The notes beneath the pieces are model-generated. The model did not search any database. It saw nothing but the letters and a program-made list of their open reading frames with translations, and had not been told where the DNA came from. A stretch of 39,065 nucleotides of DNA. It comes from Agromyces humi. Lineage in GTDB: Bacteria > Actinomycetota > Actinomycetes > Actinomycetales > Microbacteriaceae. The stretch is from the NCBI RefSeq assembly GCF_009720255.1, contig NZ_WJSP02000008.1, positions 1 through 39,065 of the forward strand, in the 5' to 3' direction. The position numbers and the translations under genes are program-made. Of this stretch, positions 1-39,065 are shown piece after piece. Positions within the stretch are counted from its first letter, which is position 1; each line of letters starts with the position of its first letter.

Positions 1-393
1 GTGCGGCAGCGAGCTCGGATGGAAGGCGACCTCGCCGGCAACGTCAGCCGCCCCGAGCTCGTGTCCGAGTGGGGGTACGACGTCAAGTTCGCGGCGCACT
101 ACCTCAGGCTCGGCTACCAGGGCCTCGGTGTCATCGAGCACGGCACACTGCAGATGCCGCTCGAAGGTGAAGTGCGCGAGCACATCCTCGCGGTCCGCGC
201 TGGCCAGGTCTCGTACGACGACGTCATCGCTGAAGGTGTGGAACTCGAGCGGAAGCTCGAAGCGGGTCTCGAGTCGACGAGCCTCCCCGAGAACGTCGAT
301 ATGGAGTGGCTCAACGGATGGCTCGCCGGCGCCCACCGTCAGGCGTGGCGCAGCCAGCGATGGTCGCGGAACCTCACCCGGACGAACCGATAG
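1..393 (+). CDS. Nucleotidyltransferase-like protein, C-terminal part (partial)
   Basis: The reading frame is open from the first base, so the gene probably begins upstream of the window. The visible 130 residues show a helical stretch (VKFAAHYLRLGYQGL) followed by a hydrophobic segment, an 'ILAVRAGQVSYDDV' turn and a charged helix. This is the usual C-terminal layout of the nucleotidyltransferases (DNA polymerase beta-type fold) found in many actinophages, where the pattern is HxVRLL, then IRxGE, then a helix with conserved acidic residues. The catalytic GS/DxD half lies outside the window, so activity cannot be judged. It is followed by a run of small overlapping genes in the same direction. 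Confidence 0.5.
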   Translation: MRQRARMEGDLAGNVSRPELVSEWGYDVKFAAHYLRLGYQGLGVIEHGTLQMPLEGEVREHILAVRAGQVSYDDVIAEGVELERKLEAGLESTSLPENVDMEWLNGWLAGAHRQAWRSQRWSRNLTRTNR

Positions 394-409
394 CGAACGG
401 ACCGCACTA

Positions 410-928
410 GTGACCGAAGCACAGGACCGCGCCCGAGCGGCCAAGATCAACGCCGACCCGCTCGCGAAACTCCTCCACGACGAGATCGAGAAGCTGCCGC
501 ACGCGCAACGGCTCTACCCGGACCTGTTCGCGCTCAGCCTGGCCGAACGGGTCCGGGCTGGTGGTCGTTCCTGCGCGACGCCGGCCGACGGTCTAAGGGG
601 CGAGCTCCGTGAACTCGCCGAAGCGGCGACTCCTGGGGAGTGGCGGTACTACGAGACCCTGCACGGTGACACGCACGTCGTCGACGAGCGCGGATTCATC
701 TTCGATGGAATGGTCGCGACCACCCCATACCAGCGGGAGAACGCGAGGTTCATCGCCGCCGCGAACCCGCAGGCGGTGCTCGAGCTGCTCCGGCAGGTTG
801 ACGAGCTCGGGGAGCTGGCCAGGCAAGCTGGCGCTCACCTCCCGTTCTCGGAGATGTACGACTTCTTCGAGAAGGTGCAGAGCATCCTCGGCGACGACGA
901 ATTCGACGATGAGGGCGACGATGACTGA
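410..928 (+). CDS. Ead/Ea22-like phage protein
   Basis: 172 residues from a GTG start 17 nt after the preceding stop. The core matches the Ead/Ea22-like pattern common in temperate phages: a helix 'LRELAEAATPGEW', a strand pair, then 'NARFIAAANPQAVLELLRQVDEL', and an acidic tail (DDEFDDEGDDD). The molecular function of the family is unknown. The stop overlaps the next start (ATGAC...TGA), so the two are probably translationally coupled. The frame is open further upstream, but that part only shadows the previous gene. Confidence 0.55.
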   Translation: MTEAQDRARAAKINADPLAKLLHDEIEKLPHAQRLYPDLFALSLAERVRAGGRSCATPADGLRGELRELAEAATPGEWRYYETLHGDTHVVDERGFIFDGMVATTPYQRENARFIAAANPQAVLELLRQVDELGELARQAGAHLPFSEMYDFFEKVQSILGDDEFDDEGDDD

Positions 929-1166
929 GTGGTCGCCGACCGCAAGGCAGCAACGCGACCTGGATCTTGCCGTCCGTCACATCGGCCGGGCACTGGCCGC
1001 GCTTGGACGGGTCGGGATCCCGACCACGTCCGGTGATGGCCGGCAGCCGGGACTGTACGCGCTGATCGCCGCCGAGCGGTCGCTCGCAGAGGCGTCCGAC
1101 TCGCTGATCGACGGGCTCGAGCTCGTCAGGCCGGTCTTCGATCTCGAGGAGGACCACCGTGAGTGA
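921..1166 (+). CDS. Small hypothetical protein in the Ead operon
   Basis: 81 residues, starting at an ATG inside the last codons of the previous gene (8-nt overlap). The protein is predominantly helical, with an N-terminal 'QQRDLDLAVRHIGRALAALGRVG' and an amphipathic C-terminal helix ending in an acidic patch. No family is recognised. The GAGGAGG near its 3' end is the ribosome binding site for the next small gene, which overlaps its stop. Coupling and frame retention support it as a real gene, but its role is unknown. Confidence 0.55.
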   Translation: MTEWSPTARQQRDLDLAVRHIGRALAALGRVGIPTTSGDGRQPGLYALIAAERSLAEASDSLIDGLELVRPVFDLEEDHRE

Positions 1167-1287
1167 ACGCCGGCAGGTGTGGGCATCGATGGGACGCGGA
1201 GAGCGCATCTTCTTCGCCCTGGCGTTGCCGTTCCTTCTGGTCGTGTACGCCGCCTCCTGGCTGCACGACTGGTACGAGCACGGCTAG
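1159..1287 (+). CDS. 42-residue single-pass membrane protein
   Basis: GTG start preceded by a strong GAGGAGG and overlapping the previous stop by 8 nt. The translation has a short charged N-terminus (SERRQVWASMGRGERI), one hydrophobic segment of about 18 residues (FFALALPFLLVVYAASWL) and a short tail (HDWYEHG). It is predicted to be a single-span membrane microprotein. It closes the operon: a strong hairpin follows 15 nt after the stop. No function can be assigned. Confidence 0.6.
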   Translation: MSERRQVWASMGRGERIFFALALPFLLVVYAASWLHDWYEHG

Positions 1288-1301
1288 ATCCATCAACATC
1301 C

Positions 1302-1343
1302 GACCGCAGCCTCCCGCGCAACCCGCGCAGGGAGGCTGCGGTC
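1302..1343 (+). terminator. Hairpin terminator after the first operon
   Basis: A perfect 14-bp inverted repeat (GACCGCAGCCTCCC and its complement) with a 14-nt loop lies 15 nt after the stop at 1287. Only ATTT follows, so it is a strong hairpin with a weak U-tract. Confidence 0.7.
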
Positions 1344-1432
1344 ATTTCCGGGACGAATTCGCCCAAGAGAAGCCCTGATCGAGCCATTTTTGACGATTCC
1401 GGCTGATAGCAGCACCCTCCGACATCGGAAAA

Positions 1433-1442
1433 CCGCGCATGA
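1433..1442 (+). promoter_or_regulatory. CCGCGCATG motif upstream of surface protein gene
   Basis: CCGCGCATGA in forward orientation in the 308-nt gap 1288-1595. It lies 153 nt before the ATG at 1596, so a long 5' leader would result. An open frame runs from GTG 1446 into the gene at 1596, but it lacks a ribosome binding site. Confidence 0.5.
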
Positions 1443-1595
1443 GAAGTGCCAAGCAAGGATTGCTACCCGAAAACACGGGGTATCGCCAAGGATTGGCCGT
1501 CGGAAACAGGTCGATCTCTGCGCACCCTCAGAACTCGATATTGTCACTCCAACGGCACCGGGCGACGCCCTGACCCTACCGAAGGAGCTACACAG

Positions 1596-2642
1596 ATGGA
1601 CGAGACGCCCGACCCTACTTCGAGTGTGCCAGCACCATCCGACATTCCCGCCGACACCGGTGGGAAGCGGACGTTCAGCTGGAGTGGGCTGCCGCTTCGC
1701 AGCAAGATCGCGGTGATCGCCGCCGCGGCCATCGTCGTGACCGCGAGCGTCGGTGTTCCCGCCTACGCAGCGCATGCCGCACGGGTCGCGGACGACGAAC
1801 GAGTCGCCGCAGCGGAAGCCGCTGCCGAGGAGGCAGCCGCCGAGCTCCGCGACGCCAAGTCCGACGCCGCCGAGTTCGACAAGTCCCTCGGCCAGGTCAT
1901 CGACTTGGCGGCCGCGTACGACCCTGCGGCCGGCGCCGACCTGACGAGCGCACGGGAGAAGCTGACGAAGGCGATGAAGGGCGACGACCCGAAGGCGATC
2001 GCCCGGGCGCGGAAGTCCGCCGAGACCGCCCTCGCGAAGGTGGCTCAGTCCGCAGCAACCCAGGCGGAGTCCGTCGTCGCCGCGAAGGCCCTCGCTGATC
2101 AGGCGTCGAAGGACGCGCTCACCGCTGCTGCGAAGCAGCTCAGGGAGAACGCCAAGGGTGACGTCGCGCTCATCGTCACGGGCATCTCCGCCGCATCGCA
2201 GGCTGCTGCAGCAGCTGACGCGTCCCACGCTGCTGCCGAGGCAGCCGCTGCGGCAGCTGCCGCTGCCGCGGAGGAAGCAGCTCGCGCCCAGGCGGAAGCG
2301 TCAGGCGGCTCGAGCGGCGGGTCCTCCGGTGGCTCGAGCGGTGGTTCGTCTGGCGGCGGGTCCTCCGGTGGCTCGAGCGGTGGTTCGTCGGGCGGGTCGA
2401 GCGGAGGTTCGTCTGGCGGTGGGGGCGGGGGCGGCAGCACCGGAGGTGGCGGCTGGGTTCCAGACACCAACGTGTACGTCCAGAACAACGGGAACTACAC
2501 GCCCGGCTGCAACGGGGCGCCCAGCTTCTGGTACGCCTCGCACGACCCCGGCCCCGGCGGTACGTCGATCGTCTCGTTCGGGTTCCCGTACGACTACTCG
2601 ATCAGCGGCACCACCATCAACTTCTACGGGTGCGACATCTAG
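1596..2642 (+). CDS. Membrane-anchored Ala-rich coiled-coil surface protein with Gly/Ser stalk
   Basis: 348 residues from an ATG with GAAGGAG 9 nt upstream. Residues 1-37 are a proline/acidic cytosolic tail. Residues about 38-57 form one membrane span (IAVIAAAAIVVTASVGVPAY). Residues about 60-230 are an alanine-rich charged coiled coil, followed by a flexible GGSS stalk of about 60 residues. The C-terminal domain of about 58 residues is rich in Asn, Tyr and Gly and has two cysteines (near TPGCNG and YGCDI). The layout suggests a type II membrane protein projecting a small beta domain from the cell surface, perhaps for adhesion or receptor masking. No LPXTG motif. The function is inferred from architecture only. 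Confidence 0.7.
   Translation: MDETPDPTSSVPAPSDIPADTGGKRTFSWSGLPLRSKIAVIAAAAIVVTASVGVPAYAAHAARVADDERVAAAEAAAEEAAAELRDAKSDAAEFDKSLGQVIDLAAAYDPAAGADLTSAREKLTKAMKGDDPKAIARARKSAETALAKVAQSAATQAESVVAAKALADQASKDALTAAAKQLRENAKGDVALIVTGISAASQAAAAADASHAAAEAAAAAAAAAAEEAARAQAEASGGSSGGSSGGSSGGSSGGGSSGGSSGGSSGGSSGGSSGGGGGGGSTGGGGWVPDTNVYVQNNGNYTPGCNGAPSFWYASHDPGPGGTSIVSFGFPYDYSISGTTINFYGCDI
2304..2450 (+). repeat. GGSS-coding minisatellite
   Basis: Imperfect tandem repeats of a 12-nt unit (variants of GGCTCGAGCGGTGGTTCGTC) encode the Gly/Ser stalk of the surface protein. Such repeats readily change copy number by slippage or recombination, altering stalk length. Confidence 0.75.
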
Positions 2643-2687
2643 AACCACAGTCAGCATCTCTCGTCCTTCGTCTCTTCTTCGTGGAAC

Positions 2688-2697
2688 ACATGCGCGG
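2688..2697 (-). promoter_or_regulatory. Reverse-oriented CCGCGCATGT motif, orphan
   Basis: The motif points leftward into the 3' end of the surface protein gene. Downstream on the minus strand is GAAGAGACGAAGGACGAG and then ATG at 2657. The block GAAGAGACGAAGG also follows the motif at 10704 before a real gene. No credible minus-strand protein is seen here. Confidence 0.45.
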
Positions 2698-2721
2698 GGA
2701 ACAGGTGAAATCGACCCGTCG

Positions 2722-2758
2722 GGACTGGGCGTTCGTGGATCTTCACGAAGCCCAGTCC
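2722..2758. terminator. Hairpin in the 2643-2843 intergenic region
   Basis: GGACTGGGC-G-TTCGTG pairs with CACGAA-GCCCAGTCC: a 15-bp stem with one bulged G and a 6-nt loop. It lies 80 nt after the stop of the surface protein gene and could end transcripts from either direction. Confidence 0.6.
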
Positions 2759-2787
2759 TGACGCCGTCTGGGCTACCGACGGGAGAC

Positions 2788-2797
2788 CCATGCGCGG
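2788..2797 (-). promoter_or_regulatory. Reverse-oriented CCGCGCATGG motif
   Basis: The motif points leftward about 30 nt upstream (in minus-strand sense) of the 2722-2758 hairpin. If it acts as a promoter, it would give only a short non-coding transcript. Confidence 0.4.
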
Positions 2798-2826
2798 ATG
2801 ATCTGCCCTCTCATTCGGGCGACCGG

Positions 2827-2836
2827 CCGCGCATGC
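2827..2836 (+). promoter_or_regulatory. CCGCGCATGC motif, 7 nt before a start codon
   Basis: The motif ends exactly 7 nt before the ATG at 2844, the same spacing as at the other putative leaderless starts in the window. Confidence 0.6.
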
Positions 2837-2843
2837 AGGCGGC

Positions 2844-2972
2844 ATGAATCCATCCAGAAGAGCACCAGATCGCCCGGCCATCCCGGCTTTCCAGCCAAGA
2901 GAAGCCGCTCGTTCGCCGCATACCTACCAGTTGGAAGAGCGTTCCCGACGAGAGGTAGGGGTGGTCGCGTGA
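2844..2972 (+). CDS. 42-residue leaderless ORF coupled to the adhesin gene
   Basis: The ATG lies 7 nt after a CCGCGCATGC motif and has no usable Shine-Dalgarno, so it would be a leaderless start. The peptide (beginning MNPSRRAPDRPAIPAFQ) is rich in Arg and Pro and has no recognisable domain. Its stop (GTGA) overlaps the GTG start of the large surface protein at 2969. Position and overlap suggest either a small protein or a leader peptide whose translation delivers ribosomes to the adhesin start. Composition gives no independent proof of coding. Confidence 0.4.
   Translation: MNPSRRAPDRPAIPAFQPREAARSPHTYQLEERSRREVGVVA
2914..2925 (+). promoter_or_regulatory. CGCCGCATACCT motif upstream of the adhesin
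   Basis: A second form of the recurring motif, 43 nt before the adhesin GTG at 2969, followed by the purine-rich GAGAGGTAGGGG. The same 12-mer occurs at 37066, also about 25 nt before an SD-type start. Confidence 0.5.
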
Positions 2973-5962
2973 AGAAGCTCCAGTTCCACATCGAACAGCT
3001 GCGTGACCGGGCTTCACGTGCTCGAGTCAAGGGCGGCGTCCACCGTCGACTGAAGAGTCAGTGGGCGAAGGCCGGGATTGTCGCAGCAGCCACGCTGACG
3101 GTCACTGCGATCGTCGGCGGAAGCCTGACGCTCATCAGCTCGCCCGCGGTCGCCGCAGGCACCGGCGCCGGCTTCTCGAACCAGACCCCGTACGGCGGAT
3201 TCCTCGGCAACTACATCGCCCCGGACGGCACCCGGATCTACTGCATGGACCCTGCGGCTGCCTGGCCCTCCGGCGGGACCGGCTACGGCGGTGAGGTCGG
3301 CTTCGTCGGCGGTGACGGCGCCGGAAGCTCCCGTGACCTCGGCGGCAACGAGATCAAGCAGCTGAACTGGATCCTCAACAACTACGGGCAGACCGCCGAC
3401 CCAGTGCAGGCTGCAGCCGTCTCCGCCGCCGTCTACAACTTCACCTCGCTGAACCACCCGGACGGTCACCACTGGATCGACGGCAACGCCACGATCAACG
3501 CCTCGTACGACTGGATCATGGGGCAGATGGCCGCCCACTGGAACGACGGGGTCACCCCCTCGGGCCAGATCACCTTCCAGGTAGACGGCAACAACAACTA
3601 CCTCGGTACGGTGACGGTCTCCGGTCTTCCCGGCGGCACCAGCCCAGGAACCATGACCCTGACCAACGGTGTGTTCTCGAACGGTGCGACCACCCTCGGC
3701 GGCATCGTGAACGGTGGCTCATACGCGATCCGCGGCGTCCCGCCGGCAGACGGCTCGGCGTACAAGATCTCGGCGTCTGCTTCGTTCACCGCCCCGGGTG
3801 GCACGAAGGCGGCGGTGAACATCTGGTACACCGGCGGTCAGCAGCGCACCCTGTCCGGTTCGGGCGGCACCAGCGGCAGCTTCACGCTCAGTGGAATCGA
3901 CCCCGTGGGCCGCTCAACCGCCTTCGACCCCATCGTCACCACCCAGAAGACGACGGAGTTCCTCAATCCCGGCGATACCCCTCAGGACCAGATCAGCTTC
4001 TCGACCGCGACCGCGGCTCCATGGTTCCTGGCCGGAGCGAACTACCTGCGGATCAAGGCCAACGGCACCCTCTACGGCCCCCTCCAGGACGAACCCACCC
4101 GACAGGCAACCGTGCCCGCCGGCGCACCAGTGGCCGCACATTCCACGGTGACCACCACGAGCGCCCAGGGCCCGACCGCTCCCTACCTCGTCACCGCAGA
4201 CACCGCGGTCACTGAGAGCGGTTACTACACGTGGGTATGGACGATCGACCAAGCCGATCAGGCTGCGTTCGCTGCCTCGATCCTGGCCCCGGGGTACCAC
4301 TTCCAGGACGACTTCGGCATCCCAGCCGAGACGCCGTTCGTGGTCCCGTCGTTCGACACTGCGGCGACGCAGAAGTCCACGCCGGGCTCCACTGTCCGGG
4401 ACACGATCAACGTGAACGGGGTGGTCCCCACCCAGGGGATCGACGTGATCTTCCGCGGGTACCTGCAGGACGCACCGGCTGTGGAGGGCGACCCGATCGT
4501 CGCGCGCTGCGACCCGTCGAACCTGGTGTTCCAGTCGGCGTTCCCGACCCGGATCGTGAAGGACGGCGACACCGCCGTCTCGAGCGAGGACTTCAACCTC
4601 GACATGATCCACATCGGCACGATCTACTGGGTCGCGGAGGCGAGCATCTCCGGCACTGTCGTGTGGACGGACGGGTGCGGCACGAACCCGAACGAGCAGA
4701 CGAAGGTGACCGTCCCCGAGTTCTCCACGTCGGCGACCGCACAGTCAACGCCCGGATCCACCGCGACGGACACGATCAACGCGATCGGGTTCTTCCCTCC
4801 GGAAGGTGTGGACGTGATCTTCCGCGGGTACCTGCAGGACGCACCGGCTGTGGAGGGCGACCCGATCGTCCCTCGCTGCGACCCGGACAACCTCATCCAC
4901 GAGTCCGCCACACCGACGCACCTCGCCGGCACCGACCAGGTGACGGGAAGCTCGGAGGCGTTCAAATTCTCCATGGATCACCTCGGCACCGTCTACTGGG
5001 TCGCCGAAGCCCGCATCGGCTCGACGATCGTCTGGACCGACGGTTGCGGCACCAACCCTGACGAAACCACCGTCGTCACCGTCCCGGAGTTCTCCACCGA
5101 AGCGGCCGCGTACGCGGTGCCGGCGTCGACGGTGAAGGACACCGCGAAGGTCACCGGGTTCCTCCCTCCGGAAGGTGTGCAGATCTCGTTCGCCGGGTAC
5201 CTGCAGCCAACCGAGGAGGGCGCCGCTGCGAAGTGCGACCCGGAGAACCGGGTCTACCTGTCGACGACACCGCACCACGTGGCCGCTGAAGGCCTCGTGG
5301 ACTCCGAACCGTTCCAGGTGGCGCAGGAGCATGTCGGCACCATCTTCTGGCAGGAGACGGCGACGATCTCTGACGTCGTCGTACACACCGGCGTCTGCGG
5401 TGCGGAGACCGAGGTCACGAAGATCGAACAGCCGAAGCTGTCCACGGTCGCGAGCCCTGGCTTCAAGGGTGAGGACGCCACGGACACCGCCACGATCGTC
5501 GGGCTCGTCCCGGACGGCGCGTACGTCACCTTCGCGGTGTACTACACCCCGCTCGGGGAACGGCCGGCGCAGACACCGGACCGGATCCTGAACACCAGCT
5601 GGTCGGAGAAGAAGTTCCCGGTCGCTGGTGCCAGCACCGCACCGTTCGGCCAGGTCGCGAACAACCAGGAGATCGTCGTCAACTCCGACGGGCAGAAGGT
5701 CGTCGGGCTCGGCACGTTCCACTGGGTGGCGACTCTGTTCACCGCGGACGGGCAGGTCATCCAGAAGGGCGAGTTCGGTGACCCGACCGAGACGGTGTCG
5801 CTGAAGCAGTCCCGGGTAAAGGGGATCATGGTCGACTCGCTCGAGTTCGCCGGCGGCAACTTCGGCAACGGCGGCCCGTGGTTCCTCGGCGGGCTTGCGA
5901 CGCTGGCGTTCCTGATCGCCGCGGCCGCGGTGATCCTCGAGCTCCGCAGACGGCGCGCATAA
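2969..5962 (+). CDS. Large secreted, membrane-anchored adhesin-like protein with Ig-like repeats
   Basis: 997 residues from GTG 2969, chosen because GAGAGGTAGGGG precedes it and a basic signal peptide follows. Residues about 30-62 are the signal sequence, with a likely cut after 'SPAVAA'. Residues about 65-200 contain 'RIYCMDP' (Cys92) and 'DPVQAAAVSAAVYNFTS' (Gln147). This spacing and context resemble Gram-positive thioester adhesin domains, but that assignment is uncertain. From about residue 450 there are three to four beta-sandwich-like repeats of about 123 residues with conserved 'FRGYLQ', 'RCDP' and 'CGTNP' Cys pairs. The last 30 residues are a membrane span and an RRRR tail. No LPXTG motif, so anchoring would be by the span. 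Likely a host-cell surface factor. Confidence 0.75.
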   Translation: MKKLQFHIEQLRDRASRARVKGGVHRRLKSQWAKAGIVAAATLTVTAIVGGSLTLISSPAVAAGTGAGFSNQTPYGGFLGNYIAPDGTRIYCMDPAAAWPSGGTGYGGEVGFVGGDGAGSSRDLGGNEIKQLNWILNNYGQTADPVQAAAVSAAVYNFTSLNHPDGHHWIDGNATINASYDWIMGQMAAHWNDGVTPSGQITFQVDGNNNYLGTVTVSGLPGGTSPGTMTLTNGVFSNGATTLGGIVNGGSYAIRGVPPADGSAYKISASASFTAPGGTKAAVNIWYTGGQQRTLSGSGGTSGSFTLSGIDPVGRSTAFDPIVTTQKTTEFLNPGDTPQDQISFSTATAAPWFLAGANYLRIKANGTLYGPLQDEPTRQATVPAGAPVAAHSTVTTTSAQGPTAPYLVTADTAVTESGYYTWVWTIDQADQAAFAASILAPGYHFQDDFGIPAETPFVVPSFDTAATQKSTPGSTVRDTINVNGVVPTQGIDVIFRGYLQDAPAVEGDPIVARCDPSNLVFQSAFPTRIVKDGDTAVSSEDFNLDMIHIGTIYWVAEASISGTVVWTDGCGTNPNEQTKVTVPEFSTSATAQSTPGSTATDTINAIGFFPPEGVDVIFRGYLQDAPAVEGDPIVPRCDPDNLIHESATPTHLAGTDQVTGSSEAFKFSMDHLGTVYWVAEARIGSTIVWTDGCGTNPDETTVVTVPEFSTEAAAYAVPASTVKDTAKVTGFLPPEGVQISFAGYLQPTEEGAAAKCDPENRVYLSTTPHHVAAEGLVDSEPFQVAQEHVGTIFWQETATISDVVVHTGVCGAETEVTKIEQPKLSTVASPGFKGEDATDTATIVGLVPDGAYVTFAVYYTPLGERPAQTPDRILNTSWSEKKFPVAGASTAPFGQVANNQEIVVNSDGQKVVGLGTFHWVATLFTADGQVIQKGEFGDPTETVSLKQSRVKGIMVDSLEFAGGNFGNGGPWFLGGLATLAFLIAAAAVILELRRRRA
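4442..4870 (+). repeat. Near-identical duplicated domain segments in the adhesin
   Basis: A 60-bp block is exactly repeated at 4442-4501 and 4811-4870, 369 bp apart in the same frame. The surrounding domains are similar but less conserved, pointing to recent duplication or gene conversion between repeats. Confidence 0.85.
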
Positions 5963-5977
5963 CCTGAACTGAGTGAG

Positions 5978-6010
5978 GCGGGGTCGGACCGGTTGACGGT
6001 CCGACCCCGC
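5978..6010 (+). terminator. Hairpin terminator after the adhesin
   Basis: A perfect 14-bp stem (GCGGGGTCGGACCG and its complement) with a 5-nt loop (GTTGA), 15 nt after the adhesin stop. TCTCGTCT follows instead of a true U-tract. Confidence 0.75.
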
Positions 6011-6022
6011 TCTCGTCTGCGT

Positions 6023-6032
6023 CCGCGCATGA
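6023..6032 (+). promoter_or_regulatory. CCGCGCATGA motif upstream of the SprT-like gene
   Basis: The motif is 29 nt before the ATG at 6062, with AAGAAGGGAG in between as Shine-Dalgarno. It lies immediately after the adhesin terminator, as expected for a promoter. Confidence 0.6.
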
Positions 6033-6061
6033 GGGTGCCGAGAAGAAGGGAGTCCACAACG

Positions 6062-6868
6062 ATGGACACGACACAGGCACTCCGGCTCGGCCGGGAACTC
6101 ATGGCACAGCACGGACTGGCCGGCTGGACGATCTCCTACGACCGCGCGGAGATCCGCTCCGGGCTGTGCAAGTACGGTCCGAAGCAGATCACCCTCGGCA
6201 GGGCGTTCGTCGCTTCCGCTGGCGAGCCGGCTGTCCGGAACGTCATCCTCCACGAAATCGCACACGCTCTCGTCGGTGCGTACGTCGTCCGCTATGGCCG
6301 CCGTGTCCGATCCGGGCACGGACCGGAGTGGAAGGAGTTGGCCATCTCGATCGGCTGTGACGGGGAGCGCTGCAACAAGGACAACCCGCACGCGCAGTCG
6401 GTCCGGGAGCGGCAGGCGGCGGAGGCGTACAGCGCCGCCGGTGTCACCCTCGGCGACGACGCATGGACGGGCTCGGCGCAGTTCCCTCACCCGACCGCCG
6501 TCCGCGGTGACAAGATCGCCGCGTGCGGCCTTGTCGGGCGGGTGGAGAAGGTCGCGAACTCGAGGTACCACGTCAAGGCGGTCCGCAACGGGCGTGAGGG
6601 CGTGTGGACGGTTCCGTTCGCCACCGCCAAGTTCGTCGTGGCGGAGAACGGTGCGCCGGTGGAGCGCCGCACCGCCCCTGCGCCGCGCTTCACGCCCAAG
6701 GCACCGACGGTGACGTTCAGGAAAGACCTCCCCGTCGTCATCAACTTCCCCGGCAACGCCGCCCACGGCCTCACCGGCAAGGTCGTCCGGGTGAACCAGA
6801 AGACCGTGTCGATCGAAACGGATCGCGGCTCCTTCCGAGTGTCCCCGAACCTGCTCCGCGTCGCGTGA
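6062..6868 (+). CDS. SprT-like zinc metalloprotease with C-terminal KOW-like domain
   Basis: 268 residues from an ATG preceded by AAGGGAG. The N-terminal 100 residues match the SprT-like fold: a 'W.ISYDRAEIRSGLC' strand, HEIAH (His64, Glu65, His68) and a third ligand at 'SGHGPEW' (His86). SprT/Spartan proteins cut proteins crosslinked to DNA, and the fold is common in phages and plasmids. The C-terminal half has a basic beta region and ends in 'GLTGKVVRVNQKTVSIET', a KOW-like nucleic-acid-binding pattern. Its neighbours are a DnaQ-like exonuclease and nucleotide enzymes, so a DNA-processing role fits. The substrate is not known. Confidence 0.8.
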   Translation: MDTTQALRLGRELMAQHGLAGWTISYDRAEIRSGLCKYGPKQITLGRAFVASAGEPAVRNVILHEIAHALVGAYVVRYGRRVRSGHGPEWKELAISIGCDGERCNKDNPHAQSVRERQAAEAYSAAGVTLGDDAWTGSAQFPHPTAVRGDKIAACGLVGRVEKVANSRYHVKAVRNGREGVWTVPFATAKFVVAENGAPVERRTAPAPRFTPKAPTVTFRKDLPVVINFPGNAAHGLTGKVVRVNQKTVSIETDRGSFRVSPNLLRVA

Positions 6869-6872
6869 ATGT

Positions 6873-6903
6873 TGCGGGGCCGGGTGGCAGACCCGGCCCC
6901 GCA
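6873..6903 (+). terminator. Hairpin terminator after the SprT-like gene
   Basis: A perfect 13-bp stem (TGCGGGGCCGGGT and its complement) with loop GGCAG, 4 nt after the stop. Its 3' arm runs into the CCGCACACGT motif of the next gene. Confidence 0.75.
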
Positions 6904-6908
6904 CACGT
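6899..6908 (+). promoter_or_regulatory. CCGCACACGT motif, 8 nt before GTG 6917
   Basis: The motif ends 8 nt before an in-frame GTG and overlaps the preceding terminator arm. This CCGCACAC form is the one found before genes for tagged proteins. Confidence 0.6.
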
Positions 6909-6916
6909 ACCGCTGC

Positions 6917-7825
6917 GTGACGACGAACCTGAGCGCTGAGAACCGGTACCTGCAACGCCCGAACGGGAAGCTGAACGGCTCGGACCCCAAGCCGCAGAGC
7001 GCCGCAGAAATTTCGCTGCCCGGCCACGGGCAGGATTCCGCGCATGTCACAGGCATGACCTCTGCCACCCCGCAGGACATTCTCACGTCGGAGATCCCCG
7101 ACCTGTGCGTGTTCGACCTTGAAACCACCGGCATCGACGTGTTCGACGCCCGCATCGTCACCGCCTACCTCGGCCGTGTCAACCGACAGAACCAGATCAC
7201 CGGGTCGTACTCATGGCTGGTGAACCCCGGCATCGAGATCCCCGAAGGCGCAGCCGCAGTGCACGGGATCAGCACCGAAGTCGCCGTCCGCGACGGCCGC
7301 GACCCCGCCGAGTCGGTCAACGAGATCCTCACCGTGATCCGCCGCTCCATCAGCACCGGCCGGCCGATCGTCGCCTACAACGCCGCATACGACCTGTCAC
7401 TCCTGAACGCGGAAGCCCGCCGGTACGGGCTCGACCCGATCGACGACTGGGGTGTGGTCATCGACCCACTCATCATCGACAAGAAGGTCGACAAGTACCG
7501 CCGCGGGAAGCGAACCCTCGAGGTGACCGCCGCGCACTACGGCATCACCCTGGAAGGCGCACACGACTCGATGTACGACGCGATCGCCACCGGCGCTGTC
7601 ACCTGGCAGGTGCTCGGGACCATGATCGGGCACCGCGACTTCGGCGACTACCGCCTCTCCGAACTGCACGCGCTCCAGGCGGAGTGGGCCCGGGAGCAGC
7701 AGGAGTCGTTCCAGGCGTACAAGCGCAGCAACGGCGAGCCGGACTTCACCGTGGACTTCGGATGGCCTGAGCGCGACCCTCGCACTCCGTCGACGGAGGA
7801 GAAGGTCGTCTCGGCAGCAGCCTGA
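6917..7825 (+). CDS. DnaQ-family 3'-5' exonuclease with N-terminal tag
   Basis: 302 residues from GTG 6917, or 256 from ATG 7055 in the same frame. Each start has its own motif copy 8 or 7 nt upstream and no Shine-Dalgarno. The domain shows Exo I 'FDLETTG', Exo II 'IVAYNAAYDLSLL' and Exo III 'GAHDSMYDA' (HxxxxD), so the DEDDh active site is complete. This is the proofreading/RNase T type of 3'-5' exonuclease. The first 46 residues of the long form hold the shared tag (NGKLNGSDPKPQSAAEISL) seen in six later proteins, which supports the longer start. It is followed by a terminator and a convergent gene. The substrate (DNA or RNA) cannot be told. Confidence 0.85.
   Translation: MTTNLSAENRYLQRPNGKLNGSDPKPQSAAEISLPGHGQDSAHVTGMTSATPQDILTSEIPDLCVFDLETTGIDVFDARIVTAYLGRVNRQNQITGSYSWLVNPGIEIPEGAAAVHGISTEVAVRDGRDPAESVNEILTVIRRSISTGRPIVAYNAAYDLSLLNAEARRYGLDPIDDWGVVIDPLIIDKKVDKYRRGKRTLEVTAAHYGITLEGAHDSMYDAIATGAVTWQVLGTMIGHRDFGDYRLSELHALQAEWAREQQESFQAYKRSNGEPDFTVDFGWPERDPRTPSTEEKVVSAAA
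7038..7047 (+). promoter_or_regulatory. CCGCGCATGT motif, 7 nt before ATG 7055
   Basis: An internal motif copy placed to drive a shorter, untagged exonuclease from ATG 7055. The spacing is identical to that at other leaderless starts. Confidence 0.5.
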
Positions 7826-7840
7826 CCTGCTGACCCTGTT

Positions 7841-7877
7841 GAAGGCGCGGCCGCGGATCGTTCCCGGCCGCGCCTTC
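7841..7877. terminator. Bidirectional hairpin between convergent genes
   Basis: A perfect 13-bp stem (GAAGGCGCGGCCG and complement) with an 11-nt loop, between the stops of the exonuclease (plus) and the HA-domain gene (minus). Confidence 0.75.
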
Positions 7878-7881
7878 GGCG

Positions 7882-8418
7882 TCAGTACGAGCCGACGGTA
7901 GCCAGCCGGTTCGCGGGGTTGTTCCGCATCGCCTTGAACATCTCCATCGCGTCGGAGGATGCACCGCCGCGGTCCCAGCCGGACAGGTACTCGTCGAGGA
8001 GGTCCACCCACGCACGGGGGAGACGGCCGTCACGGTTCGCCTTGACCTTCTCGATCACCCACATCGCCAGGGATCGTTCATGCTCGTCCGGGCTGTCACC
8101 GTTCGGCATCCGGTGCTCCTGCGATTTGAACATCGCCACCGCGACGAGCTCCACCTCGAACTGCTCCTGTGCGGACATCTGCCGCCACTCGGGGATCTGC
8201 TGGTCGAGCAGCACCTCACGGTCGGGGCGGAGGTCCCCGACGCGGAGCGCGTCTCGCTGCTTCGCCAGCCACCGGCCGGCCAGCCGCTCGTAGCCGACGT
8301 CGTCCGCCTGCGGCAGACGGCCGATCTCCGCGACCTGGTTCACCGCGTTCCGCAGCGACCACTTCCACTGGTTCTCCGCCTTGATGTCGTTCAGGGCGGC
8401 GTCATTCTCATCGAACAT
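7882..8418 (-). CDS. Helicase-associated (HA) domain-like protein
   Basis: 178 residues from ATG 8418, 7 nt after a CCGCGCATGT motif, without a Shine-Dalgarno (putative leaderless start). Residues about 30-80 read 'GRLPQADDVGYERLAGRWLAKQRDALRVGDL...LLDQQIPEW'. This matches the pattern of actinobacterial helicase-associated domains (GRxP, LGxWLxxQR, GxL, LDxxGW), thought to bind nucleic acid. The C-terminal part is helical ('AWVDLLDEYLSGWDRGG') without a recognised fold. No helicase motifs are present, so it is a stand-alone domain. Its role is unknown. Confidence 0.55.
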   Translation of the reverse strand: MFDENDAALNDIKAENQWKWSLRNAVNQVAEIGRLPQADDVGYERLAGRWLAKQRDALRVGDLRPDREVLLDQQIPEWRQMSAQEQFEVELVAVAMFKSQEHRMPNGDSPDEHERSLAMWVIEKVKANRDGRLPRAWVDLLDEYLSGWDRGGASSDAMEMFKAMRNNPANRLATVGSY

Positions 8419-8425
8419 GCCCCAC

Positions 8426-8448
8426 ACATGCGCGGGTCCGCCGCATGT
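8426..8448. promoter_or_regulatory. Back-to-back divergent motif pair
   Basis: ACATGCGCGG (minus, 7 nt before ATG 8418) and CGCCGCATGT (plus, 8439-8448, before the GTG at 8484) lie 3 nt apart, forming a near-palindrome that serves the two divergent genes. Confidence 0.65.
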
Positions 8449-8483
8449 CTCCCTTCCTGGAACCGAACACCGGAGGAGCAACC

Positions 8484-8705
8484 GTGACCACCAACCCCGA
8501 ACCCATCGCGATCGTCGAAGCCGAACGGGACCTCGCCGCCAACGACCTTCCACCACAAACCGACGACAAAGCCGCTGTGCGCATGGCCTCCGACCGTGGC
8601 CGTATCGGCGCCACCTGGACTTCAACCATCATCACCGGCGCAGTCGTCGGCGTCGTCCTGGCATTCGCGTTCTTCCCCGCGCATGGAGTGGGCGTCGGAC
8701 ACTAA
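8484..8705 (+). CDS. Small C-terminally anchored membrane protein
   Basis: 73 residues from GTG 8484, preceded by GGAGGAG at 8472. A polar, acidic N-terminal region (about 45 residues) is followed by one membrane span (TIITGAVVGVVLAFAFFP) and a short glycine-rich tail. It is probably a tail-anchored protein in the cytoplasmic membrane. Its 3' end contains the motif for the next gene. No family is recognised. Confidence 0.6.
   Translation: MTTNPEPIAIVEAERDLAANDLPPQTDDKAAVRMASDRGRIGATWTSTIITGAVVGVVLAFAFFPAHGVGVGH
8677..8686 (+). promoter_or_regulatory. CCGCGCATGG motif within the 3' end of the small membrane gene
   Basis: It lies 36 nt before the TTG start at 8723, which has its own GAGGAGA. 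Confidence 0.5.
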
Positions 8706-8722
8706 CCCAGCGAGGAGACACA

Positions 8723-9562
8723 TTGGGAGCCGAGACCAGAACCACCAGCAGCACCGGAGCCTCGAAGGGGGTCAAGAAGCAGGCATTCGACCGCATCCCG
8801 CCCCGCGCCCTCAACGAGCTCGCGAAGCTGTACGGTCGTGGCGCCGCGAAGTACGCCCCCAACAACTTCCGGCTCGGGTACGAGACGCCGAAGTCGTTCG
8901 CCGCCGGCCAACGCCACGGGGTGCTCTTCTGGGCCGGTGAGGACTACGACACCGAGACCGGCTGCCACCACATCTCCTCGACGGTCTGGCACTTCTTCAC
9001 GATCATGGAGTCGAACCAGACTCACCCGGCGTTCGACCGCCGCCCGTACGACGCACCGACGCGGGCGCTGAACGCTGCACCGCTTCACACGTCGAAGGTG
9101 CTGTCCCGGGCGCAACCCCCGAAGAACATCCCCACCCCGTACCGGCACGACCTCATCCCGCTTCACCCGTACGCGCGGGTCGCGGAGGTGTTCGGCGCCG
9201 CCCCGGAGATCCTGGAGCTTCTCGGGATCAGCGAGGACGCCCCGTTCATCAAGATCCCGGACAACGTGACCTACGGGACCCTGTACGGGCTCATGCAGTC
9301 GTACGCCCACCTGTACTGGTCCGGGGAGGACCTCGACGAAGCGACCGGGCTGCCGAACCTTGCGTTCGCTGCCGCGTACGGGATGCTGCTTCTCGAGCTC
9401 TCCCTGTCCCGCCCGGAGGCGGACGACCGGTTCCTCCTCGGCGCCCCGCTCGGGTTCGACTCGGTGCCAGCGGCCGTCACGATCCCCGCCCCGAAGGACG
9501 CCCCGTCGGCTCTGTTCGTGGCTTCCGCGAACGCTGATTCGCAGGTATCGCTTTCGGTTTGA
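8723..9562 (+). CDS. dATP/dGTP diphosphohydrolase-like protein, duplicated domain
   Basis: 279 residues from TTG 8723, selected because GAGGAGA ends 4 nt upstream and the domain starts 20 residues in. The N-terminal domain matches the phage dATP/dGTP pyrophosphohydrolase family (DUF5664, MazG-like): 'ELAKLYGRGAAKYAPNNF', 'RHGVLFWAGEDYDTETGCHH' and 'FDRRPYD'. The second half repeats the theme ('GLMQSYAHLYWSGEDLDEA', 'GLPNLAFAAAYGMLLLE', 'DDRFLLG') but has diverged, suggesting an internal duplication with perhaps only one active site. Such enzymes hydrolyse dATP/dGTP to monophosphates and help phages that carry modified purines or need altered pools. Together with thyA nearby, this points to nucleotide-pool remodelling. 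Confidence 0.7.
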   Translation: MGAETRTTSSTGASKGVKKQAFDRIPPRALNELAKLYGRGAAKYAPNNFRLGYETPKSFAAGQRHGVLFWAGEDYDTETGCHHISSTVWHFFTIMESNQTHPAFDRRPYDAPTRALNAAPLHTSKVLSRAQPPKNIPTPYRHDLIPLHPYARVAEVFGAAPEILELLGISEDAPFIKIPDNVTYGTLYGLMQSYAHLYWSGEDLDEATGLPNLAFAAAYGMLLLELSLSRPEADDRFLLGAPLGFDSVPAAVTIPAPKDAPSALFVASANADSQVSLSV

Positions 9563-9586
9563 CAGCCCTCTGATGGCACCTAAACT
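9559..9586 (+). promoter_or_regulatory. Consensus sigma70-type promoter
   Basis: TTGACA at 9559-9564 and TAAACT at 9581-9586 with a 16-nt spacer, overlapping the previous stop. A start near 9593 would place the 9594-9633 hairpin at the 5' end of the transcript. Confidence 0.6.
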
Positions 9587-9593
9587 GAACGGC

Positions 9594-9633
9594 GCCGGGT
9601 AGCGGACCGGCCCCAAAGGTTCCGCTGCCCGGC
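9594..9633 (+). other. Hairpin at the 5' end of the 9666 transcript, or upstream terminator
   Basis: GCCGGGTAGCGGA pairs with TCCGCTGCCCGGC (one G-U pair), 14-nt loop, no U-tract. It either terminates the previous gene or forms a stabilising 5' stem on the transcript from the promoter at 9559. Confidence 0.5.
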
Positions 9634-9665
9634 ACTCACCGTTTGTCAGCCGTGAAGGTCCTCGA

Positions 9666-10001
9666 ATGCAAGACGTTGTCTCAGCAGCGAGGACCCTCGC
9701 GGCTGGCGTGTCTTCAGGGCCTTGGCGCGTCGTGTACCAGGACGCTGCAGGCGGCCGGCACCCGGTGGGGCTCGCCGGGCCTGTGAACGACGTCTTCGAT
9801 GGCGTGGATCATGTCGGCGACGTCTGCGAGTTCCGAACGCGTGACGCCCAGTTCATCGCCGCAGCACGCACGATCGTTCCGCTGCTGGTCTACGAGGTCG
9901 ACCGTCGCGACGCGGAGATCAGGCGCTTGCAGGAACAGGTCGCGCAGCTCACCGGAGCGTCCCCGGACGCCGCCAGGAGCCCGCTGAGACTCGTCTCCTA
10001 G
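9666..10001 (+). CDS. Ead/Ea22-like small protein
   Basis: 111 residues from ATG 9666 (GAAGGTCC upstream). The pattern 'AAGVSSGPWRVV', then 'DAQFIAAARTIVPLLVYEVDRRDAEIRRLQEQ' matches the Ead/Ea22-like theme (GPW, then FIAxAR, then a coiled-coil helix), as does the gene at 410, though the two are not close copies. The function of the family is unknown. The stop overlaps the stop of the convergent gene (CTAG). Confidence 0.6.
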   Translation: MQDVVSAARTLAAGVSSGPWRVVYQDAAGGRHPVGLAGPVNDVFDGVDHVGDVCEFRTRDAQFIAAARTIVPLLVYEVDRRDAEIRRLQEQVAQLTGASPDAARSPLRLVS

Positions 10002-10648
10002 ATCTTGCCGGTCGCGGCCCGCCACGACGCGTTCAGCGCCCGGTAGCGGCGCATCGAAGCGTCCGTCCACCCGTGAGCCTTCTGCAGCTTCGAGACGGTG
10101 TCCTCCTCGCCGAACGACGCGAAGATCATCCACAGCTCCGCGTCGAGCTTCGACGTCTCGAGCGCGCGGCCGCCCTTGGCGAGGTTCACCGTCACCGCTT
10201 CCGCGAGCTTCGGGAGCGCGTCGTACTTCCGCTCCTCCACGACCAGGCGGGCGGCTTCACGGCGGTGCTCGAGCGCCTGCCGGGTGAGGAGCTCCGCGCG
10301 GCCGTCGAGCGCGCCGGCTCGGGCGGGTGCTTCGGCACGGTCCGTCGACGCTTTCGACACGGTCGCGAGGCCGAACGCGCCGACGATGAGGCCAAGCAGG
10401 GCAGTCCAGACGCCTGGGTTTCTCCACCAGTCGGACGCTTCACCGCTGGACCAGATAGCGCCGAGCAGCACCACCGCGGCGCCGGCGACGGTGATCCCGA
10501 CACCGGGGGAGACGACGAAGAGGATGCCGCGTTCACCAGACCGGCGTTCCGCTTCCGCGCGAGCGCGGAGGGCTTCGGCGTCACGTTCGAAGGACCGGGC
10601 TTGCTGGATCTCCACCTCGGATTGGCGGGACTTCGCGGTGGTCGTCAT
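9998..10648 (-). CDS. Two-span membrane protein
   Basis: 216 residues from ATG 10648 (AAGGACCCC upstream). Residues 1-45 form a charged coiled coil (SRQSEVEIQQARSFERDAEA). Two membrane spans follow (VVSPGVGITVAGAAVVLLGAIW and PGVWTALLGLIVGAFGLA), then a long basic/acidic helical cytosolic domain with 'ELWMIFASFGEEDTVSKL' and 'WTDASMRRYRALNASWRAA'. No known family is recognised. The stop overlaps that of the convergent Ead-like gene by 4 nt. It is transcribed from one half of the divergent motif pair at 10692-10713. Confidence 0.65.
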   Translation of the reverse strand: MTTTAKSRQSEVEIQQARSFERDAEALRARAEAERRSGERGILFVVSPGVGITVAGAAVVLLGAIWSSGEASDWWRNPGVWTALLGLIVGAFGLATVSKASTDRAEAPARAGALDGRAELLTRQALEHRREAARLVVEERKYDALPKLAEAVTVNLAKGGRALETSKLDAELWMIFASFGEEDTVSKLQKAHGWTDASMRRYRALNASWRAATGKI

Positions 10649-10691
10649 GGGGTCCTTACAGTGCGGAAGATCGGCGGATGCCGCCCCTGAG

Positions 10692-10713
10692 ACATGCGGC
10701 GAACCGCGCATGT
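10692..10713. promoter_or_regulatory. Back-to-back divergent motif pair, near-palindromic
   Basis: ACATGCGGCG (minus) and CCGCGCATGT (plus) are separated by AA. They face the membrane protein gene at 10648 (minus) and the small gene at 10752 (plus). Confidence 0.65.
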
Positions 10714-10751
10714 GAGTGCTGAAACGAAGAGACGAAGGGTACGTAACTGAG

Positions 10752-10973
10752 ATGACGAAGCACGAGCAGAACCGCGCCACCGACCGCCTCGCCGAACTCG
10801 GCGCGATCGTCGCCGAACTCCAGTTCGGGACCGGACCCGCCGACCCTGTCGAGGTCGCACGCGCGGTCGTCCAGGAGGTCGCGATCTCCCTCCTCCAGCT
10901 CCGCGAACTCGTCGACTTGGACGCCGAGCTCGAACGTCTTCGTTCCGCGCATGGTGTCCTCGCAACCGTTTGA
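10752..10973 (+). CDS. 73-residue helical protein
   Basis: ATG 10752, with GAAGGG 15 nt upstream in a leader that also contains GAAGAGACGAAGG, as seen near 2670. The protein is almost entirely helical, with heptad-like leucines (LAELGAIVAELQ, EVAISLLQLRELVDLDAELERLR), consistent with a small coiled coil. No family is recognised. Its 3' end carries the motif for the next gene. Confidence 0.6.
   Translation: MTKHEQNRATDRLAELGAIVAELQFGTGPADPVEVARAVVQEVAISLLQLRELVDLDAELERLRSAHGVLATV
10945..10954 (+). promoter_or_regulatory. CCGCGCATGG motif upstream of the 10983 gene
   Basis: It lies 28 nt before the ATG at 10983, inside the end of the previous gene, with GAGAGGA as Shine-Dalgarno in between. 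Confidence 0.5.
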
Positions 10974-10982
10974 GAGGAACCC

Positions 10983-11162
10983 ATGGCTGACGGCAACGAC
11001 GCACGTGTCGCCGCGTACGACCGAGCCCGCGCCTCGGGCGTGAGTGCTGAGTCGTTCAACGACATCTGGCGGGCAGCGTTCGCGGCCGGCAGGACAGCGG
11101 GCCCGCACTTCGACAACGCTCCGGCCGTGACCGGCTACCTGACCGGCGCTTCCCGGTCCTGA
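10983..11162 (+). CDS. 59-residue hypothetical protein
   Basis: ATG 10983 with GAGAGGA at -5. The sequence (MADGNDARVAAYDRARA, 'FNDIWRAAFAAGRTAGPHFDNAP') is soluble and helical. The 'F..IWRAAFAAGR' stretch resembles short actinophage proteins of unknown function. Good ribosome binding site, own upstream motif and position between coding neighbours support it. Confidence 0.55.
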   Translation: MADGNDARVAAYDRARASGVSAESFNDIWRAAFAAGRTAGPHFDNAPAVTGYLTGASRS

Positions 11163-11181
11163 GCGGCGGCGACGCACCAAC

Positions 11182-11191
11182 CCGCGCATGT
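11182..11191 (+). promoter_or_regulatory. CCGCGCATGT motif with downstream leader hairpin
   Basis: It lies 39 nt before GTG 11231. A small stem (GGCGCGC/GCGCGCC, 11199-11216) lies in the leader before AAGGAGA. Confidence 0.55.
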
Positions 11192-11230
11192 AGCTCCTGG
11201 CGCGCCGTCGCGCGCCGCCGAAGGAGACCA

Positions 11231-11284
11231 GTGCACACCATCACCCCCGCCCAGGCCGACCGGAGACCCGGCGCCGATGGGTAG
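11231..11284 (+). CDS. 17-residue leader ORF
   Basis: GTG with an excellent AAGGAGA 4 nt upstream, encoding MHTITPAQADRRPGADG. Its end overlaps the ATG of the next gene (ATGGGTAG, 11277). The next gene has no ribosome binding site of its own, so this short ORF probably feeds ribosomes to it. It may be a pure leader peptide. Confidence 0.5.
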   Translation: MHTITPAQADRRPGADG

Positions 11285-11756
11285 GGAGATGCTCGGCTGG
11301 GACGCAGCGCACTGGTACTACCGGTACGCGTGCGAATGGTGCGAACACACAACCAAACGCCACCGCGGCTGGCGCGCCCCAGAGCGGAAGATGCGCCGCC
11401 ATGAACGGAAGAAGCATCGTGGCCAGGAGAAGCCCGCCGCGGCGCTTCCTGTCGAGATGCTCCAGCATGAGCCGGTCGACCTGTCCACCAACACGGTGCG
11501 AATCGGTATCCCCGCCCAGGTGGACGCAGCAGCCGAATGGGCGGCCGTCCGCGCCCAAGCCGCGGAGGTTGAACGCCGACGCCGGGAGGAAGCGCAGCCG
11601 GACGCGACGGCCCTCGCCGCGGCGCGCAGCGCCAGCTACCTCAAGGCTGCGGAGACGATCAAGCGGCGGCAGGCGGAACAGGCGAAACGGGATGCGTTCG
11701 CAGCGGAACGGGAGCGGCTGGCTGCGCTCGAGGCGGCGGGCCAGGTCGCAGCTTAG
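11277..11756 (+). CDS. Basic coiled-coil protein with an N-terminal CxxC
   Basis: 159 residues from ATG 11277, translationally coupled to the leader ORF. The N-terminus is aromatic, with 'YACEWCEHTTKRH', a potential half zinc site (CxxC with later His). It is followed by a very basic stretch (KMRRHERKKHRGQ) and a long charged helix ('ERLAALEAAG'). This suggests a nucleic-acid-binding protein. No family is recognised. The stop overlaps the stop of the convergent gene (TTAG). Confidence 0.55.
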   Translation: MGREMLGWDAAHWYYRYACEWCEHTTKRHRGWRAPERKMRRHERKKHRGQEKPAAALPVEMLQHEPVDLSTNTVRIGIPAQVDAAAEWAAVRAQAAEVERRRREEAQPDATALAAARSASYLKAAETIKRRQAEQAKRDAFAAERERLAALEAAGQVAA

Positions 11757-12286
11757 CTAGCGCCGTCGCCGTCGCCATCGCCGTCTTCCTCGTCCTCTTC
11801 CGCGAGCCATTCCAGCAGCTGCGTGAACGCTGACGGCTGCACACCCGAAGCCTGCTCGATCCGGACACGCTCCTCCCGGGCCGGTGCGTGCTCCTCGCAG
11901 AACAGCTTGTCCCCGACAGTCGTCCAATACGTCCCGACACCGCAGACGTCGCACACCGACCCGATCTCCACCAGGTCGAACACCTGCGACCCGAACTTCC
12001 CGCAGTGCTTGCAGAAGCCGGCGCCGTTCCGGTACCCGCGCGTCTCCCACTCATGACCCGGGCAGCCCGCGTACCGCTGGAACTTCGCCCACGCGGCATC
12101 CTCCGCATCCTCAACCGTCGCACCCTCACCGCGGATGAACGTCCCCTCCGGGAACGCCTCGACGAACGCGGTGCGGTACGAATCGCCGCCGGAACGGCTC
12201 AACACGATGCCGTGACCGCCGCCCTGGATGAACATGCCGGCGGGCCACGGATGGCGGGACTCGACGGTGGTGTTGGCGATCAGCAT
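11753..12286 (-). CDS. Zinc-ribbon-like hypothetical protein
   Basis: 177 residues from ATG 12286, chosen because it lies exactly 7 nt after the CCGCGCATGA motif. Longer frames upstream have no ribosome binding site. The first 80 residues hold 'GGGHGIVLSRSGGDSYRTAFVEAFP' and 'EDAEDAAWAKFQRYAGCPGHEW', a pattern seen in small actinobacterial proteins that handle a Cys/His cluster. Two CxxC pairs follow (FCKHCG, VCDVCG) with a 'CEEH', so one or two zinc ions are likely. The tail is highly acidic (EEDEEDGDGDGDG). Function unknown. Confidence 0.6.
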   Translation of the reverse strand: MLIANTTVESRHPWPAGMFIQGGGHGIVLSRSGGDSYRTAFVEAFPEGTFIRGEGATVEDAEDAAWAKFQRYAGCPGHEWETRGYRNGAGFCKHCGKFGSQVFDLVEIGSVCDVCGVGTYWTTVGDKLFCEEHAPAREERVRIEQASGVQPSAFTQLLEWLAEEDEEDGDGDGDGAS

Positions 12287-12293
12287 GAAGAGG

Positions 12294-12303
12294 TCATGCG
12301 CGG
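12294..12303 (-). promoter_or_regulatory. CCGCGCATGA motif, 7 nt before ATG 12286
   Basis: It overlaps the stop codon of the upstream membrane protein gene and has leaderless spacing to the next start. Confidence 0.6.
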
Positions 12304-12677
12304 TCGGCAGGTCTCCGGAGGCCGACGCTGAGACCGGCGAGCATAAGTGCAAGGAGTCCTTCGACTGGCGCGCCAAGGACGCAGACCATCGGTCCGACTA
12401 TCGAGACAACGACGAAGGTGCACGCAGTCGCAACGCTGGAGGACCGAAGGCTCGCTCCGGAAGCTTTCATGGTCCAGAACGCGGCGGCGGTCCACATGAA
12501 GGGCACCGAGTAGATGTAGGCCGCGCCGATCGGGCTGATAGGAACGTCCCAGACCGAAGCTCCAAAGTCCTGCCAGCCTGATGCTCCCTCCGAGCAGGCC
12601 GCAAACCACAACGCAAAGTGGGTCAGAGAGGCAACGAGAGTGAGGTAGCGGGCGACCGTGGCGGCCGAGAACCTCAT
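12294..12677 (-). CDS. Multi-span membrane protein downstream of thyA
   Basis: 127 residues, ATG overlapping the thyA stop (ATGA), so it is coupled. Four hydrophobic segments are visible: [20 protein letters not shown], '[19 protein letters not shown]', '[19 protein letters not shown]' and '[13 protein letters not shown]'. No family is recognised and there is no sign of transporter motifs. It is cotranscribed with thyA, which may be incidental. Confidence 0.6.
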
Positions 12678-13477
12678 ACCGCCACCGCGGCCCGGATCCC
12701 CGGATGCGGTTCGTACCCGATCACCTGCAGGTCGTCGAATTCGTAGTCGAACACGGATGCCCGTTCTGCGAGCTGGAGTTCGGGGTAGGGCCGCGCGTCG
12801 CGGCTGAGCTGCAGCTTCACCTGTTCGACGTGGTTGGCGTAGATGTGGGTGTCACCGCCGGTCCAGACGAACTCGCCGACCTGGAGGCCTGTTTGCGCGG
12901 CGATGAGGTGGGTGAGGAGGGCGTAGGAGGCGATGTTGAACGGGACGCCGAGGAAGAGGTCGGCGGAGCGTTGGTACAGCTGGCAGGAGAGCTTGCCGTC
13001 GGCGACGTAGAACTGGAAGAGCGCGTGGCACGGCGGGAGTGCCATGTTGTCGATCTCGGCTGGGTTCCAGGCGGACACGACGAGCCGGCGGCTGTCGGGG
13101 GTGTTGCGGATCTGTTCGATGACCTTGGAGATCTGGTCGATGGTGCCGCCGTCACCGTCCGGCCATGAGCGCCACTGCTTCCCGTAGACGGGTCCGAGCT
13201 CGCCTTCCTCATCGGCCCACTCGTCCCAGATGGTCACTCCGCGTTCCTGCAACCATCGGACGTTCGAGTCGCCCCGGAGGAACCAGAGCAGCTCGATCGC
13301 GATCGATTTCCAGTGCACCTTCTTGGTGGTGAGGAGCGGGAAGCCGTCCGCGAGGTCGTAGCGGATCTGACGGCCGAACACCGAGTAGGTGCCGGTGCCG
13401 GTCCGGTCGGTCTTGAACGTGCCGTGCTCGAGCACGTCGCGGAGAAGGTCTTCGTACGGCGTGGGGATGGCGTTCAT
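12674..13477 (-). CDS. thyA: Thymidylate synthase
   Basis: 267 residues, the normal ThyA length (264 in E. coli). It converts dUMP to dTMP with methylene-tetrahydrofolate. Visible hallmarks: '[12 protein letters not shown]' (phosphate-binding loop), '[11 protein letters not shown]', '[20 protein letters not shown]', the catalytic '[12 protein letters not shown]' (Cys150), '[13 protein letters not shown]' and 'GDTHIYANH'. All look intact. The start overlaps the previous stop (ATGA), so it is the second gene of a short minus operon. A second thyA on an element secures dTMP supply for its own replication. Confidence 0.95.
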
Positions 13478-13686
13478 GCGCGCACCGCCAGAAGCTTGTC
13501 GACGATCCCGCGGAACGTGTCGGCGCCGTCTTGGAGTTCGGCGGGGGAGTGTCCGTCCCAGCCTGGGTGGAGCGCGAGCGCGACGGCTTCGTGAAGTTCG
13601 AGGTCGTCGCGGAGTGCGAGGAGGGTCTCGGCGGTCGCTTCGTCGAGCTGGCCGATGGCCTCGTCGACGGCTGAGAAGTCGGTCAC
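13474..13686 (-). CDS. 70-residue hypothetical protein upstream of thyA
   Basis: GTG 13686 with AAAGGAACC upstream. The stop overlaps the thyA start. The protein is helical and acidic: '[40 protein letters not shown]', then '[16 protein letters not shown]'. No family is recognised. A longer frame from ATG 13737 exists but lacks a ribosome binding site. Confidence 0.55.
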
Positions 13687-13713
13687 GTGGTTCCTTTCGG
13701 GGTCGCATGGAAG

Positions 13714-13743
13714 ACATGCGGCGGCCGAGGGGATCATGCGCGG
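13714..13743 (-). promoter_or_regulatory. Two minus-strand motif copies before the thyA operon
   Basis: ACATGCGGCG at 13714-13723 and TCATGCGCGG at 13734-13743 both point toward GTG 13686. The nearer copy is followed by AAAGGAACC. Confidence 0.55.
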
Positions 13744-13817
13744 CGAATCTTTTTCCAGCAGCGGCCGCCCATCCCGTACGTTGCGAACCGACCCCTTTGG
13801 ACGAACGGAGCAGAGCC

Positions 13818-14159
13818 TTGAAGAAGCCCTACCTCGCCGTCGCCGCGGCCGCCGCGATCGCGTTGACCGTCACCGGCTGCAGCGGCAGAAGCGATGCGGA
13901 GATCGCCCAGTACGCCCGCGACGCGAACACGATGCACTTGGAGACCCTCACCGACCAGGAGATCGCAGTCGCGGTCCGTACCGGATGCGACCTGGTCGAC
14001 GACGCACCCAACCTCCGCCGGTGGGCTGAGCTCGTGTACGCAGCCCACCCGTTCCTGCTTCGTCCTGAGAGCGCGAAGAACCTCGCGCAGCTCGGCATGG
14101 AGATTCAGTGCCCGGACCTGCTCGCGCAGCTGGGAGAGCTCGACTCGAGCGGCATCTGA
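13818..14159 (+). CDS. Small lipoprotein
   Basis: 113 residues from TTG 13818, chosen because a lipoprotein signal follows at once: [16 protein letters not shown] then the lipobox VTGC. The mature part (about 93 residues) is polar and helical with two further cysteines ([17 protein letters not shown]). It would sit on the outer face of the cytoplasmic membrane. No CCGCGCATG-type motif precedes it in this direction. A TACGTT at 13777-13782 may be the -10 box. Candidate for a host-expressed surface (conversion or exclusion) gene; the function is unknown. Confidence 0.6.
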
Positions 14160-14201
14160 CGCATGTCCCCTTCACGACCGTTCTGGAAGGAGCCTTACTC
14201 G

Positions 14202-14795
14202 ATGCCGTTCACGCTCAGGCAGCAGTCGGGAAACCTCATCCGGGAAGCCCGCGCGGCGGGCGGAATTTCGCTCGAGCAGGCGGCGGCGGTCGCCCAGTCG
14301 ACGGTATCGGCGATGGAGGAGATCGAAGCCGGCGTGCTGGAGCCGACGTTCGAACAAGTCGAACGGATCCTCTGGTACGCCGGCTACCGGCTGGTGCCGG
14401 CGCCGGTCCTGCGCGGCGACTCGCTGTTCTGGGCGGTCGCCGTTCGCGCGAGCTTGGACGCAGGGGACGAGGAAGGTGCGTTCCGGGCGTGGCTGTCGTT
14501 CAGCGACGGGCTCGCCAAGGAGCGCGGCGCCAACAGGGTTGCGCTGGCGCTCTTCCCAGCCCCGGAAACCGGGTCCGACCTGTGGGACGCTGCGTTCGCC
14601 GCGGTCGTTGAGTACTGGCTGGTGAAGGACGGACTGCCGATACCCGACTGGGTCGGTGGCATCTCACGGTTCCTGCAGGCACCGACCCAGCTCCGGCCCG
14701 CCCGGTACTCCCCGAAGGTCGCCAAGAAAGACGTCCCGACCCCGTTCCTCCGCAGGAACGTCTACATTCACGAGGCGATGTTGCAGAGCGTCTAA
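14202..14795 (+). CDS. Helix-turn-helix (XRE-type) protein with an extra C-terminal domain
   Basis: 197 residues from ATG 14202 with GAAGGAG upstream. Residues about 5-70 form an XRE-type HTH ('LIREARAAGGISLEQAAAVAQSTVSAMEEIEAG', 'PTFEQVERILWYAGYRL'). The remaining 130 residues are helical, ending in 'VPTPFLRRNVYIHEAMLQSV', a tail resembling those of some two-domain antitoxin-like HTH proteins. No toxin partner is obvious next to it. It may be a transcriptional regulator or an antitoxin. A partial motif (CGCATGTCCCC, 14160) is upstream. The stop overlaps the convergent gene's stop (CTAA). Confidence 0.65.
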   Translation: MPFTLRQQSGNLIREARAAGGISLEQAAAVAQSTVSAMEEIEAGVLEPTFEQVERILWYAGYRLVPAPVLRGDSLFWAVAVRASLDAGDEEGAFRAWLSFSDGLAKERGANRVALALFPAPETGSDLWDAAFAAVVEYWLVKDGLPIPDWVGGISRFLQAPTQLRPARYSPKVAKKDVPTPFLRRNVYIHEAMLQSV

Positions 14796-14908
14796 CGATC
14801 CTCGTCGTCCAAACGGCGCGCCTCGTCGATCTCTTCCCTTTCCCGCTGACGTTCCCGGCGCTCCCGGTCCTCGCGGATCCGTTCTTCCTCCGGCGTCTTG
14901 TTCGACAT
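14792..14908 (-). CDS. 38-residue highly charged helical protein
   Basis: ATG 14908 preceded by GGAGAGGG. The peptide is almost entirely Glu, Asp and Arg (EEERIREDRERRERQ), an uninterrupted charged helix. Its stop overlaps the stop of the convergent HTH gene, the same arrangement as at four other convergent gene pairs here, which supports it as real. Function unknown. Confidence 0.45.
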   Translation of the reverse strand: MSNKTPEEERIREDRERRERQREREEIDEARRLDDEDR

Positions 14909-14982
14909 GCGCCCTCTCCGTCGAGCTTCCAGCGACCCCTGACGCCGCAACGGACAACGTACCCCTTCGACCGGGGCCCGGA

Positions 14983-14988
14983 TAGGAT
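14983..14988 (+). promoter_or_regulatory. TAGGAT -10 box with leaderless spacing
   Basis: TAGGAT stands 6 nt before ATG 14995: ordinary TANNNT-type leaderless geometry, in contrast to the CCGCGCATG class. No clear -35. Confidence 0.5.
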
Positions 14989-14994
14989 CCGAGC

Positions 14995-15033
14995 ATGCGA
15001 CGCGACGACGCGGAAGCGCACGGCGATGCCTGA
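14995..15033 (+). CDS. 12-residue leader ORF
   Basis: ATG 14995 encodes MRRDDAEAHGDA. Its stop overlaps the ATG of the next gene (ATGCCTGA at 15026). Leaderless position after TAGGAT suggests a leader peptide that couples translation of the downstream membrane protein. Confidence 0.4.
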   Translation: MRRDDAEAHGDA

Positions 15034-15787
15034 CCCTGGAGTAACCGGGCTGCCATCCGGTCTGCTCGGGCTCATCGCCGTCGTGGCCGGCATCGGAATC
15101 GTCCTGCTCGTCGGGTGGCTCATTCAACGCTCCGAACAGAAAGGGCAGGCCGAGCGGGCAGCGAAGCAGGCCGCGGAGGCCCGAGCGACCGCTGCAGCGA
15201 CGGCCTCGACGACAACACCGTCCGCACCAAAGCGGCCAGCTCAACCGGCCCAGCCTGACGAGACCGACGAGCTCCTGGCCGCCGCCACCGCCGCCTACCG
15301 AACCCTCGTCGTGCAAGAGCGAGAGTGCAAGGCGCTCAGGGACTGGATGCGAAGGTTCGATGTGACCTCCCAGTCCGCGCTCGTCCATCAGCACGGGGAG
15401 TCCCCGGGGAGCATCAGTTGTCCTGCCTGCCACTACGAGGCTCTTGAACTCACCACCCTGAAGCTCGAGGACCTTGATCCCGGTCCGATCGACGATCCTT
15501 GGAGTGAGCTGGTTTTCGACAGCGAGGAGGAGTACGCCGAGTTGGCGGCCAGTCTCAGCGAGGAGGAACTGGATGAATGGGCTCGTGGGGCGGCATGGCA
15601 GAACGCCGTCCTGCGACGGATCCCGGACGGCGACCACACCCACCAGACGTTCCTTCGCCGCCGGATCGACTATCTGCGGTCGCCGGAAGCGCTCGGCCCG
15701 AAACCAGCCCACACCCATTCGGACAGCACACAACATCCTGGCTGCCCAGCCTGCCGGTACGAGCACTACCGGCGCCCGCTGACCTAA
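15026..15787 (+). CDS. N-terminally anchored protein with two CxxC pairs
   Basis: 253 residues. One membrane span near the N-terminus (GLLGLIAVVAGIGIVLLVGWLI) is followed by an Ala/Thr/Pro linker and a cytosolic domain. Two cysteine pairs, 'SCPACHYE' and 'GCPACRYEHY', share the form CPACxYE and could hold zinc. The region between them is acidic and helical ('DSEEEYAELAASLSEEELDEWARG'). No family is recognised. Translation is coupled to the 12-residue leader, and the gene is probably read from a TANNNT promoter. The stop overlaps the convergent release-factor-like gene. Confidence 0.6.
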   Translation: MPDPGVTGLPSGLLGLIAVVAGIGIVLLVGWLIQRSEQKGQAERAAKQAAEARATAAATASTTTPSAPKRPAQPAQPDETDELLAAATAAYRTLVVQERECKALRDWMRRFDVTSQSALVHQHGESPGSISCPACHYEALELTTLKLEDLDPGPIDDPWSELVFDSEEEYAELAASLSEEELDEWARGAAWQNAVLRRIPDGDHTHQTFLRRRIDYLRSPEALGPKPAHTHSDSTQHPGCPACRYEHYRRPLT

Positions 15788-16164
15788 GCGGAGATGCCGG
15801 GCGTGCTGTCCGTTTCCACCCATTTCCCGTCGTCACCGCGGACTTCCACGCGCAGGTGACTCGAGTTGGCGATCTCGGCGGCGGCGTACTCTTCGGGCGT
15901 CTGCCGGCCTTCCCGCCGAGCTCGTTCGAGGGCGAGCCAGTACTGGAACTTCGGGGACTCGGCCATCTTCTTCCAGGCGGCCTTCTTGTTCCGCAGTTGG
16001 GAGCGGTCGTCGACGGCGCGGCCGGAGGCGCCTGAGGCGAGGTGGGTGATTTTCACGCCGGCGTAGGTGCGGTCGCGGTGCTGGCCGCCGGCGCCGCCGA
16101 CCATGAATGTTTCGACCTTGCAGTCGTCGAGGGTGACGGAGAACATGAGCTCGCGCTCGGGCAT
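15784..16164 (-). CDS. Class I release factor-like GGQ domain protein
   Basis: 126 residues from ATG 16164 (AAAGGCACC upstream). Residues 22-65 match the peptidyl-tRNA hydrolysis domain of RF1/RF2, ArfB and PrfH: 'GGAGGQ' (GGQ 26-28), 'YAGVKITHLASG', 'DDRSQLRNKKAAWKKM'. The stop-codon-reading domains of a full RF are absent. The C-terminus is acidic, not the basic tail of ArfB, so its mode of ribosome binding is unclear. Similar stand-alone proteins occur in actinophages. Possible roles are rescue of stalled ribosomes or release of specific nascent chains. It lies after the hairpin that ends the cas-linked operon. Confidence 0.8.
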   Translation of the reverse strand: MPERELMFSVTLDDCKVETFMVGGAGGQHRDRTYAGVKITHLASGASGRAVDDRSQLRNKKAAWKKMAESPKFQYWLALERARREGRQTPEEYAAAEIANSSHLRVEVRGDDGKWVETDSTPGISA

Positions 16165-16203
16165 GGTGGTGCCTTTCCTGAGTGGTGTGGGTGATGCGTG
16201 GGC

Positions 16204-16220
16204 GCCCGGCCGTGCCGGGC
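16204..16220 (-). terminator. Hairpin after the gene following cas1
   Basis: GCCCGGC/GCCGGGC with a 3-nt loop, 5 nt after the stop of the 16226 gene on the minus strand. Confidence 0.55.
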
Positions 16221-16225
16221 TGCAC

Positions 16226-16786
16226 TCAGGTGGGGAAGGCGGTGTTCAGCCAGACGTCTCCGCCGGCGATCTCACGGATCTGCTTGAGCGGGACGGTCTG
16301 GCCTTCGAGGTGGCCGAACGTGTCGGTGATCCCCGGGTCGGTGATCGGTCCGGGGAACGCGGTGACGACGGTGCCGGCGTCGTCGAGGATGAGGACGCCG
16401 AAGTCGGTCTCCGGCTTAGCGGTGACTTCGATGACAGCGGAGCATGCAACACCGGGCTTGGTGCGGATCACCCGGATCGGGGTGGCGGGGTCCAGCCCGG
16501 CGGAGTTGAGGACGCCGAGCACTCCTGGGGTGAACACGAGCAGGTAGCGGTGATCGGGGAGGAATGCGCCTGGGTCGGACCAGCCGCGGGCGACGAGCTC
16601 GAGACGGTCGTCCCCGTCGAGGGTGCCGCGCTGCTGCTCGACGAGCTCGACGATGTCTTCGAGCTTGGTGATGCCGTACCCGGTGAACGTTGACCCGGGG
16701 GTGCCGGGGTCGCCGAAGTGCTTCCGGTCGGTCGCGTCGTAGTACGCGGCCCGGTCGGATTCACGGGGGACGGCTGGGTGCGGCAT
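16226..16786 (-). CDS. Hypothetical protein directly downstream of the cas operon
   Basis: 186 residues from ATG 16786, 6 nt after the cas1-like stop, with TGTAGGAAGCC before it. A motif copy also lies 38 nt upstream, so it may be transcribed alone as well as with cas genes. The sequence has a mixed alpha/beta look: 'YYDATDRKHFGDPG', 'LEDIVELVEQQRG', 'DHRYLLVFTPGVLGVLNSAG', 'IEVTAKPETDFGVLILDD' and 'TVVTAFPGP'. It does not resemble Cas2 or any Cas protein I know. The constant position next to the degenerate Cas1 makes it worth comparing across related elements. Function unknown. Confidence 0.5.
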   Translation of the reverse strand: MPHPAVPRESDRAAYYDATDRKHFGDPGTPGSTFTGYGITKLEDIVELVEQQRGTLDGDDRLELVARGWSDPGAFLPDHRYLLVFTPGVLGVLNSAGLDPATPIRVIRTKPGVACSAVIEVTAKPETDFGVLILDDAGTVVTAFPGPITDPGITDTFGHLEGQTVPLKQIREIAGGDVWLNTAFPT

Positions 16787-16792
16787 GGCTTC

Positions 16793-17617
16793 CTACAGAT
16801 CGAGCAGGTGGACGGTCTGTTCGATCATGCGCGGAACGAGGCGGGCGCGGTGCAGCTCCTCGTCGATGGCGGCTCGGACGTCCGCCTGGTCGGAGTACTT
16901 TCTGGCGCCGACACGGAACCCGACGGGCATCATGTCGGTGACGGCGAAGGTGCAGGCGAGGTCTTCCGGGTAGTTGGATTCCAGGTCGAGGATAGACAGC
17001 GCCGGTGCCATCCCGAGGAGGCGGGTGACGTCCGCGGCGATCGCGGTGACGGCGTCTCCTGCGATGTCGAGCGCCACGTTCGTCGGGTCCTGACCGCCGC
17101 GCTCCCGGCGTTTCCGCATTCCGTACCGGGTGGCGAACTTCTGGTGGGTCTCGTCGATCATCTCGGCGTCGAGGGCGTGGAGCGCACCGATGGTCGCCCC
17201 GTCGACCGCGACGGCGTCGCCCATCCGGGCGGCGTACACGCGGCGGGTGGCGCCGTCGCGGAGCTCGTCGCTGGCGAAGATGTACGCCTGGGACTGGACG
17301 AGCGACTCGATCGGGAGCGCTTCGGGTTTCCAGCTGTGATCGCCGACGGTGCTGATGAGTCGGACGGCGGCTTCCGTGAGGATCTTCTCGGCTGCCGGGG
17401 TTGGGCTGGCGCCGTGGCCGAGGCCTATGATCACGTGACCTTCGGGAAGAGTGATCGGCTGGCGTGCGGTGTCCGCGTCTTCCTCTTCGACGGAGACGAC
17501 GGCGAGGCTGTTGCCGGACTTGACGATGCGGGCGTAGTCGATCTGTGCGTAGTGGATCGAGCTGGGGCCTTCGGCGCTCCGGCTGACGGTGGTGAACTGC
17601 AGTGGGGTGGTGCGCAT
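16793..17617 (-). CDS. Cas1e-like protein with degenerate active site
   Basis: 274 residues, ATG overlapping the cas6e stop (ATGA). The order of conserved features follows Cas1e: N-terminal beta domain ('IHYAQIDYARIVKSGNSLAVV'), 'ITLPEGHVIIGLGHGA.PTPAA', then the helical domain 'RRVYAARM', 'FATRYG', 'NVALDIAGDAV' and 'LGMAPALSILD'. By my hand alignment the metal-binding residues are changed: E141 of E. coli Cas1 is Asp150, H208 is Asp211, D218 is kept as Asp219, and D221 is Cys222. No cas2 follows. Integrase activity is therefore doubtful. It may be a structural or regulatory remnant, or a repurposed DNA-binding protein. The family call is by motif order and operon position. Confidence 0.6.
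   Translation of the reverse strand: MRTTPLQFTTVSRSAEGPSSIHYAQIDYARIVKSGNSLAVVSVEEEDADTARQPITLPEGHVIIGLGHGASPTPAAEKILTEAAVRLISTVGDHSWKPEALPIESLVQSQAYIFASDELRDGATRRVYAARMGDAVAVDGATIGALHALDAEMIDETHQKFATRYGMRKRRERGGQDPTNVALDIAGDAVTAIAADVTRLLGMAPALSILDLESNYPEDLACTFAVTDMMPVGFRVGARKYSDQADVRAAIDEELHRARLVPRMIEQTVHLLDL
16825..16834 (-). promoter_or_regulatory. CCGCGCATGA motif inside the cas1-like 3' end
   Basis: It points toward ATG 16786, 38 nt away, with TAGGAAG as Shine-Dalgarno. Confidence 0.5.
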
Positions 17618-18159
17618 CAGGCTGCGGCTCCGATCAGGATCATGCCGCACCCGAAGGAGCGTGCTCGGCCGACGCCGGTGGCGAGGAGTTCGTCCAGCGC
17701 GTCGGGGTCGGTGATGGTGGCTGTGGCGTCGACGGTTTCGACGATGAGTGGTGACCGGCCGCTGTGGTCGACCCGCCGGTTGGTGTTGAGGACGGCGAGG
17801 TCTTCGAGTGCGCCAGCGGTGCGTTCCGCGATCCAGGTCTCGATGTCGTCGACGGGGCGGACTCCGCCGGCCCGGGAGCGTCGGATCGGGTTCACGACGG
17901 CGCGAACGGAGACCCGGGTGCCCGCGGCTGGGCTCGAGGATTCGGTCACGGTGCGAGCTCCGTCGGGGAGGCGCGTCGGCGCGACCGCGGAGCGGACGAT
18001 GATCCGGTCTCCGAACTCCGCGAACAGCACTTGGCTGGTCGCGCGTCGCTCCTTCGCGGCCCCTGGGAGGTCGTGGGGGAACAGCTCCATGACCTGGCGG
18101 TGCCGGTCGTTGAACCGCGCCGCCAGTGAACGGACGGGAACTTCGGTGAGGTAGCTCAC
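17617..18159 (-). CDS. cas6e: Type I-E CRISPR crRNA endoribonuclease Cas6e
   Basis: 180 residues from GTG 18159, chosen over ATG 18171 because GGAGGG precedes it and it overlaps the cas5 stop (GTGA). Cas6e cuts pre-crRNA within the repeat and stays on the 3' hairpin. The N-terminal 'FNDRHRQVMELFP' carries the catalytic-type His in the usual place. The C-terminal 'GVGRARSFGCGMILI' is the glycine-rich loop typical of Cas6. Length is slightly below the usual 200-230. Its presence implies processing of crRNAs from an array elsewhere. Confidence 0.85.
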   Translation of the reverse strand: MSYLTEVPVRSLAARFNDRHRQVMELFPHDLPGAAKERRATSQVLFAEFGDRIIVRSAVAPTRLPDGARTVTESSSPAAGTRVSVRAVVNPIRRSRAGGVRPVDDIETWIAERTAGALEDLAVLNTNRRVDHSGRSPLIVETVDATATITDPDALDELLATGVGRARSFGCGMILIGAAA

Positions 18160-18854
18160 GCGGCCCTCCATTTCTGCAGCAGTTCAGATCGGTTGGTGCA
18201 CCGCTCTGGGTGTACATGCGCGGTCGCGTAGCTTCTCGGGCTGTTCAGGTGGTGGAGCGGCAGCGCCGGGGCGGTCGACGCGGTGGGAAGCTGCTCGAGC
18301 ACGGTTTCCGGTGTGCCTTGGGTGATGCCGAGCCGGAACGGGAACGTGGGTGAGAAGGCCTTCCTCCCGAGGTAGGTCATGAACTCGGGGTTCCGGATTG
18401 CGTGGTCGACCGTGTCGACGACGCCAGGGTCCGGATGGGTAATCGCCACGATGAACTCGGCGTCGGCGAGGAACGACCGGTGCGTCGTCATGGTCGTCGC
18501 ACCGTGCGCGGACCATTTCGTTCCCTTCCCGGTGGGGACGGCGAAGTCGGCGGTTCGCCGGTCGGCGCCGAGGGAGCCGATGTACCGCTGCCTGGTGCGG
18601 GATGAGGCGACCGCGGCCGGCGGTGCTGAGATGGTGTGGAAGTCGTTCACGGCCGTGCCAGGCTTGTCGACCCGCACCCAGATGTCGAGCTCGTCGAGCC
18701 ATGGAGCGTCGACGTCGCGGGTGATGCCGGCGGCTGCAGCGATGAGACCAAGGACCGCTGACCTGGTGGGGACACCCTCGGTGGGGCGGGTCGTGAACGG
18801 GGAGCTCGCGTACGACTGGGCGGGCCCTGCGAACCGCAGGAGCAGGGTGGTCAA
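18156..18854 (-). CDS. cas5e: Type I-E Cascade subunit Cas5e (CasD)
   Basis: 232 residues from TTG 18854, overlapping the cas7 stop (TTGA). The N-terminus 'TTLLLRFAGPAQSYASSPFTTRPTEGVPTRSAVLGLIAAAAGI' is the Cas5e signature (RxxGPxQSYG...R.T...PTkSgvlGLiaaalG). It continues with 'ELDIWVRVDKPG' and 'DFHTI'. Cas5e holds the 5' handle of the crRNA. The last 20 codons contain a motif copy for the cas6e side. Confidence 0.9.
   Translation of the reverse strand: MTTLLLRFAGPAQSYASSPFTTRPTEGVPTRSAVLGLIAAAAGITRDVDAPWLDELDIWVRVDKPGTAVNDFHTISAPPAAVASSRTRQRYIGSLGADRRTADFAVPTGKGTKWSAHGATTMTTHRSFLADAEFIVAITHPDPGVVDTVDHAIRNPEFMTYLGRKAFSPTFPFRLGITQGTPETVLEQLPTASTAPALPLHHLNSPRSYATAHVHPERCTNRSELLQKWRAA
18214..18223 (-). 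promoter_or_regulatory. CCGCGCATGT motif inside cas5e
   Basis: It points toward cas6e (GTG 18159), 54 nt away, and could give extra cas6e/cas1-like transcript. Confidence 0.4.
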
Positions 18855-20053
18855 GCGAGCGCCCAGTCGACGATGAATTCGGTCAGGTGGCGGATGCCGC
18901 CCTTCCCGGCGCCGGGGAGGTCCGGCGCCAACCCGGCCTGAACCCCGGAGATGAACGCGGCACCGATCGCGTCCGGGTCGTAGTCGCGCGCCTGGGTGGC
19001 CTGTTCGAAGAGCGCGTTGACGGACGGCTCGAGGTAGCCGCCGGTGGGCAGCGCTGCGACCGGCGTCTCGAACTGGTACCCGAACCGGTACGCCTGCTGC
19101 TCGGCGAGAATGACCGCTGGTCTGGTCTCCGCGGCGGACCCGTTCTTCCGGCCCTGGGGGACGGTCTCGATGAGCGCCCGGACGAACTGCTCCAGCTGTT
19201 CGCGGGTCCGGTCGCCGTCGGCGCCGGTCCAGGAACGGCGAAGCTGCTTCCGGTCGATGGTCTGGGTACGGTAGTAGACACCGGTGGTGTGGGACGCCTG
19301 AGACCAGTGCGCGGCACCGCGCGAGGCGAGATCGTCGATGGCGGTGAACGTGTCGAACCCGATGCTGATCGGATGGGTGGTCACTGCCGGGGACACGGCA
19401 ACTGCGGCTTCGGTGGCGACGTCGGGCTGGTTGGCGAACATCCGCCCGAACGCAGCGATCGCCAGGCTGCCGGTGGCGCCAGCGAATACGTCCTCAGTCT
19501 CGGGGCGGTCCCCGCGGGCGATCGCAGCCGCGGCGATCTCCACCTCCTCGTCGGAGATCCAGATCGCCGTGTCGGAGTCGCGATCTCCGGCCTTCACTTC
19601 TGCGGCGATGCGCTTGTCTTCGGCGGCGCGGTCGAACTCCGCCATGTACGCGTCTACGTCGCCGTCCTTCGGTGCTTTCCGTTCGTGCGCTGCACGGGCC
19701 GCTTTGTCCTTCGCTGCCTGCGCGGTCTCCGCGCTGGCAGTGTTCTTCGTCAGCTTCGCGATGAGGGTTCGGGCGGTGGCGTCCGCGGCAGCGCGGTCGA
19801 ACGGTGCGTCACCGGCGATCTGTTCGGCTCGGTCGGCGATCCGTCCCGCGAGATGCCGGGACCGGACCGACCCCGTCGCGGCGGCGAGCTCTTCGTAACG
19901 GATGCGTGCTGCACGCTTCTGTGACTGGGAGGACAGCACCCCTCGGGTCACGCCACCTTCGACGAGGGTCTTCGGTGCGTGCCGGTCGTCGCGGTTTCGG
20001 TTGTGGTAAGGCAGCGCGATCAACTGGTGGATGGTCAGGAAGTCGTGGGTCAC
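18851..20053 (-). CDS. cas7e: Type I-E Cascade backbone Cas7e (CasC)
   Basis: 400 residues from GTG 20053, overlapping the cas8 stop (GTGA). The N-terminus 'LTIHQLIALPYHNRNRDDRHAPKTLVEGGVTRGVLSSQSQKRAARIRYE' matches Cas7e closely (NRDD, PK, GG, R.R.SSQswKRa.R). Other family features are 'DVATEAAVAVSPAVTTHPISIGFDTFTAIDDL' and 'GAAHWSQASHTTGVYYRT'. The central charged region (about residues 110-160) is rich in Ala and Lys. Cas7e forms the filament along the spacer. It appears intact. Confidence 0.93.
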   Translation of the reverse strand: MTHDFLTIHQLIALPYHNRNRDDRHAPKTLVEGGVTRGVLSSQSQKRAARIRYEELAAATGSVRSRHLAGRIADRAEQIAGDAPFDRAAADATARTLIAKLTKNTASAETAQAAKDKAARAAHERKAPKDGDVDAYMAEFDRAAEDKRIAAEVKAGDRDSDTAIWISDEEVEIAAAAIARGDRPETEDVFAGATGSLAIAAFGRMFANQPDVATEAAVAVSPAVTTHPISIGFDTFTAIDDLASRGAAHWSQASHTTGVYYRTQTIDRKQLRRSWTGADGDRTREQLEQFVRALIETVPQGRKNGSAAETRPAVILAEQQAYRFGYQFETPVAALPTGGYLEPSVNALFEQATQARDYDPDAIGAAFISGVQAGLAPDLPGAGKGGIRHLTEFIVDWALA

Positions 20054-22077
20054 GGGCGGCTCTTTCCAGTTGGTGCGAAGAAGGTGTGGGCAAAATCGCG
20101 GCGGACGCCGCGGTCGTGCCAGTGGCGGATGGTGTGGACCAGGTCGAAGATCGAGACGGAGATCATGTCGTTCTCGAGGCGTCGGGCAAGCCGCGCGAAC
20201 ATGGGGAGCGCAACGGTGTCTGGGGTGTCTATGAGCTGGCCGACGTCCGCCGGTACCCCTGACGTGTGCTCGACAGGTGTGCCGTGCAGGTCGGAGAGAC
20301 GGCGGAGCGCGTCCGGCAGTGAACGTTCGGAGTGGATCAGCTTCGGGTGGGCGGCAGCGATGCCGAGCGCGGAGAGTGTCCGGTCTGGGTCCTTGACCTG
20401 TCCGAGTTCGGCGCGGAAGCGGGCTCGGAGGCTGTCCCGTCCGGGCTCGGTGAGCCCGCGCGCGAGGTCGGCTCGAAGGTCGACGGTGGATGCGTTCAGG
20501 TACTTCTTCACCATCCGGTTCACAGCCGCGTCGTCGCTCCCGTCGGGGGTGCGCCAGAAGCTCGAGGCGATCGACGCACGCCCTGTTGCGATCGCCGCGG
20601 CAGTCCGAGTGTTGAAGAACGGCTCGACGGCCCGGTCGAACGCGGCGAGCTTCGCCTCGCGGATCCGGTCCAGCAGTCCGTCCGGTGTTCCCCCGGCCAT
20701 GATCGTCGCGACCGCTTCTTGGATCGCCGGCTCGAGCGCTGCGTGGAAGTGCCCGACGGCGGCGCGGTAAACGGCCTGGTACTGCGAGTGAGGTTCCGTC
20801 CGGCCTCGTTCACCGACTTGCGGTGGGAAGACCGCCTGCAGGGCACGGCCGAGCGCTGCTTCGGGGTTCCGGGCCGCGGTGTTCCCGATGTCTGCGATCA
20901 GCTCGCGTTGAACCTGGTCGACGTCGAGGATCCCGGATTCGATGGTGAACCATGTCGCGGTGGTTGGTGAGGTCACACCCTTGTTGATGGCAGCGACTTC
21001 GAGGACGTCAACGCCTGCGTCCACATGGATGAGGCCGTGCCGGAGTTCCGGGCTTGCCGCGTCGACATGCCACGCGCGGAGGTTCTGCGCGGTGGAGTTG
21101 GTCCGTGTGGCGCCTGCAAACAGCAACTGCAGGTCAGCGCGCCCTTTCACCTGCTTGGTGAACCACACACGGGTCGGGTCGTTCTCCGCGGCCTGACGAA
21201 GCTGCGCGGCGACGGCTTGGCTGTGCACCTGCTTGTCGAGCCCGGACGGGAAGCCTCCGGTGAGTACGGTGTCGAACTCGAACGAGGTCGGGTTGAACTG
21301 GAGGAGCGCGGCGGACGCGGTGAACGTCGCTTCGGAAAGCGACCCCACTGGGTGGTCGATCCTGAACGGCGACGCCCACGCCGGCAGCGTGTCGTCGTCG
21401 ACCCAATGCTGGTGCGTGTTCGCGAGAAGCAGCTCGGCGATACTGGCCCCGGACCGGAAGAACGTCAGCGCCGTCTTCACGCCTTCAGGGTCACCGGCGC
21501 CGTACATTCCGACGGACCCGCCGACCCGGTACATCTTCTTCCCGTCGATGAACGTCCAAGAGTTCGTCGCGCAGCCATAGAACCAGTTCGTGACGAGCGC
21601 GACGAACGCCTCAGCTGGGGAGAGGGACGTCCCGGTGAACGGGCCGCCGGCCGTGTCGAACCAAGCCCTGGACGCGGGTCCCGGGATGCGAGGGAGGAGC
21701 GTTGATGCCGGCTCGCCCGGCTGGTCGGATTCGTCGTACAAGTCGAGCTCGGCGCACTGCAGGAACGGGGTGTCCGGGTGGAGCAACCAGAGGTGCTCGT
21801 CGACGGCGTCGAGCGCGTCGGCGACGTCAACCGGGTCGAACCCGTCTCGTGCGCACCGTTCAGCGTCGTCAGCTCCGGCGACCCTCATGACCAGCACTGT
21901 GACGCTGACCAAGAAGCGGATCATCGCCGCGAGGGAGAGCGGGTCTCGGATCTCCAACCGTTCGATCTCGTGGGCGCGCGCGAACGTCGCGTCCAAGTCG
22001 AGCAGCTGCCGTCGACCGTTGACACGCACCGGGATGCATGGGACGGTCCGGACGGACAGCCGCGGGGATGGCTTCAC
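20050..22077 (-). CDS. cas8e: Fused Cse1 (Cas8e) and Cse2 (Cas11) of type I-E Cascade
   Basis: 675 residues from GTG 22077, which sits 7 nt after the CCGCGCATGT motif; the longer frame from ATG 22116 contains the motif and is disfavoured. Residues about 1-510 are Cse1-like: 'PCIPVRVNG', 'AHEIERLEIRDPLSLAAMIRFL', 'PFLQCAELDLYDESDQP' and 'WFYGCATNSWTFIDGKKMYRVG'. Residues about 515-675 look like Cse2: 'LGIAAAHPKLIHSERSLPDALRRL', then 'LPMFARLARRLENDM', ending 'IFDLVHTIRHWHDRGVRRDFAHTFF', the usual Cse2 ending. No separate cse2 gene exists in the operon. A fixed 1:1 ratio would differ from the 1:2 of E. coli Cascade. Confidence 0.8.
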   Translation of the reverse strand: MKPSPRLSVRTVPCIPVRVNGRRQLLDLDATFARAHEIERLEIRDPLSLAAMIRFLVSVTVLVMRVAGADDAERCARDGFDPVDVADALDAVDEHLWLLHPDTPFLQCAELDLYDESDQPGEPASTLLPRIPGPASRAWFDTAGGPFTGTSLSPAEAFVALVTNWFYGCATNSWTFIDGKKMYRVGGSVGMYGAGDPEGVKTALTFFRSGASIAELLLANTHQHWVDDDTLPAWASPFRIDHPVGSLSEATFTASAALLQFNPTSFEFDTVLTGGFPSGLDKQVHSQAVAAQLRQAAENDPTRVWFTKQVKGRADLQLLFAGATRTNSTAQNLRAWHVDAASPELRHGLIHVDAGVDVLEVAAINKGVTSPTTATWFTIESGILDVDQVQRELIADIGNTAARNPEAALGRALQAVFPPQVGERGRTEPHSQYQAVYRAAVGHFHAALEPAIQEAVATIMAGGTPDGLLDRIREAKLAAFDRAVEPFFNTRTAAAIATGRASIASSFWRTPDGSDDAAVNRMVKKYLNASTVDLRADLARGLTEPGRDSLRARFRAELGQVKDPDRTLSALGIAAAHPKLIHSERSLPDALRRLSDLHGTPVEHTSGVPADVGQLIDTPDTVALPMFARLARRLENDMISVSIFDLVHTIRHWHDRGVRRDFAHTFFAPTGKSRP

Positions 22078-22084
22078 TCCGAGG

Positions 22085-22094
22085 ACATGCGCGG
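22085..22094 (-). promoter_or_regulatory. CCGCGCATGT motif of the Cascade operon, 7 nt before GTG 22077
   Basis: It has leaderless-type spacing to the cas8e start and no good Shine-Dalgarno. It ties expression of the Cascade operon to the same signal as the rest of the element. Confidence 0.6.
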
Positions 22095-22149
22095 GTGTGG
22101 GCTGGAAGCAAACCATTTCCTACTATGCGCCGTTGGGGGAGGGCAGTCG

Positions 22150-22155
22150 TAGAGT
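22150..22155 (+). promoter_or_regulatory. TAGAGT -10 box with leaderless spacing
   Basis: TAGAGT is 6 nt before GTG 22162: ordinary TANNNT geometry, divergent from the Cascade operon. Confidence 0.5.
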
Positions 22156-22161
22156 CGTGCC

Positions 22162-22593
22162 GTGACGAACTTCGACGAGCACGCCGTGACCCTCGACGCC
22201 GCGGGCGACGCCATCCGATTCGAGATCCTTCACCGATACTTCGGCGCGACAGTCTCTCCGCCCGACGCCGACGGGATCCTGCCGCGAATCGCGTCGATCG
22301 CGAGCTACCTCGAGCAGTACGTCGGCCGGCTCTCCACCGGGCTTGCCGCCTCACCGAACGAGTTCGACCTCTACACCGCGCGCGAAGGACAGGATCTCCC
22401 ACCCGGCGCCCTGGTCAACCTTGCCGGCGGCAAGATGCTCGAGGCGCAACAGCACTTCCACGCCGCGATGCGCGCACTCCAAGAGGCCGAGAAGTACACG
22501 ACCTGGGTCGGCTACCACACCGAAGAAGAGGGCGCCGAGCTCGCGCGGTTACAACAGGAACACACTGCGGCGTCGGAGGCCGATCGCACGTAG
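22162..22593 (+). CDS. Hypothetical helical protein divergent from Cascade
   Basis: 143 residues from GTG 22162 (no Shine-Dalgarno, TAGAGT just upstream). Mostly helical: 'AIRFEILHRYFG', 'IASIASYLEQYVGRLSTGLAA', 'KMLEAQQHFHAAMRALQEAEKYTTWVGYH'. The sequence does not match a Cas protein or anti-CRISPR that I recognise. It is transcribed away from cas8e between cas3 and Cascade. Its position leaves open a regulatory or anti-CRISPR-associated role, but nothing in the sequence shows it. Confidence 0.5.
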   Translation: MTNFDEHAVTLDAAGDAIRFEILHRYFGATVSPPDADGILPRIASIASYLEQYVGRLSTGLAASPNEFDLYTAREGQDLPPGALVNLAGGKMLEAQQHFHAAMRALQEAEKYTTWVGYHTEEEGAELARLQQEHTAASEADRT

Positions 22594-22668
22594 CCGGGAC
22601 TGTCCATTGCGAGCTCGGCGGCGTGCCCGGGAGGCGCTCTATCCGAAGGGCCATCCCTGAACCCCAGA

Positions 22669-23358
22669 CTATTCAGCCTCGGTGAGGACGAAGGGTTCCA
22701 CCTCGGGGATCTCTGGGATCTCGCTTCCCGCTCTTTCCTGGATGGCAGTTGCCCGCTCGATCGAGCCCATCGGTTCCAGCTGCTGGAGGCCATACATGCT
22801 GCCATCCAGCATGACTCCCGTGGCCAAGTCGACCCCGTACAGGGTGGCGGCCGTCACGAGACCACCTGTTTCGCATTCGAACCAGACGGCCGCGTACGCG
22901 TCCCGGCCGACTTCACCCGTCAAATACAACGTGTACGACTCATCGGACGTGTAGCTTCCCCCTGGGGAAACGGTCCACGTCTCGCCACGATGCTCAAGCA
23001 CGGCCGGCCAGTACAGAACGGGCTCGCCTTCAGCCGTGCTCGGTTGGGCCAGGGTTCGACATCCCACCAGAGCTTCGTCACCGAGGTTGAGGAGTCCGGT
23101 CCGCACTGCAATCACAGCGGACACTCCGGGGTCGGCCGCTTCGACGAACATCCCGTACGATTCGGCGCGGGCCCGCACTTCGGGGACGGCATCTTCCGAC
23201 AGCTTGAGTGAGCGCTCGCTGATCTCGAGCGCTTTGTCAGTCTTCACGGTCGTGATGATCAGGCCTATGACGGAGACGGCGATCGCTAGGAATGCGAACG
23301 AATTCGCGACCCATGGCGAGCCGAAGATGCCACCTCTGGATGGTTCGGGCTGCGACAT
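22669..23358 (-). CDS. N-terminally anchored extracellular protein
   Basis: 229 residues from ATG 23358. One membrane span near the start (SFAFLAIAVSVIGLIITTV) is followed by a short coiled coil (LEISERSLKLSEDA). The beta-rich domain contains 'AVIAVRTGLLNLGDEALVGCRTLAQ' and 'YAAVWFECETGGLV', with two cysteines. A TATACA at 23389-23394 could be the -10 box; no CCGCGCATG-type motif is near. No family is recognised. It separates cas3 from Cascade and looks unrelated to CRISPR. Confidence 0.55.
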   Translation of the reverse strand: MSQPEPSRGGIFGSPWVANSFAFLAIAVSVIGLIITTVKTDKALEISERSLKLSEDAVPEVRARAESYGMFVEAADPGVSAVIAVRTGLLNLGDEALVGCRTLAQPSTAEGEPVLYWPAVLEHRGETWTVSPGGSYTSDESYTLYLTGEVGRDAYAAVWFECETGGLVTAATLYGVDLATGVMLDGSMYGLQQLEPMGSIERATAIQERAGSEIPEIPEVEPFVLTEAE

Positions 23359-23418
23359 TTTCTGAGTATCGTCGTTCCCGGCACGCCTTGTATACGGTAG
23401 CCGCTCTGAATTACTTCG

Positions 23419-26238
23419 TCAGTCTCCAGCCCACGCCCCGCCGGTCAGCCCGAGCAACGAGTCGTACCCGTACGGCTTCGTGAGCTCGACGACGTGGACG
23501 TTCTTGAACGCCGCAGACTTCGGCTCCCAGCGGGCCCCGTCCACAATGGCCTCCCGGAGCAGAGGCATCCTCTCCCTCTTCTTCAGGGTCATCGTCAGTG
23601 TCGACTTCAGCATCTCGCGCGCGGTCTCGCCTGTCGCCTCTGCAGCCTCGGCAACGGTTCCCCGCCACGCGTATGAGGACTGACCGGTCGGGTCGATCAG
23701 AAGGAACGTCTCCTGGTCCTGGTCGATGAACCTGGTTGCAGCTTCGTCGAGGTCGTGACGGGTGGTGAGCTTCGACAGCTGCTGGAACGTCACGCCTCGG
23801 TCGAGGACGCCAGGTCGGCTGCCGGCCCCGCGGAACGGGATGGTGACGTTCCCGGCTTTCCGGGCTCGGCGAAGGTCAGCGAAGTATTCGTCGTGCCGGT
23901 CAGTGGCGGAAACGTTCGTCTCGTACTCGACCTCCTCCGCGGTGATCGATGCAGCGTCGACGAGACGCTGCACGTCGCCGGGGATCGCGATCGGGCTCTT
24001 CATCTGCTCGAGCGCAGCCTTCGTGCGTTTGAGCTCGGCCATGAGGTACGGGTAGCGGGCGACGGGAGAGAGCGTGTCCTCGTAGGCGTCGTCGAGCGCG
24101 GCGATGATGTCGAGCACCGGACCGACCCCGAATCGGGTGCGCCGGTGCACCCACCCGTCGGAGGTTGGCGTGGAGTGCCGCCAGAGACGCCCGGCTCGCT
24201 GGATGAGAGACGGGGCTGGGGCGAGGTCGGTGATCATCACGTCGAAGTCGACGTCGAGTGATGCTTCGATCACCTGTGTGCCAACAACGACGATGCCGCC
24301 GTCGCCGGCGTCCTTCCCGGCCGCTTCGAGGACCTGCTCGGAGATCTCCATGCGGTGCCCGGCGGTCATGCGGGAGTGGAAGACGACGACGTCGTCAACT
24401 TGCCGGGCGAGTTCCTTGCCGATCTGGATCGCGCGGTCGACCTGGTTGACGACCACCGCGATCTTCGCGTTCGGGTTCTTCCGGTGGGCGGCCGCTGCAA
24501 GCCGGACATGCTCCGCGACGAGCGCCTGCCCCCGCACCTCATGTATCCGGAAGTTCAGGTCGTACTCCCGCCTCGAGGAGACCGCCGACTGGGTCGCCGC
24601 GCCCTCATGCACGGCGGTGACTCCCGGGTAGATCGCTTCGGCAGGCTCGGCGCCGGCGTACGCGCCCGCGTATCGCTTCAGGCGGAACTCTGGCAGGGAT
24701 GCGGAAAGGAGTGTGACGCGGGTGTCGGTCCTGCCGCACCAGTGGAGCATCTCCTCGAGCAGAGTCGACTGGTACGTGTCGTACGTGTGGACTTCGTCGA
24801 GGATGACATGGCGGTTCGCGATCGCGGTGAGCCGCATGAACGACCGGCGCTGCGCGAGCGCGCCCAGGAGGACTTGGTCGCAGGTGGACACTGACAGCGG
24901 CGCGAGGAGCGCCGTTGCAGGGCCAGACAGCCAGTCGTTCGGTGTGAGTCCTGGCCCGTCGTGCTCGTGGCCGCCACACCCGTCGGTGTCGATCCGCGCC
25001 TCTTCGCCGCGAGCTGCGTAGAACGAGTTCAGCATCGCGTTCCCGTGCAGGATCGCGGCGTAGTTCGGTGTGTTCCGGTACGTCTTCTGGATCCGGTCCC
25101 ACATCGCGTCGGTGGTCGCGCGGGTCGGGAGGGCGAACAGCATCCCTTCGTCAGGGTCGGTGGAGTGGCGAAGCAGCGCCGCCTCGGTCTTCCCGTCACC
25201 GGCCGGGACGGCAGCGACCCAGAGCCCCCGGCCGACGTTCAGCGCTTGCTTCTGCAGGTCGCTGAGGTGCTCGACATGTTCGCCCATGACGTCGGCGACG
25301 GCGTCGTCGATGCGGTTGTACACGCCGAGGGTGTCCTGCAGGATGCCCGGCATCCGTACGGCCCGGGCGTTGAACCACCCGACCGGGTCCGATGCTGCAT
25401 CGATCCGGTGGCGGCGGCCGGCGGCGAGGGTGGATGACGTCGATGCGATCCAGTCGGCGATCGAAACGAGACCGGAGAGCAGGATCACCGCTTCGGTGTG
25501 GTGGGCGTTCAGCGGGGAGCGGAGGTCGGCGATCGTCACGCCGGTCGCCTCGAGCACCGCCCCGATGTGCGCCTGCTGCTGCTCACCCCATCGGCCGCCC
25601 GTGAGCTGCCCGAGGATCCTGTCGATCCCGAACCCGGCTTTCACCTGGTCGCGGTCGAGACCGAGGTCATGCGGGTGGTACCTGCCGTGGTGGGCGCCGA
25701 GCACGGCTGCGGCCCAGTTGTCGGCGACGGTGGTCAGCTTGCCCGGCCAGACACCGGCCACGACGTACAGGGTGACCGCTTCATGCCGCCGGGCGGCGGC
25801 CGCGGCGCCGGAGAGCTCACCGTTGCGGGGGTCGAGGTCGAGCGGGCCGAGCCCGGAGCCGCATCGCGGCTGGCTGATGTCGTATCCGCGGGCGCCGAGG
25901 TCGGCGAGGTGGCCGGGGATGAAGTCGTCACGGAACCATTCGGTGTCTTCGGATCCGAACTGGCCTTGGAAAACGGCGTTGATCTTTCCGACGTCGTGGA
26001 CGCCTGCGAGGGCGGCGTACATCGCGCGAGCTTTCCCAGGGTCGCCGGGGGAGAGGGCGGCGGTGAGCAGGTCACGAAGACCTGACCGGAGCCAACGGTC
26101 CCAGACGGCGGTGGCGGCCGCGGCGGTGTCGAGGCTGTGCTGGATCAGCGGGTACGGCGCGTATCCGGGTCCGCCGAGCTTCCCCCAGAGGGACGGGTCG
26201 ACGGTGGTGCGCGCGGTGGAACGCAGGTTGGGGCCCAT
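23419..26238 (-). CDS. cas3: CRISPR-associated nuclease/helicase Cas3
   Basis: 939 residues from ATG 26238 (AGGAGC upstream). HD nuclease domain, residues about 25-270: His34, 'VHDVGK' (His81, Asp82), 'GAHHG' (183-184) and 'IADW' (Asp262), so the metal-binding set is complete. Superfamily 2 helicase: Walker A 'PAGDGKTEA' (about 345-353), 'DEVHTYD' (DEVH, 481-484), 'LSASLP' (about 511-516), 'VVGTQVIEASLDVDFD' and 'QRAGRLWRH' (680-688). The C-terminal domain is full length. It should degrade target DNA recruited by Cascade. It is separated from cas8e by two unrelated genes, on the same strand. Confidence 0.95.
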   Translation of the reverse strand: MGPNLRSTARTTVDPSLWGKLGGPGYAPYPLIQHSLDTAAAATAVWDRWLRSGLRDLLTAALSPGDPGKARAMYAALAGVHDVGKINAVFQGQFGSEDTEWFRDDFIPGHLADLGARGYDISQPRCGSGLGPLDLDPRNGELSGAAAAARRHEAVTLYVVAGVWPGKLTTVADNWAAAVLGAHHGRYHPHDLGLDRDQVKAGFGIDRILGQLTGGRWGEQQQAHIGAVLEATGVTIADLRSPLNAHHTEAVILLSGLVSIADWIASTSSTLAAGRRHRIDAASDPVGWFNARAVRMPGILQDTLGVYNRIDDAVADVMGEHVEHLSDLQKQALNVGRGLWVAAVPAGDGKTEAALLRHSTDPDEGMLFALPTRATTDAMWDRIQKTYRNTPNYAAILHGNAMLNSFYAARGEEARIDTDGCGGHEHDGPGLTPNDWLSGPATALLAPLSVSTCDQVLLGALAQRRSFMRLTAIANRHVILDEVHTYDTYQSTLLEEMLHWCGRTDTRVTLLSASLPEFRLKRYAGAYAGAEPAEAIYPGVTAVHEGAATQSAVSSRREYDLNFRIHEVRGQALVAEHVRLAAAAHRKNPNAKIAVVVNQVDRAIQIGKELARQVDDVVVFHSRMTAGHRMEISEQVLEAAGKDAGDGGIVVVGTQVIEASLDVDFDVMITDLAPAPSLIQRAGRLWRHSTPTSDGWVHRRTRFGVGPVLDIIAALDDAYEDTLSPVARYPYLMAELKRTKAALEQMKSPIAIPGDVQRLVDAASITAEEVEYETNVSATDRHDEYFADLRRARKAGNVTIPFRGAGSRPGVLDRGVTFQQLSKLTTRHDLDEAATRFIDQDQETFLLIDPTGQSSYAWRGTVAEAAEATGETAREMLKSTLTMTLKKRERMPLLREAIVDGARWEPKSAAFKNVHVVELTKPYGYDSLLGLTGGAWAGD

Positions 26239-26280
26239 ACCCGCTCCTGTGCGGGCGCGCAGGAACCGGCTGGAGACCGG

Positions 26281-26790
26281 TCAGCCGATGATGATCTTCC
26301 CGCCGGCAGTGACGACCATCAGCCCGAGGGCGATCGCGGCGATCAGCAGACCGACCCAGATGATCCCGAACCATCCGAGGATGACACCGGCGACGGCCAT
26401 GCGGCGGCCGCTGAACCGGCCTGACCTGGTCTGGCGGATCGCGAGGTGTCCGAACACTACGGCGACGACCGGGACGAAGAACGCGGCGACGAACGAGGTG
26501 ATGGCGAAGCCGGAGATCTGGGCCCCTCCGCCGTCGTCGAGGTCGGTGAAGTGCAGTTGCGCGATCGGGTTCTCGTCCGGTTCTGGGATCGCGACGGCGG
26601 TCTGTGCGGGTTTCGGCACGAGCCTCAGCATCGGTTGCTGCGGGACGTGGACGGGCTGCGCTGGTTGCGGGGGAAGGAACTGCTGGAGACCGAGCTGCTG
26701 GTCGGGTCGTGCGTCTTCCACCCGGGCGGTGGACTCACGGGCAGGGGCGGAGACACCGGGAACGTACGGGTTGTCCCAAGGGCTCGGCAT
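26281..26790 (-). CDS. DUF4190-like two-span membrane protein
   Basis: 169 residues from ATG 26790 with GGAGGTGG upstream. The N-terminal 90 residues are Pro/Gln-rich and disordered. The C-terminus has two spans separated by 'GHLAIRQTRSGRFSGRRMAVAGVILGW', the DUF4190 pattern (A..S...G...P..av..GH.Al..ikr.g..GrglA.aGlilGy). The function of the family is unknown. It lies 42 nt upstream of cas3 in the same direction, so cas3 may be cotranscribed from the motif at 26834. Confidence 0.75.
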   Translation of the reverse strand: MPSPWDNPYVPGVSAPARESTARVEDARPDQQLGLQQFLPPQPAQPVHVPQQPMLRLVPKPAQTAVAIPEPDENPIAQLHFTDLDDGGGAQISGFAITSFVAAFFVPVVAVVFGHLAIRQTRSGRFSGRRMAVAGVILGWFGIIWVGLLIAAIALGLMVVTAGGKIIIG

Positions 26791-26833
26791 GCCACCTCCA
26801 GCGGTTGTGAGGCGTACAGCCTTCAGATGGTTG

Positions 26834-26867
26834 GCATGCGGCGAACACCCAGCTAACCCGCGCATGT
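26834..26867. promoter_or_regulatory. Divergent motif pair between cas3 side and dinG side
   Basis: GCATGCGGCG (minus, 26834-26843) and CCGCGCATGT (plus, 26858-26867). The plus copy ends 7 nt before GTG 26875. Confidence 0.65.
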
Positions 26868-26874
26868 AGCCCTC

Positions 26875-29193
26875 GTGACTGAATCCCAATCCGGCAACGA
26901 AGACCTCGTCGAGACCGTCCTGGCCGCCGCCGTTGAGATCGGTGTCGGCAGCGCCGACGCGAAACCCCGACCTGGGCAGCTCGGCCTTGCCCGCGACATC
27001 GCCAAGGCGATGCAGCCGGTGCTGAACACCGACGCGGTCGGCTCCGGCCGCGGACACGTGTCCGGGCTCGCCGGCGTCGGAATCGGCAAGTCCTTCGCGT
27101 CCCTCTCGAACGCCGCGGTCCGTGCGGTGAAGTACCAGGAGCGGACCCTCTACTCGACCAAGTCCCTGTCCCTGCAGGCGCAGATCGTCGACAAGGACGC
27201 CCCGGTCGTCTCCCTCGCCGCCCAGCGGGTCCTCGGCGGTGGGTTCACCACCGCGGTGCTGAAAGGGTGGGGCAACTACGCCTGCATGAACCGGGCGTAC
27301 GAGTTCGGGATGGCGCTGCTCGGAGAGGACACCGGCAGCTTCGCCGGACCTGAATCGCTCGCGCCGCTCATGCAGAAGCTGCAGAGCCTCCCCGACACCG
27401 GCGCCGTCAACATCGAAGGCGCCGAGCTCGACCTCGCCGAAGTGAAGCCCCTCGCGATCTGGGCGCTCTCCCAATGCCTCGGCGATGACCAGTCAGGCGA
27501 CAAGGACACGTACGACGGCGCGGTGTCCGAGAACTCATGGAGCCAGGTGTCCGTCAGCCCGGAAGAGTGCATCGGGTTGGGTGAATGCCCGTTCGCTGAC
27601 GTCTGCCGCTCCGACCGCGCCCGGAACCGTGCCGCAGAGGCGGACGTCGTCGTGACCAACCACTCACTCCTCGCCGTGCAGGCCACCGTCGGGGCACCCG
27701 TGGTCCTCGGCAACCAGGTCCTCGGCCGGTTCGACCACCTCATCGTCGATGAAGCCCACGAACTTCCGAAGGTCGTACGCGCCCAGGGTGAGGCGTCCAT
27801 CTCCGGCCGCCGCCTGAACCAGGTGATCCGCCTCGTCCGCGCGATCGCGGACGAACGCTCCAACAAGGTGTCGAACTGGGCTGAAGACGGCCACATGATC
27901 GCCGACCTCGTCGAAGCGGAGATCCACCGCGTGTTCGCCGACACCTCGAACGGTGAGATCGGCCGGTTGAACCCTGAAGACGATCCGCTCGAGGAGACCG
28001 GCGACCCGGTCGTCGCATGGGCGAGAGTCGGATCCCGGCTGATCCGCGAACCTCTCGCCGCGGCGATCCGCGCAGGCCAAATGAAGCAGGTCATCGCAGG
28101 GAAGAAGGCACAGTCCGCGATCGACAAGCTGATCGCCGATGTGAACAACGTACGGAAGGACCGCAGCGGGCAGGCCCGGTGGCTGCAGGCACCGCCGCTG
28201 CAGGCGGTCGCGCCGGGTCGTCGCCGGATGAAGCCGTGGCACACGGTCCAGGCCGCGCAGGTGGAGGTCGGCGGGATGCTGAAAGGCAACCTGTGGACGC
28301 AGAAGATCGAAGACGAGGAGACCGGCGACGAGCTCGACATCTCCCCGTCGGTGGCCTGCATTTCGGGGACACTCCCGAAGAACTTCATCAACGAGGTAGG
28401 CCTGTCCGCACGGCAGACCGTCGAGTACGAGCTCCCGTTCAAAGAGGCGTACGAAGAGTCGATGCTGCTCATCCCCGACGCGAAGTCCGCAGCGGACATC
28501 GAAGCGCTCACCCTCCCGAACGTGCACGGCGGCCGCCGCCGGTTCTCCACGACGAAGCATCACGCGTGGGCGCTCGGGAAGATGAAGGAGCTGATCGACG
28601 CGAACGGCGGGCACGCACTCGTCCTCTCCGCCACCGGCGACGGTGCGAAGGAGTACGCGAAGGAGCTCGCCAAGCACGCCGCCGGCCGCTACAACGTGTA
28701 CACCCAGTGGGATGCGTCCTCGCCCCGTCTGGTGATCGCGAAGTGGAAGGAGGACCTGTCCAGCGTCCTCGTCGGCACCCAAGGCCTGATGACCGGAACG
28801 GACGCGCCGGGGGAGACGTGCTCGCTGGTGATCCTGGACCGGTCGCCGCGCGCTGCGGGGAACCCGGTCGACGACGCCCGCGCCGCGCTGATCGCCGAGC
28901 GCCTCGACGGCAACGGGAAGAACGCGGAGTTCGCCTCCAAGCGCATGGTCTACGTCTCCGACGCCTGCGAGAAGCTCGAGCAGGCGCGAGGTCGCCTCGT
29001 GCGCTCCGCCGGTGACCGCGGTGTCTTCGCGATGCTCGACCCCCGGCTCCTGAAGAACCACCCCTTCACGTACGAGGAGAGCAGCAGGAAGCTGATGATG
29101 GACACCATCGACGTCTTCGGGAACCGGACGACGGACACCGCCGTCGCCGTCGAGTACCTCCGGTCGCGCCGCCACGCGCTGGCCGCCGCGTGA
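26875..29193 (+). CDS. DinG/XPD-type ATP-dependent helicase
   Basis: 772 residues from GTG 26875, a leaderless-type start 7 nt after the motif. Walker A 'AGVGIGKS' (about 66-73). Four cysteines in the place of the XPD/DinG iron-sulphur cluster (Cys137, then Cys232, Cys238 and Cys244 in 'EECIGLGECPFADVC'). Box II 'VDEAHEL' (DEAH 292-295). C-terminal 'LVLSATGDGAKEYAKEL', 'VLVGTQGLMTGTDAPGETCSLVILDR' and 'LEQARGRLVRS' are the second RecA domain motifs. These enzymes unwind 5'-3' on DNA. Similar helicases are associated with plasmids (including type IV CRISPR loci) and phages; here it lies next to type I-E genes but diverges from them. Confidence 0.85.
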   Translation: MTESQSGNEDLVETVLAAAVEIGVGSADAKPRPGQLGLARDIAKAMQPVLNTDAVGSGRGHVSGLAGVGIGKSFASLSNAAVRAVKYQERTLYSTKSLSLQAQIVDKDAPVVSLAAQRVLGGGFTTAVLKGWGNYACMNRAYEFGMALLGEDTGSFAGPESLAPLMQKLQSLPDTGAVNIEGAELDLAEVKPLAIWALSQCLGDDQSGDKDTYDGAVSENSWSQVSVSPEECIGLGECPFADVCRSDRARNRAAEADVVVTNHSLLAVQATVGAPVVLGNQVLGRFDHLIVDEAHELPKVVRAQGEASISGRRLNQVIRLVRAIADERSNKVSNWAEDGHMIADLVEAEIHRVFADTSNGEIGRLNPEDDPLEETGDPVVAWARVGSRLIREPLAAAIRAGQMKQVIAGKKAQSAIDKLIADVNNVRKDRSGQARWLQAPPLQAVAPGRRRMKPWHTVQAAQVEVGGMLKGNLWTQKIEDEETGDELDISPSVACISGTLPKNFINEVGLSARQTVEYELPFKEAYEESMLLIPDAKSAADIEALTLPNVHGGRRRFSTTKHHAWALGKMKELIDANGGHALVLSATGDGAKEYAKELAKHAAGRYNVYTQWDASSPRLVIAKWKEDLSSVLVGTQGLMTGTDAPGETCSLVILDRSPRAAGNPVDDARAALIAERLDGNGKNAEFASKRMVYVSDACEKLEQARGRLVRSAGDRGVFAMLDPRLLKNHPFTYEESSRKLMMDTIDVFGNRTTDTAVAVEYLRSRRHALAAA

Positions 29194-29801
29194 CCGGCCC
29201 GTTCGCGGCCGAGAGCCGCCGCAGCCTCGACACCAGCGTGTGGGAAGCGATCATCCACGCGTCCGAGACGGACGACCCCGGCACGCCGGTGAAGTTCGGC
29301 GCCGACACCGGTGTGTGGAGCGACGACCCGTTCCTCGCCACGGTCCACCGGATCGGCAGCGACTTCCGGGTCAACGTGTCGGACGGCGGGACGCTCCGGA
29401 TTGATCAGGTGTCCGACCCGCAGGGGCTCGTCGCCGGCCTTCGCATCACACGTCTCGGCGGCCGCCTCACCGTGAAAGCTCAGCTGCGCCCCCTCGACGC
29501 CCTCGGCTTCGACCATGCGTTCGCGCACGTCCTCGACGCCCACTGGGACCAGATCAACGATGCCCTCACCGACCGGTACGGCGCCACCCTGCACCGCACC
29601 GGATCGTGGATGCGGACGGTGCTCATCATCGGCGTCGACGGGTTCACCGCTGAGGACGACGGCACGGCCACCACGTTCCGCGTCTCCGACGCTGTGGAAG
29701 CGGCATGGATGCCCGGGTCGAAGCGTGAACGGCTGATCTCAGCCATCCGATCCGGGTCGATCGTGTCGGAGATCTGGGCGATCGCCCGAGGCGGGTACTA
29801 A
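29190..29801 (+). CDS. Hypothetical protein coupled to the DinG-type helicase
   Basis: 203 residues; GTG overlaps the helicase stop (GTGA), indicating coupling. The sequence has a beta-rich first half ('FLATVHRIGSDFRVNVSDGGTLRI', 'GLRITRLGGRLTVKAQLRPL') and a helical region ('AFAHVLDAHWDQINDALTDRYG'), ending with 'SGSIVSEIWAIARGGY'. No family is recognised. Tight coupling suggests a partner of the helicase. The stop overlaps that of the convergent gene (CTAA). Confidence 0.55.
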   Translation: MTGPFAAESRRSLDTSVWEAIIHASETDDPGTPVKFGADTGVWSDDPFLATVHRIGSDFRVNVSDGGTLRIDQVSDPQGLVAGLRITRLGGRLTVKAQLRPLDALGFDHAFAHVLDAHWDQINDALTDRYGATLHRTGSWMRTVLIIGVDGFTAEDDGTATTFRVSDAVEAAWMPGSKRERLISAIRSGSIVSEIWAIARGGY

Positions 29802-30346
29802 CCGCCGGCGGAAACGGGGCGCGGGGGCATCGGTCTCATCCAGAGCGGGAGGTAGGTGCCCTTTCCCGTGCCGCGAGCGACGACCAGCGCAGCCGCGTAG
29901 CCTCTGGCTCGCTTCGGGCCAGCGATGTCACCCGCGGCAACCCCTCGAAGGTATTCAGTCAGCGCCTTCAGGGCCCGGCCGGCTGTTTCCTTGTCGACGG
30001 TCCCTGATTCGTCGTACCGGTCGAACGTCAACCGGTGGATGTCCGCTGCTATCGCGATGGCAAGCGTGTCCTTCGGGGTCTGATCCCAGGCGAGCGCCTT
30101 CAGGGTGTGGATCCGCTTCAGTTCGTCGCCGAGGTCGGCGAGGTCTCCGCTGGAGACGAACCAGTCGCGTTGCACCCAACCTCTGCCAACCCGGAACCAC
30201 TGCGCGGTGTAGTCGACGTCGGGGGCGGTCACGAGCAGGCCACGCTTCGCCGGCTGCGGCTCGCGGTTCACACGGGTGTCGGTCACGCTGATGTCGATCT
30301 GGACGGGAGCGAGTTGGCGCTCCACGAGTCGCTGAAGAGAAGACAC
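29798..30346 (-). CDS. Hypothetical protein
   Basis: 182 residues from GTG 30346. The frame is open to 30604, but that part only shadows the lipoprotein gene. No strong Shine-Dalgarno is visible (GAAG at about -10). The core 'VDYTAQWFRVGRGWVQRDWFVSSGDLADLGDELKRIHTLKALAWDQ' and 'IAIAADIHRLTFDRYDESG' is mixed alpha/beta and soluble. The C-terminus is basic. No family is recognised. It lies 61 nt after the lipoprotein gene on the same strand. Confidence 0.45.
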   Translation of the reverse strand: MSSLQRLVERQLAPVQIDISVTDTRVNREPQPAKRGLLVTAPDVDYTAQWFRVGRGWVQRDWFVSSGDLADLGDELKRIHTLKALAWDQTPKDTLAIAIAADIHRLTFDRYDESGTVDKETAGRALKALTEYLRGVAAGDIAGPKRARGYAAALVVARGTGKGTYLPLWMRPMPPRPVSAGG

Positions 30347-30407
30347 GCACGAATCTTCGCAGACGATCGGGCCCGGTGGAGATCGATTCCGACGCGGTTC
30401 GAGTCTC

Positions 30408-30806
30408 TCAGCCCACGGTGGGGAGGCCCACGCCGAGCTCTGCACACCGCGCTCGTATTGAGTCGCCGAGCTCCTCGCTGACGTTGCTCGTATCGCCCGC
30501 GAGGATCTTGCGATTGCCGGCATACAGCTCAGTGACGTCGCTCCCAAAGTCAGTTGCTGTGTCAACTCCGATGTCCTGCAATTCCTGCAGCGTGGCAGCG
30601 ACAAGGGCTGTGTCCCCGTTGTCGACGGCGACGTCCATGTCCGCGTACACCGCCACCAACCGCTTGCAGGCCGCCGTGTCCTGATCAGCCGATGGGTTCA
30701 GCAGCTGGGCGCAGCCGGTGAGCGTGAAGATCGATGCAATGATCACGGTCGCCGCAGCTGCAGATCGGGGGAGCCGGCCTTCGGCGGGCCACGAAGTGGA
30801 ATGCAT
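30408..30806 (-). CDS. Small lipoprotein
   Basis: 132 residues from ATG 30806, chosen by the lipoprotein signal that follows: basic start, 'SAAAATVIIASIFTLTGC' with lipobox LTGC. The mature domain is helical with two more cysteines (AACKRLVAVYADMD, RARCAELG), similar in size and pattern to the lipoprotein at 13818 but not a clear copy. TACGGT at 30813-30818 is 6 nt before the start (host-type leaderless promoter). Candidate host-surface gene; function unknown. Confidence 0.65.
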   Translation of the reverse strand: MHSTSWPAEGRLPRSAAAATVIIASIFTLTGCAQLLNPSADQDTAACKRLVAVYADMDVAVDNGDTALVAATLQELQDIGVDTATDFGSDVTELYAGNRKILAGDTSNVSEELGDSIRARCAELGVGLPTVG

Positions 30807-30812
30807 GCGATC

Positions 30813-30818
30813 ACCGTA
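30813..30818 (-). promoter_or_regulatory. TACGGT -10 box of the lipoprotein gene
   Basis: Minus-strand TACGGT with 6 nt to ATG 30806, the same geometry as at 14983 and 22150. Confidence 0.45.
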
Positions 30819-30860
30819 TCGGCGCCGCCGCCTTGGCGGTGAATGTTGTGCCCGGCGCCG

Positions 30861-30870
30861 CCGCACACGA
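30861..30870 (+). promoter_or_regulatory. CCGCACACGA motif, 8 nt before GTG 30879
   Basis: First of four CCGCACAC copies leading the tagged-gene cluster. Its spacing selects GTG 30879 over the upstream ATG 30843. Confidence 0.6.
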
Positions 30871-30878
30871 ACACCCTC

Positions 30879-31727
30879 GTGCTCGAGCAGCCGAGGAACC
30901 GCACAGGCCAGTGGAAGGCGTACGCGCCATCCGCCGCCGACGTGGTGCTTGTCGCGCCGGCCGAGCCGGCGCTGTTCGATGTCACGCGGATCTCCGTCCG
31001 GGACCGCGCGAAGCTGCAGGCGCATCTGGACTCCGTCGACCCGAACACCGGGTCGACGTTCGCTGAGACCTACCGGGCGTTCGCGCCGGAAGCTGTGTCC
31101 GAGGATCTCGTCTGGGTGCGCCGCGGCGCACCGCGAGAGCTTCGCTGGCGATTCCACAACGCCGAGGGCCGCACCGTTGACGTTCCCGCCGTCGTGGCGG
31201 CCGCAACCACCGTTCCGGACACCACCGACCCGCTGTCACCTGCGACCCACGCTCGCGACCGGGCACACCGGAAGTGGCAGAAGCTCGCAGAGCAGAGATC
31301 ACGGCGACGGGCACGGGTCGAACCGGCTGACCGCTACGCGCGGGTCGCAGAGGAGAACGCCGCGTATGGGCATTATCTGACCGCCGAGGCGGCACTCATC
31401 GCAGCCAAAGCCGCAGCCGCCCAGGCAGCCTTCACCGACCTGACATCCGCGTCCGAGCCGTTCACTGACGCGTTCATCCGGGAGCACGACCGCCACTTCG
31501 ACGCCGACCGGGCCGGCGTCACCCTCCCGCCGTTGGACGACCGAATCGAGCAGGCCCGGCAGGCTGCGTTCCGTCACTCGCAGGCCGCGAGGAAGGCAGC
31601 AGCGCACCTTCGGGCGTGGAACTCGACCGAATACGTCCAGAGACGAGCCGCGGGCCAGGTCACCCAGCTGCCGGCCGCACACACACAGGTGTATGAGTAC
31701 GATCCAGCCCACCCAGTGGGACGCTGA
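30879..31727 (+). CDS. Tagged coiled-coil protein, first of the cluster
   Basis: 282 residues from GTG 30879 (motif 8 nt upstream). The N-terminus carries the shared tag TGQWKAYAPSAADVVL at residues 9-24. Residues 30-110 form an alpha/beta region ('LFDVTRISVRDRAKLQAHLDSVDPNTGSTFAE', 'ELRWRFHNAEGRTVDV'). From about residue 125 the protein is a long Ala-rich charged helix ('KWQKLAEQRSRRRARV', 'AALIAAKAAAAQAAF', 'QAAFRHSQAARKAAAHL'). No family is recognised. Its 3' end overlaps the next gene by 35 nt and carries that gene's motif. Confidence 0.6.
   Translation: MLEQPRNRTGQWKAYAPSAADVVLVAPAEPALFDVTRISVRDRAKLQAHLDSVDPNTGSTFAETYRAFAPEAVSEDLVWVRRGAPRELRWRFHNAEGRTVDVPAVVAAATTVPDTTDPLSPATHARDRAHRKWQKLAEQRSRRRARVEPADRYARVAEENAAYGHYLTAEAALIAAKAAAAQAAFTDLTSASEPFTDAFIREHDRHFDADRAGVTLPPLDDRIEQARQAAFRHSQAARKAAAHLRAWNSTEYVQRRAAGQVTQLPAAHTQVYEYDPAHPVGR
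31675..31684 (+). promoter_or_regulatory. CCGCACACAC motif, 8 nt before ATG 31693
   Basis: Inside the 3' end of the previous gene; leaderless spacing to ATG 31693. Confidence 0.55.
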
Positions 31728-33027
31728 CGAGCACGCACGACACCCAGCGACCGGGAAGTTCATCGACATGAACAAGCGGTCAGACCCTCGCGATCTCGGC
31801 GGGGTCATCCTCGAAGCGTACGAGGAGCCGGAGTGGGACTGGGCTCCGCCGATCCCGCAGTGGGAGTTCCAGGCCACCAGCGTTCCCGCGGCGGTCGCGA
31901 AGGTCGAGCAGGCGAACGCCAAGCTCGAGAAGCTCGGCATCGAGGAACGGTTCACGTACGAGACCGAGTACTTCGTTCGCACGAACTACGGCATCACCCA
32001 GGAGATGGCCCGGTTCACCCTGAACCGCCCGTCCATCAAGTTCGAAGGGTGGTCGTTCACCGGCGCCCACGACTTCACCCCAACCGGGGAGGTCGTCTCC
32101 CACCTCGCCGGTGACGCCACCTCCGAGATCCCCGAGGACAACCACTGCGACCACTGCGGCTCCACTAGGGCCCGTGACCGGGTGTACACGATCAACCATC
32201 CCGAGAAGGGGACGATGCAGGTCGGGAAGAGTTGCCTGAAGGCGTTCCTTGGCATGTCCCCGGTCGGTCTCTGGACGTTGGAGTCCGACCTCGAACTCGA
32301 CGACGTCAAGTACCAGTCCGACCACACCGTGAACCCGGGCGCGCAAGTGTGGGACGTCGACGAGCTGCTCATCGCCGCGCTCGCACAGACGAACGACGGC
32401 GCTGAGTACATCAGCCGCGACCGCGCGACCTTTGAGCAGCGATCGACCGGCGATGCCGTGGCCTTGAACTTCACCACCCTCCTCGCCGCTGGCGACTCCG
32501 CCAAGCGCCGCCGGCTCGCACGGTCGATCGTCGCCTGGGCGAAGAAGCTCGACGGTGAACCCGGAACGTACGAGGGCAACCTCAAGTCGATCTTCTCCGG
32601 CAAGCGGGAAGAGAACTACGTCCGCAAGCAGCACTTCGGGCTCGCGGTGTCAGTCGTGTCCGCGTACCACCGAGCACAGCAGGCAGCTGTGGAGAAGAAG
32701 GTGCAGGAGCAGGCCCCTCCCGCGCTCAAGTCGTTCATCGCTCCGAAGGACACGAAGCTCGAGGGTGTCGACGCGACCGTCGAGAAGGTCATCTCCGTCG
32801 AGGTGTACGACCCGTACAAGCGGAGGGATGTCACCAAGCGGGTGCTGACCCTCCGCACCCCGGACGGCCACCTGATCAAGTGGTGGGGTGGCGGCAAGGC
32901 TGACGAAGGCCTCGCAACCGGGCAGAGCATCCGTATCAAGGCCGCCATCGTCAAGGACAACGAGGTGTACCGCGACGAGTACCAGACGGTCGTGAAGAAC
33001 GTCCGGCTGGAGCCGACCGCGGCCTAG
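31693..33027 (+). CDS. Tagged protein with CxxC zinc-finger-like site
   Basis: 444 residues from ATG 31693. Tag TGKFIDMNKRSDPRDL at residues 20-35. The central part holds 'EDNHCDHCGSTRARDRVYTINHPEKG' and 'VGKSCLKAFLG', a likely zinc site of CxxC plus a later Cys, a block seen in proteins of actinobacterial plasmids and phages. Residues about 330-440 look like an OB-type beta domain ('LRTPDGHLIKWWGGGKADEGLATGQSIRIKAAIVKDNEVY'). Nucleic-acid binding is plausible. The role is unknown. It is followed 19 nt later by the next tagged gene. Confidence 0.65.
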   Translation: MSTIQPTQWDADEHARHPATGKFIDMNKRSDPRDLGGVILEAYEEPEWDWAPPIPQWEFQATSVPAAVAKVEQANAKLEKLGIEERFTYETEYFVRTNYGITQEMARFTLNRPSIKFEGWSFTGAHDFTPTGEVVSHLAGDATSEIPEDNHCDHCGSTRARDRVYTINHPEKGTMQVGKSCLKAFLGMSPVGLWTLESDLELDDVKYQSDHTVNPGAQVWDVDELLIAALAQTNDGAEYISRDRATFEQRSTGDAVALNFTTLLAAGDSAKRRRLARSIVAWAKKLDGEPGTYEGNLKSIFSGKREENYVRKQHFGLAVSVVSAYHRAQQAAVEKKVQEQAPPALKSFIAPKDTKLEGVDATVEKVISVEVYDPYKRRDVTKRVLTLRTPDGHLIKWWGGGKADEGLATGQSIRIKAAIVKDNEVYRDEYQTVVKNVRLEPTAA

Positions 33028-33028
33028 G

Positions 33029-33038
33029 CCGCACACCT
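33029..33038 (+). promoter_or_regulatory. CCGCACACCT motif, 8 nt before ATG 33047
   Basis: It lies directly after the previous stop; leaderless spacing. Confidence 0.6.
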
Positions 33039-33046
33039 ATCCCGGC

Positions 33047-34222
33047 ATGAGCAAACGATTCGACGAATCCAACGTCAACCGTGTGGTCGCCGGGAACGGC
33101 GACCTCTCTGGCACTTTCGCAACCAAGGGGCAGACCAGCGCTGACTTCGGCGGTCTGGTCGCCGACTTCTGGGGGAGCGTCGACCTCAGCATCGGGTCGC
33201 GCACACCGTACGGGGCAGCAGACCACATCGAACACGTCGCCGACGGCATCGTGTTCGCCGGCACCCCCAGCCACGGCTCCTACAAGCTGTCGAAGGAACG
33301 GAACGCCGCAATCCCGGCCCCGCTGCGCCGCTCGTGGTACGAGGAGGATGCAGAATCGAGCATCGTGCAGATGTTCCACCCGGACGCGTTCCCAGCCGTC
33401 GATCAGGCCGCCGCGGAGCAGTCCGTGAAGGACTGGTTCCCGAACGAGTACGAAGCCGCGACCGGCCGGGAGCTCCTCGTCGGTGAATCCCACCTCCGCG
33501 ACGAGCAGCGCTGGACCGAGGCGCACTTCGACGACCTTGTCTCCCACGGCGTCCAAGGCGACCCCGACCGACCCGGCTACGTCATCGTCGGCGTCCGCCA
33601 CCGCGGGCAGGACACGAACCGACGCTTCCGAGTGCCGATCGACGAGCACCGCACCGAACGCCGGCTGGGTGAGCCTGGACAGAACCGCCGCATCGTAATC
33701 GACCCAGCACGACACGAAGAGCTCGAACCGCTCCCCGACAAGGTACTGACGCCGGCACCGAAGTACCGGGGGATCCAGCCGGGGAAGACACCGGCCGCGC
33801 AGGCGCAGATCAAGAAGGATCTCGACAAGCTGTGGCGAACCCCTGACGGCAAGGTCAGCTCGTTCAGGGAGTTGCTCGAGGAGCAAGGCGTCACCGCGAA
33901 GAGCTCGTACTTCCAGGGCGGCCGCCGCACGTACACGGTGTCGTTCAAGGATCATGTCGAGGAGTCCTGGGGGCACTCGTACCAGGTGTCGAAGGCGACT
34001 TGGGATGCGCTCGAAGCACCCGACGACCGGTCCCCGTACCTCATCGCATTGCAGGAACAGACCCAAGCCGCCGACGCGTACGAGAAGCTCAGCACGCAGC
34101 GGTACACGATCGGCAGCGACGCGTTCTTCAGGCACCAGCAGCAACTTCTGAAGGCGAAGGAGAAGGCAACCCACGCCGCCGACCGCGTCGCACAGCTGAG
34201 CAAGAAGCCCGCCGAGGGGTAG
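33047..34222 (+). CDS. Tagged protein with DUF7007-like domain
   Basis: 391 residues from ATG 33047. Tag SGTFATKGQTSADFGGL at residues 21-37. Then 'SRTPYGAADHIEHVADGIVFAGTPSHGSYKLSKERNAAIP', 'RRSWYEEDAESSIVQMFHPDAFP' follows the DUF7007 pattern (TPWG..., GI...TPSHGG..LS..R...VP, WYEED...). This domain recurs in plasmid and phage proteins of unknown role, often near anti-restriction genes. The second half contains 'HRGQDTNRRFRVP' and a C-terminal coiled coil ('FRHQQQLLKAKEKATHAADR'). Confidence 0.65.
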   Translation: MSKRFDESNVNRVVAGNGDLSGTFATKGQTSADFGGLVADFWGSVDLSIGSRTPYGAADHIEHVADGIVFAGTPSHGSYKLSKERNAAIPAPLRRSWYEEDAESSIVQMFHPDAFPAVDQAAAEQSVKDWFPNEYEAATGRELLVGESHLRDEQRWTEAHFDDLVSHGVQGDPDRPGYVIVGVRHRGQDTNRRFRVPIDEHRTERRLGEPGQNRRIVIDPARHEELEPLPDKVLTPAPKYRGIQPGKTPAAQAQIKKDLDKLWRTPDGKVSSFRELLEEQGVTAKSSYFQGGRRTYTVSFKDHVEESWGHSYQVSKATWDALEAPDDRSPYLIALQEQTQAADAYEKLSTQRYTIGSDAFFRHQQQLLKAKEKATHAADRVAQLSKKPAEG

Positions 34223-34237
34223 ATCGTGCTGTTCTGG

Positions 34238-34247
34238 CCGCACACGT
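34238..34247 (+). promoter_or_regulatory. CCGCACACGT motif, 7 nt before ATG 34255
   Basis: It lies 15 nt after the previous stop; leaderless spacing, identical 10-mer to that at 6899. Confidence 0.6.
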
Positions 34248-34254
34248 ACCGTGC

Positions 34255-35073
34255 ATGACCACGACAGACATCCAGGGCAACATCCATGACCGCGACGGCA
34301 AGTTCGCCGGCCACATCCCCACCGCAGCAGCCGTGAAGCTGCCAGCACCCGCGGTGAGCGACGACGAGTTCGCCCAGCTCAACGATGCGCTCCGCGGCGC
34401 CCAGTCGATCCTCGACAGCGCACGCACCGCGCAGGCGATCGCCGTGAAGCAGGTGATCGTCGCAACGGCCCGCAGGAACTTCCCGAACGCCGAACGTGTC
34501 ACGTTCGTCGAGTGGTACGACAGCACCGACGGCCAGCTGCAGCTCTTCGCGATCGAAGACGCCGACGGCAACTCAATCGTCGACGGCGAGACGGACTACG
34601 GCCAGGACGCCTGGGCGCTGCTCGCCCTCGCACGCCGCATCGACAACCAGGACCTCGTCACCGTGTTCGACGAAGGCGACCACCCCGACGGGAACACCTA
34701 CTCCCTCGACCTCACCGGAGACCTCGGGAAGCGGTGGAGCCCGGGCGAGTCGCTGAACCTCACGACCATCTCGGCAGCAGAACTCTCCCGGCTGCACTCG
34801 GATGTCTCCTACGAGGCCGGACAGATCGCCTCGTTCGCCAGCATCAGCGACCTCGACTACCGCCTCTACGAGGATCCCGCCTGGTACGGGATCAAGGCTG
34901 AGTCGGTCGCCAAGGCTGAGCAGGCCGCCGGCGGCAAGGACGAACTCCTCCGCGCGATCACTGGTACGGCCGCCTGGAACACCCTCGAAGAGAACGCCAA
35001 CGAGCAGATCAACGACCAGTACACCGAAGGCATCACCAAGGCCCTCGACGAGATCATCGACGGTGCCCTGTGA
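34255..35073 (+). CDS. Tagged acidic hypothetical protein
   Basis: 272 residues from ATG 34255. Tag DGKFAGHIPTAAAVKL at residues 14-29. The rest is acidic and well folded in appearance: 'FNPAER'-like 'NFPNAERVTFVEWYDSTDGQLQLFAIEDADGN', 'DYGQDAWALLALARRIDNQDL', 'FDEGDHPDGNTYSLDLTG'. It resembles small acidic proteins of actinobacterial mobile elements but no family is certain. Its stop overlaps the next start (GTGA). Confidence 0.6.
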   Translation: MTTTDIQGNIHDRDGKFAGHIPTAAAVKLPAPAVSDDEFAQLNDALRGAQSILDSARTAQAIAVKQVIVATARRNFPNAERVTFVEWYDSTDGQLQLFAIEDADGNSIVDGETDYGQDAWALLALARRIDNQDLVTVFDEGDHPDGNTYSLDLTGDLGKRWSPGESLNLTTISAAELSRLHSDVSYEAGQIASFASISDLDYRLYEDPAWYGIKAESVAKAEQAAGGKDELLRAITGTAAWNTLEENANEQINDQYTEGITKALDEIIDGAL

Positions 35074-36224
35074 GCGCCGGCGCGTACGTCCGCGGCGGAG
35101 CCCGCCAGGGCGCGCACCGCTCCTCAGGTGAGTTCTCCGAGCACACGCACACGGAAGCGGGAGTCACCCTCACGGTGAACGAGTACGCCGACAAGACCCC
35201 GTCCGAGATCGACGAAGTCCTCGCGAAACTCTTCAACGACCGGGCCCGCCTGTACGCGTACCTCGAACGGCCCGCCGAGGCCCTCCGGAACCACGAAGCG
35301 GAGATGAAGTACCGAGCCGAGAACGACGGCAACGCCCGGATGGCTCGCCACAAGCTGAACGAATGGAACCTCCGAAGCACCACCGAAGAGGTAGCCCGAT
35401 ACCGCAAGGAGATCGCAGACCTCGACGCGAAGATCGCACCGATCGACGCTGAGTTCGACGCCCGAGGCGGATGGTCCCGGTTCTTCCTCGTCCAGAACCT
35501 CGGCGGCCACGTCCACTCAAGCATGTCCTGCTCAACCTGCTTCCCGACCACCCGCTTCGGATGGCTGACCGAACAGTCCGGGATGAACGAGGAGGAGATC
35601 GTCGAACTGGCGGGTGACTTGGCTTGTTCTTCGTGCTTTCCGTCGGCCCCCGTAGTCGACCGCCGCAACCCACGGCCGAACCAGCTGGAAACGCCGGAAG
35701 GCCGCGCGGACCGCGAGAAGCGTGAAGCAGAGAAGGACGCGCGCGCCAAGGCGAAAGCGGAGCGTGAAGCGAAGCAGGCCGCCGCAGCAATCAACACTCC
35801 TGACGGGGAACCGATCTACGACAGCTACCGCCGCCCGTTCAAGAACGAACGGACCGCCGAAAGCGAAGCGATCGGCAAGCTCGAGAACGCCATCTACTGG
35901 GACGGAGTCGCAGGCGACCACGAGTACGCCCGTGTCGTCGGAGAAGTCCTCGCCGGCCTCGCACACAAGCGCGGCATCGACCAGGCAGAGCTCCGCACGA
36001 CCTGGATCGAGAAGACGATCAAGAAGACGAAGTCACAGCCGAACCGCACGGCAGCGGAGTTCCGGATGGGGAAGATCTTCGACGCAGCCGACGCGTATCT
36101 CGCCAAGAAGGGCGAGCTGAAGTACGCCCTGGACAGCGCCGCGGGCGCAGAGACATACGAAGCGGCGAAGATCGCCTGGGAAGAGCACATCGGCGCCCGG
36201 AAGCATCCGTCGTCGCGGTACTGA
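35070..36224 (+). CDS. Tagged protein with a conserved actinobacterial mobile-element Cys domain
   Basis: 384 residues from GTG 35070, coupled to the previous gene. Tag SGEFSEHTHTEAGVTL at residues 19-34. A coiled-coil region (about 40-120) leads to 'GGWSRFFLVQNLGGHVHSSMSCSTCF', 'FGWLTEQSGMNEEEIVELAGDLACSSCFPSAPV'. This block with HVHSS and two CxxC pairs is widespread in actinophage and plasmid proteins and probably binds zinc. The C-terminal half is charged and helical. Function not established. It ends before a strong terminator. Confidence 0.7.
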   Translation: MSAGAYVRGGARQGAHRSSGEFSEHTHTEAGVTLTVNEYADKTPSEIDEVLAKLFNDRARLYAYLERPAEALRNHEAEMKYRAENDGNARMARHKLNEWNLRSTTEEVARYRKEIADLDAKIAPIDAEFDARGGWSRFFLVQNLGGHVHSSMSCSTCFPTTRFGWLTEQSGMNEEEIVELAGDLACSSCFPSAPVVDRRNPRPNQLETPEGRADREKREAEKDARAKAKAEREAKQAAAAINTPDGEPIYDSYRRPFKNERTAESEAIGKLENAIYWDGVAGDHEYARVVGEVLAGLAHKRGIDQAELRTTWIEKTIKKTKSQPNRTAAEFRMGKIFDAADAYLAKKGELKYALDSAAGAETYEAAKIAWEEHIGARKHPSSRY

Positions 36225-36236
36225 CCGGTCGTGGTC

Positions 36237-36246
36237 CCGCGCATGG
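36237..36246 (+). promoter_or_regulatory. CCGCGCATGG motif just before the 36250 terminator
   Basis: It lies 12 nt after the stop at 36224 and runs straight into the terminator stem. No start codon follows at 7-8 nt. Confidence 0.4.
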
Positions 36247-36249
36247 GTA

Positions 36250-36275
36250 GAGCGTCCCCCAAACGGGGGACGCTC
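36250..36275 (+). terminator. Strong terminator of the tagged-gene cluster
   Basis: A perfect 11-bp stem (GAGCGTCCCCC and complement) with a 4-nt loop. CTTTTTC follows 15 nt later. Confidence 0.8.
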
Positions 36276-36356
36276 GGCCTGATTCTGAGGACTTTTTCTC
36301 AAACGCACAGCGACGTCGGTAACAATAGGTCCGGCGCGCTCAGGGAACTCTCAGGG

Positions 36357-36366
36357 CCGCACACAC
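36357..36366 (+). promoter_or_regulatory. CCGCACACAC motif upstream of the last tagged gene
   Basis: It lies 52 nt before ATG 36419. TAACAAT at 36319-36325 in the same gap could be a separate host-type -10 box. Confidence 0.5.
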
Positions 36367-36418
36367 ATAAGAGCCCGAGGCGGAAACGCATCGAGATCGA
36401 TCGGATTGGGGCCGAAAG

Positions 36419-37054
36419 ATGACAGCAGGCGGCGCTGCGCGCAGCCGAGCCGGGGACGAACGTCACCTGGCACTCATCCAAGCGCTCCAGAGACACTCCG
36501 AACGCGGGGGAGACGGCCGCTTCATCGAAGCCACTCACACCTCCCCAGACATCAGCCTCGCCCCAGGCGGGAACCTGCCCGACCTCGACGAGCTCCTGTT
36601 CGGCAACGTCCCCGCGATCATCGAGCCGCGCACCCACGCTGACCTTGAAACCGCGGCCGCCGCGGTGGACCTCGCACCTGCCGGACAGATCCCGCTTCTG
36701 CACCTCTGCCACCAGCTCGAGCGGACCTTCGACGTGGAACTCGCCGGCCCTGCAGACGGGCGACCCCTCATCGTCAACGTCGCCACAGGCAGCGGCTGGC
36801 TCCGCGTCACCTCCGGCTACGTTGTCACACGCATCGACTCACGGACCCCCGTGAAAGTGACCGTGGCCTGCCAGTCCGACGTCACCGTGATCATCGAACC
36901 AGGCCGGGCAGCATCCGTCACCGTCGACGACGGCGCGGCCGCAACCGTGCATGTCGGTGAAGGCGCTCGAGGTCTCCTCCACGTCACCGGCCAAGCCGAC
37001 GTGAACGTCCTCGGCGACACCCGCAACTTCCGAAGGACAGCCCTGGCGATCTAG
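36419..37054 (+). CDS. Tagged beta-rich hypothetical protein
   Basis: 211 residues from ATG 36419. The tag DGRFIEATHTSPDISL is at residues 32-47, after an N-terminal helix (HLALIQALQRHSE). Residues about 95-205 are an unbroken series of short beta strands ('PLIVNVATGSGWLRVTSGYVVTRIDSRTPVKVTVACQSDVTVIIEPG', 'SVTVDDGAAATVHVGEGARGLLHVTG'). This suggests a beta-helix or jelly-roll repeat. No family is recognised. It begins a new unit after the 36250 terminator. Confidence 0.6.
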   Translation: MTAGGAARSRAGDERHLALIQALQRHSERGGDGRFIEATHTSPDISLAPGGNLPDLDELLFGNVPAIIEPRTHADLETAAAAVDLAPAGQIPLLHLCHQLERTFDVELAGPADGRPLIVNVATGSGWLRVTSGYVVTRIDSRTPVKVTVACQSDVTVIIEPGRAASVTVDDGAAATVHVGEGARGLLHVTGQADVNVLGDTRNFRRTALAI

Positions 37055-37065
37055 CGCTCAGGGTC

Positions 37066-37077
37066 CGCCGCATACCT
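37066..37077 (+). promoter_or_regulatory. CGCCGCATACCT motif upstream of the YdjM-like gene
   Basis: Followed by CCAGGAGG and ATG 37102. The same 12-mer stands at 2914 before the adhesin, so both SD-type membrane or surface genes share this form. Confidence 0.55.
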
Positions 37078-37101
37078 CCCTACCAGGAGGTACACGGCAC
37101 C

Positions 37102-37902
37102 ATGATGGGCGGACACCACGCGATGACCGGCGCCGCGGCGTGGATCGCGGTCACAGCCACAGGACACGGCTTCGGCTGGTACGACGTCGACCCGCTCGGC
37201 ACGATCACCGGTGCGCTCCTTTGCGCCGGCGCCGCGATGCTCCCAGACGCAGACCACTCGTCAGCGACGATCGCCCATTCGGTCCCGTTCGTCGGCAGGG
37301 CTGTCACGGAGGGGATCTCTAAAGCGTCCGGCGGCCACCGCCACGGTCTTCACGCACTCCTTGCCGTCATCTGCGCCTGGTTCCTCGCGGTCGGACTTGG
37401 CTGGATCACGTGGCAGCCGTCGTGGTGGCACCAGCCCGTCGCGGTCGGCCCGGCGATCATGACCGCGGCCTCGGTGACGTTCGCCATGAAGGCGCTGAAG
37501 GTCGCGAAGACCTGGCCGCAGGCGTGGCTCGGTGGATTCGCGATCGCAGCGTTCGTCGCCCTCTTCGCGCCCGAGCAGCAGTCCTGGTTCGCGCTGTGCT
37601 TCACCATCGGATACGGCGTCCACCTCGCCGGCGACTTCCTCACCACCGGTGGTCTGCCGTTGTTCTGGCCTTGGGTGCCGAAACCTCCAAAGTCGTGGCG
37701 TGAGATCCCCGTGCTGAAGAACATGTGGACGTCCGGCGGGTACTGGGCTCTTCCGGTCCTCGGGAACGCAGGATCCATCCGGGAGTGGCTGCTCCTCATC
37801 CCGATCAGCGCGTACGTCGGGTACGGAATTCTCTACGCGATCGTCGCTATGTTCGGCATCGACCTGACCGCAGTCATGACCGAGGTGTGGCAGGCCCGAT
37901 GA
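37102..37902 (+). CDS. YdjM-family membrane-bound metal-dependent hydrolase
   Basis: 266 residues from ATG 37102 with AGGAGG upstream. The N-terminal 'HHAMTGAAAWIAV' and 'GALLCAGAAMLPDADHSSATIAHSVPF', then 'GGHRHGLHALLAV' and 'GYGVHLAGDFLTTGGLPLFWPW', follow the YdjM/DUF457 pattern with His and Asp ligands (DxDH, HR..H, H..GD..T..G). Five or more membrane spans lie between them. The family is annotated as membrane-bound metal hydrolases of poorly known substrate and is frequent on phages and plasmids. Confidence 0.85.
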   Translation: MMGGHHAMTGAAAWIAVTATGHGFGWYDVDPLGTITGALLCAGAAMLPDADHSSATIAHSVPFVGRAVTEGISKASGGHRHGLHALLAVICAWFLAVGLGWITWQPSWWHQPVAVGPAIMTAASVTFAMKALKVAKTWPQAWLGGFAIAAFVALFAPEQQSWFALCFTIGYGVHLAGDFLTTGGLPLFWPWVPKPPKSWREIPVLKNMWTSGGYWALPVLGNAGSIREWLLLIPISAYVGYGILYAIVAMFGIDLTAVMTEVWQAR

Positions 37903-37909
37903 AATGAGC

Positions 37910-37952
37910 GGGTACGACCCGAAAACGCAGGTGGCGTCTCCGGGTCGTACCC
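37910..37952. terminator. Bidirectional terminator after the YdjM-like gene
   Basis: A 12-bp stem (GGGTACGACCCG and complement) with an inner ACGC/GCGT stem, followed by CATTTT. It serves convergent genes. Confidence 0.8.
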
Positions 37953-38018
37953 ATTTTGGAGCCAGACCAATTGCCTATCGACGCAGTTGCCGCTGAACGC
38001 TGCGCGACGGGATAGAGG

Positions 38019-38123
38019 TCAGGCCACAGCTCTGTTGCCGAGAAGCCCGAGGTAGTACATGACGATCAGGCCGGCGACGATCAGTACCGCCACCACCAGC
38101 ACGATCCATGCTCTCTTCGTCAT
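38019..38123 (-). CDS. 34-residue single-pass membrane protein
   Basis: ATG 38123 with GAGGTGAG upstream. The sequence MTKRAWIVLVVAVLIVAGLI continues to a short tail (GLLGNRAVA): a basic start and one long membrane span. It lies 16 nt after the matrixin stop on the same strand, so it is cotranscribed. Typical of small membrane peptides; function unknown. Nothing else is seen in 37953-38018. Confidence 0.6.
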   Translation of the reverse strand: MTKRAWIVLVVAVLIVAGLIVMYYLGLLGNRAVA

Positions 38124-38139
38124 ACTCACCTCATGATCG

Positions 38140-39065
38140 TCAGGGGTAGAGGTACTTCATTCCGGCGAGATCCCCGTTGCCCAGCAGCCTCATGCCCGTT
38201 TCGCAGACCGCTGACGTCGGCTTCATCACCTGCATGGTGGCCCCTGCTACGTGCGTTAGACCGAACAGATGACCGGCTTCGTGGGTCATCACCCCTTGCA
38301 GGTCGTAGTTGCCCGCTGGGCATCCTGTCACCGACGATCCGGTGTACCAGGAGTAGGCGGTGTTGATGCGAATGTCCGAGGCAACGATGTCAGTCGCCGT
38401 CATGTAGGTGCAGGTCTGCGCGAGCGTGGACGCGCTTGCGAGCGGAGTCCCGCTGTCTACGACATTCTGGTAATTGCCCGCAAGGCATGTCCCTCCGCTC
38501 ATCGTCGCCGACGCGGTGGTGGTTCCCGCATATGAGTGGGCTGCGCTGTTCGAGAGGTTGGACCCGCACGCTCCGTATCCGTTGGCCATCGCGGACATCG
38601 CGTTGAACACGGAAGCAGTCCCACCGAACGAAGGTGTCTTGTAGTACCAGGAGACGGTTGCAAGCCAGCGCGGCCCATACGTTGCGTAGGTGTAGTTGTC
38701 GCACTTGGGGGAGGTGGCGAGGATGCCACTCTCACTGGCGGCCGGTGCTTCGAACTCTGCGATCACCGCCGGCTTCCCGTGCACCACGTTCGACCGGGAC
38801 GACTCTGACCGCGTTGCCACCTCACCCGAGGCTGAGCGGTAGACCGTGAAGTCCGGGACCCCCGCGGTTCCATCGGCAGTGATCGCCGAGAACTCCACTG
38901 CGAATCCGGGCGCTGGAAGCACAACGCTGGCAGGCCCTTCCGTGTCACTGATGACGACTGAACCTTCTTTGCAGGCGGTCAGCTTTGACACGTCTGCTGC
39001 CTTGGCCTGTGCGACGCCGGTCGGCCCGCATGGTGGCGGCGCTGCCGTCGCTACGCCAGCCTGCG
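38140..39065 (-). CDS. Secreted matrixin-type zinc metalloprotease (N-terminus beyond window)
   Basis: The frame is open to the window edge, so the start and signal peptide lie outside; about 308 residues are visible. An internal GTG at 38991 is not convincing as a start because coding-like sequence (VAQAKAADVSKLTACKEG) continues upstream. The catalytic site 'HEAGHLFGLTHV' fits HExxHxxGxxH of metzincins, with a following 'MQVM' as Met-turn: matrixin subfamily. Several cysteine pairs (KCDN, ACGSN, TCLAGN, GCPAGN) suggest disulphides and secretion. Likely acts outside the cell on protein substrates. An unusual cargo for a phage; fits with the surface proteins elsewhere in the window. Confidence 0.85.
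   Translation of the reverse strand, partial: QAGVATAAPPPCGPTGVAQAKAADVSKLTACKEGSVVISDTEGPASVVLPAPGFAVEFSAITADGTAGVPDFTVYRSASGEVATRSESSRSNVVHGKPAVIAEFEAPAASESGILATSPKCDNYTYATYGPRWLATVSWYYKTPSFGGTASVFNAMSAMANGYGACGSNLSNSAAHSYAGTTTASATMSGGTCLAGNYQNVVDSGTPLASASTLAQTCTYMTATDIVASDIRINTAYSWYTGSSVTGCPAGNYDLQGVMTHEAGHLFGLTHVAGATMQVMKPTSAVCETGMRLLGNGDLAGMKYLYP

Follow-up and report, generated by a model that had tools for sequence, protein, structure and literature searches.

The window (39,065 nt of an Agromyces humi contig) holds seven genes, all on the forward strand, whose products carry a short N-terminal head. These heads had been singled out in an earlier note, and all seven peptides are indeed present where it placed them. 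The first gene encodes a DEDD exonuclease (RNase_T; 6917–7825) with a divergent head, GKLNGSDPKPQSAAEISL, whose core spans 6965–7018. A DNA element, CCGCACAC, hereafter the start element, lies at 6899–6906, 10 nt upstream of its GTG. The element recurs at 30861–30868, 10 nt upstream of GTG 30879, where a tagged protein with no Pfam match begins (30879–31727; head core GQWKAYAPSAADVVL at 30906–30950). Because of these upstream elements, GTG 30879 and GTG 6917 are the most likely starts of the two genes. The start element is found again at 31675–31682, 10 nt upstream of the ATG of a protein with a conserved CxxC...C (zinc-finger-like) and a predicted C-terminal OB fold (31693–33027), whose divergent head core, GKFIDMNKRSDPRDL, lies at about 31753–31797; at 33029–33036, 10 nt before the ATG of a DUF7007 protein (33047–34222; core GTFATKGQTSADFGGL at 33110–33157); and at 34238–34245, 9 nt before the ATG of another protein with no Pfam match (34255–35073; core GKFAGHIPTAAAVKL at 34297–34341). 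The tagged gene at 35070–36224 (core GEFSEHTHTEAGVTL at 35127–35171) has no start element; it opens with GTGA, which overlaps the preceding gene's stop codon. Finally, the element at 36357–36364 is not followed by a start codon at the customary spacing; ATG 36419, which opens the last tagged gene (36419–37054; no Pfam match; core GRFIEATHTSPDISL at 36515–36559), lies 54 nt downstream. Untagged genes of the window include a thymidylate synthase named by its homologues and common to related elements (12674–13477, reverse strand), a DinG-type helicase (Helicase_C_2) common to related megaplasmids (26875–29193, forward strand) and a YdjM-like membrane protein with homologues in related elements (37102–37902, forward strand).

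While the common head described in the earlier note holds, the consensus given for it was too loose: the core is an ungapped 15-mer, in which the glycine is kept in 76 of 87 heads, the phenylalanine in 81 and the final leucine in 77. Chance was addressed in the window with a profile built from 166 heads of other elements and applied to the 40 genes of at least 100 aa. Four of the 40 N-termini reached at least 4 bits, at 35070 (22.4 bits), 36419 (13.4), 34255 (12.7) and 30843 (5.4), against none of the 40 reversed N-termini, one internal segment and no C-terminus. The N-terminus at 33047 scored 3.7 bits and an unrelated one at 16796 scored 2.8 bits; the two most divergent heads, at 31693 and 6917, were missed by this profile. 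For the head at 31693, support comes from homologues in four other head-bearing elements, headed at the same place, and from its start element; for that at 6917, the evidence consists of its start element and its position. A search of the same genome seeded with the window's own heads matched 23 places at E ≤ 10, these seven included. Other contigs of A. humi carry about 20 further tagged genes, a count that leaves out weak matches on C172, C246 and C249.

A shared head on the proteins of Micrococcales megaplasmids

Similar heads had been expected on other actinobacterial plasmids, and seven head-rich ones were found. These Micrococcales plasmids of 400–608 kb (Curtobacterium, Arthrobacter relatives) encode many proteins with the head on unrelated bodies, the core being 15 N-terminal residues of the form G-[QRK]-F-x4-[RH]-[ST]-x-A-x-[VI]-x-L. 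Of 105 matches of at least 6 bits, 103 lie within the first 80 aa. The profile search that the earlier note had proposed revealed a strong enrichment: with a profile trained without pACHL01, 50 of the 406 N-termini of this plasmid reached at least 5 bits, against no reversed N-terminus, 1/406 internal segments and 1/406 C-termini. In parts of one Arthrobacter plasmid, which were chosen around matches, 35 of 188 N-termini matched, against no reversed, one internal and no C-terminal segment. The reversed, internal and C-terminal controls rule out chance as the cause. Genes were called with our own script, which at tile edges also gave some truncated duplicates. For pACHL01, 51 calls minus two such duplicates and one probable false match leave about 48 tagged proteins, nearly a tenth of its genes. 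Since the tiles of W01, W03, W04, W05 and W10 were picked around head matches, their tagged fractions are too high; the reversed and internal controls are unaffected.

Whole-protein homology is also ruled out as the cause, the bodies being mostly unrelated. Indeed, the 102 tagged gene calls fall into 55 body clusters, and 117 clusters were found among 185 heads, a set that reaches down to 4 bits and will include a few false heads; a short head on different bodies, as first described, is what the data show. Neither of the two outcomes by which the earlier note would have been refuted was observed. The head is not a genus-wide feature: 9 of 59 other genomes of the genus gave one weak match each, compared with 22 in the A. 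humi genome, in a search that missed G057, to which a later profile gave 3 matches. In a class-wide sample, with at most 21 candidates scored per genome, 3 of 394 genomes matched at E ≤ 0.001, A. humi included. No description of such a head system was recognised among the open-access PMC papers listed by word searches.

Head dialects and the start-associated element

Four elements have their own dialect of the head. Within each, heads on different bodies show an identity of 0.51–0.67, compared with 0.26–0.31 to the heads of other elements, a difference reached in 0 of 500 pooled label shuffles. W02, W03, W05 and the window's own element carry several head types each, and their within-element similarity is weak (0.26–0.30 vs 0.24–0.27). 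In distant elements, a shared body does not imply a similar head (33 same-body pairs; pair means 0.10–0.33, background 0.27), whereas in close relatives it does (62 pairs; 0.48–0.77). In 68 cross-element pairs of homologues only one member is tagged, and thus not every body needs the tag.

In the four dialect elements, codon agreement at identical residues is 0.58–0.69, against 0.48–0.55 expected from codon usage, and conservation in the heads is strongest at second codon positions; in W02 and the window's own element, second positions are not the best conserved. Selection for the peptide rather than the DNA is therefore seen in the four dialect elements and is less evident in pS16 and in the element of the window. 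Recent gene conversion of the heads is mostly ruled out, as codon identity is only moderately above the codon-usage expectation. Gain or loss of the tag in the 68 pairs, the pairing of a DNA element with the head and a head codon identity somewhat above expectation could also mean that recombination puts a standard gene front (the start element and the first ~30 codons) on captured genes, with little function for the peptide. We find this improbable: the dialect elements keep the residues while their synonymous sites have largely drifted, which indicates that, once any capture has taken place, it is the peptide that is under selection.

The start element stands 6–13 nt, mostly 8–10 nt, before the start codon. 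It precedes 198 of 293 tagged and 183 of 2118 untagged genes, with a pattern that was written after viewing the upstream stretches of all elements except W10 and W11. This association would be expected if the element and the head codons tuned translation or leaderless transcription of a regulon, the peptide being a by-product. We give this little credence, however, as it is the peptide that is conserved, most strongly at second codon positions in the dialect elements, where synonymous choice is not far above the codon-usage expectation. Moreover, the element also precedes untagged genes of pACHL01 (82/509) and is absent from G276 (0/16), in which the head persists. In cluster K mycobacteriophages, a short asymmetric repeat likewise lies just upstream of start codons, before genes of different families (PMC3203893); its sequence differs from that of the megaplasmid element, and the available portions of that paper mention no shared peptide head.

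Tagged bodies and their headless homologues

The tagged proteins are short, with median lengths of 227.5–293 aa. Their bodies comprise nucleases, ssDNA-binding-like, anti-restriction, DNA ligase, tRNA-repair, Fic and ParB-like proteins and many of unknown type; domains include ArdC-N, LPD29, ParB-like, Fic and LigA, and most bodies have no known domain. Pfam assigned 24 families to 82 tagged proteins and 79 to 82 length-matched untagged soluble proteins; LPD29, DUF7007, KTSC, ArdC-N, Fic and ParBc_2 are not among the first 25 of the 79 untagged-set families listed. Domains of the polyvalent type are scarce (1/96 for ArdC-N, 1/82 for LPD29 and 1/82 for ParBc_2).

A membrane-like segment is found in 3 of 286 tagged proteins, compared with 410 of 1674 untagged ones, as would be expected of type IV secretion substrates. 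This scarcity is also in line with an address used inside the cell, by which the head would dock soluble proteins on a plasmid-encoded assembly, such as a replication/partition complex or a condensate, nothing being exported. DNA ligase, exonuclease, sigma-like and tRNA enzymes among the tagged bodies point in this direction, as do the elements' own polymerase III, RNR, SSB and thymidylate synthase, and the tags on LigA and the CCA-adding enzyme could just as well have a function in the donor cell. Nonetheless, the polymerase, RNR, thymidylate synthase and SSB genes that were compared are untagged, which is odd for recruitment to a replication factory, and we consider such an address unlikely, though not negligible. 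Even so, the dialects suggest that plasmid lineages have label systems of their own, whether or not anything is exported.

The family of the 31693 protein allows a comparison with headless homologues. On headless Rhodococcus, Mycolicibacterium and Dietzia plasmids its members start, as annotated, at the body. Scans for the family gave five loci in genome contigs and four in viral contigs, and no head is seen on its homologues in the headless plasmids and viral contigs examined. The occurrence of heads in phages, which the earlier note had also anticipated, thus found no support in this comparison, which covered a single body and four viral contigs. The 31693 protein has no PDB sequence match at E ≤ 1. 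In its model (pLDDT 71, pTM 0.35), residues 1–52 have a pLDDT below 50; OB-fold ssDNA-binding proteins rank top in Foldseek, with a best E of 1.6e-3 and none at or below 0.001, and this predicted likeness is a lead only. The head is probably disordered, as predicted in the one case modelled.

On a viral contig the 31693 body lies within a 2678-aa protein, and in a Thermobispora plasmid it lies within a giant 3842-aa protein beside a portal gene. This neighbourhood would fit packaging into virions, one of the functions suggested in the earlier note: the elements would be giant phage-plasmids in which the tag loads internal head proteins, as in T4 or P1, and their replication gene set and size resemble those of large phages. 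However, the Thermobispora plasmid has no head match. Capsid, portal and terminase were found neither among the 25 of 91 PHROG families listed for 78 untagged pACHL01 proteins nor among the PGAP names in ~213 kb of the 546-kb pS16. Virion packaging is thus not supported by the annotation covered, and we judge it very unlikely.

A possible delivery tag and its counterparts

One family of conjugative coupling proteins, the ATPase expected for a type IV secretion substrate, is present in the head-rich genomes and plasmids. In a 297-genome sample it was found in all five genomes with at least three heads and in 2 of 292 others (Fisher 1.1e-9), and among plasmids in 7/7 head-rich and 0/4 head-poor ones. 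It is not a perfect predictor of heads, as G083 and G269 have the coupling protein and no heads detected. Since the coupling protein gene travels with those for polymerase, RNR and other core functions, their co-occurrence with the head does not single out its receptor. The 825-aa coupling protein has no PDB sequence match at E ≤ 0.01; for the 1400-aa core ATPase, the best matches are 'DNA translocase coupling protein' chains (6o1w/x/z), followed by FtsK and TrwB.

We propose, with about an even chance of being right, that the head is an N-terminal delivery tag, and that its cargo is shipped with the plasmid into the recipient via the plasmid's own coupling ATPase. The head, which as surmised in the earlier note has features typical of targeting or docking signals, would mark a set of soluble plasmid proteins as cargo and would be read by a receptor encoded by the element itself, the likely candidates being the 825-aa TraG/TraD-like protein and/or the 1400-aa TcpA/FtsK-like translocase. 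Cargo would enter the recipient together with, or just ahead of, the plasmid, where it would protect and establish the incoming DNA; separately made, commonly labelled proteins would in this way replace one 'polyvalent' fusion protein. Among targeting, packaging, secretion and docking, the four options of the earlier note, secretion with the plasmid is the likeliest. We infer that tagged proteins are exported with the plasmid, and likewise the identity of the receptor and the function in the recipient. More tentatively, and at less than an even chance, each plasmid lineage may have its own label dialect, read by its own transfer ATPase, which loads a whole establishment kit into the recipient; any soluble body could join the kit by gaining a head, and dialects would separate the cargo of co-resident plasmids.

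Known T4SS signals are mostly C-terminal or internal, which counts against the delivery reading. All seven head-rich plasmids are typed as non-mobilizable in PLSDB, with no relaxase named, and for this reason we do not class the head as a proven T4SS signal. If delivery were true, Gram-positive bacteria would have a conjugative protein signal that is N-terminal and element-specific, and the head would give a sequence handle separating candidate delivered from resident proteins on giant actinobacterial plasmids, with ~48 candidates, mostly of unknown function, on one known plasmid. The idea that an establishment kit is shipped would become testable, and the tagged set would be a modular counterpart of polyvalent proteins.

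In bacteria-killing T4SSs, a common recognition module, XVIPCD, is found on diverse effector bodies. As described for TfcB, XVIPCD is a C-terminal domain, whereas the head is N-terminal, and its effectors kill, whereas the tagged bodies are mostly DNA/RNA-handling or of unknown type. The BID signal of Bartonella, as presented in the accessible part of PMC5675462, is carried by the relaxase, the Fic toxin VbhT and the Beps and is read by the T4SS; VbhT travels with conjugation. Like the head, it is one signal on different proteins, but it is a C-terminal domain and the head an N-terminal peptide of 15–25 residues. According to the available text of PMC8406263, an F-type T4SS ships ParA, ParB1, ParB2, SSB, PsiA and PsiB, and two of the maintenance proteins shipped by the F plasmid pED208 act in the recipient. 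A conjugative T4SS shipping several plasmid maintenance proteins is what we propose for the head-bearing plasmids; pED208, however, is a Gram-negative system, and no common head is described in that text.

Polyvalent proteins (Iyer et al. 2017, PMC5512222, in the sections available) have some body types in common with the tagged proteins (ArdC-N, ParB-like nucleases, LPD29, metallopeptidases) and answer the same need for many simultaneous activities in the recipient; the 31693 body, moreover, occurs elsewhere as part of giant fusion proteins. The text of that paper does not mention KTSC or DUF2958. Polyvalent proteins combine many disparate domains in one polypeptide, which the short tagged proteins do not; the megaplasmids instead have separate proteins with one short N-terminal label, of a kind that the same sections do not describe. 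The relation of tagged to polyvalent proteins is therefore best regarded as a functional analogy.

A common head on otherwise different bodies

In the window, which is contig C778 of an 812-contig, 4.39-Mb assembly, the sequence bears out the positions that the earlier note had assigned to seven N-terminal head peptides, in the genes at 6917, 30879 (30843 in one gene call), 31693, 33047, 34255, 35070 and 36419. The ungapped alignment of heads yields a 15-residue core, G-[QRK]-F-[AGT]-[EA]-[HQK]-x-[RH]-[ST]-[EA]-A-[DE]-[VI]-T-L, often preceded by R, H, G, P or A. Among 87 heads, its G is conserved in 76, its F in 81 and its final L in 77, and the head starts at about residue 12 (quartiles 9, 12, 16). 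The claim that the same head sits on different bodies also held: 102 tagged gene calls form 55 clusters and 185 heads form 117.

The heads are found by profile at N-termini. Indeed, on pACHL01 (NC_011879), a plasmid outside the training set, 50 of 406 N-termini reach at least 5 bits, against 1/406 for segments 61-120, 0/406 for reversed N-termini and 1/406 for C-termini. At the same threshold, in parts of plasmid NZ_CP104273 picked around hits, the counts are 35/188 for N-termini versus 1/188 (internal), 0/188 (reversed) and 0/188 (C-termini). A profile built from 17 heads of the own genome was run over the own contigs, pS16 and portions of four further plasmids; of its 105 matches of at least 6 bits, 103 fall in the first 80 residues. 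When the profile was free of own-genome sequences, three of the seven window heads were clear, one was moderate (5.4 bits), one was weak (3.7 bits) and two (6917 and 31693) were missed; both of the latter have the start element described below, and homologues of 31693 carry clear heads. An AlphaFold model of the window's 31693 protein gives residues 1-52 a pLDDT below 50, which is weak evidence since half of its eight aligned sequences are headless. A second exonuclease-type head lies on own contig C68 near 7461 (stretch L041), where the start element is followed by NGKLNGS... and the frame ends after 71 codons.

Few tagged bodies are known to Pfam, with nine families among 96 tagged proteins (LRV_2, LRV, GmrSD_N, DUF7007, RNase_T, ArdC-N, Peptidase_M78, KTSC and Peptidase_M48). 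The 82 tagged proteins of pACHL01 and NZ_CP104273 match 24 families, including DUF7007 (3 proteins), PolyA_pol/CCA-adding (2), DUF2958 (2), Sigma70_r2 (2, weak), LigA, Fic, LPD29, ParBc_2 and KTSC, versus 79 families for 82 length-matched untagged soluble proteins. Membrane-like segments occur in 3/286 tagged gene calls, two of the three being weak head calls, versus 410/1674 untagged ones (p=1.6e-27), and tagged proteins are more acidic (median pI 4.85-5.44) than soluble proteins without a tag (5.39-6.19).

Homologues of 31693 have the head at their start on four head-bearing elements and start at the body, as annotated, on Rhodococcus, Mycolicibacterium and Dietzia plasmids. No head was found on 31693-type bodies in four viral contigs examined. 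Such a body is enclosed in a 2678-aa protein in one viral contig, and in a 3842-aa protein adjoining a phage portal gene on a Thermobispora plasmid (L236, 1210-12735); the N-terminus of the latter, HPRDRKGRFIETG, is loosely like the front half of the head. The modelled C-terminal part of the 31693 protein resembles ssDNA-binding OB folds (best Foldseek E 1.6e-3). All seven aligned DUF7007 proteins, one per head-bearing element, have head-like N-termini. On pACHL01, an NAD-dependent DNA ligase and a CCA-adding enzyme bear heads (304002-305318 and 59444-61114); the ligase homologues of pS16 and Pseudactinotalea are untagged, and the CCA-adding homologue is untagged in pS16 and tagged in Pseudactinotalea.

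The element family and its start element

A profile from the seven window heads found more heads on own contigs C468, C179, C434, C224, C118, C112 and C117, and C129 and C135 were added through a DNA element met in passing. Because the window and contigs C112, C117, C118, C179 and C434 carry homologues of genes shared by related elements, and because the own-genome coupling protein is located on C112, we infer that the window belongs to a single fragmented element, either a megaplasmid or an integrated one. Its bodies lead, among others, to 375-608 kb plasmids of Curtobacterium, Paenarthrobacter, Pseudarthrobacter and Arthrobacter. Five such plasmids have 15, 30, 25, 16 and 19 head matches at E<=0.5, NZ_CP104273 and pACHL01 have 39 and 50 at E<=0.1, and four head-poor plasmids reached via the same bodies have 1, 2, 1 and 0. 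In the order-wide sample, 17/297 genomes have a match at E<=0.01: five have at least three heads (27, 14, 8, 4, 3) and twelve have one, about three of these twelve being expected by chance. In two genomes the heads lie within large contigs (about 180 kb of G329, the Pseudactinotalea element, and 100 kb of G276) and, therefore, integrated forms probably exist. A Cellulosimicrobium contig is also head-bearing.

Plasmid pCPAA3 (W03, CP018784.1) has the same tagged genes twice, at 4984-8372 and 551886-554998, which suggests that the plasmid contains a large repeat or that the deposited circular record overlaps itself. At 2798-5962, the window carries what we take to be a large, repeat-bearing surface-protein gene followed by a SprT-like gene; a related large surface-type family is common to own contig C117, pS16, pACHL01 and G276. 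On the reverse strand, 16793-26238 is presumably a type I-E-like CRISPR-Cas operon (cas5, cas7, cas8/cse1-like, cas3), and a similar-looking set lies near 1247-1255 kb in the Pseudactinotalea element. The Curtobacterium plasmid pS16 (W02, NZ_CP126255.1) has PGAP-named flagellar genes at 335-345 kb (L148-L150; FlhA, FliP, FliQ, FliR, FliO, FliM, FliN, MotA, MotB) and, we assume from their appearance, more flagellar proteins up to about 362 kb.

The start element (CCGCACA[CT], with close variants allowed) lies 6-13 nt, mostly 8-10 nt, upstream of tagged start codons, and is present at 198/293 tagged versus 183/2118 untagged genes. On pACHL01 and NZ_CP104273, whose upstream stretches were unseen when the pattern was written, the counts are 29/51 versus 82/509 and 26/34 versus 40/225, respectively. 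In the own genome, CCGCACACN{8,11}RTG occurs 35 times versus 15 for the reversed pattern, and by reading 21 of the 35 sites lead into tagged ORFs. None of 16 tagged genes of G276 has the element; an alternative motif, CCACTTC, is found farther upstream of 6/13 tagged versus 0/111 untagged genes. Several of its tagged genes (L214-L219) have GCCCACTTC about 30-45 nt before the start, replacing CCGCACAC, often with a GGAGG-like stretch. An untagged methylase-looking protein on own contig C24 (6287, L037) is preceded by CCGCACAC, 10 nt and ATG. As far as the excerpted description goes, the element is reminiscent of the start-associated sequences found in cluster K phages (PMC3203893).

Element-specific spellings of the head

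Four elements (plasmids W01 and W04, G276 and G329) and pACHL01 have a spelling of their own, such as RQPKGIPxGGQFAATAHAEPxVxL in pACHL01, RQPAGxxxGGQFATxxRxExxVxL in Pseudactinotalea and KRDTGExGNKGxFGTxxRxDADVxV in G276. Heads on different bodies within one element have a mean identity of 0.668 (W01), 0.562 (G276), 0.551 (G329) and 0.512 (W04), versus 0.26-0.31 with other elements, in a comparison in which W01, W03, W04 and W05 were represented by tiles. In plasmids W02, W03 and W05 and in the window's element, several spellings are in use (0.26-0.30 within versus 0.24-0.27 between). The pooled within-versus-between difference was equalled in 0/500 shuffles of element labels. Among 95 same-body pairs across elements, the 62 from close relatives (W01-W04; W02, W03, W05) have similar heads (means 0.48-0.77), and the 33 from distant elements have means of 0.10-0.33 versus 0.27 for different bodies of different elements (G329-W02 0.27, G276-W02 0.26, own-W02 0.24).

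In the four dialect elements, codons match at 0.58-0.69 of identical residues versus 0.48-0.55 expected, and the second codon position is the best conserved, which is not so in W02 or the own element. With codon match moderately above expectation and second positions best kept, selection thus maintains the peptide in the dialect elements, the DNA having largely drifted. Altogether, the head is very probably a functional, element-specific peptide. Since the label shifts in step across the unrelated proteins of one element, these data also suggest that its reader is encoded by the element itself.

A putative transfer machine and comparison with known systems

One ATPase common to the elements is of coupling type and 825 aa long; PGAP calls it a 'type IV secretory system conjugative DNA transfer family protein', and its TraG-D_C match (E 0.0013) falls just short of the curated cut-off. 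Two FtsK-like ATPases are common to them as well; one has 1400 aa, and in the PDB it is matched best by chains 6o1w, 6o1x and 6o1z ('DNA translocase coupling protein', which we take to be TcpA), followed by FtsK and TrwB. Several elements have type II/IV secretion (pilus-like) ATPases. Mobility typing named no relaxase for the seven head-rich plasmids.

The coupling ATPase is found in 7/297 genomes, including 5/5 with at least three heads and 0/12 with a single match (Fisher 1.1e-9; judged by their genome identifiers, the head and coupling-ATPase counts are taken to come from the same sample), and in 7/7 head-rich versus 0/4 head-poor plasmids. Because these genes are linked within one element family, this co-occurrence is an association and not a proof. 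Genomes G083 and G269 have the coupling ATPase, and heads were not found there. In G083, either the heads are located elsewhere in a form missed by the profile or the tag originated later than this branch. Its 72-kb contig C5 (L317-L320) carries the coupling ATPase, an FtsK-like ATPase and a YdjM-like gene, and no heads.

We propose that the proteins would be left separate, each given the same head as a boarding pass, because soluble bodies, a code specific to each element and the element's own coupling ATPase agree with this, and because the few recognised bodies include DNA-/RNA-handling and anti-restriction families. Export of the head-bearing proteins is, in our judgement, an even prospect. 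That the head is instead an intracellular address seems rather unlikely, and readings in terms of expression, cassettes or virions share the remaining probability.

As for precedents, several plasmid proteins are already shipped in F-type conjugation (PMC8406263), and a Fic toxin that bears a shared T4SS signal moves along with a Bartonella plasmid (PMC5675462). In the part of their study considered here, Iyer et al. (PMC5512222) argue that an invading element must have disparate activities available simultaneously in the recipient, the solution being to assemble them into one or few delivered proteins. While those polyvalent proteins fuse the activities, the head system would keep separate proteins and put the same label on each.
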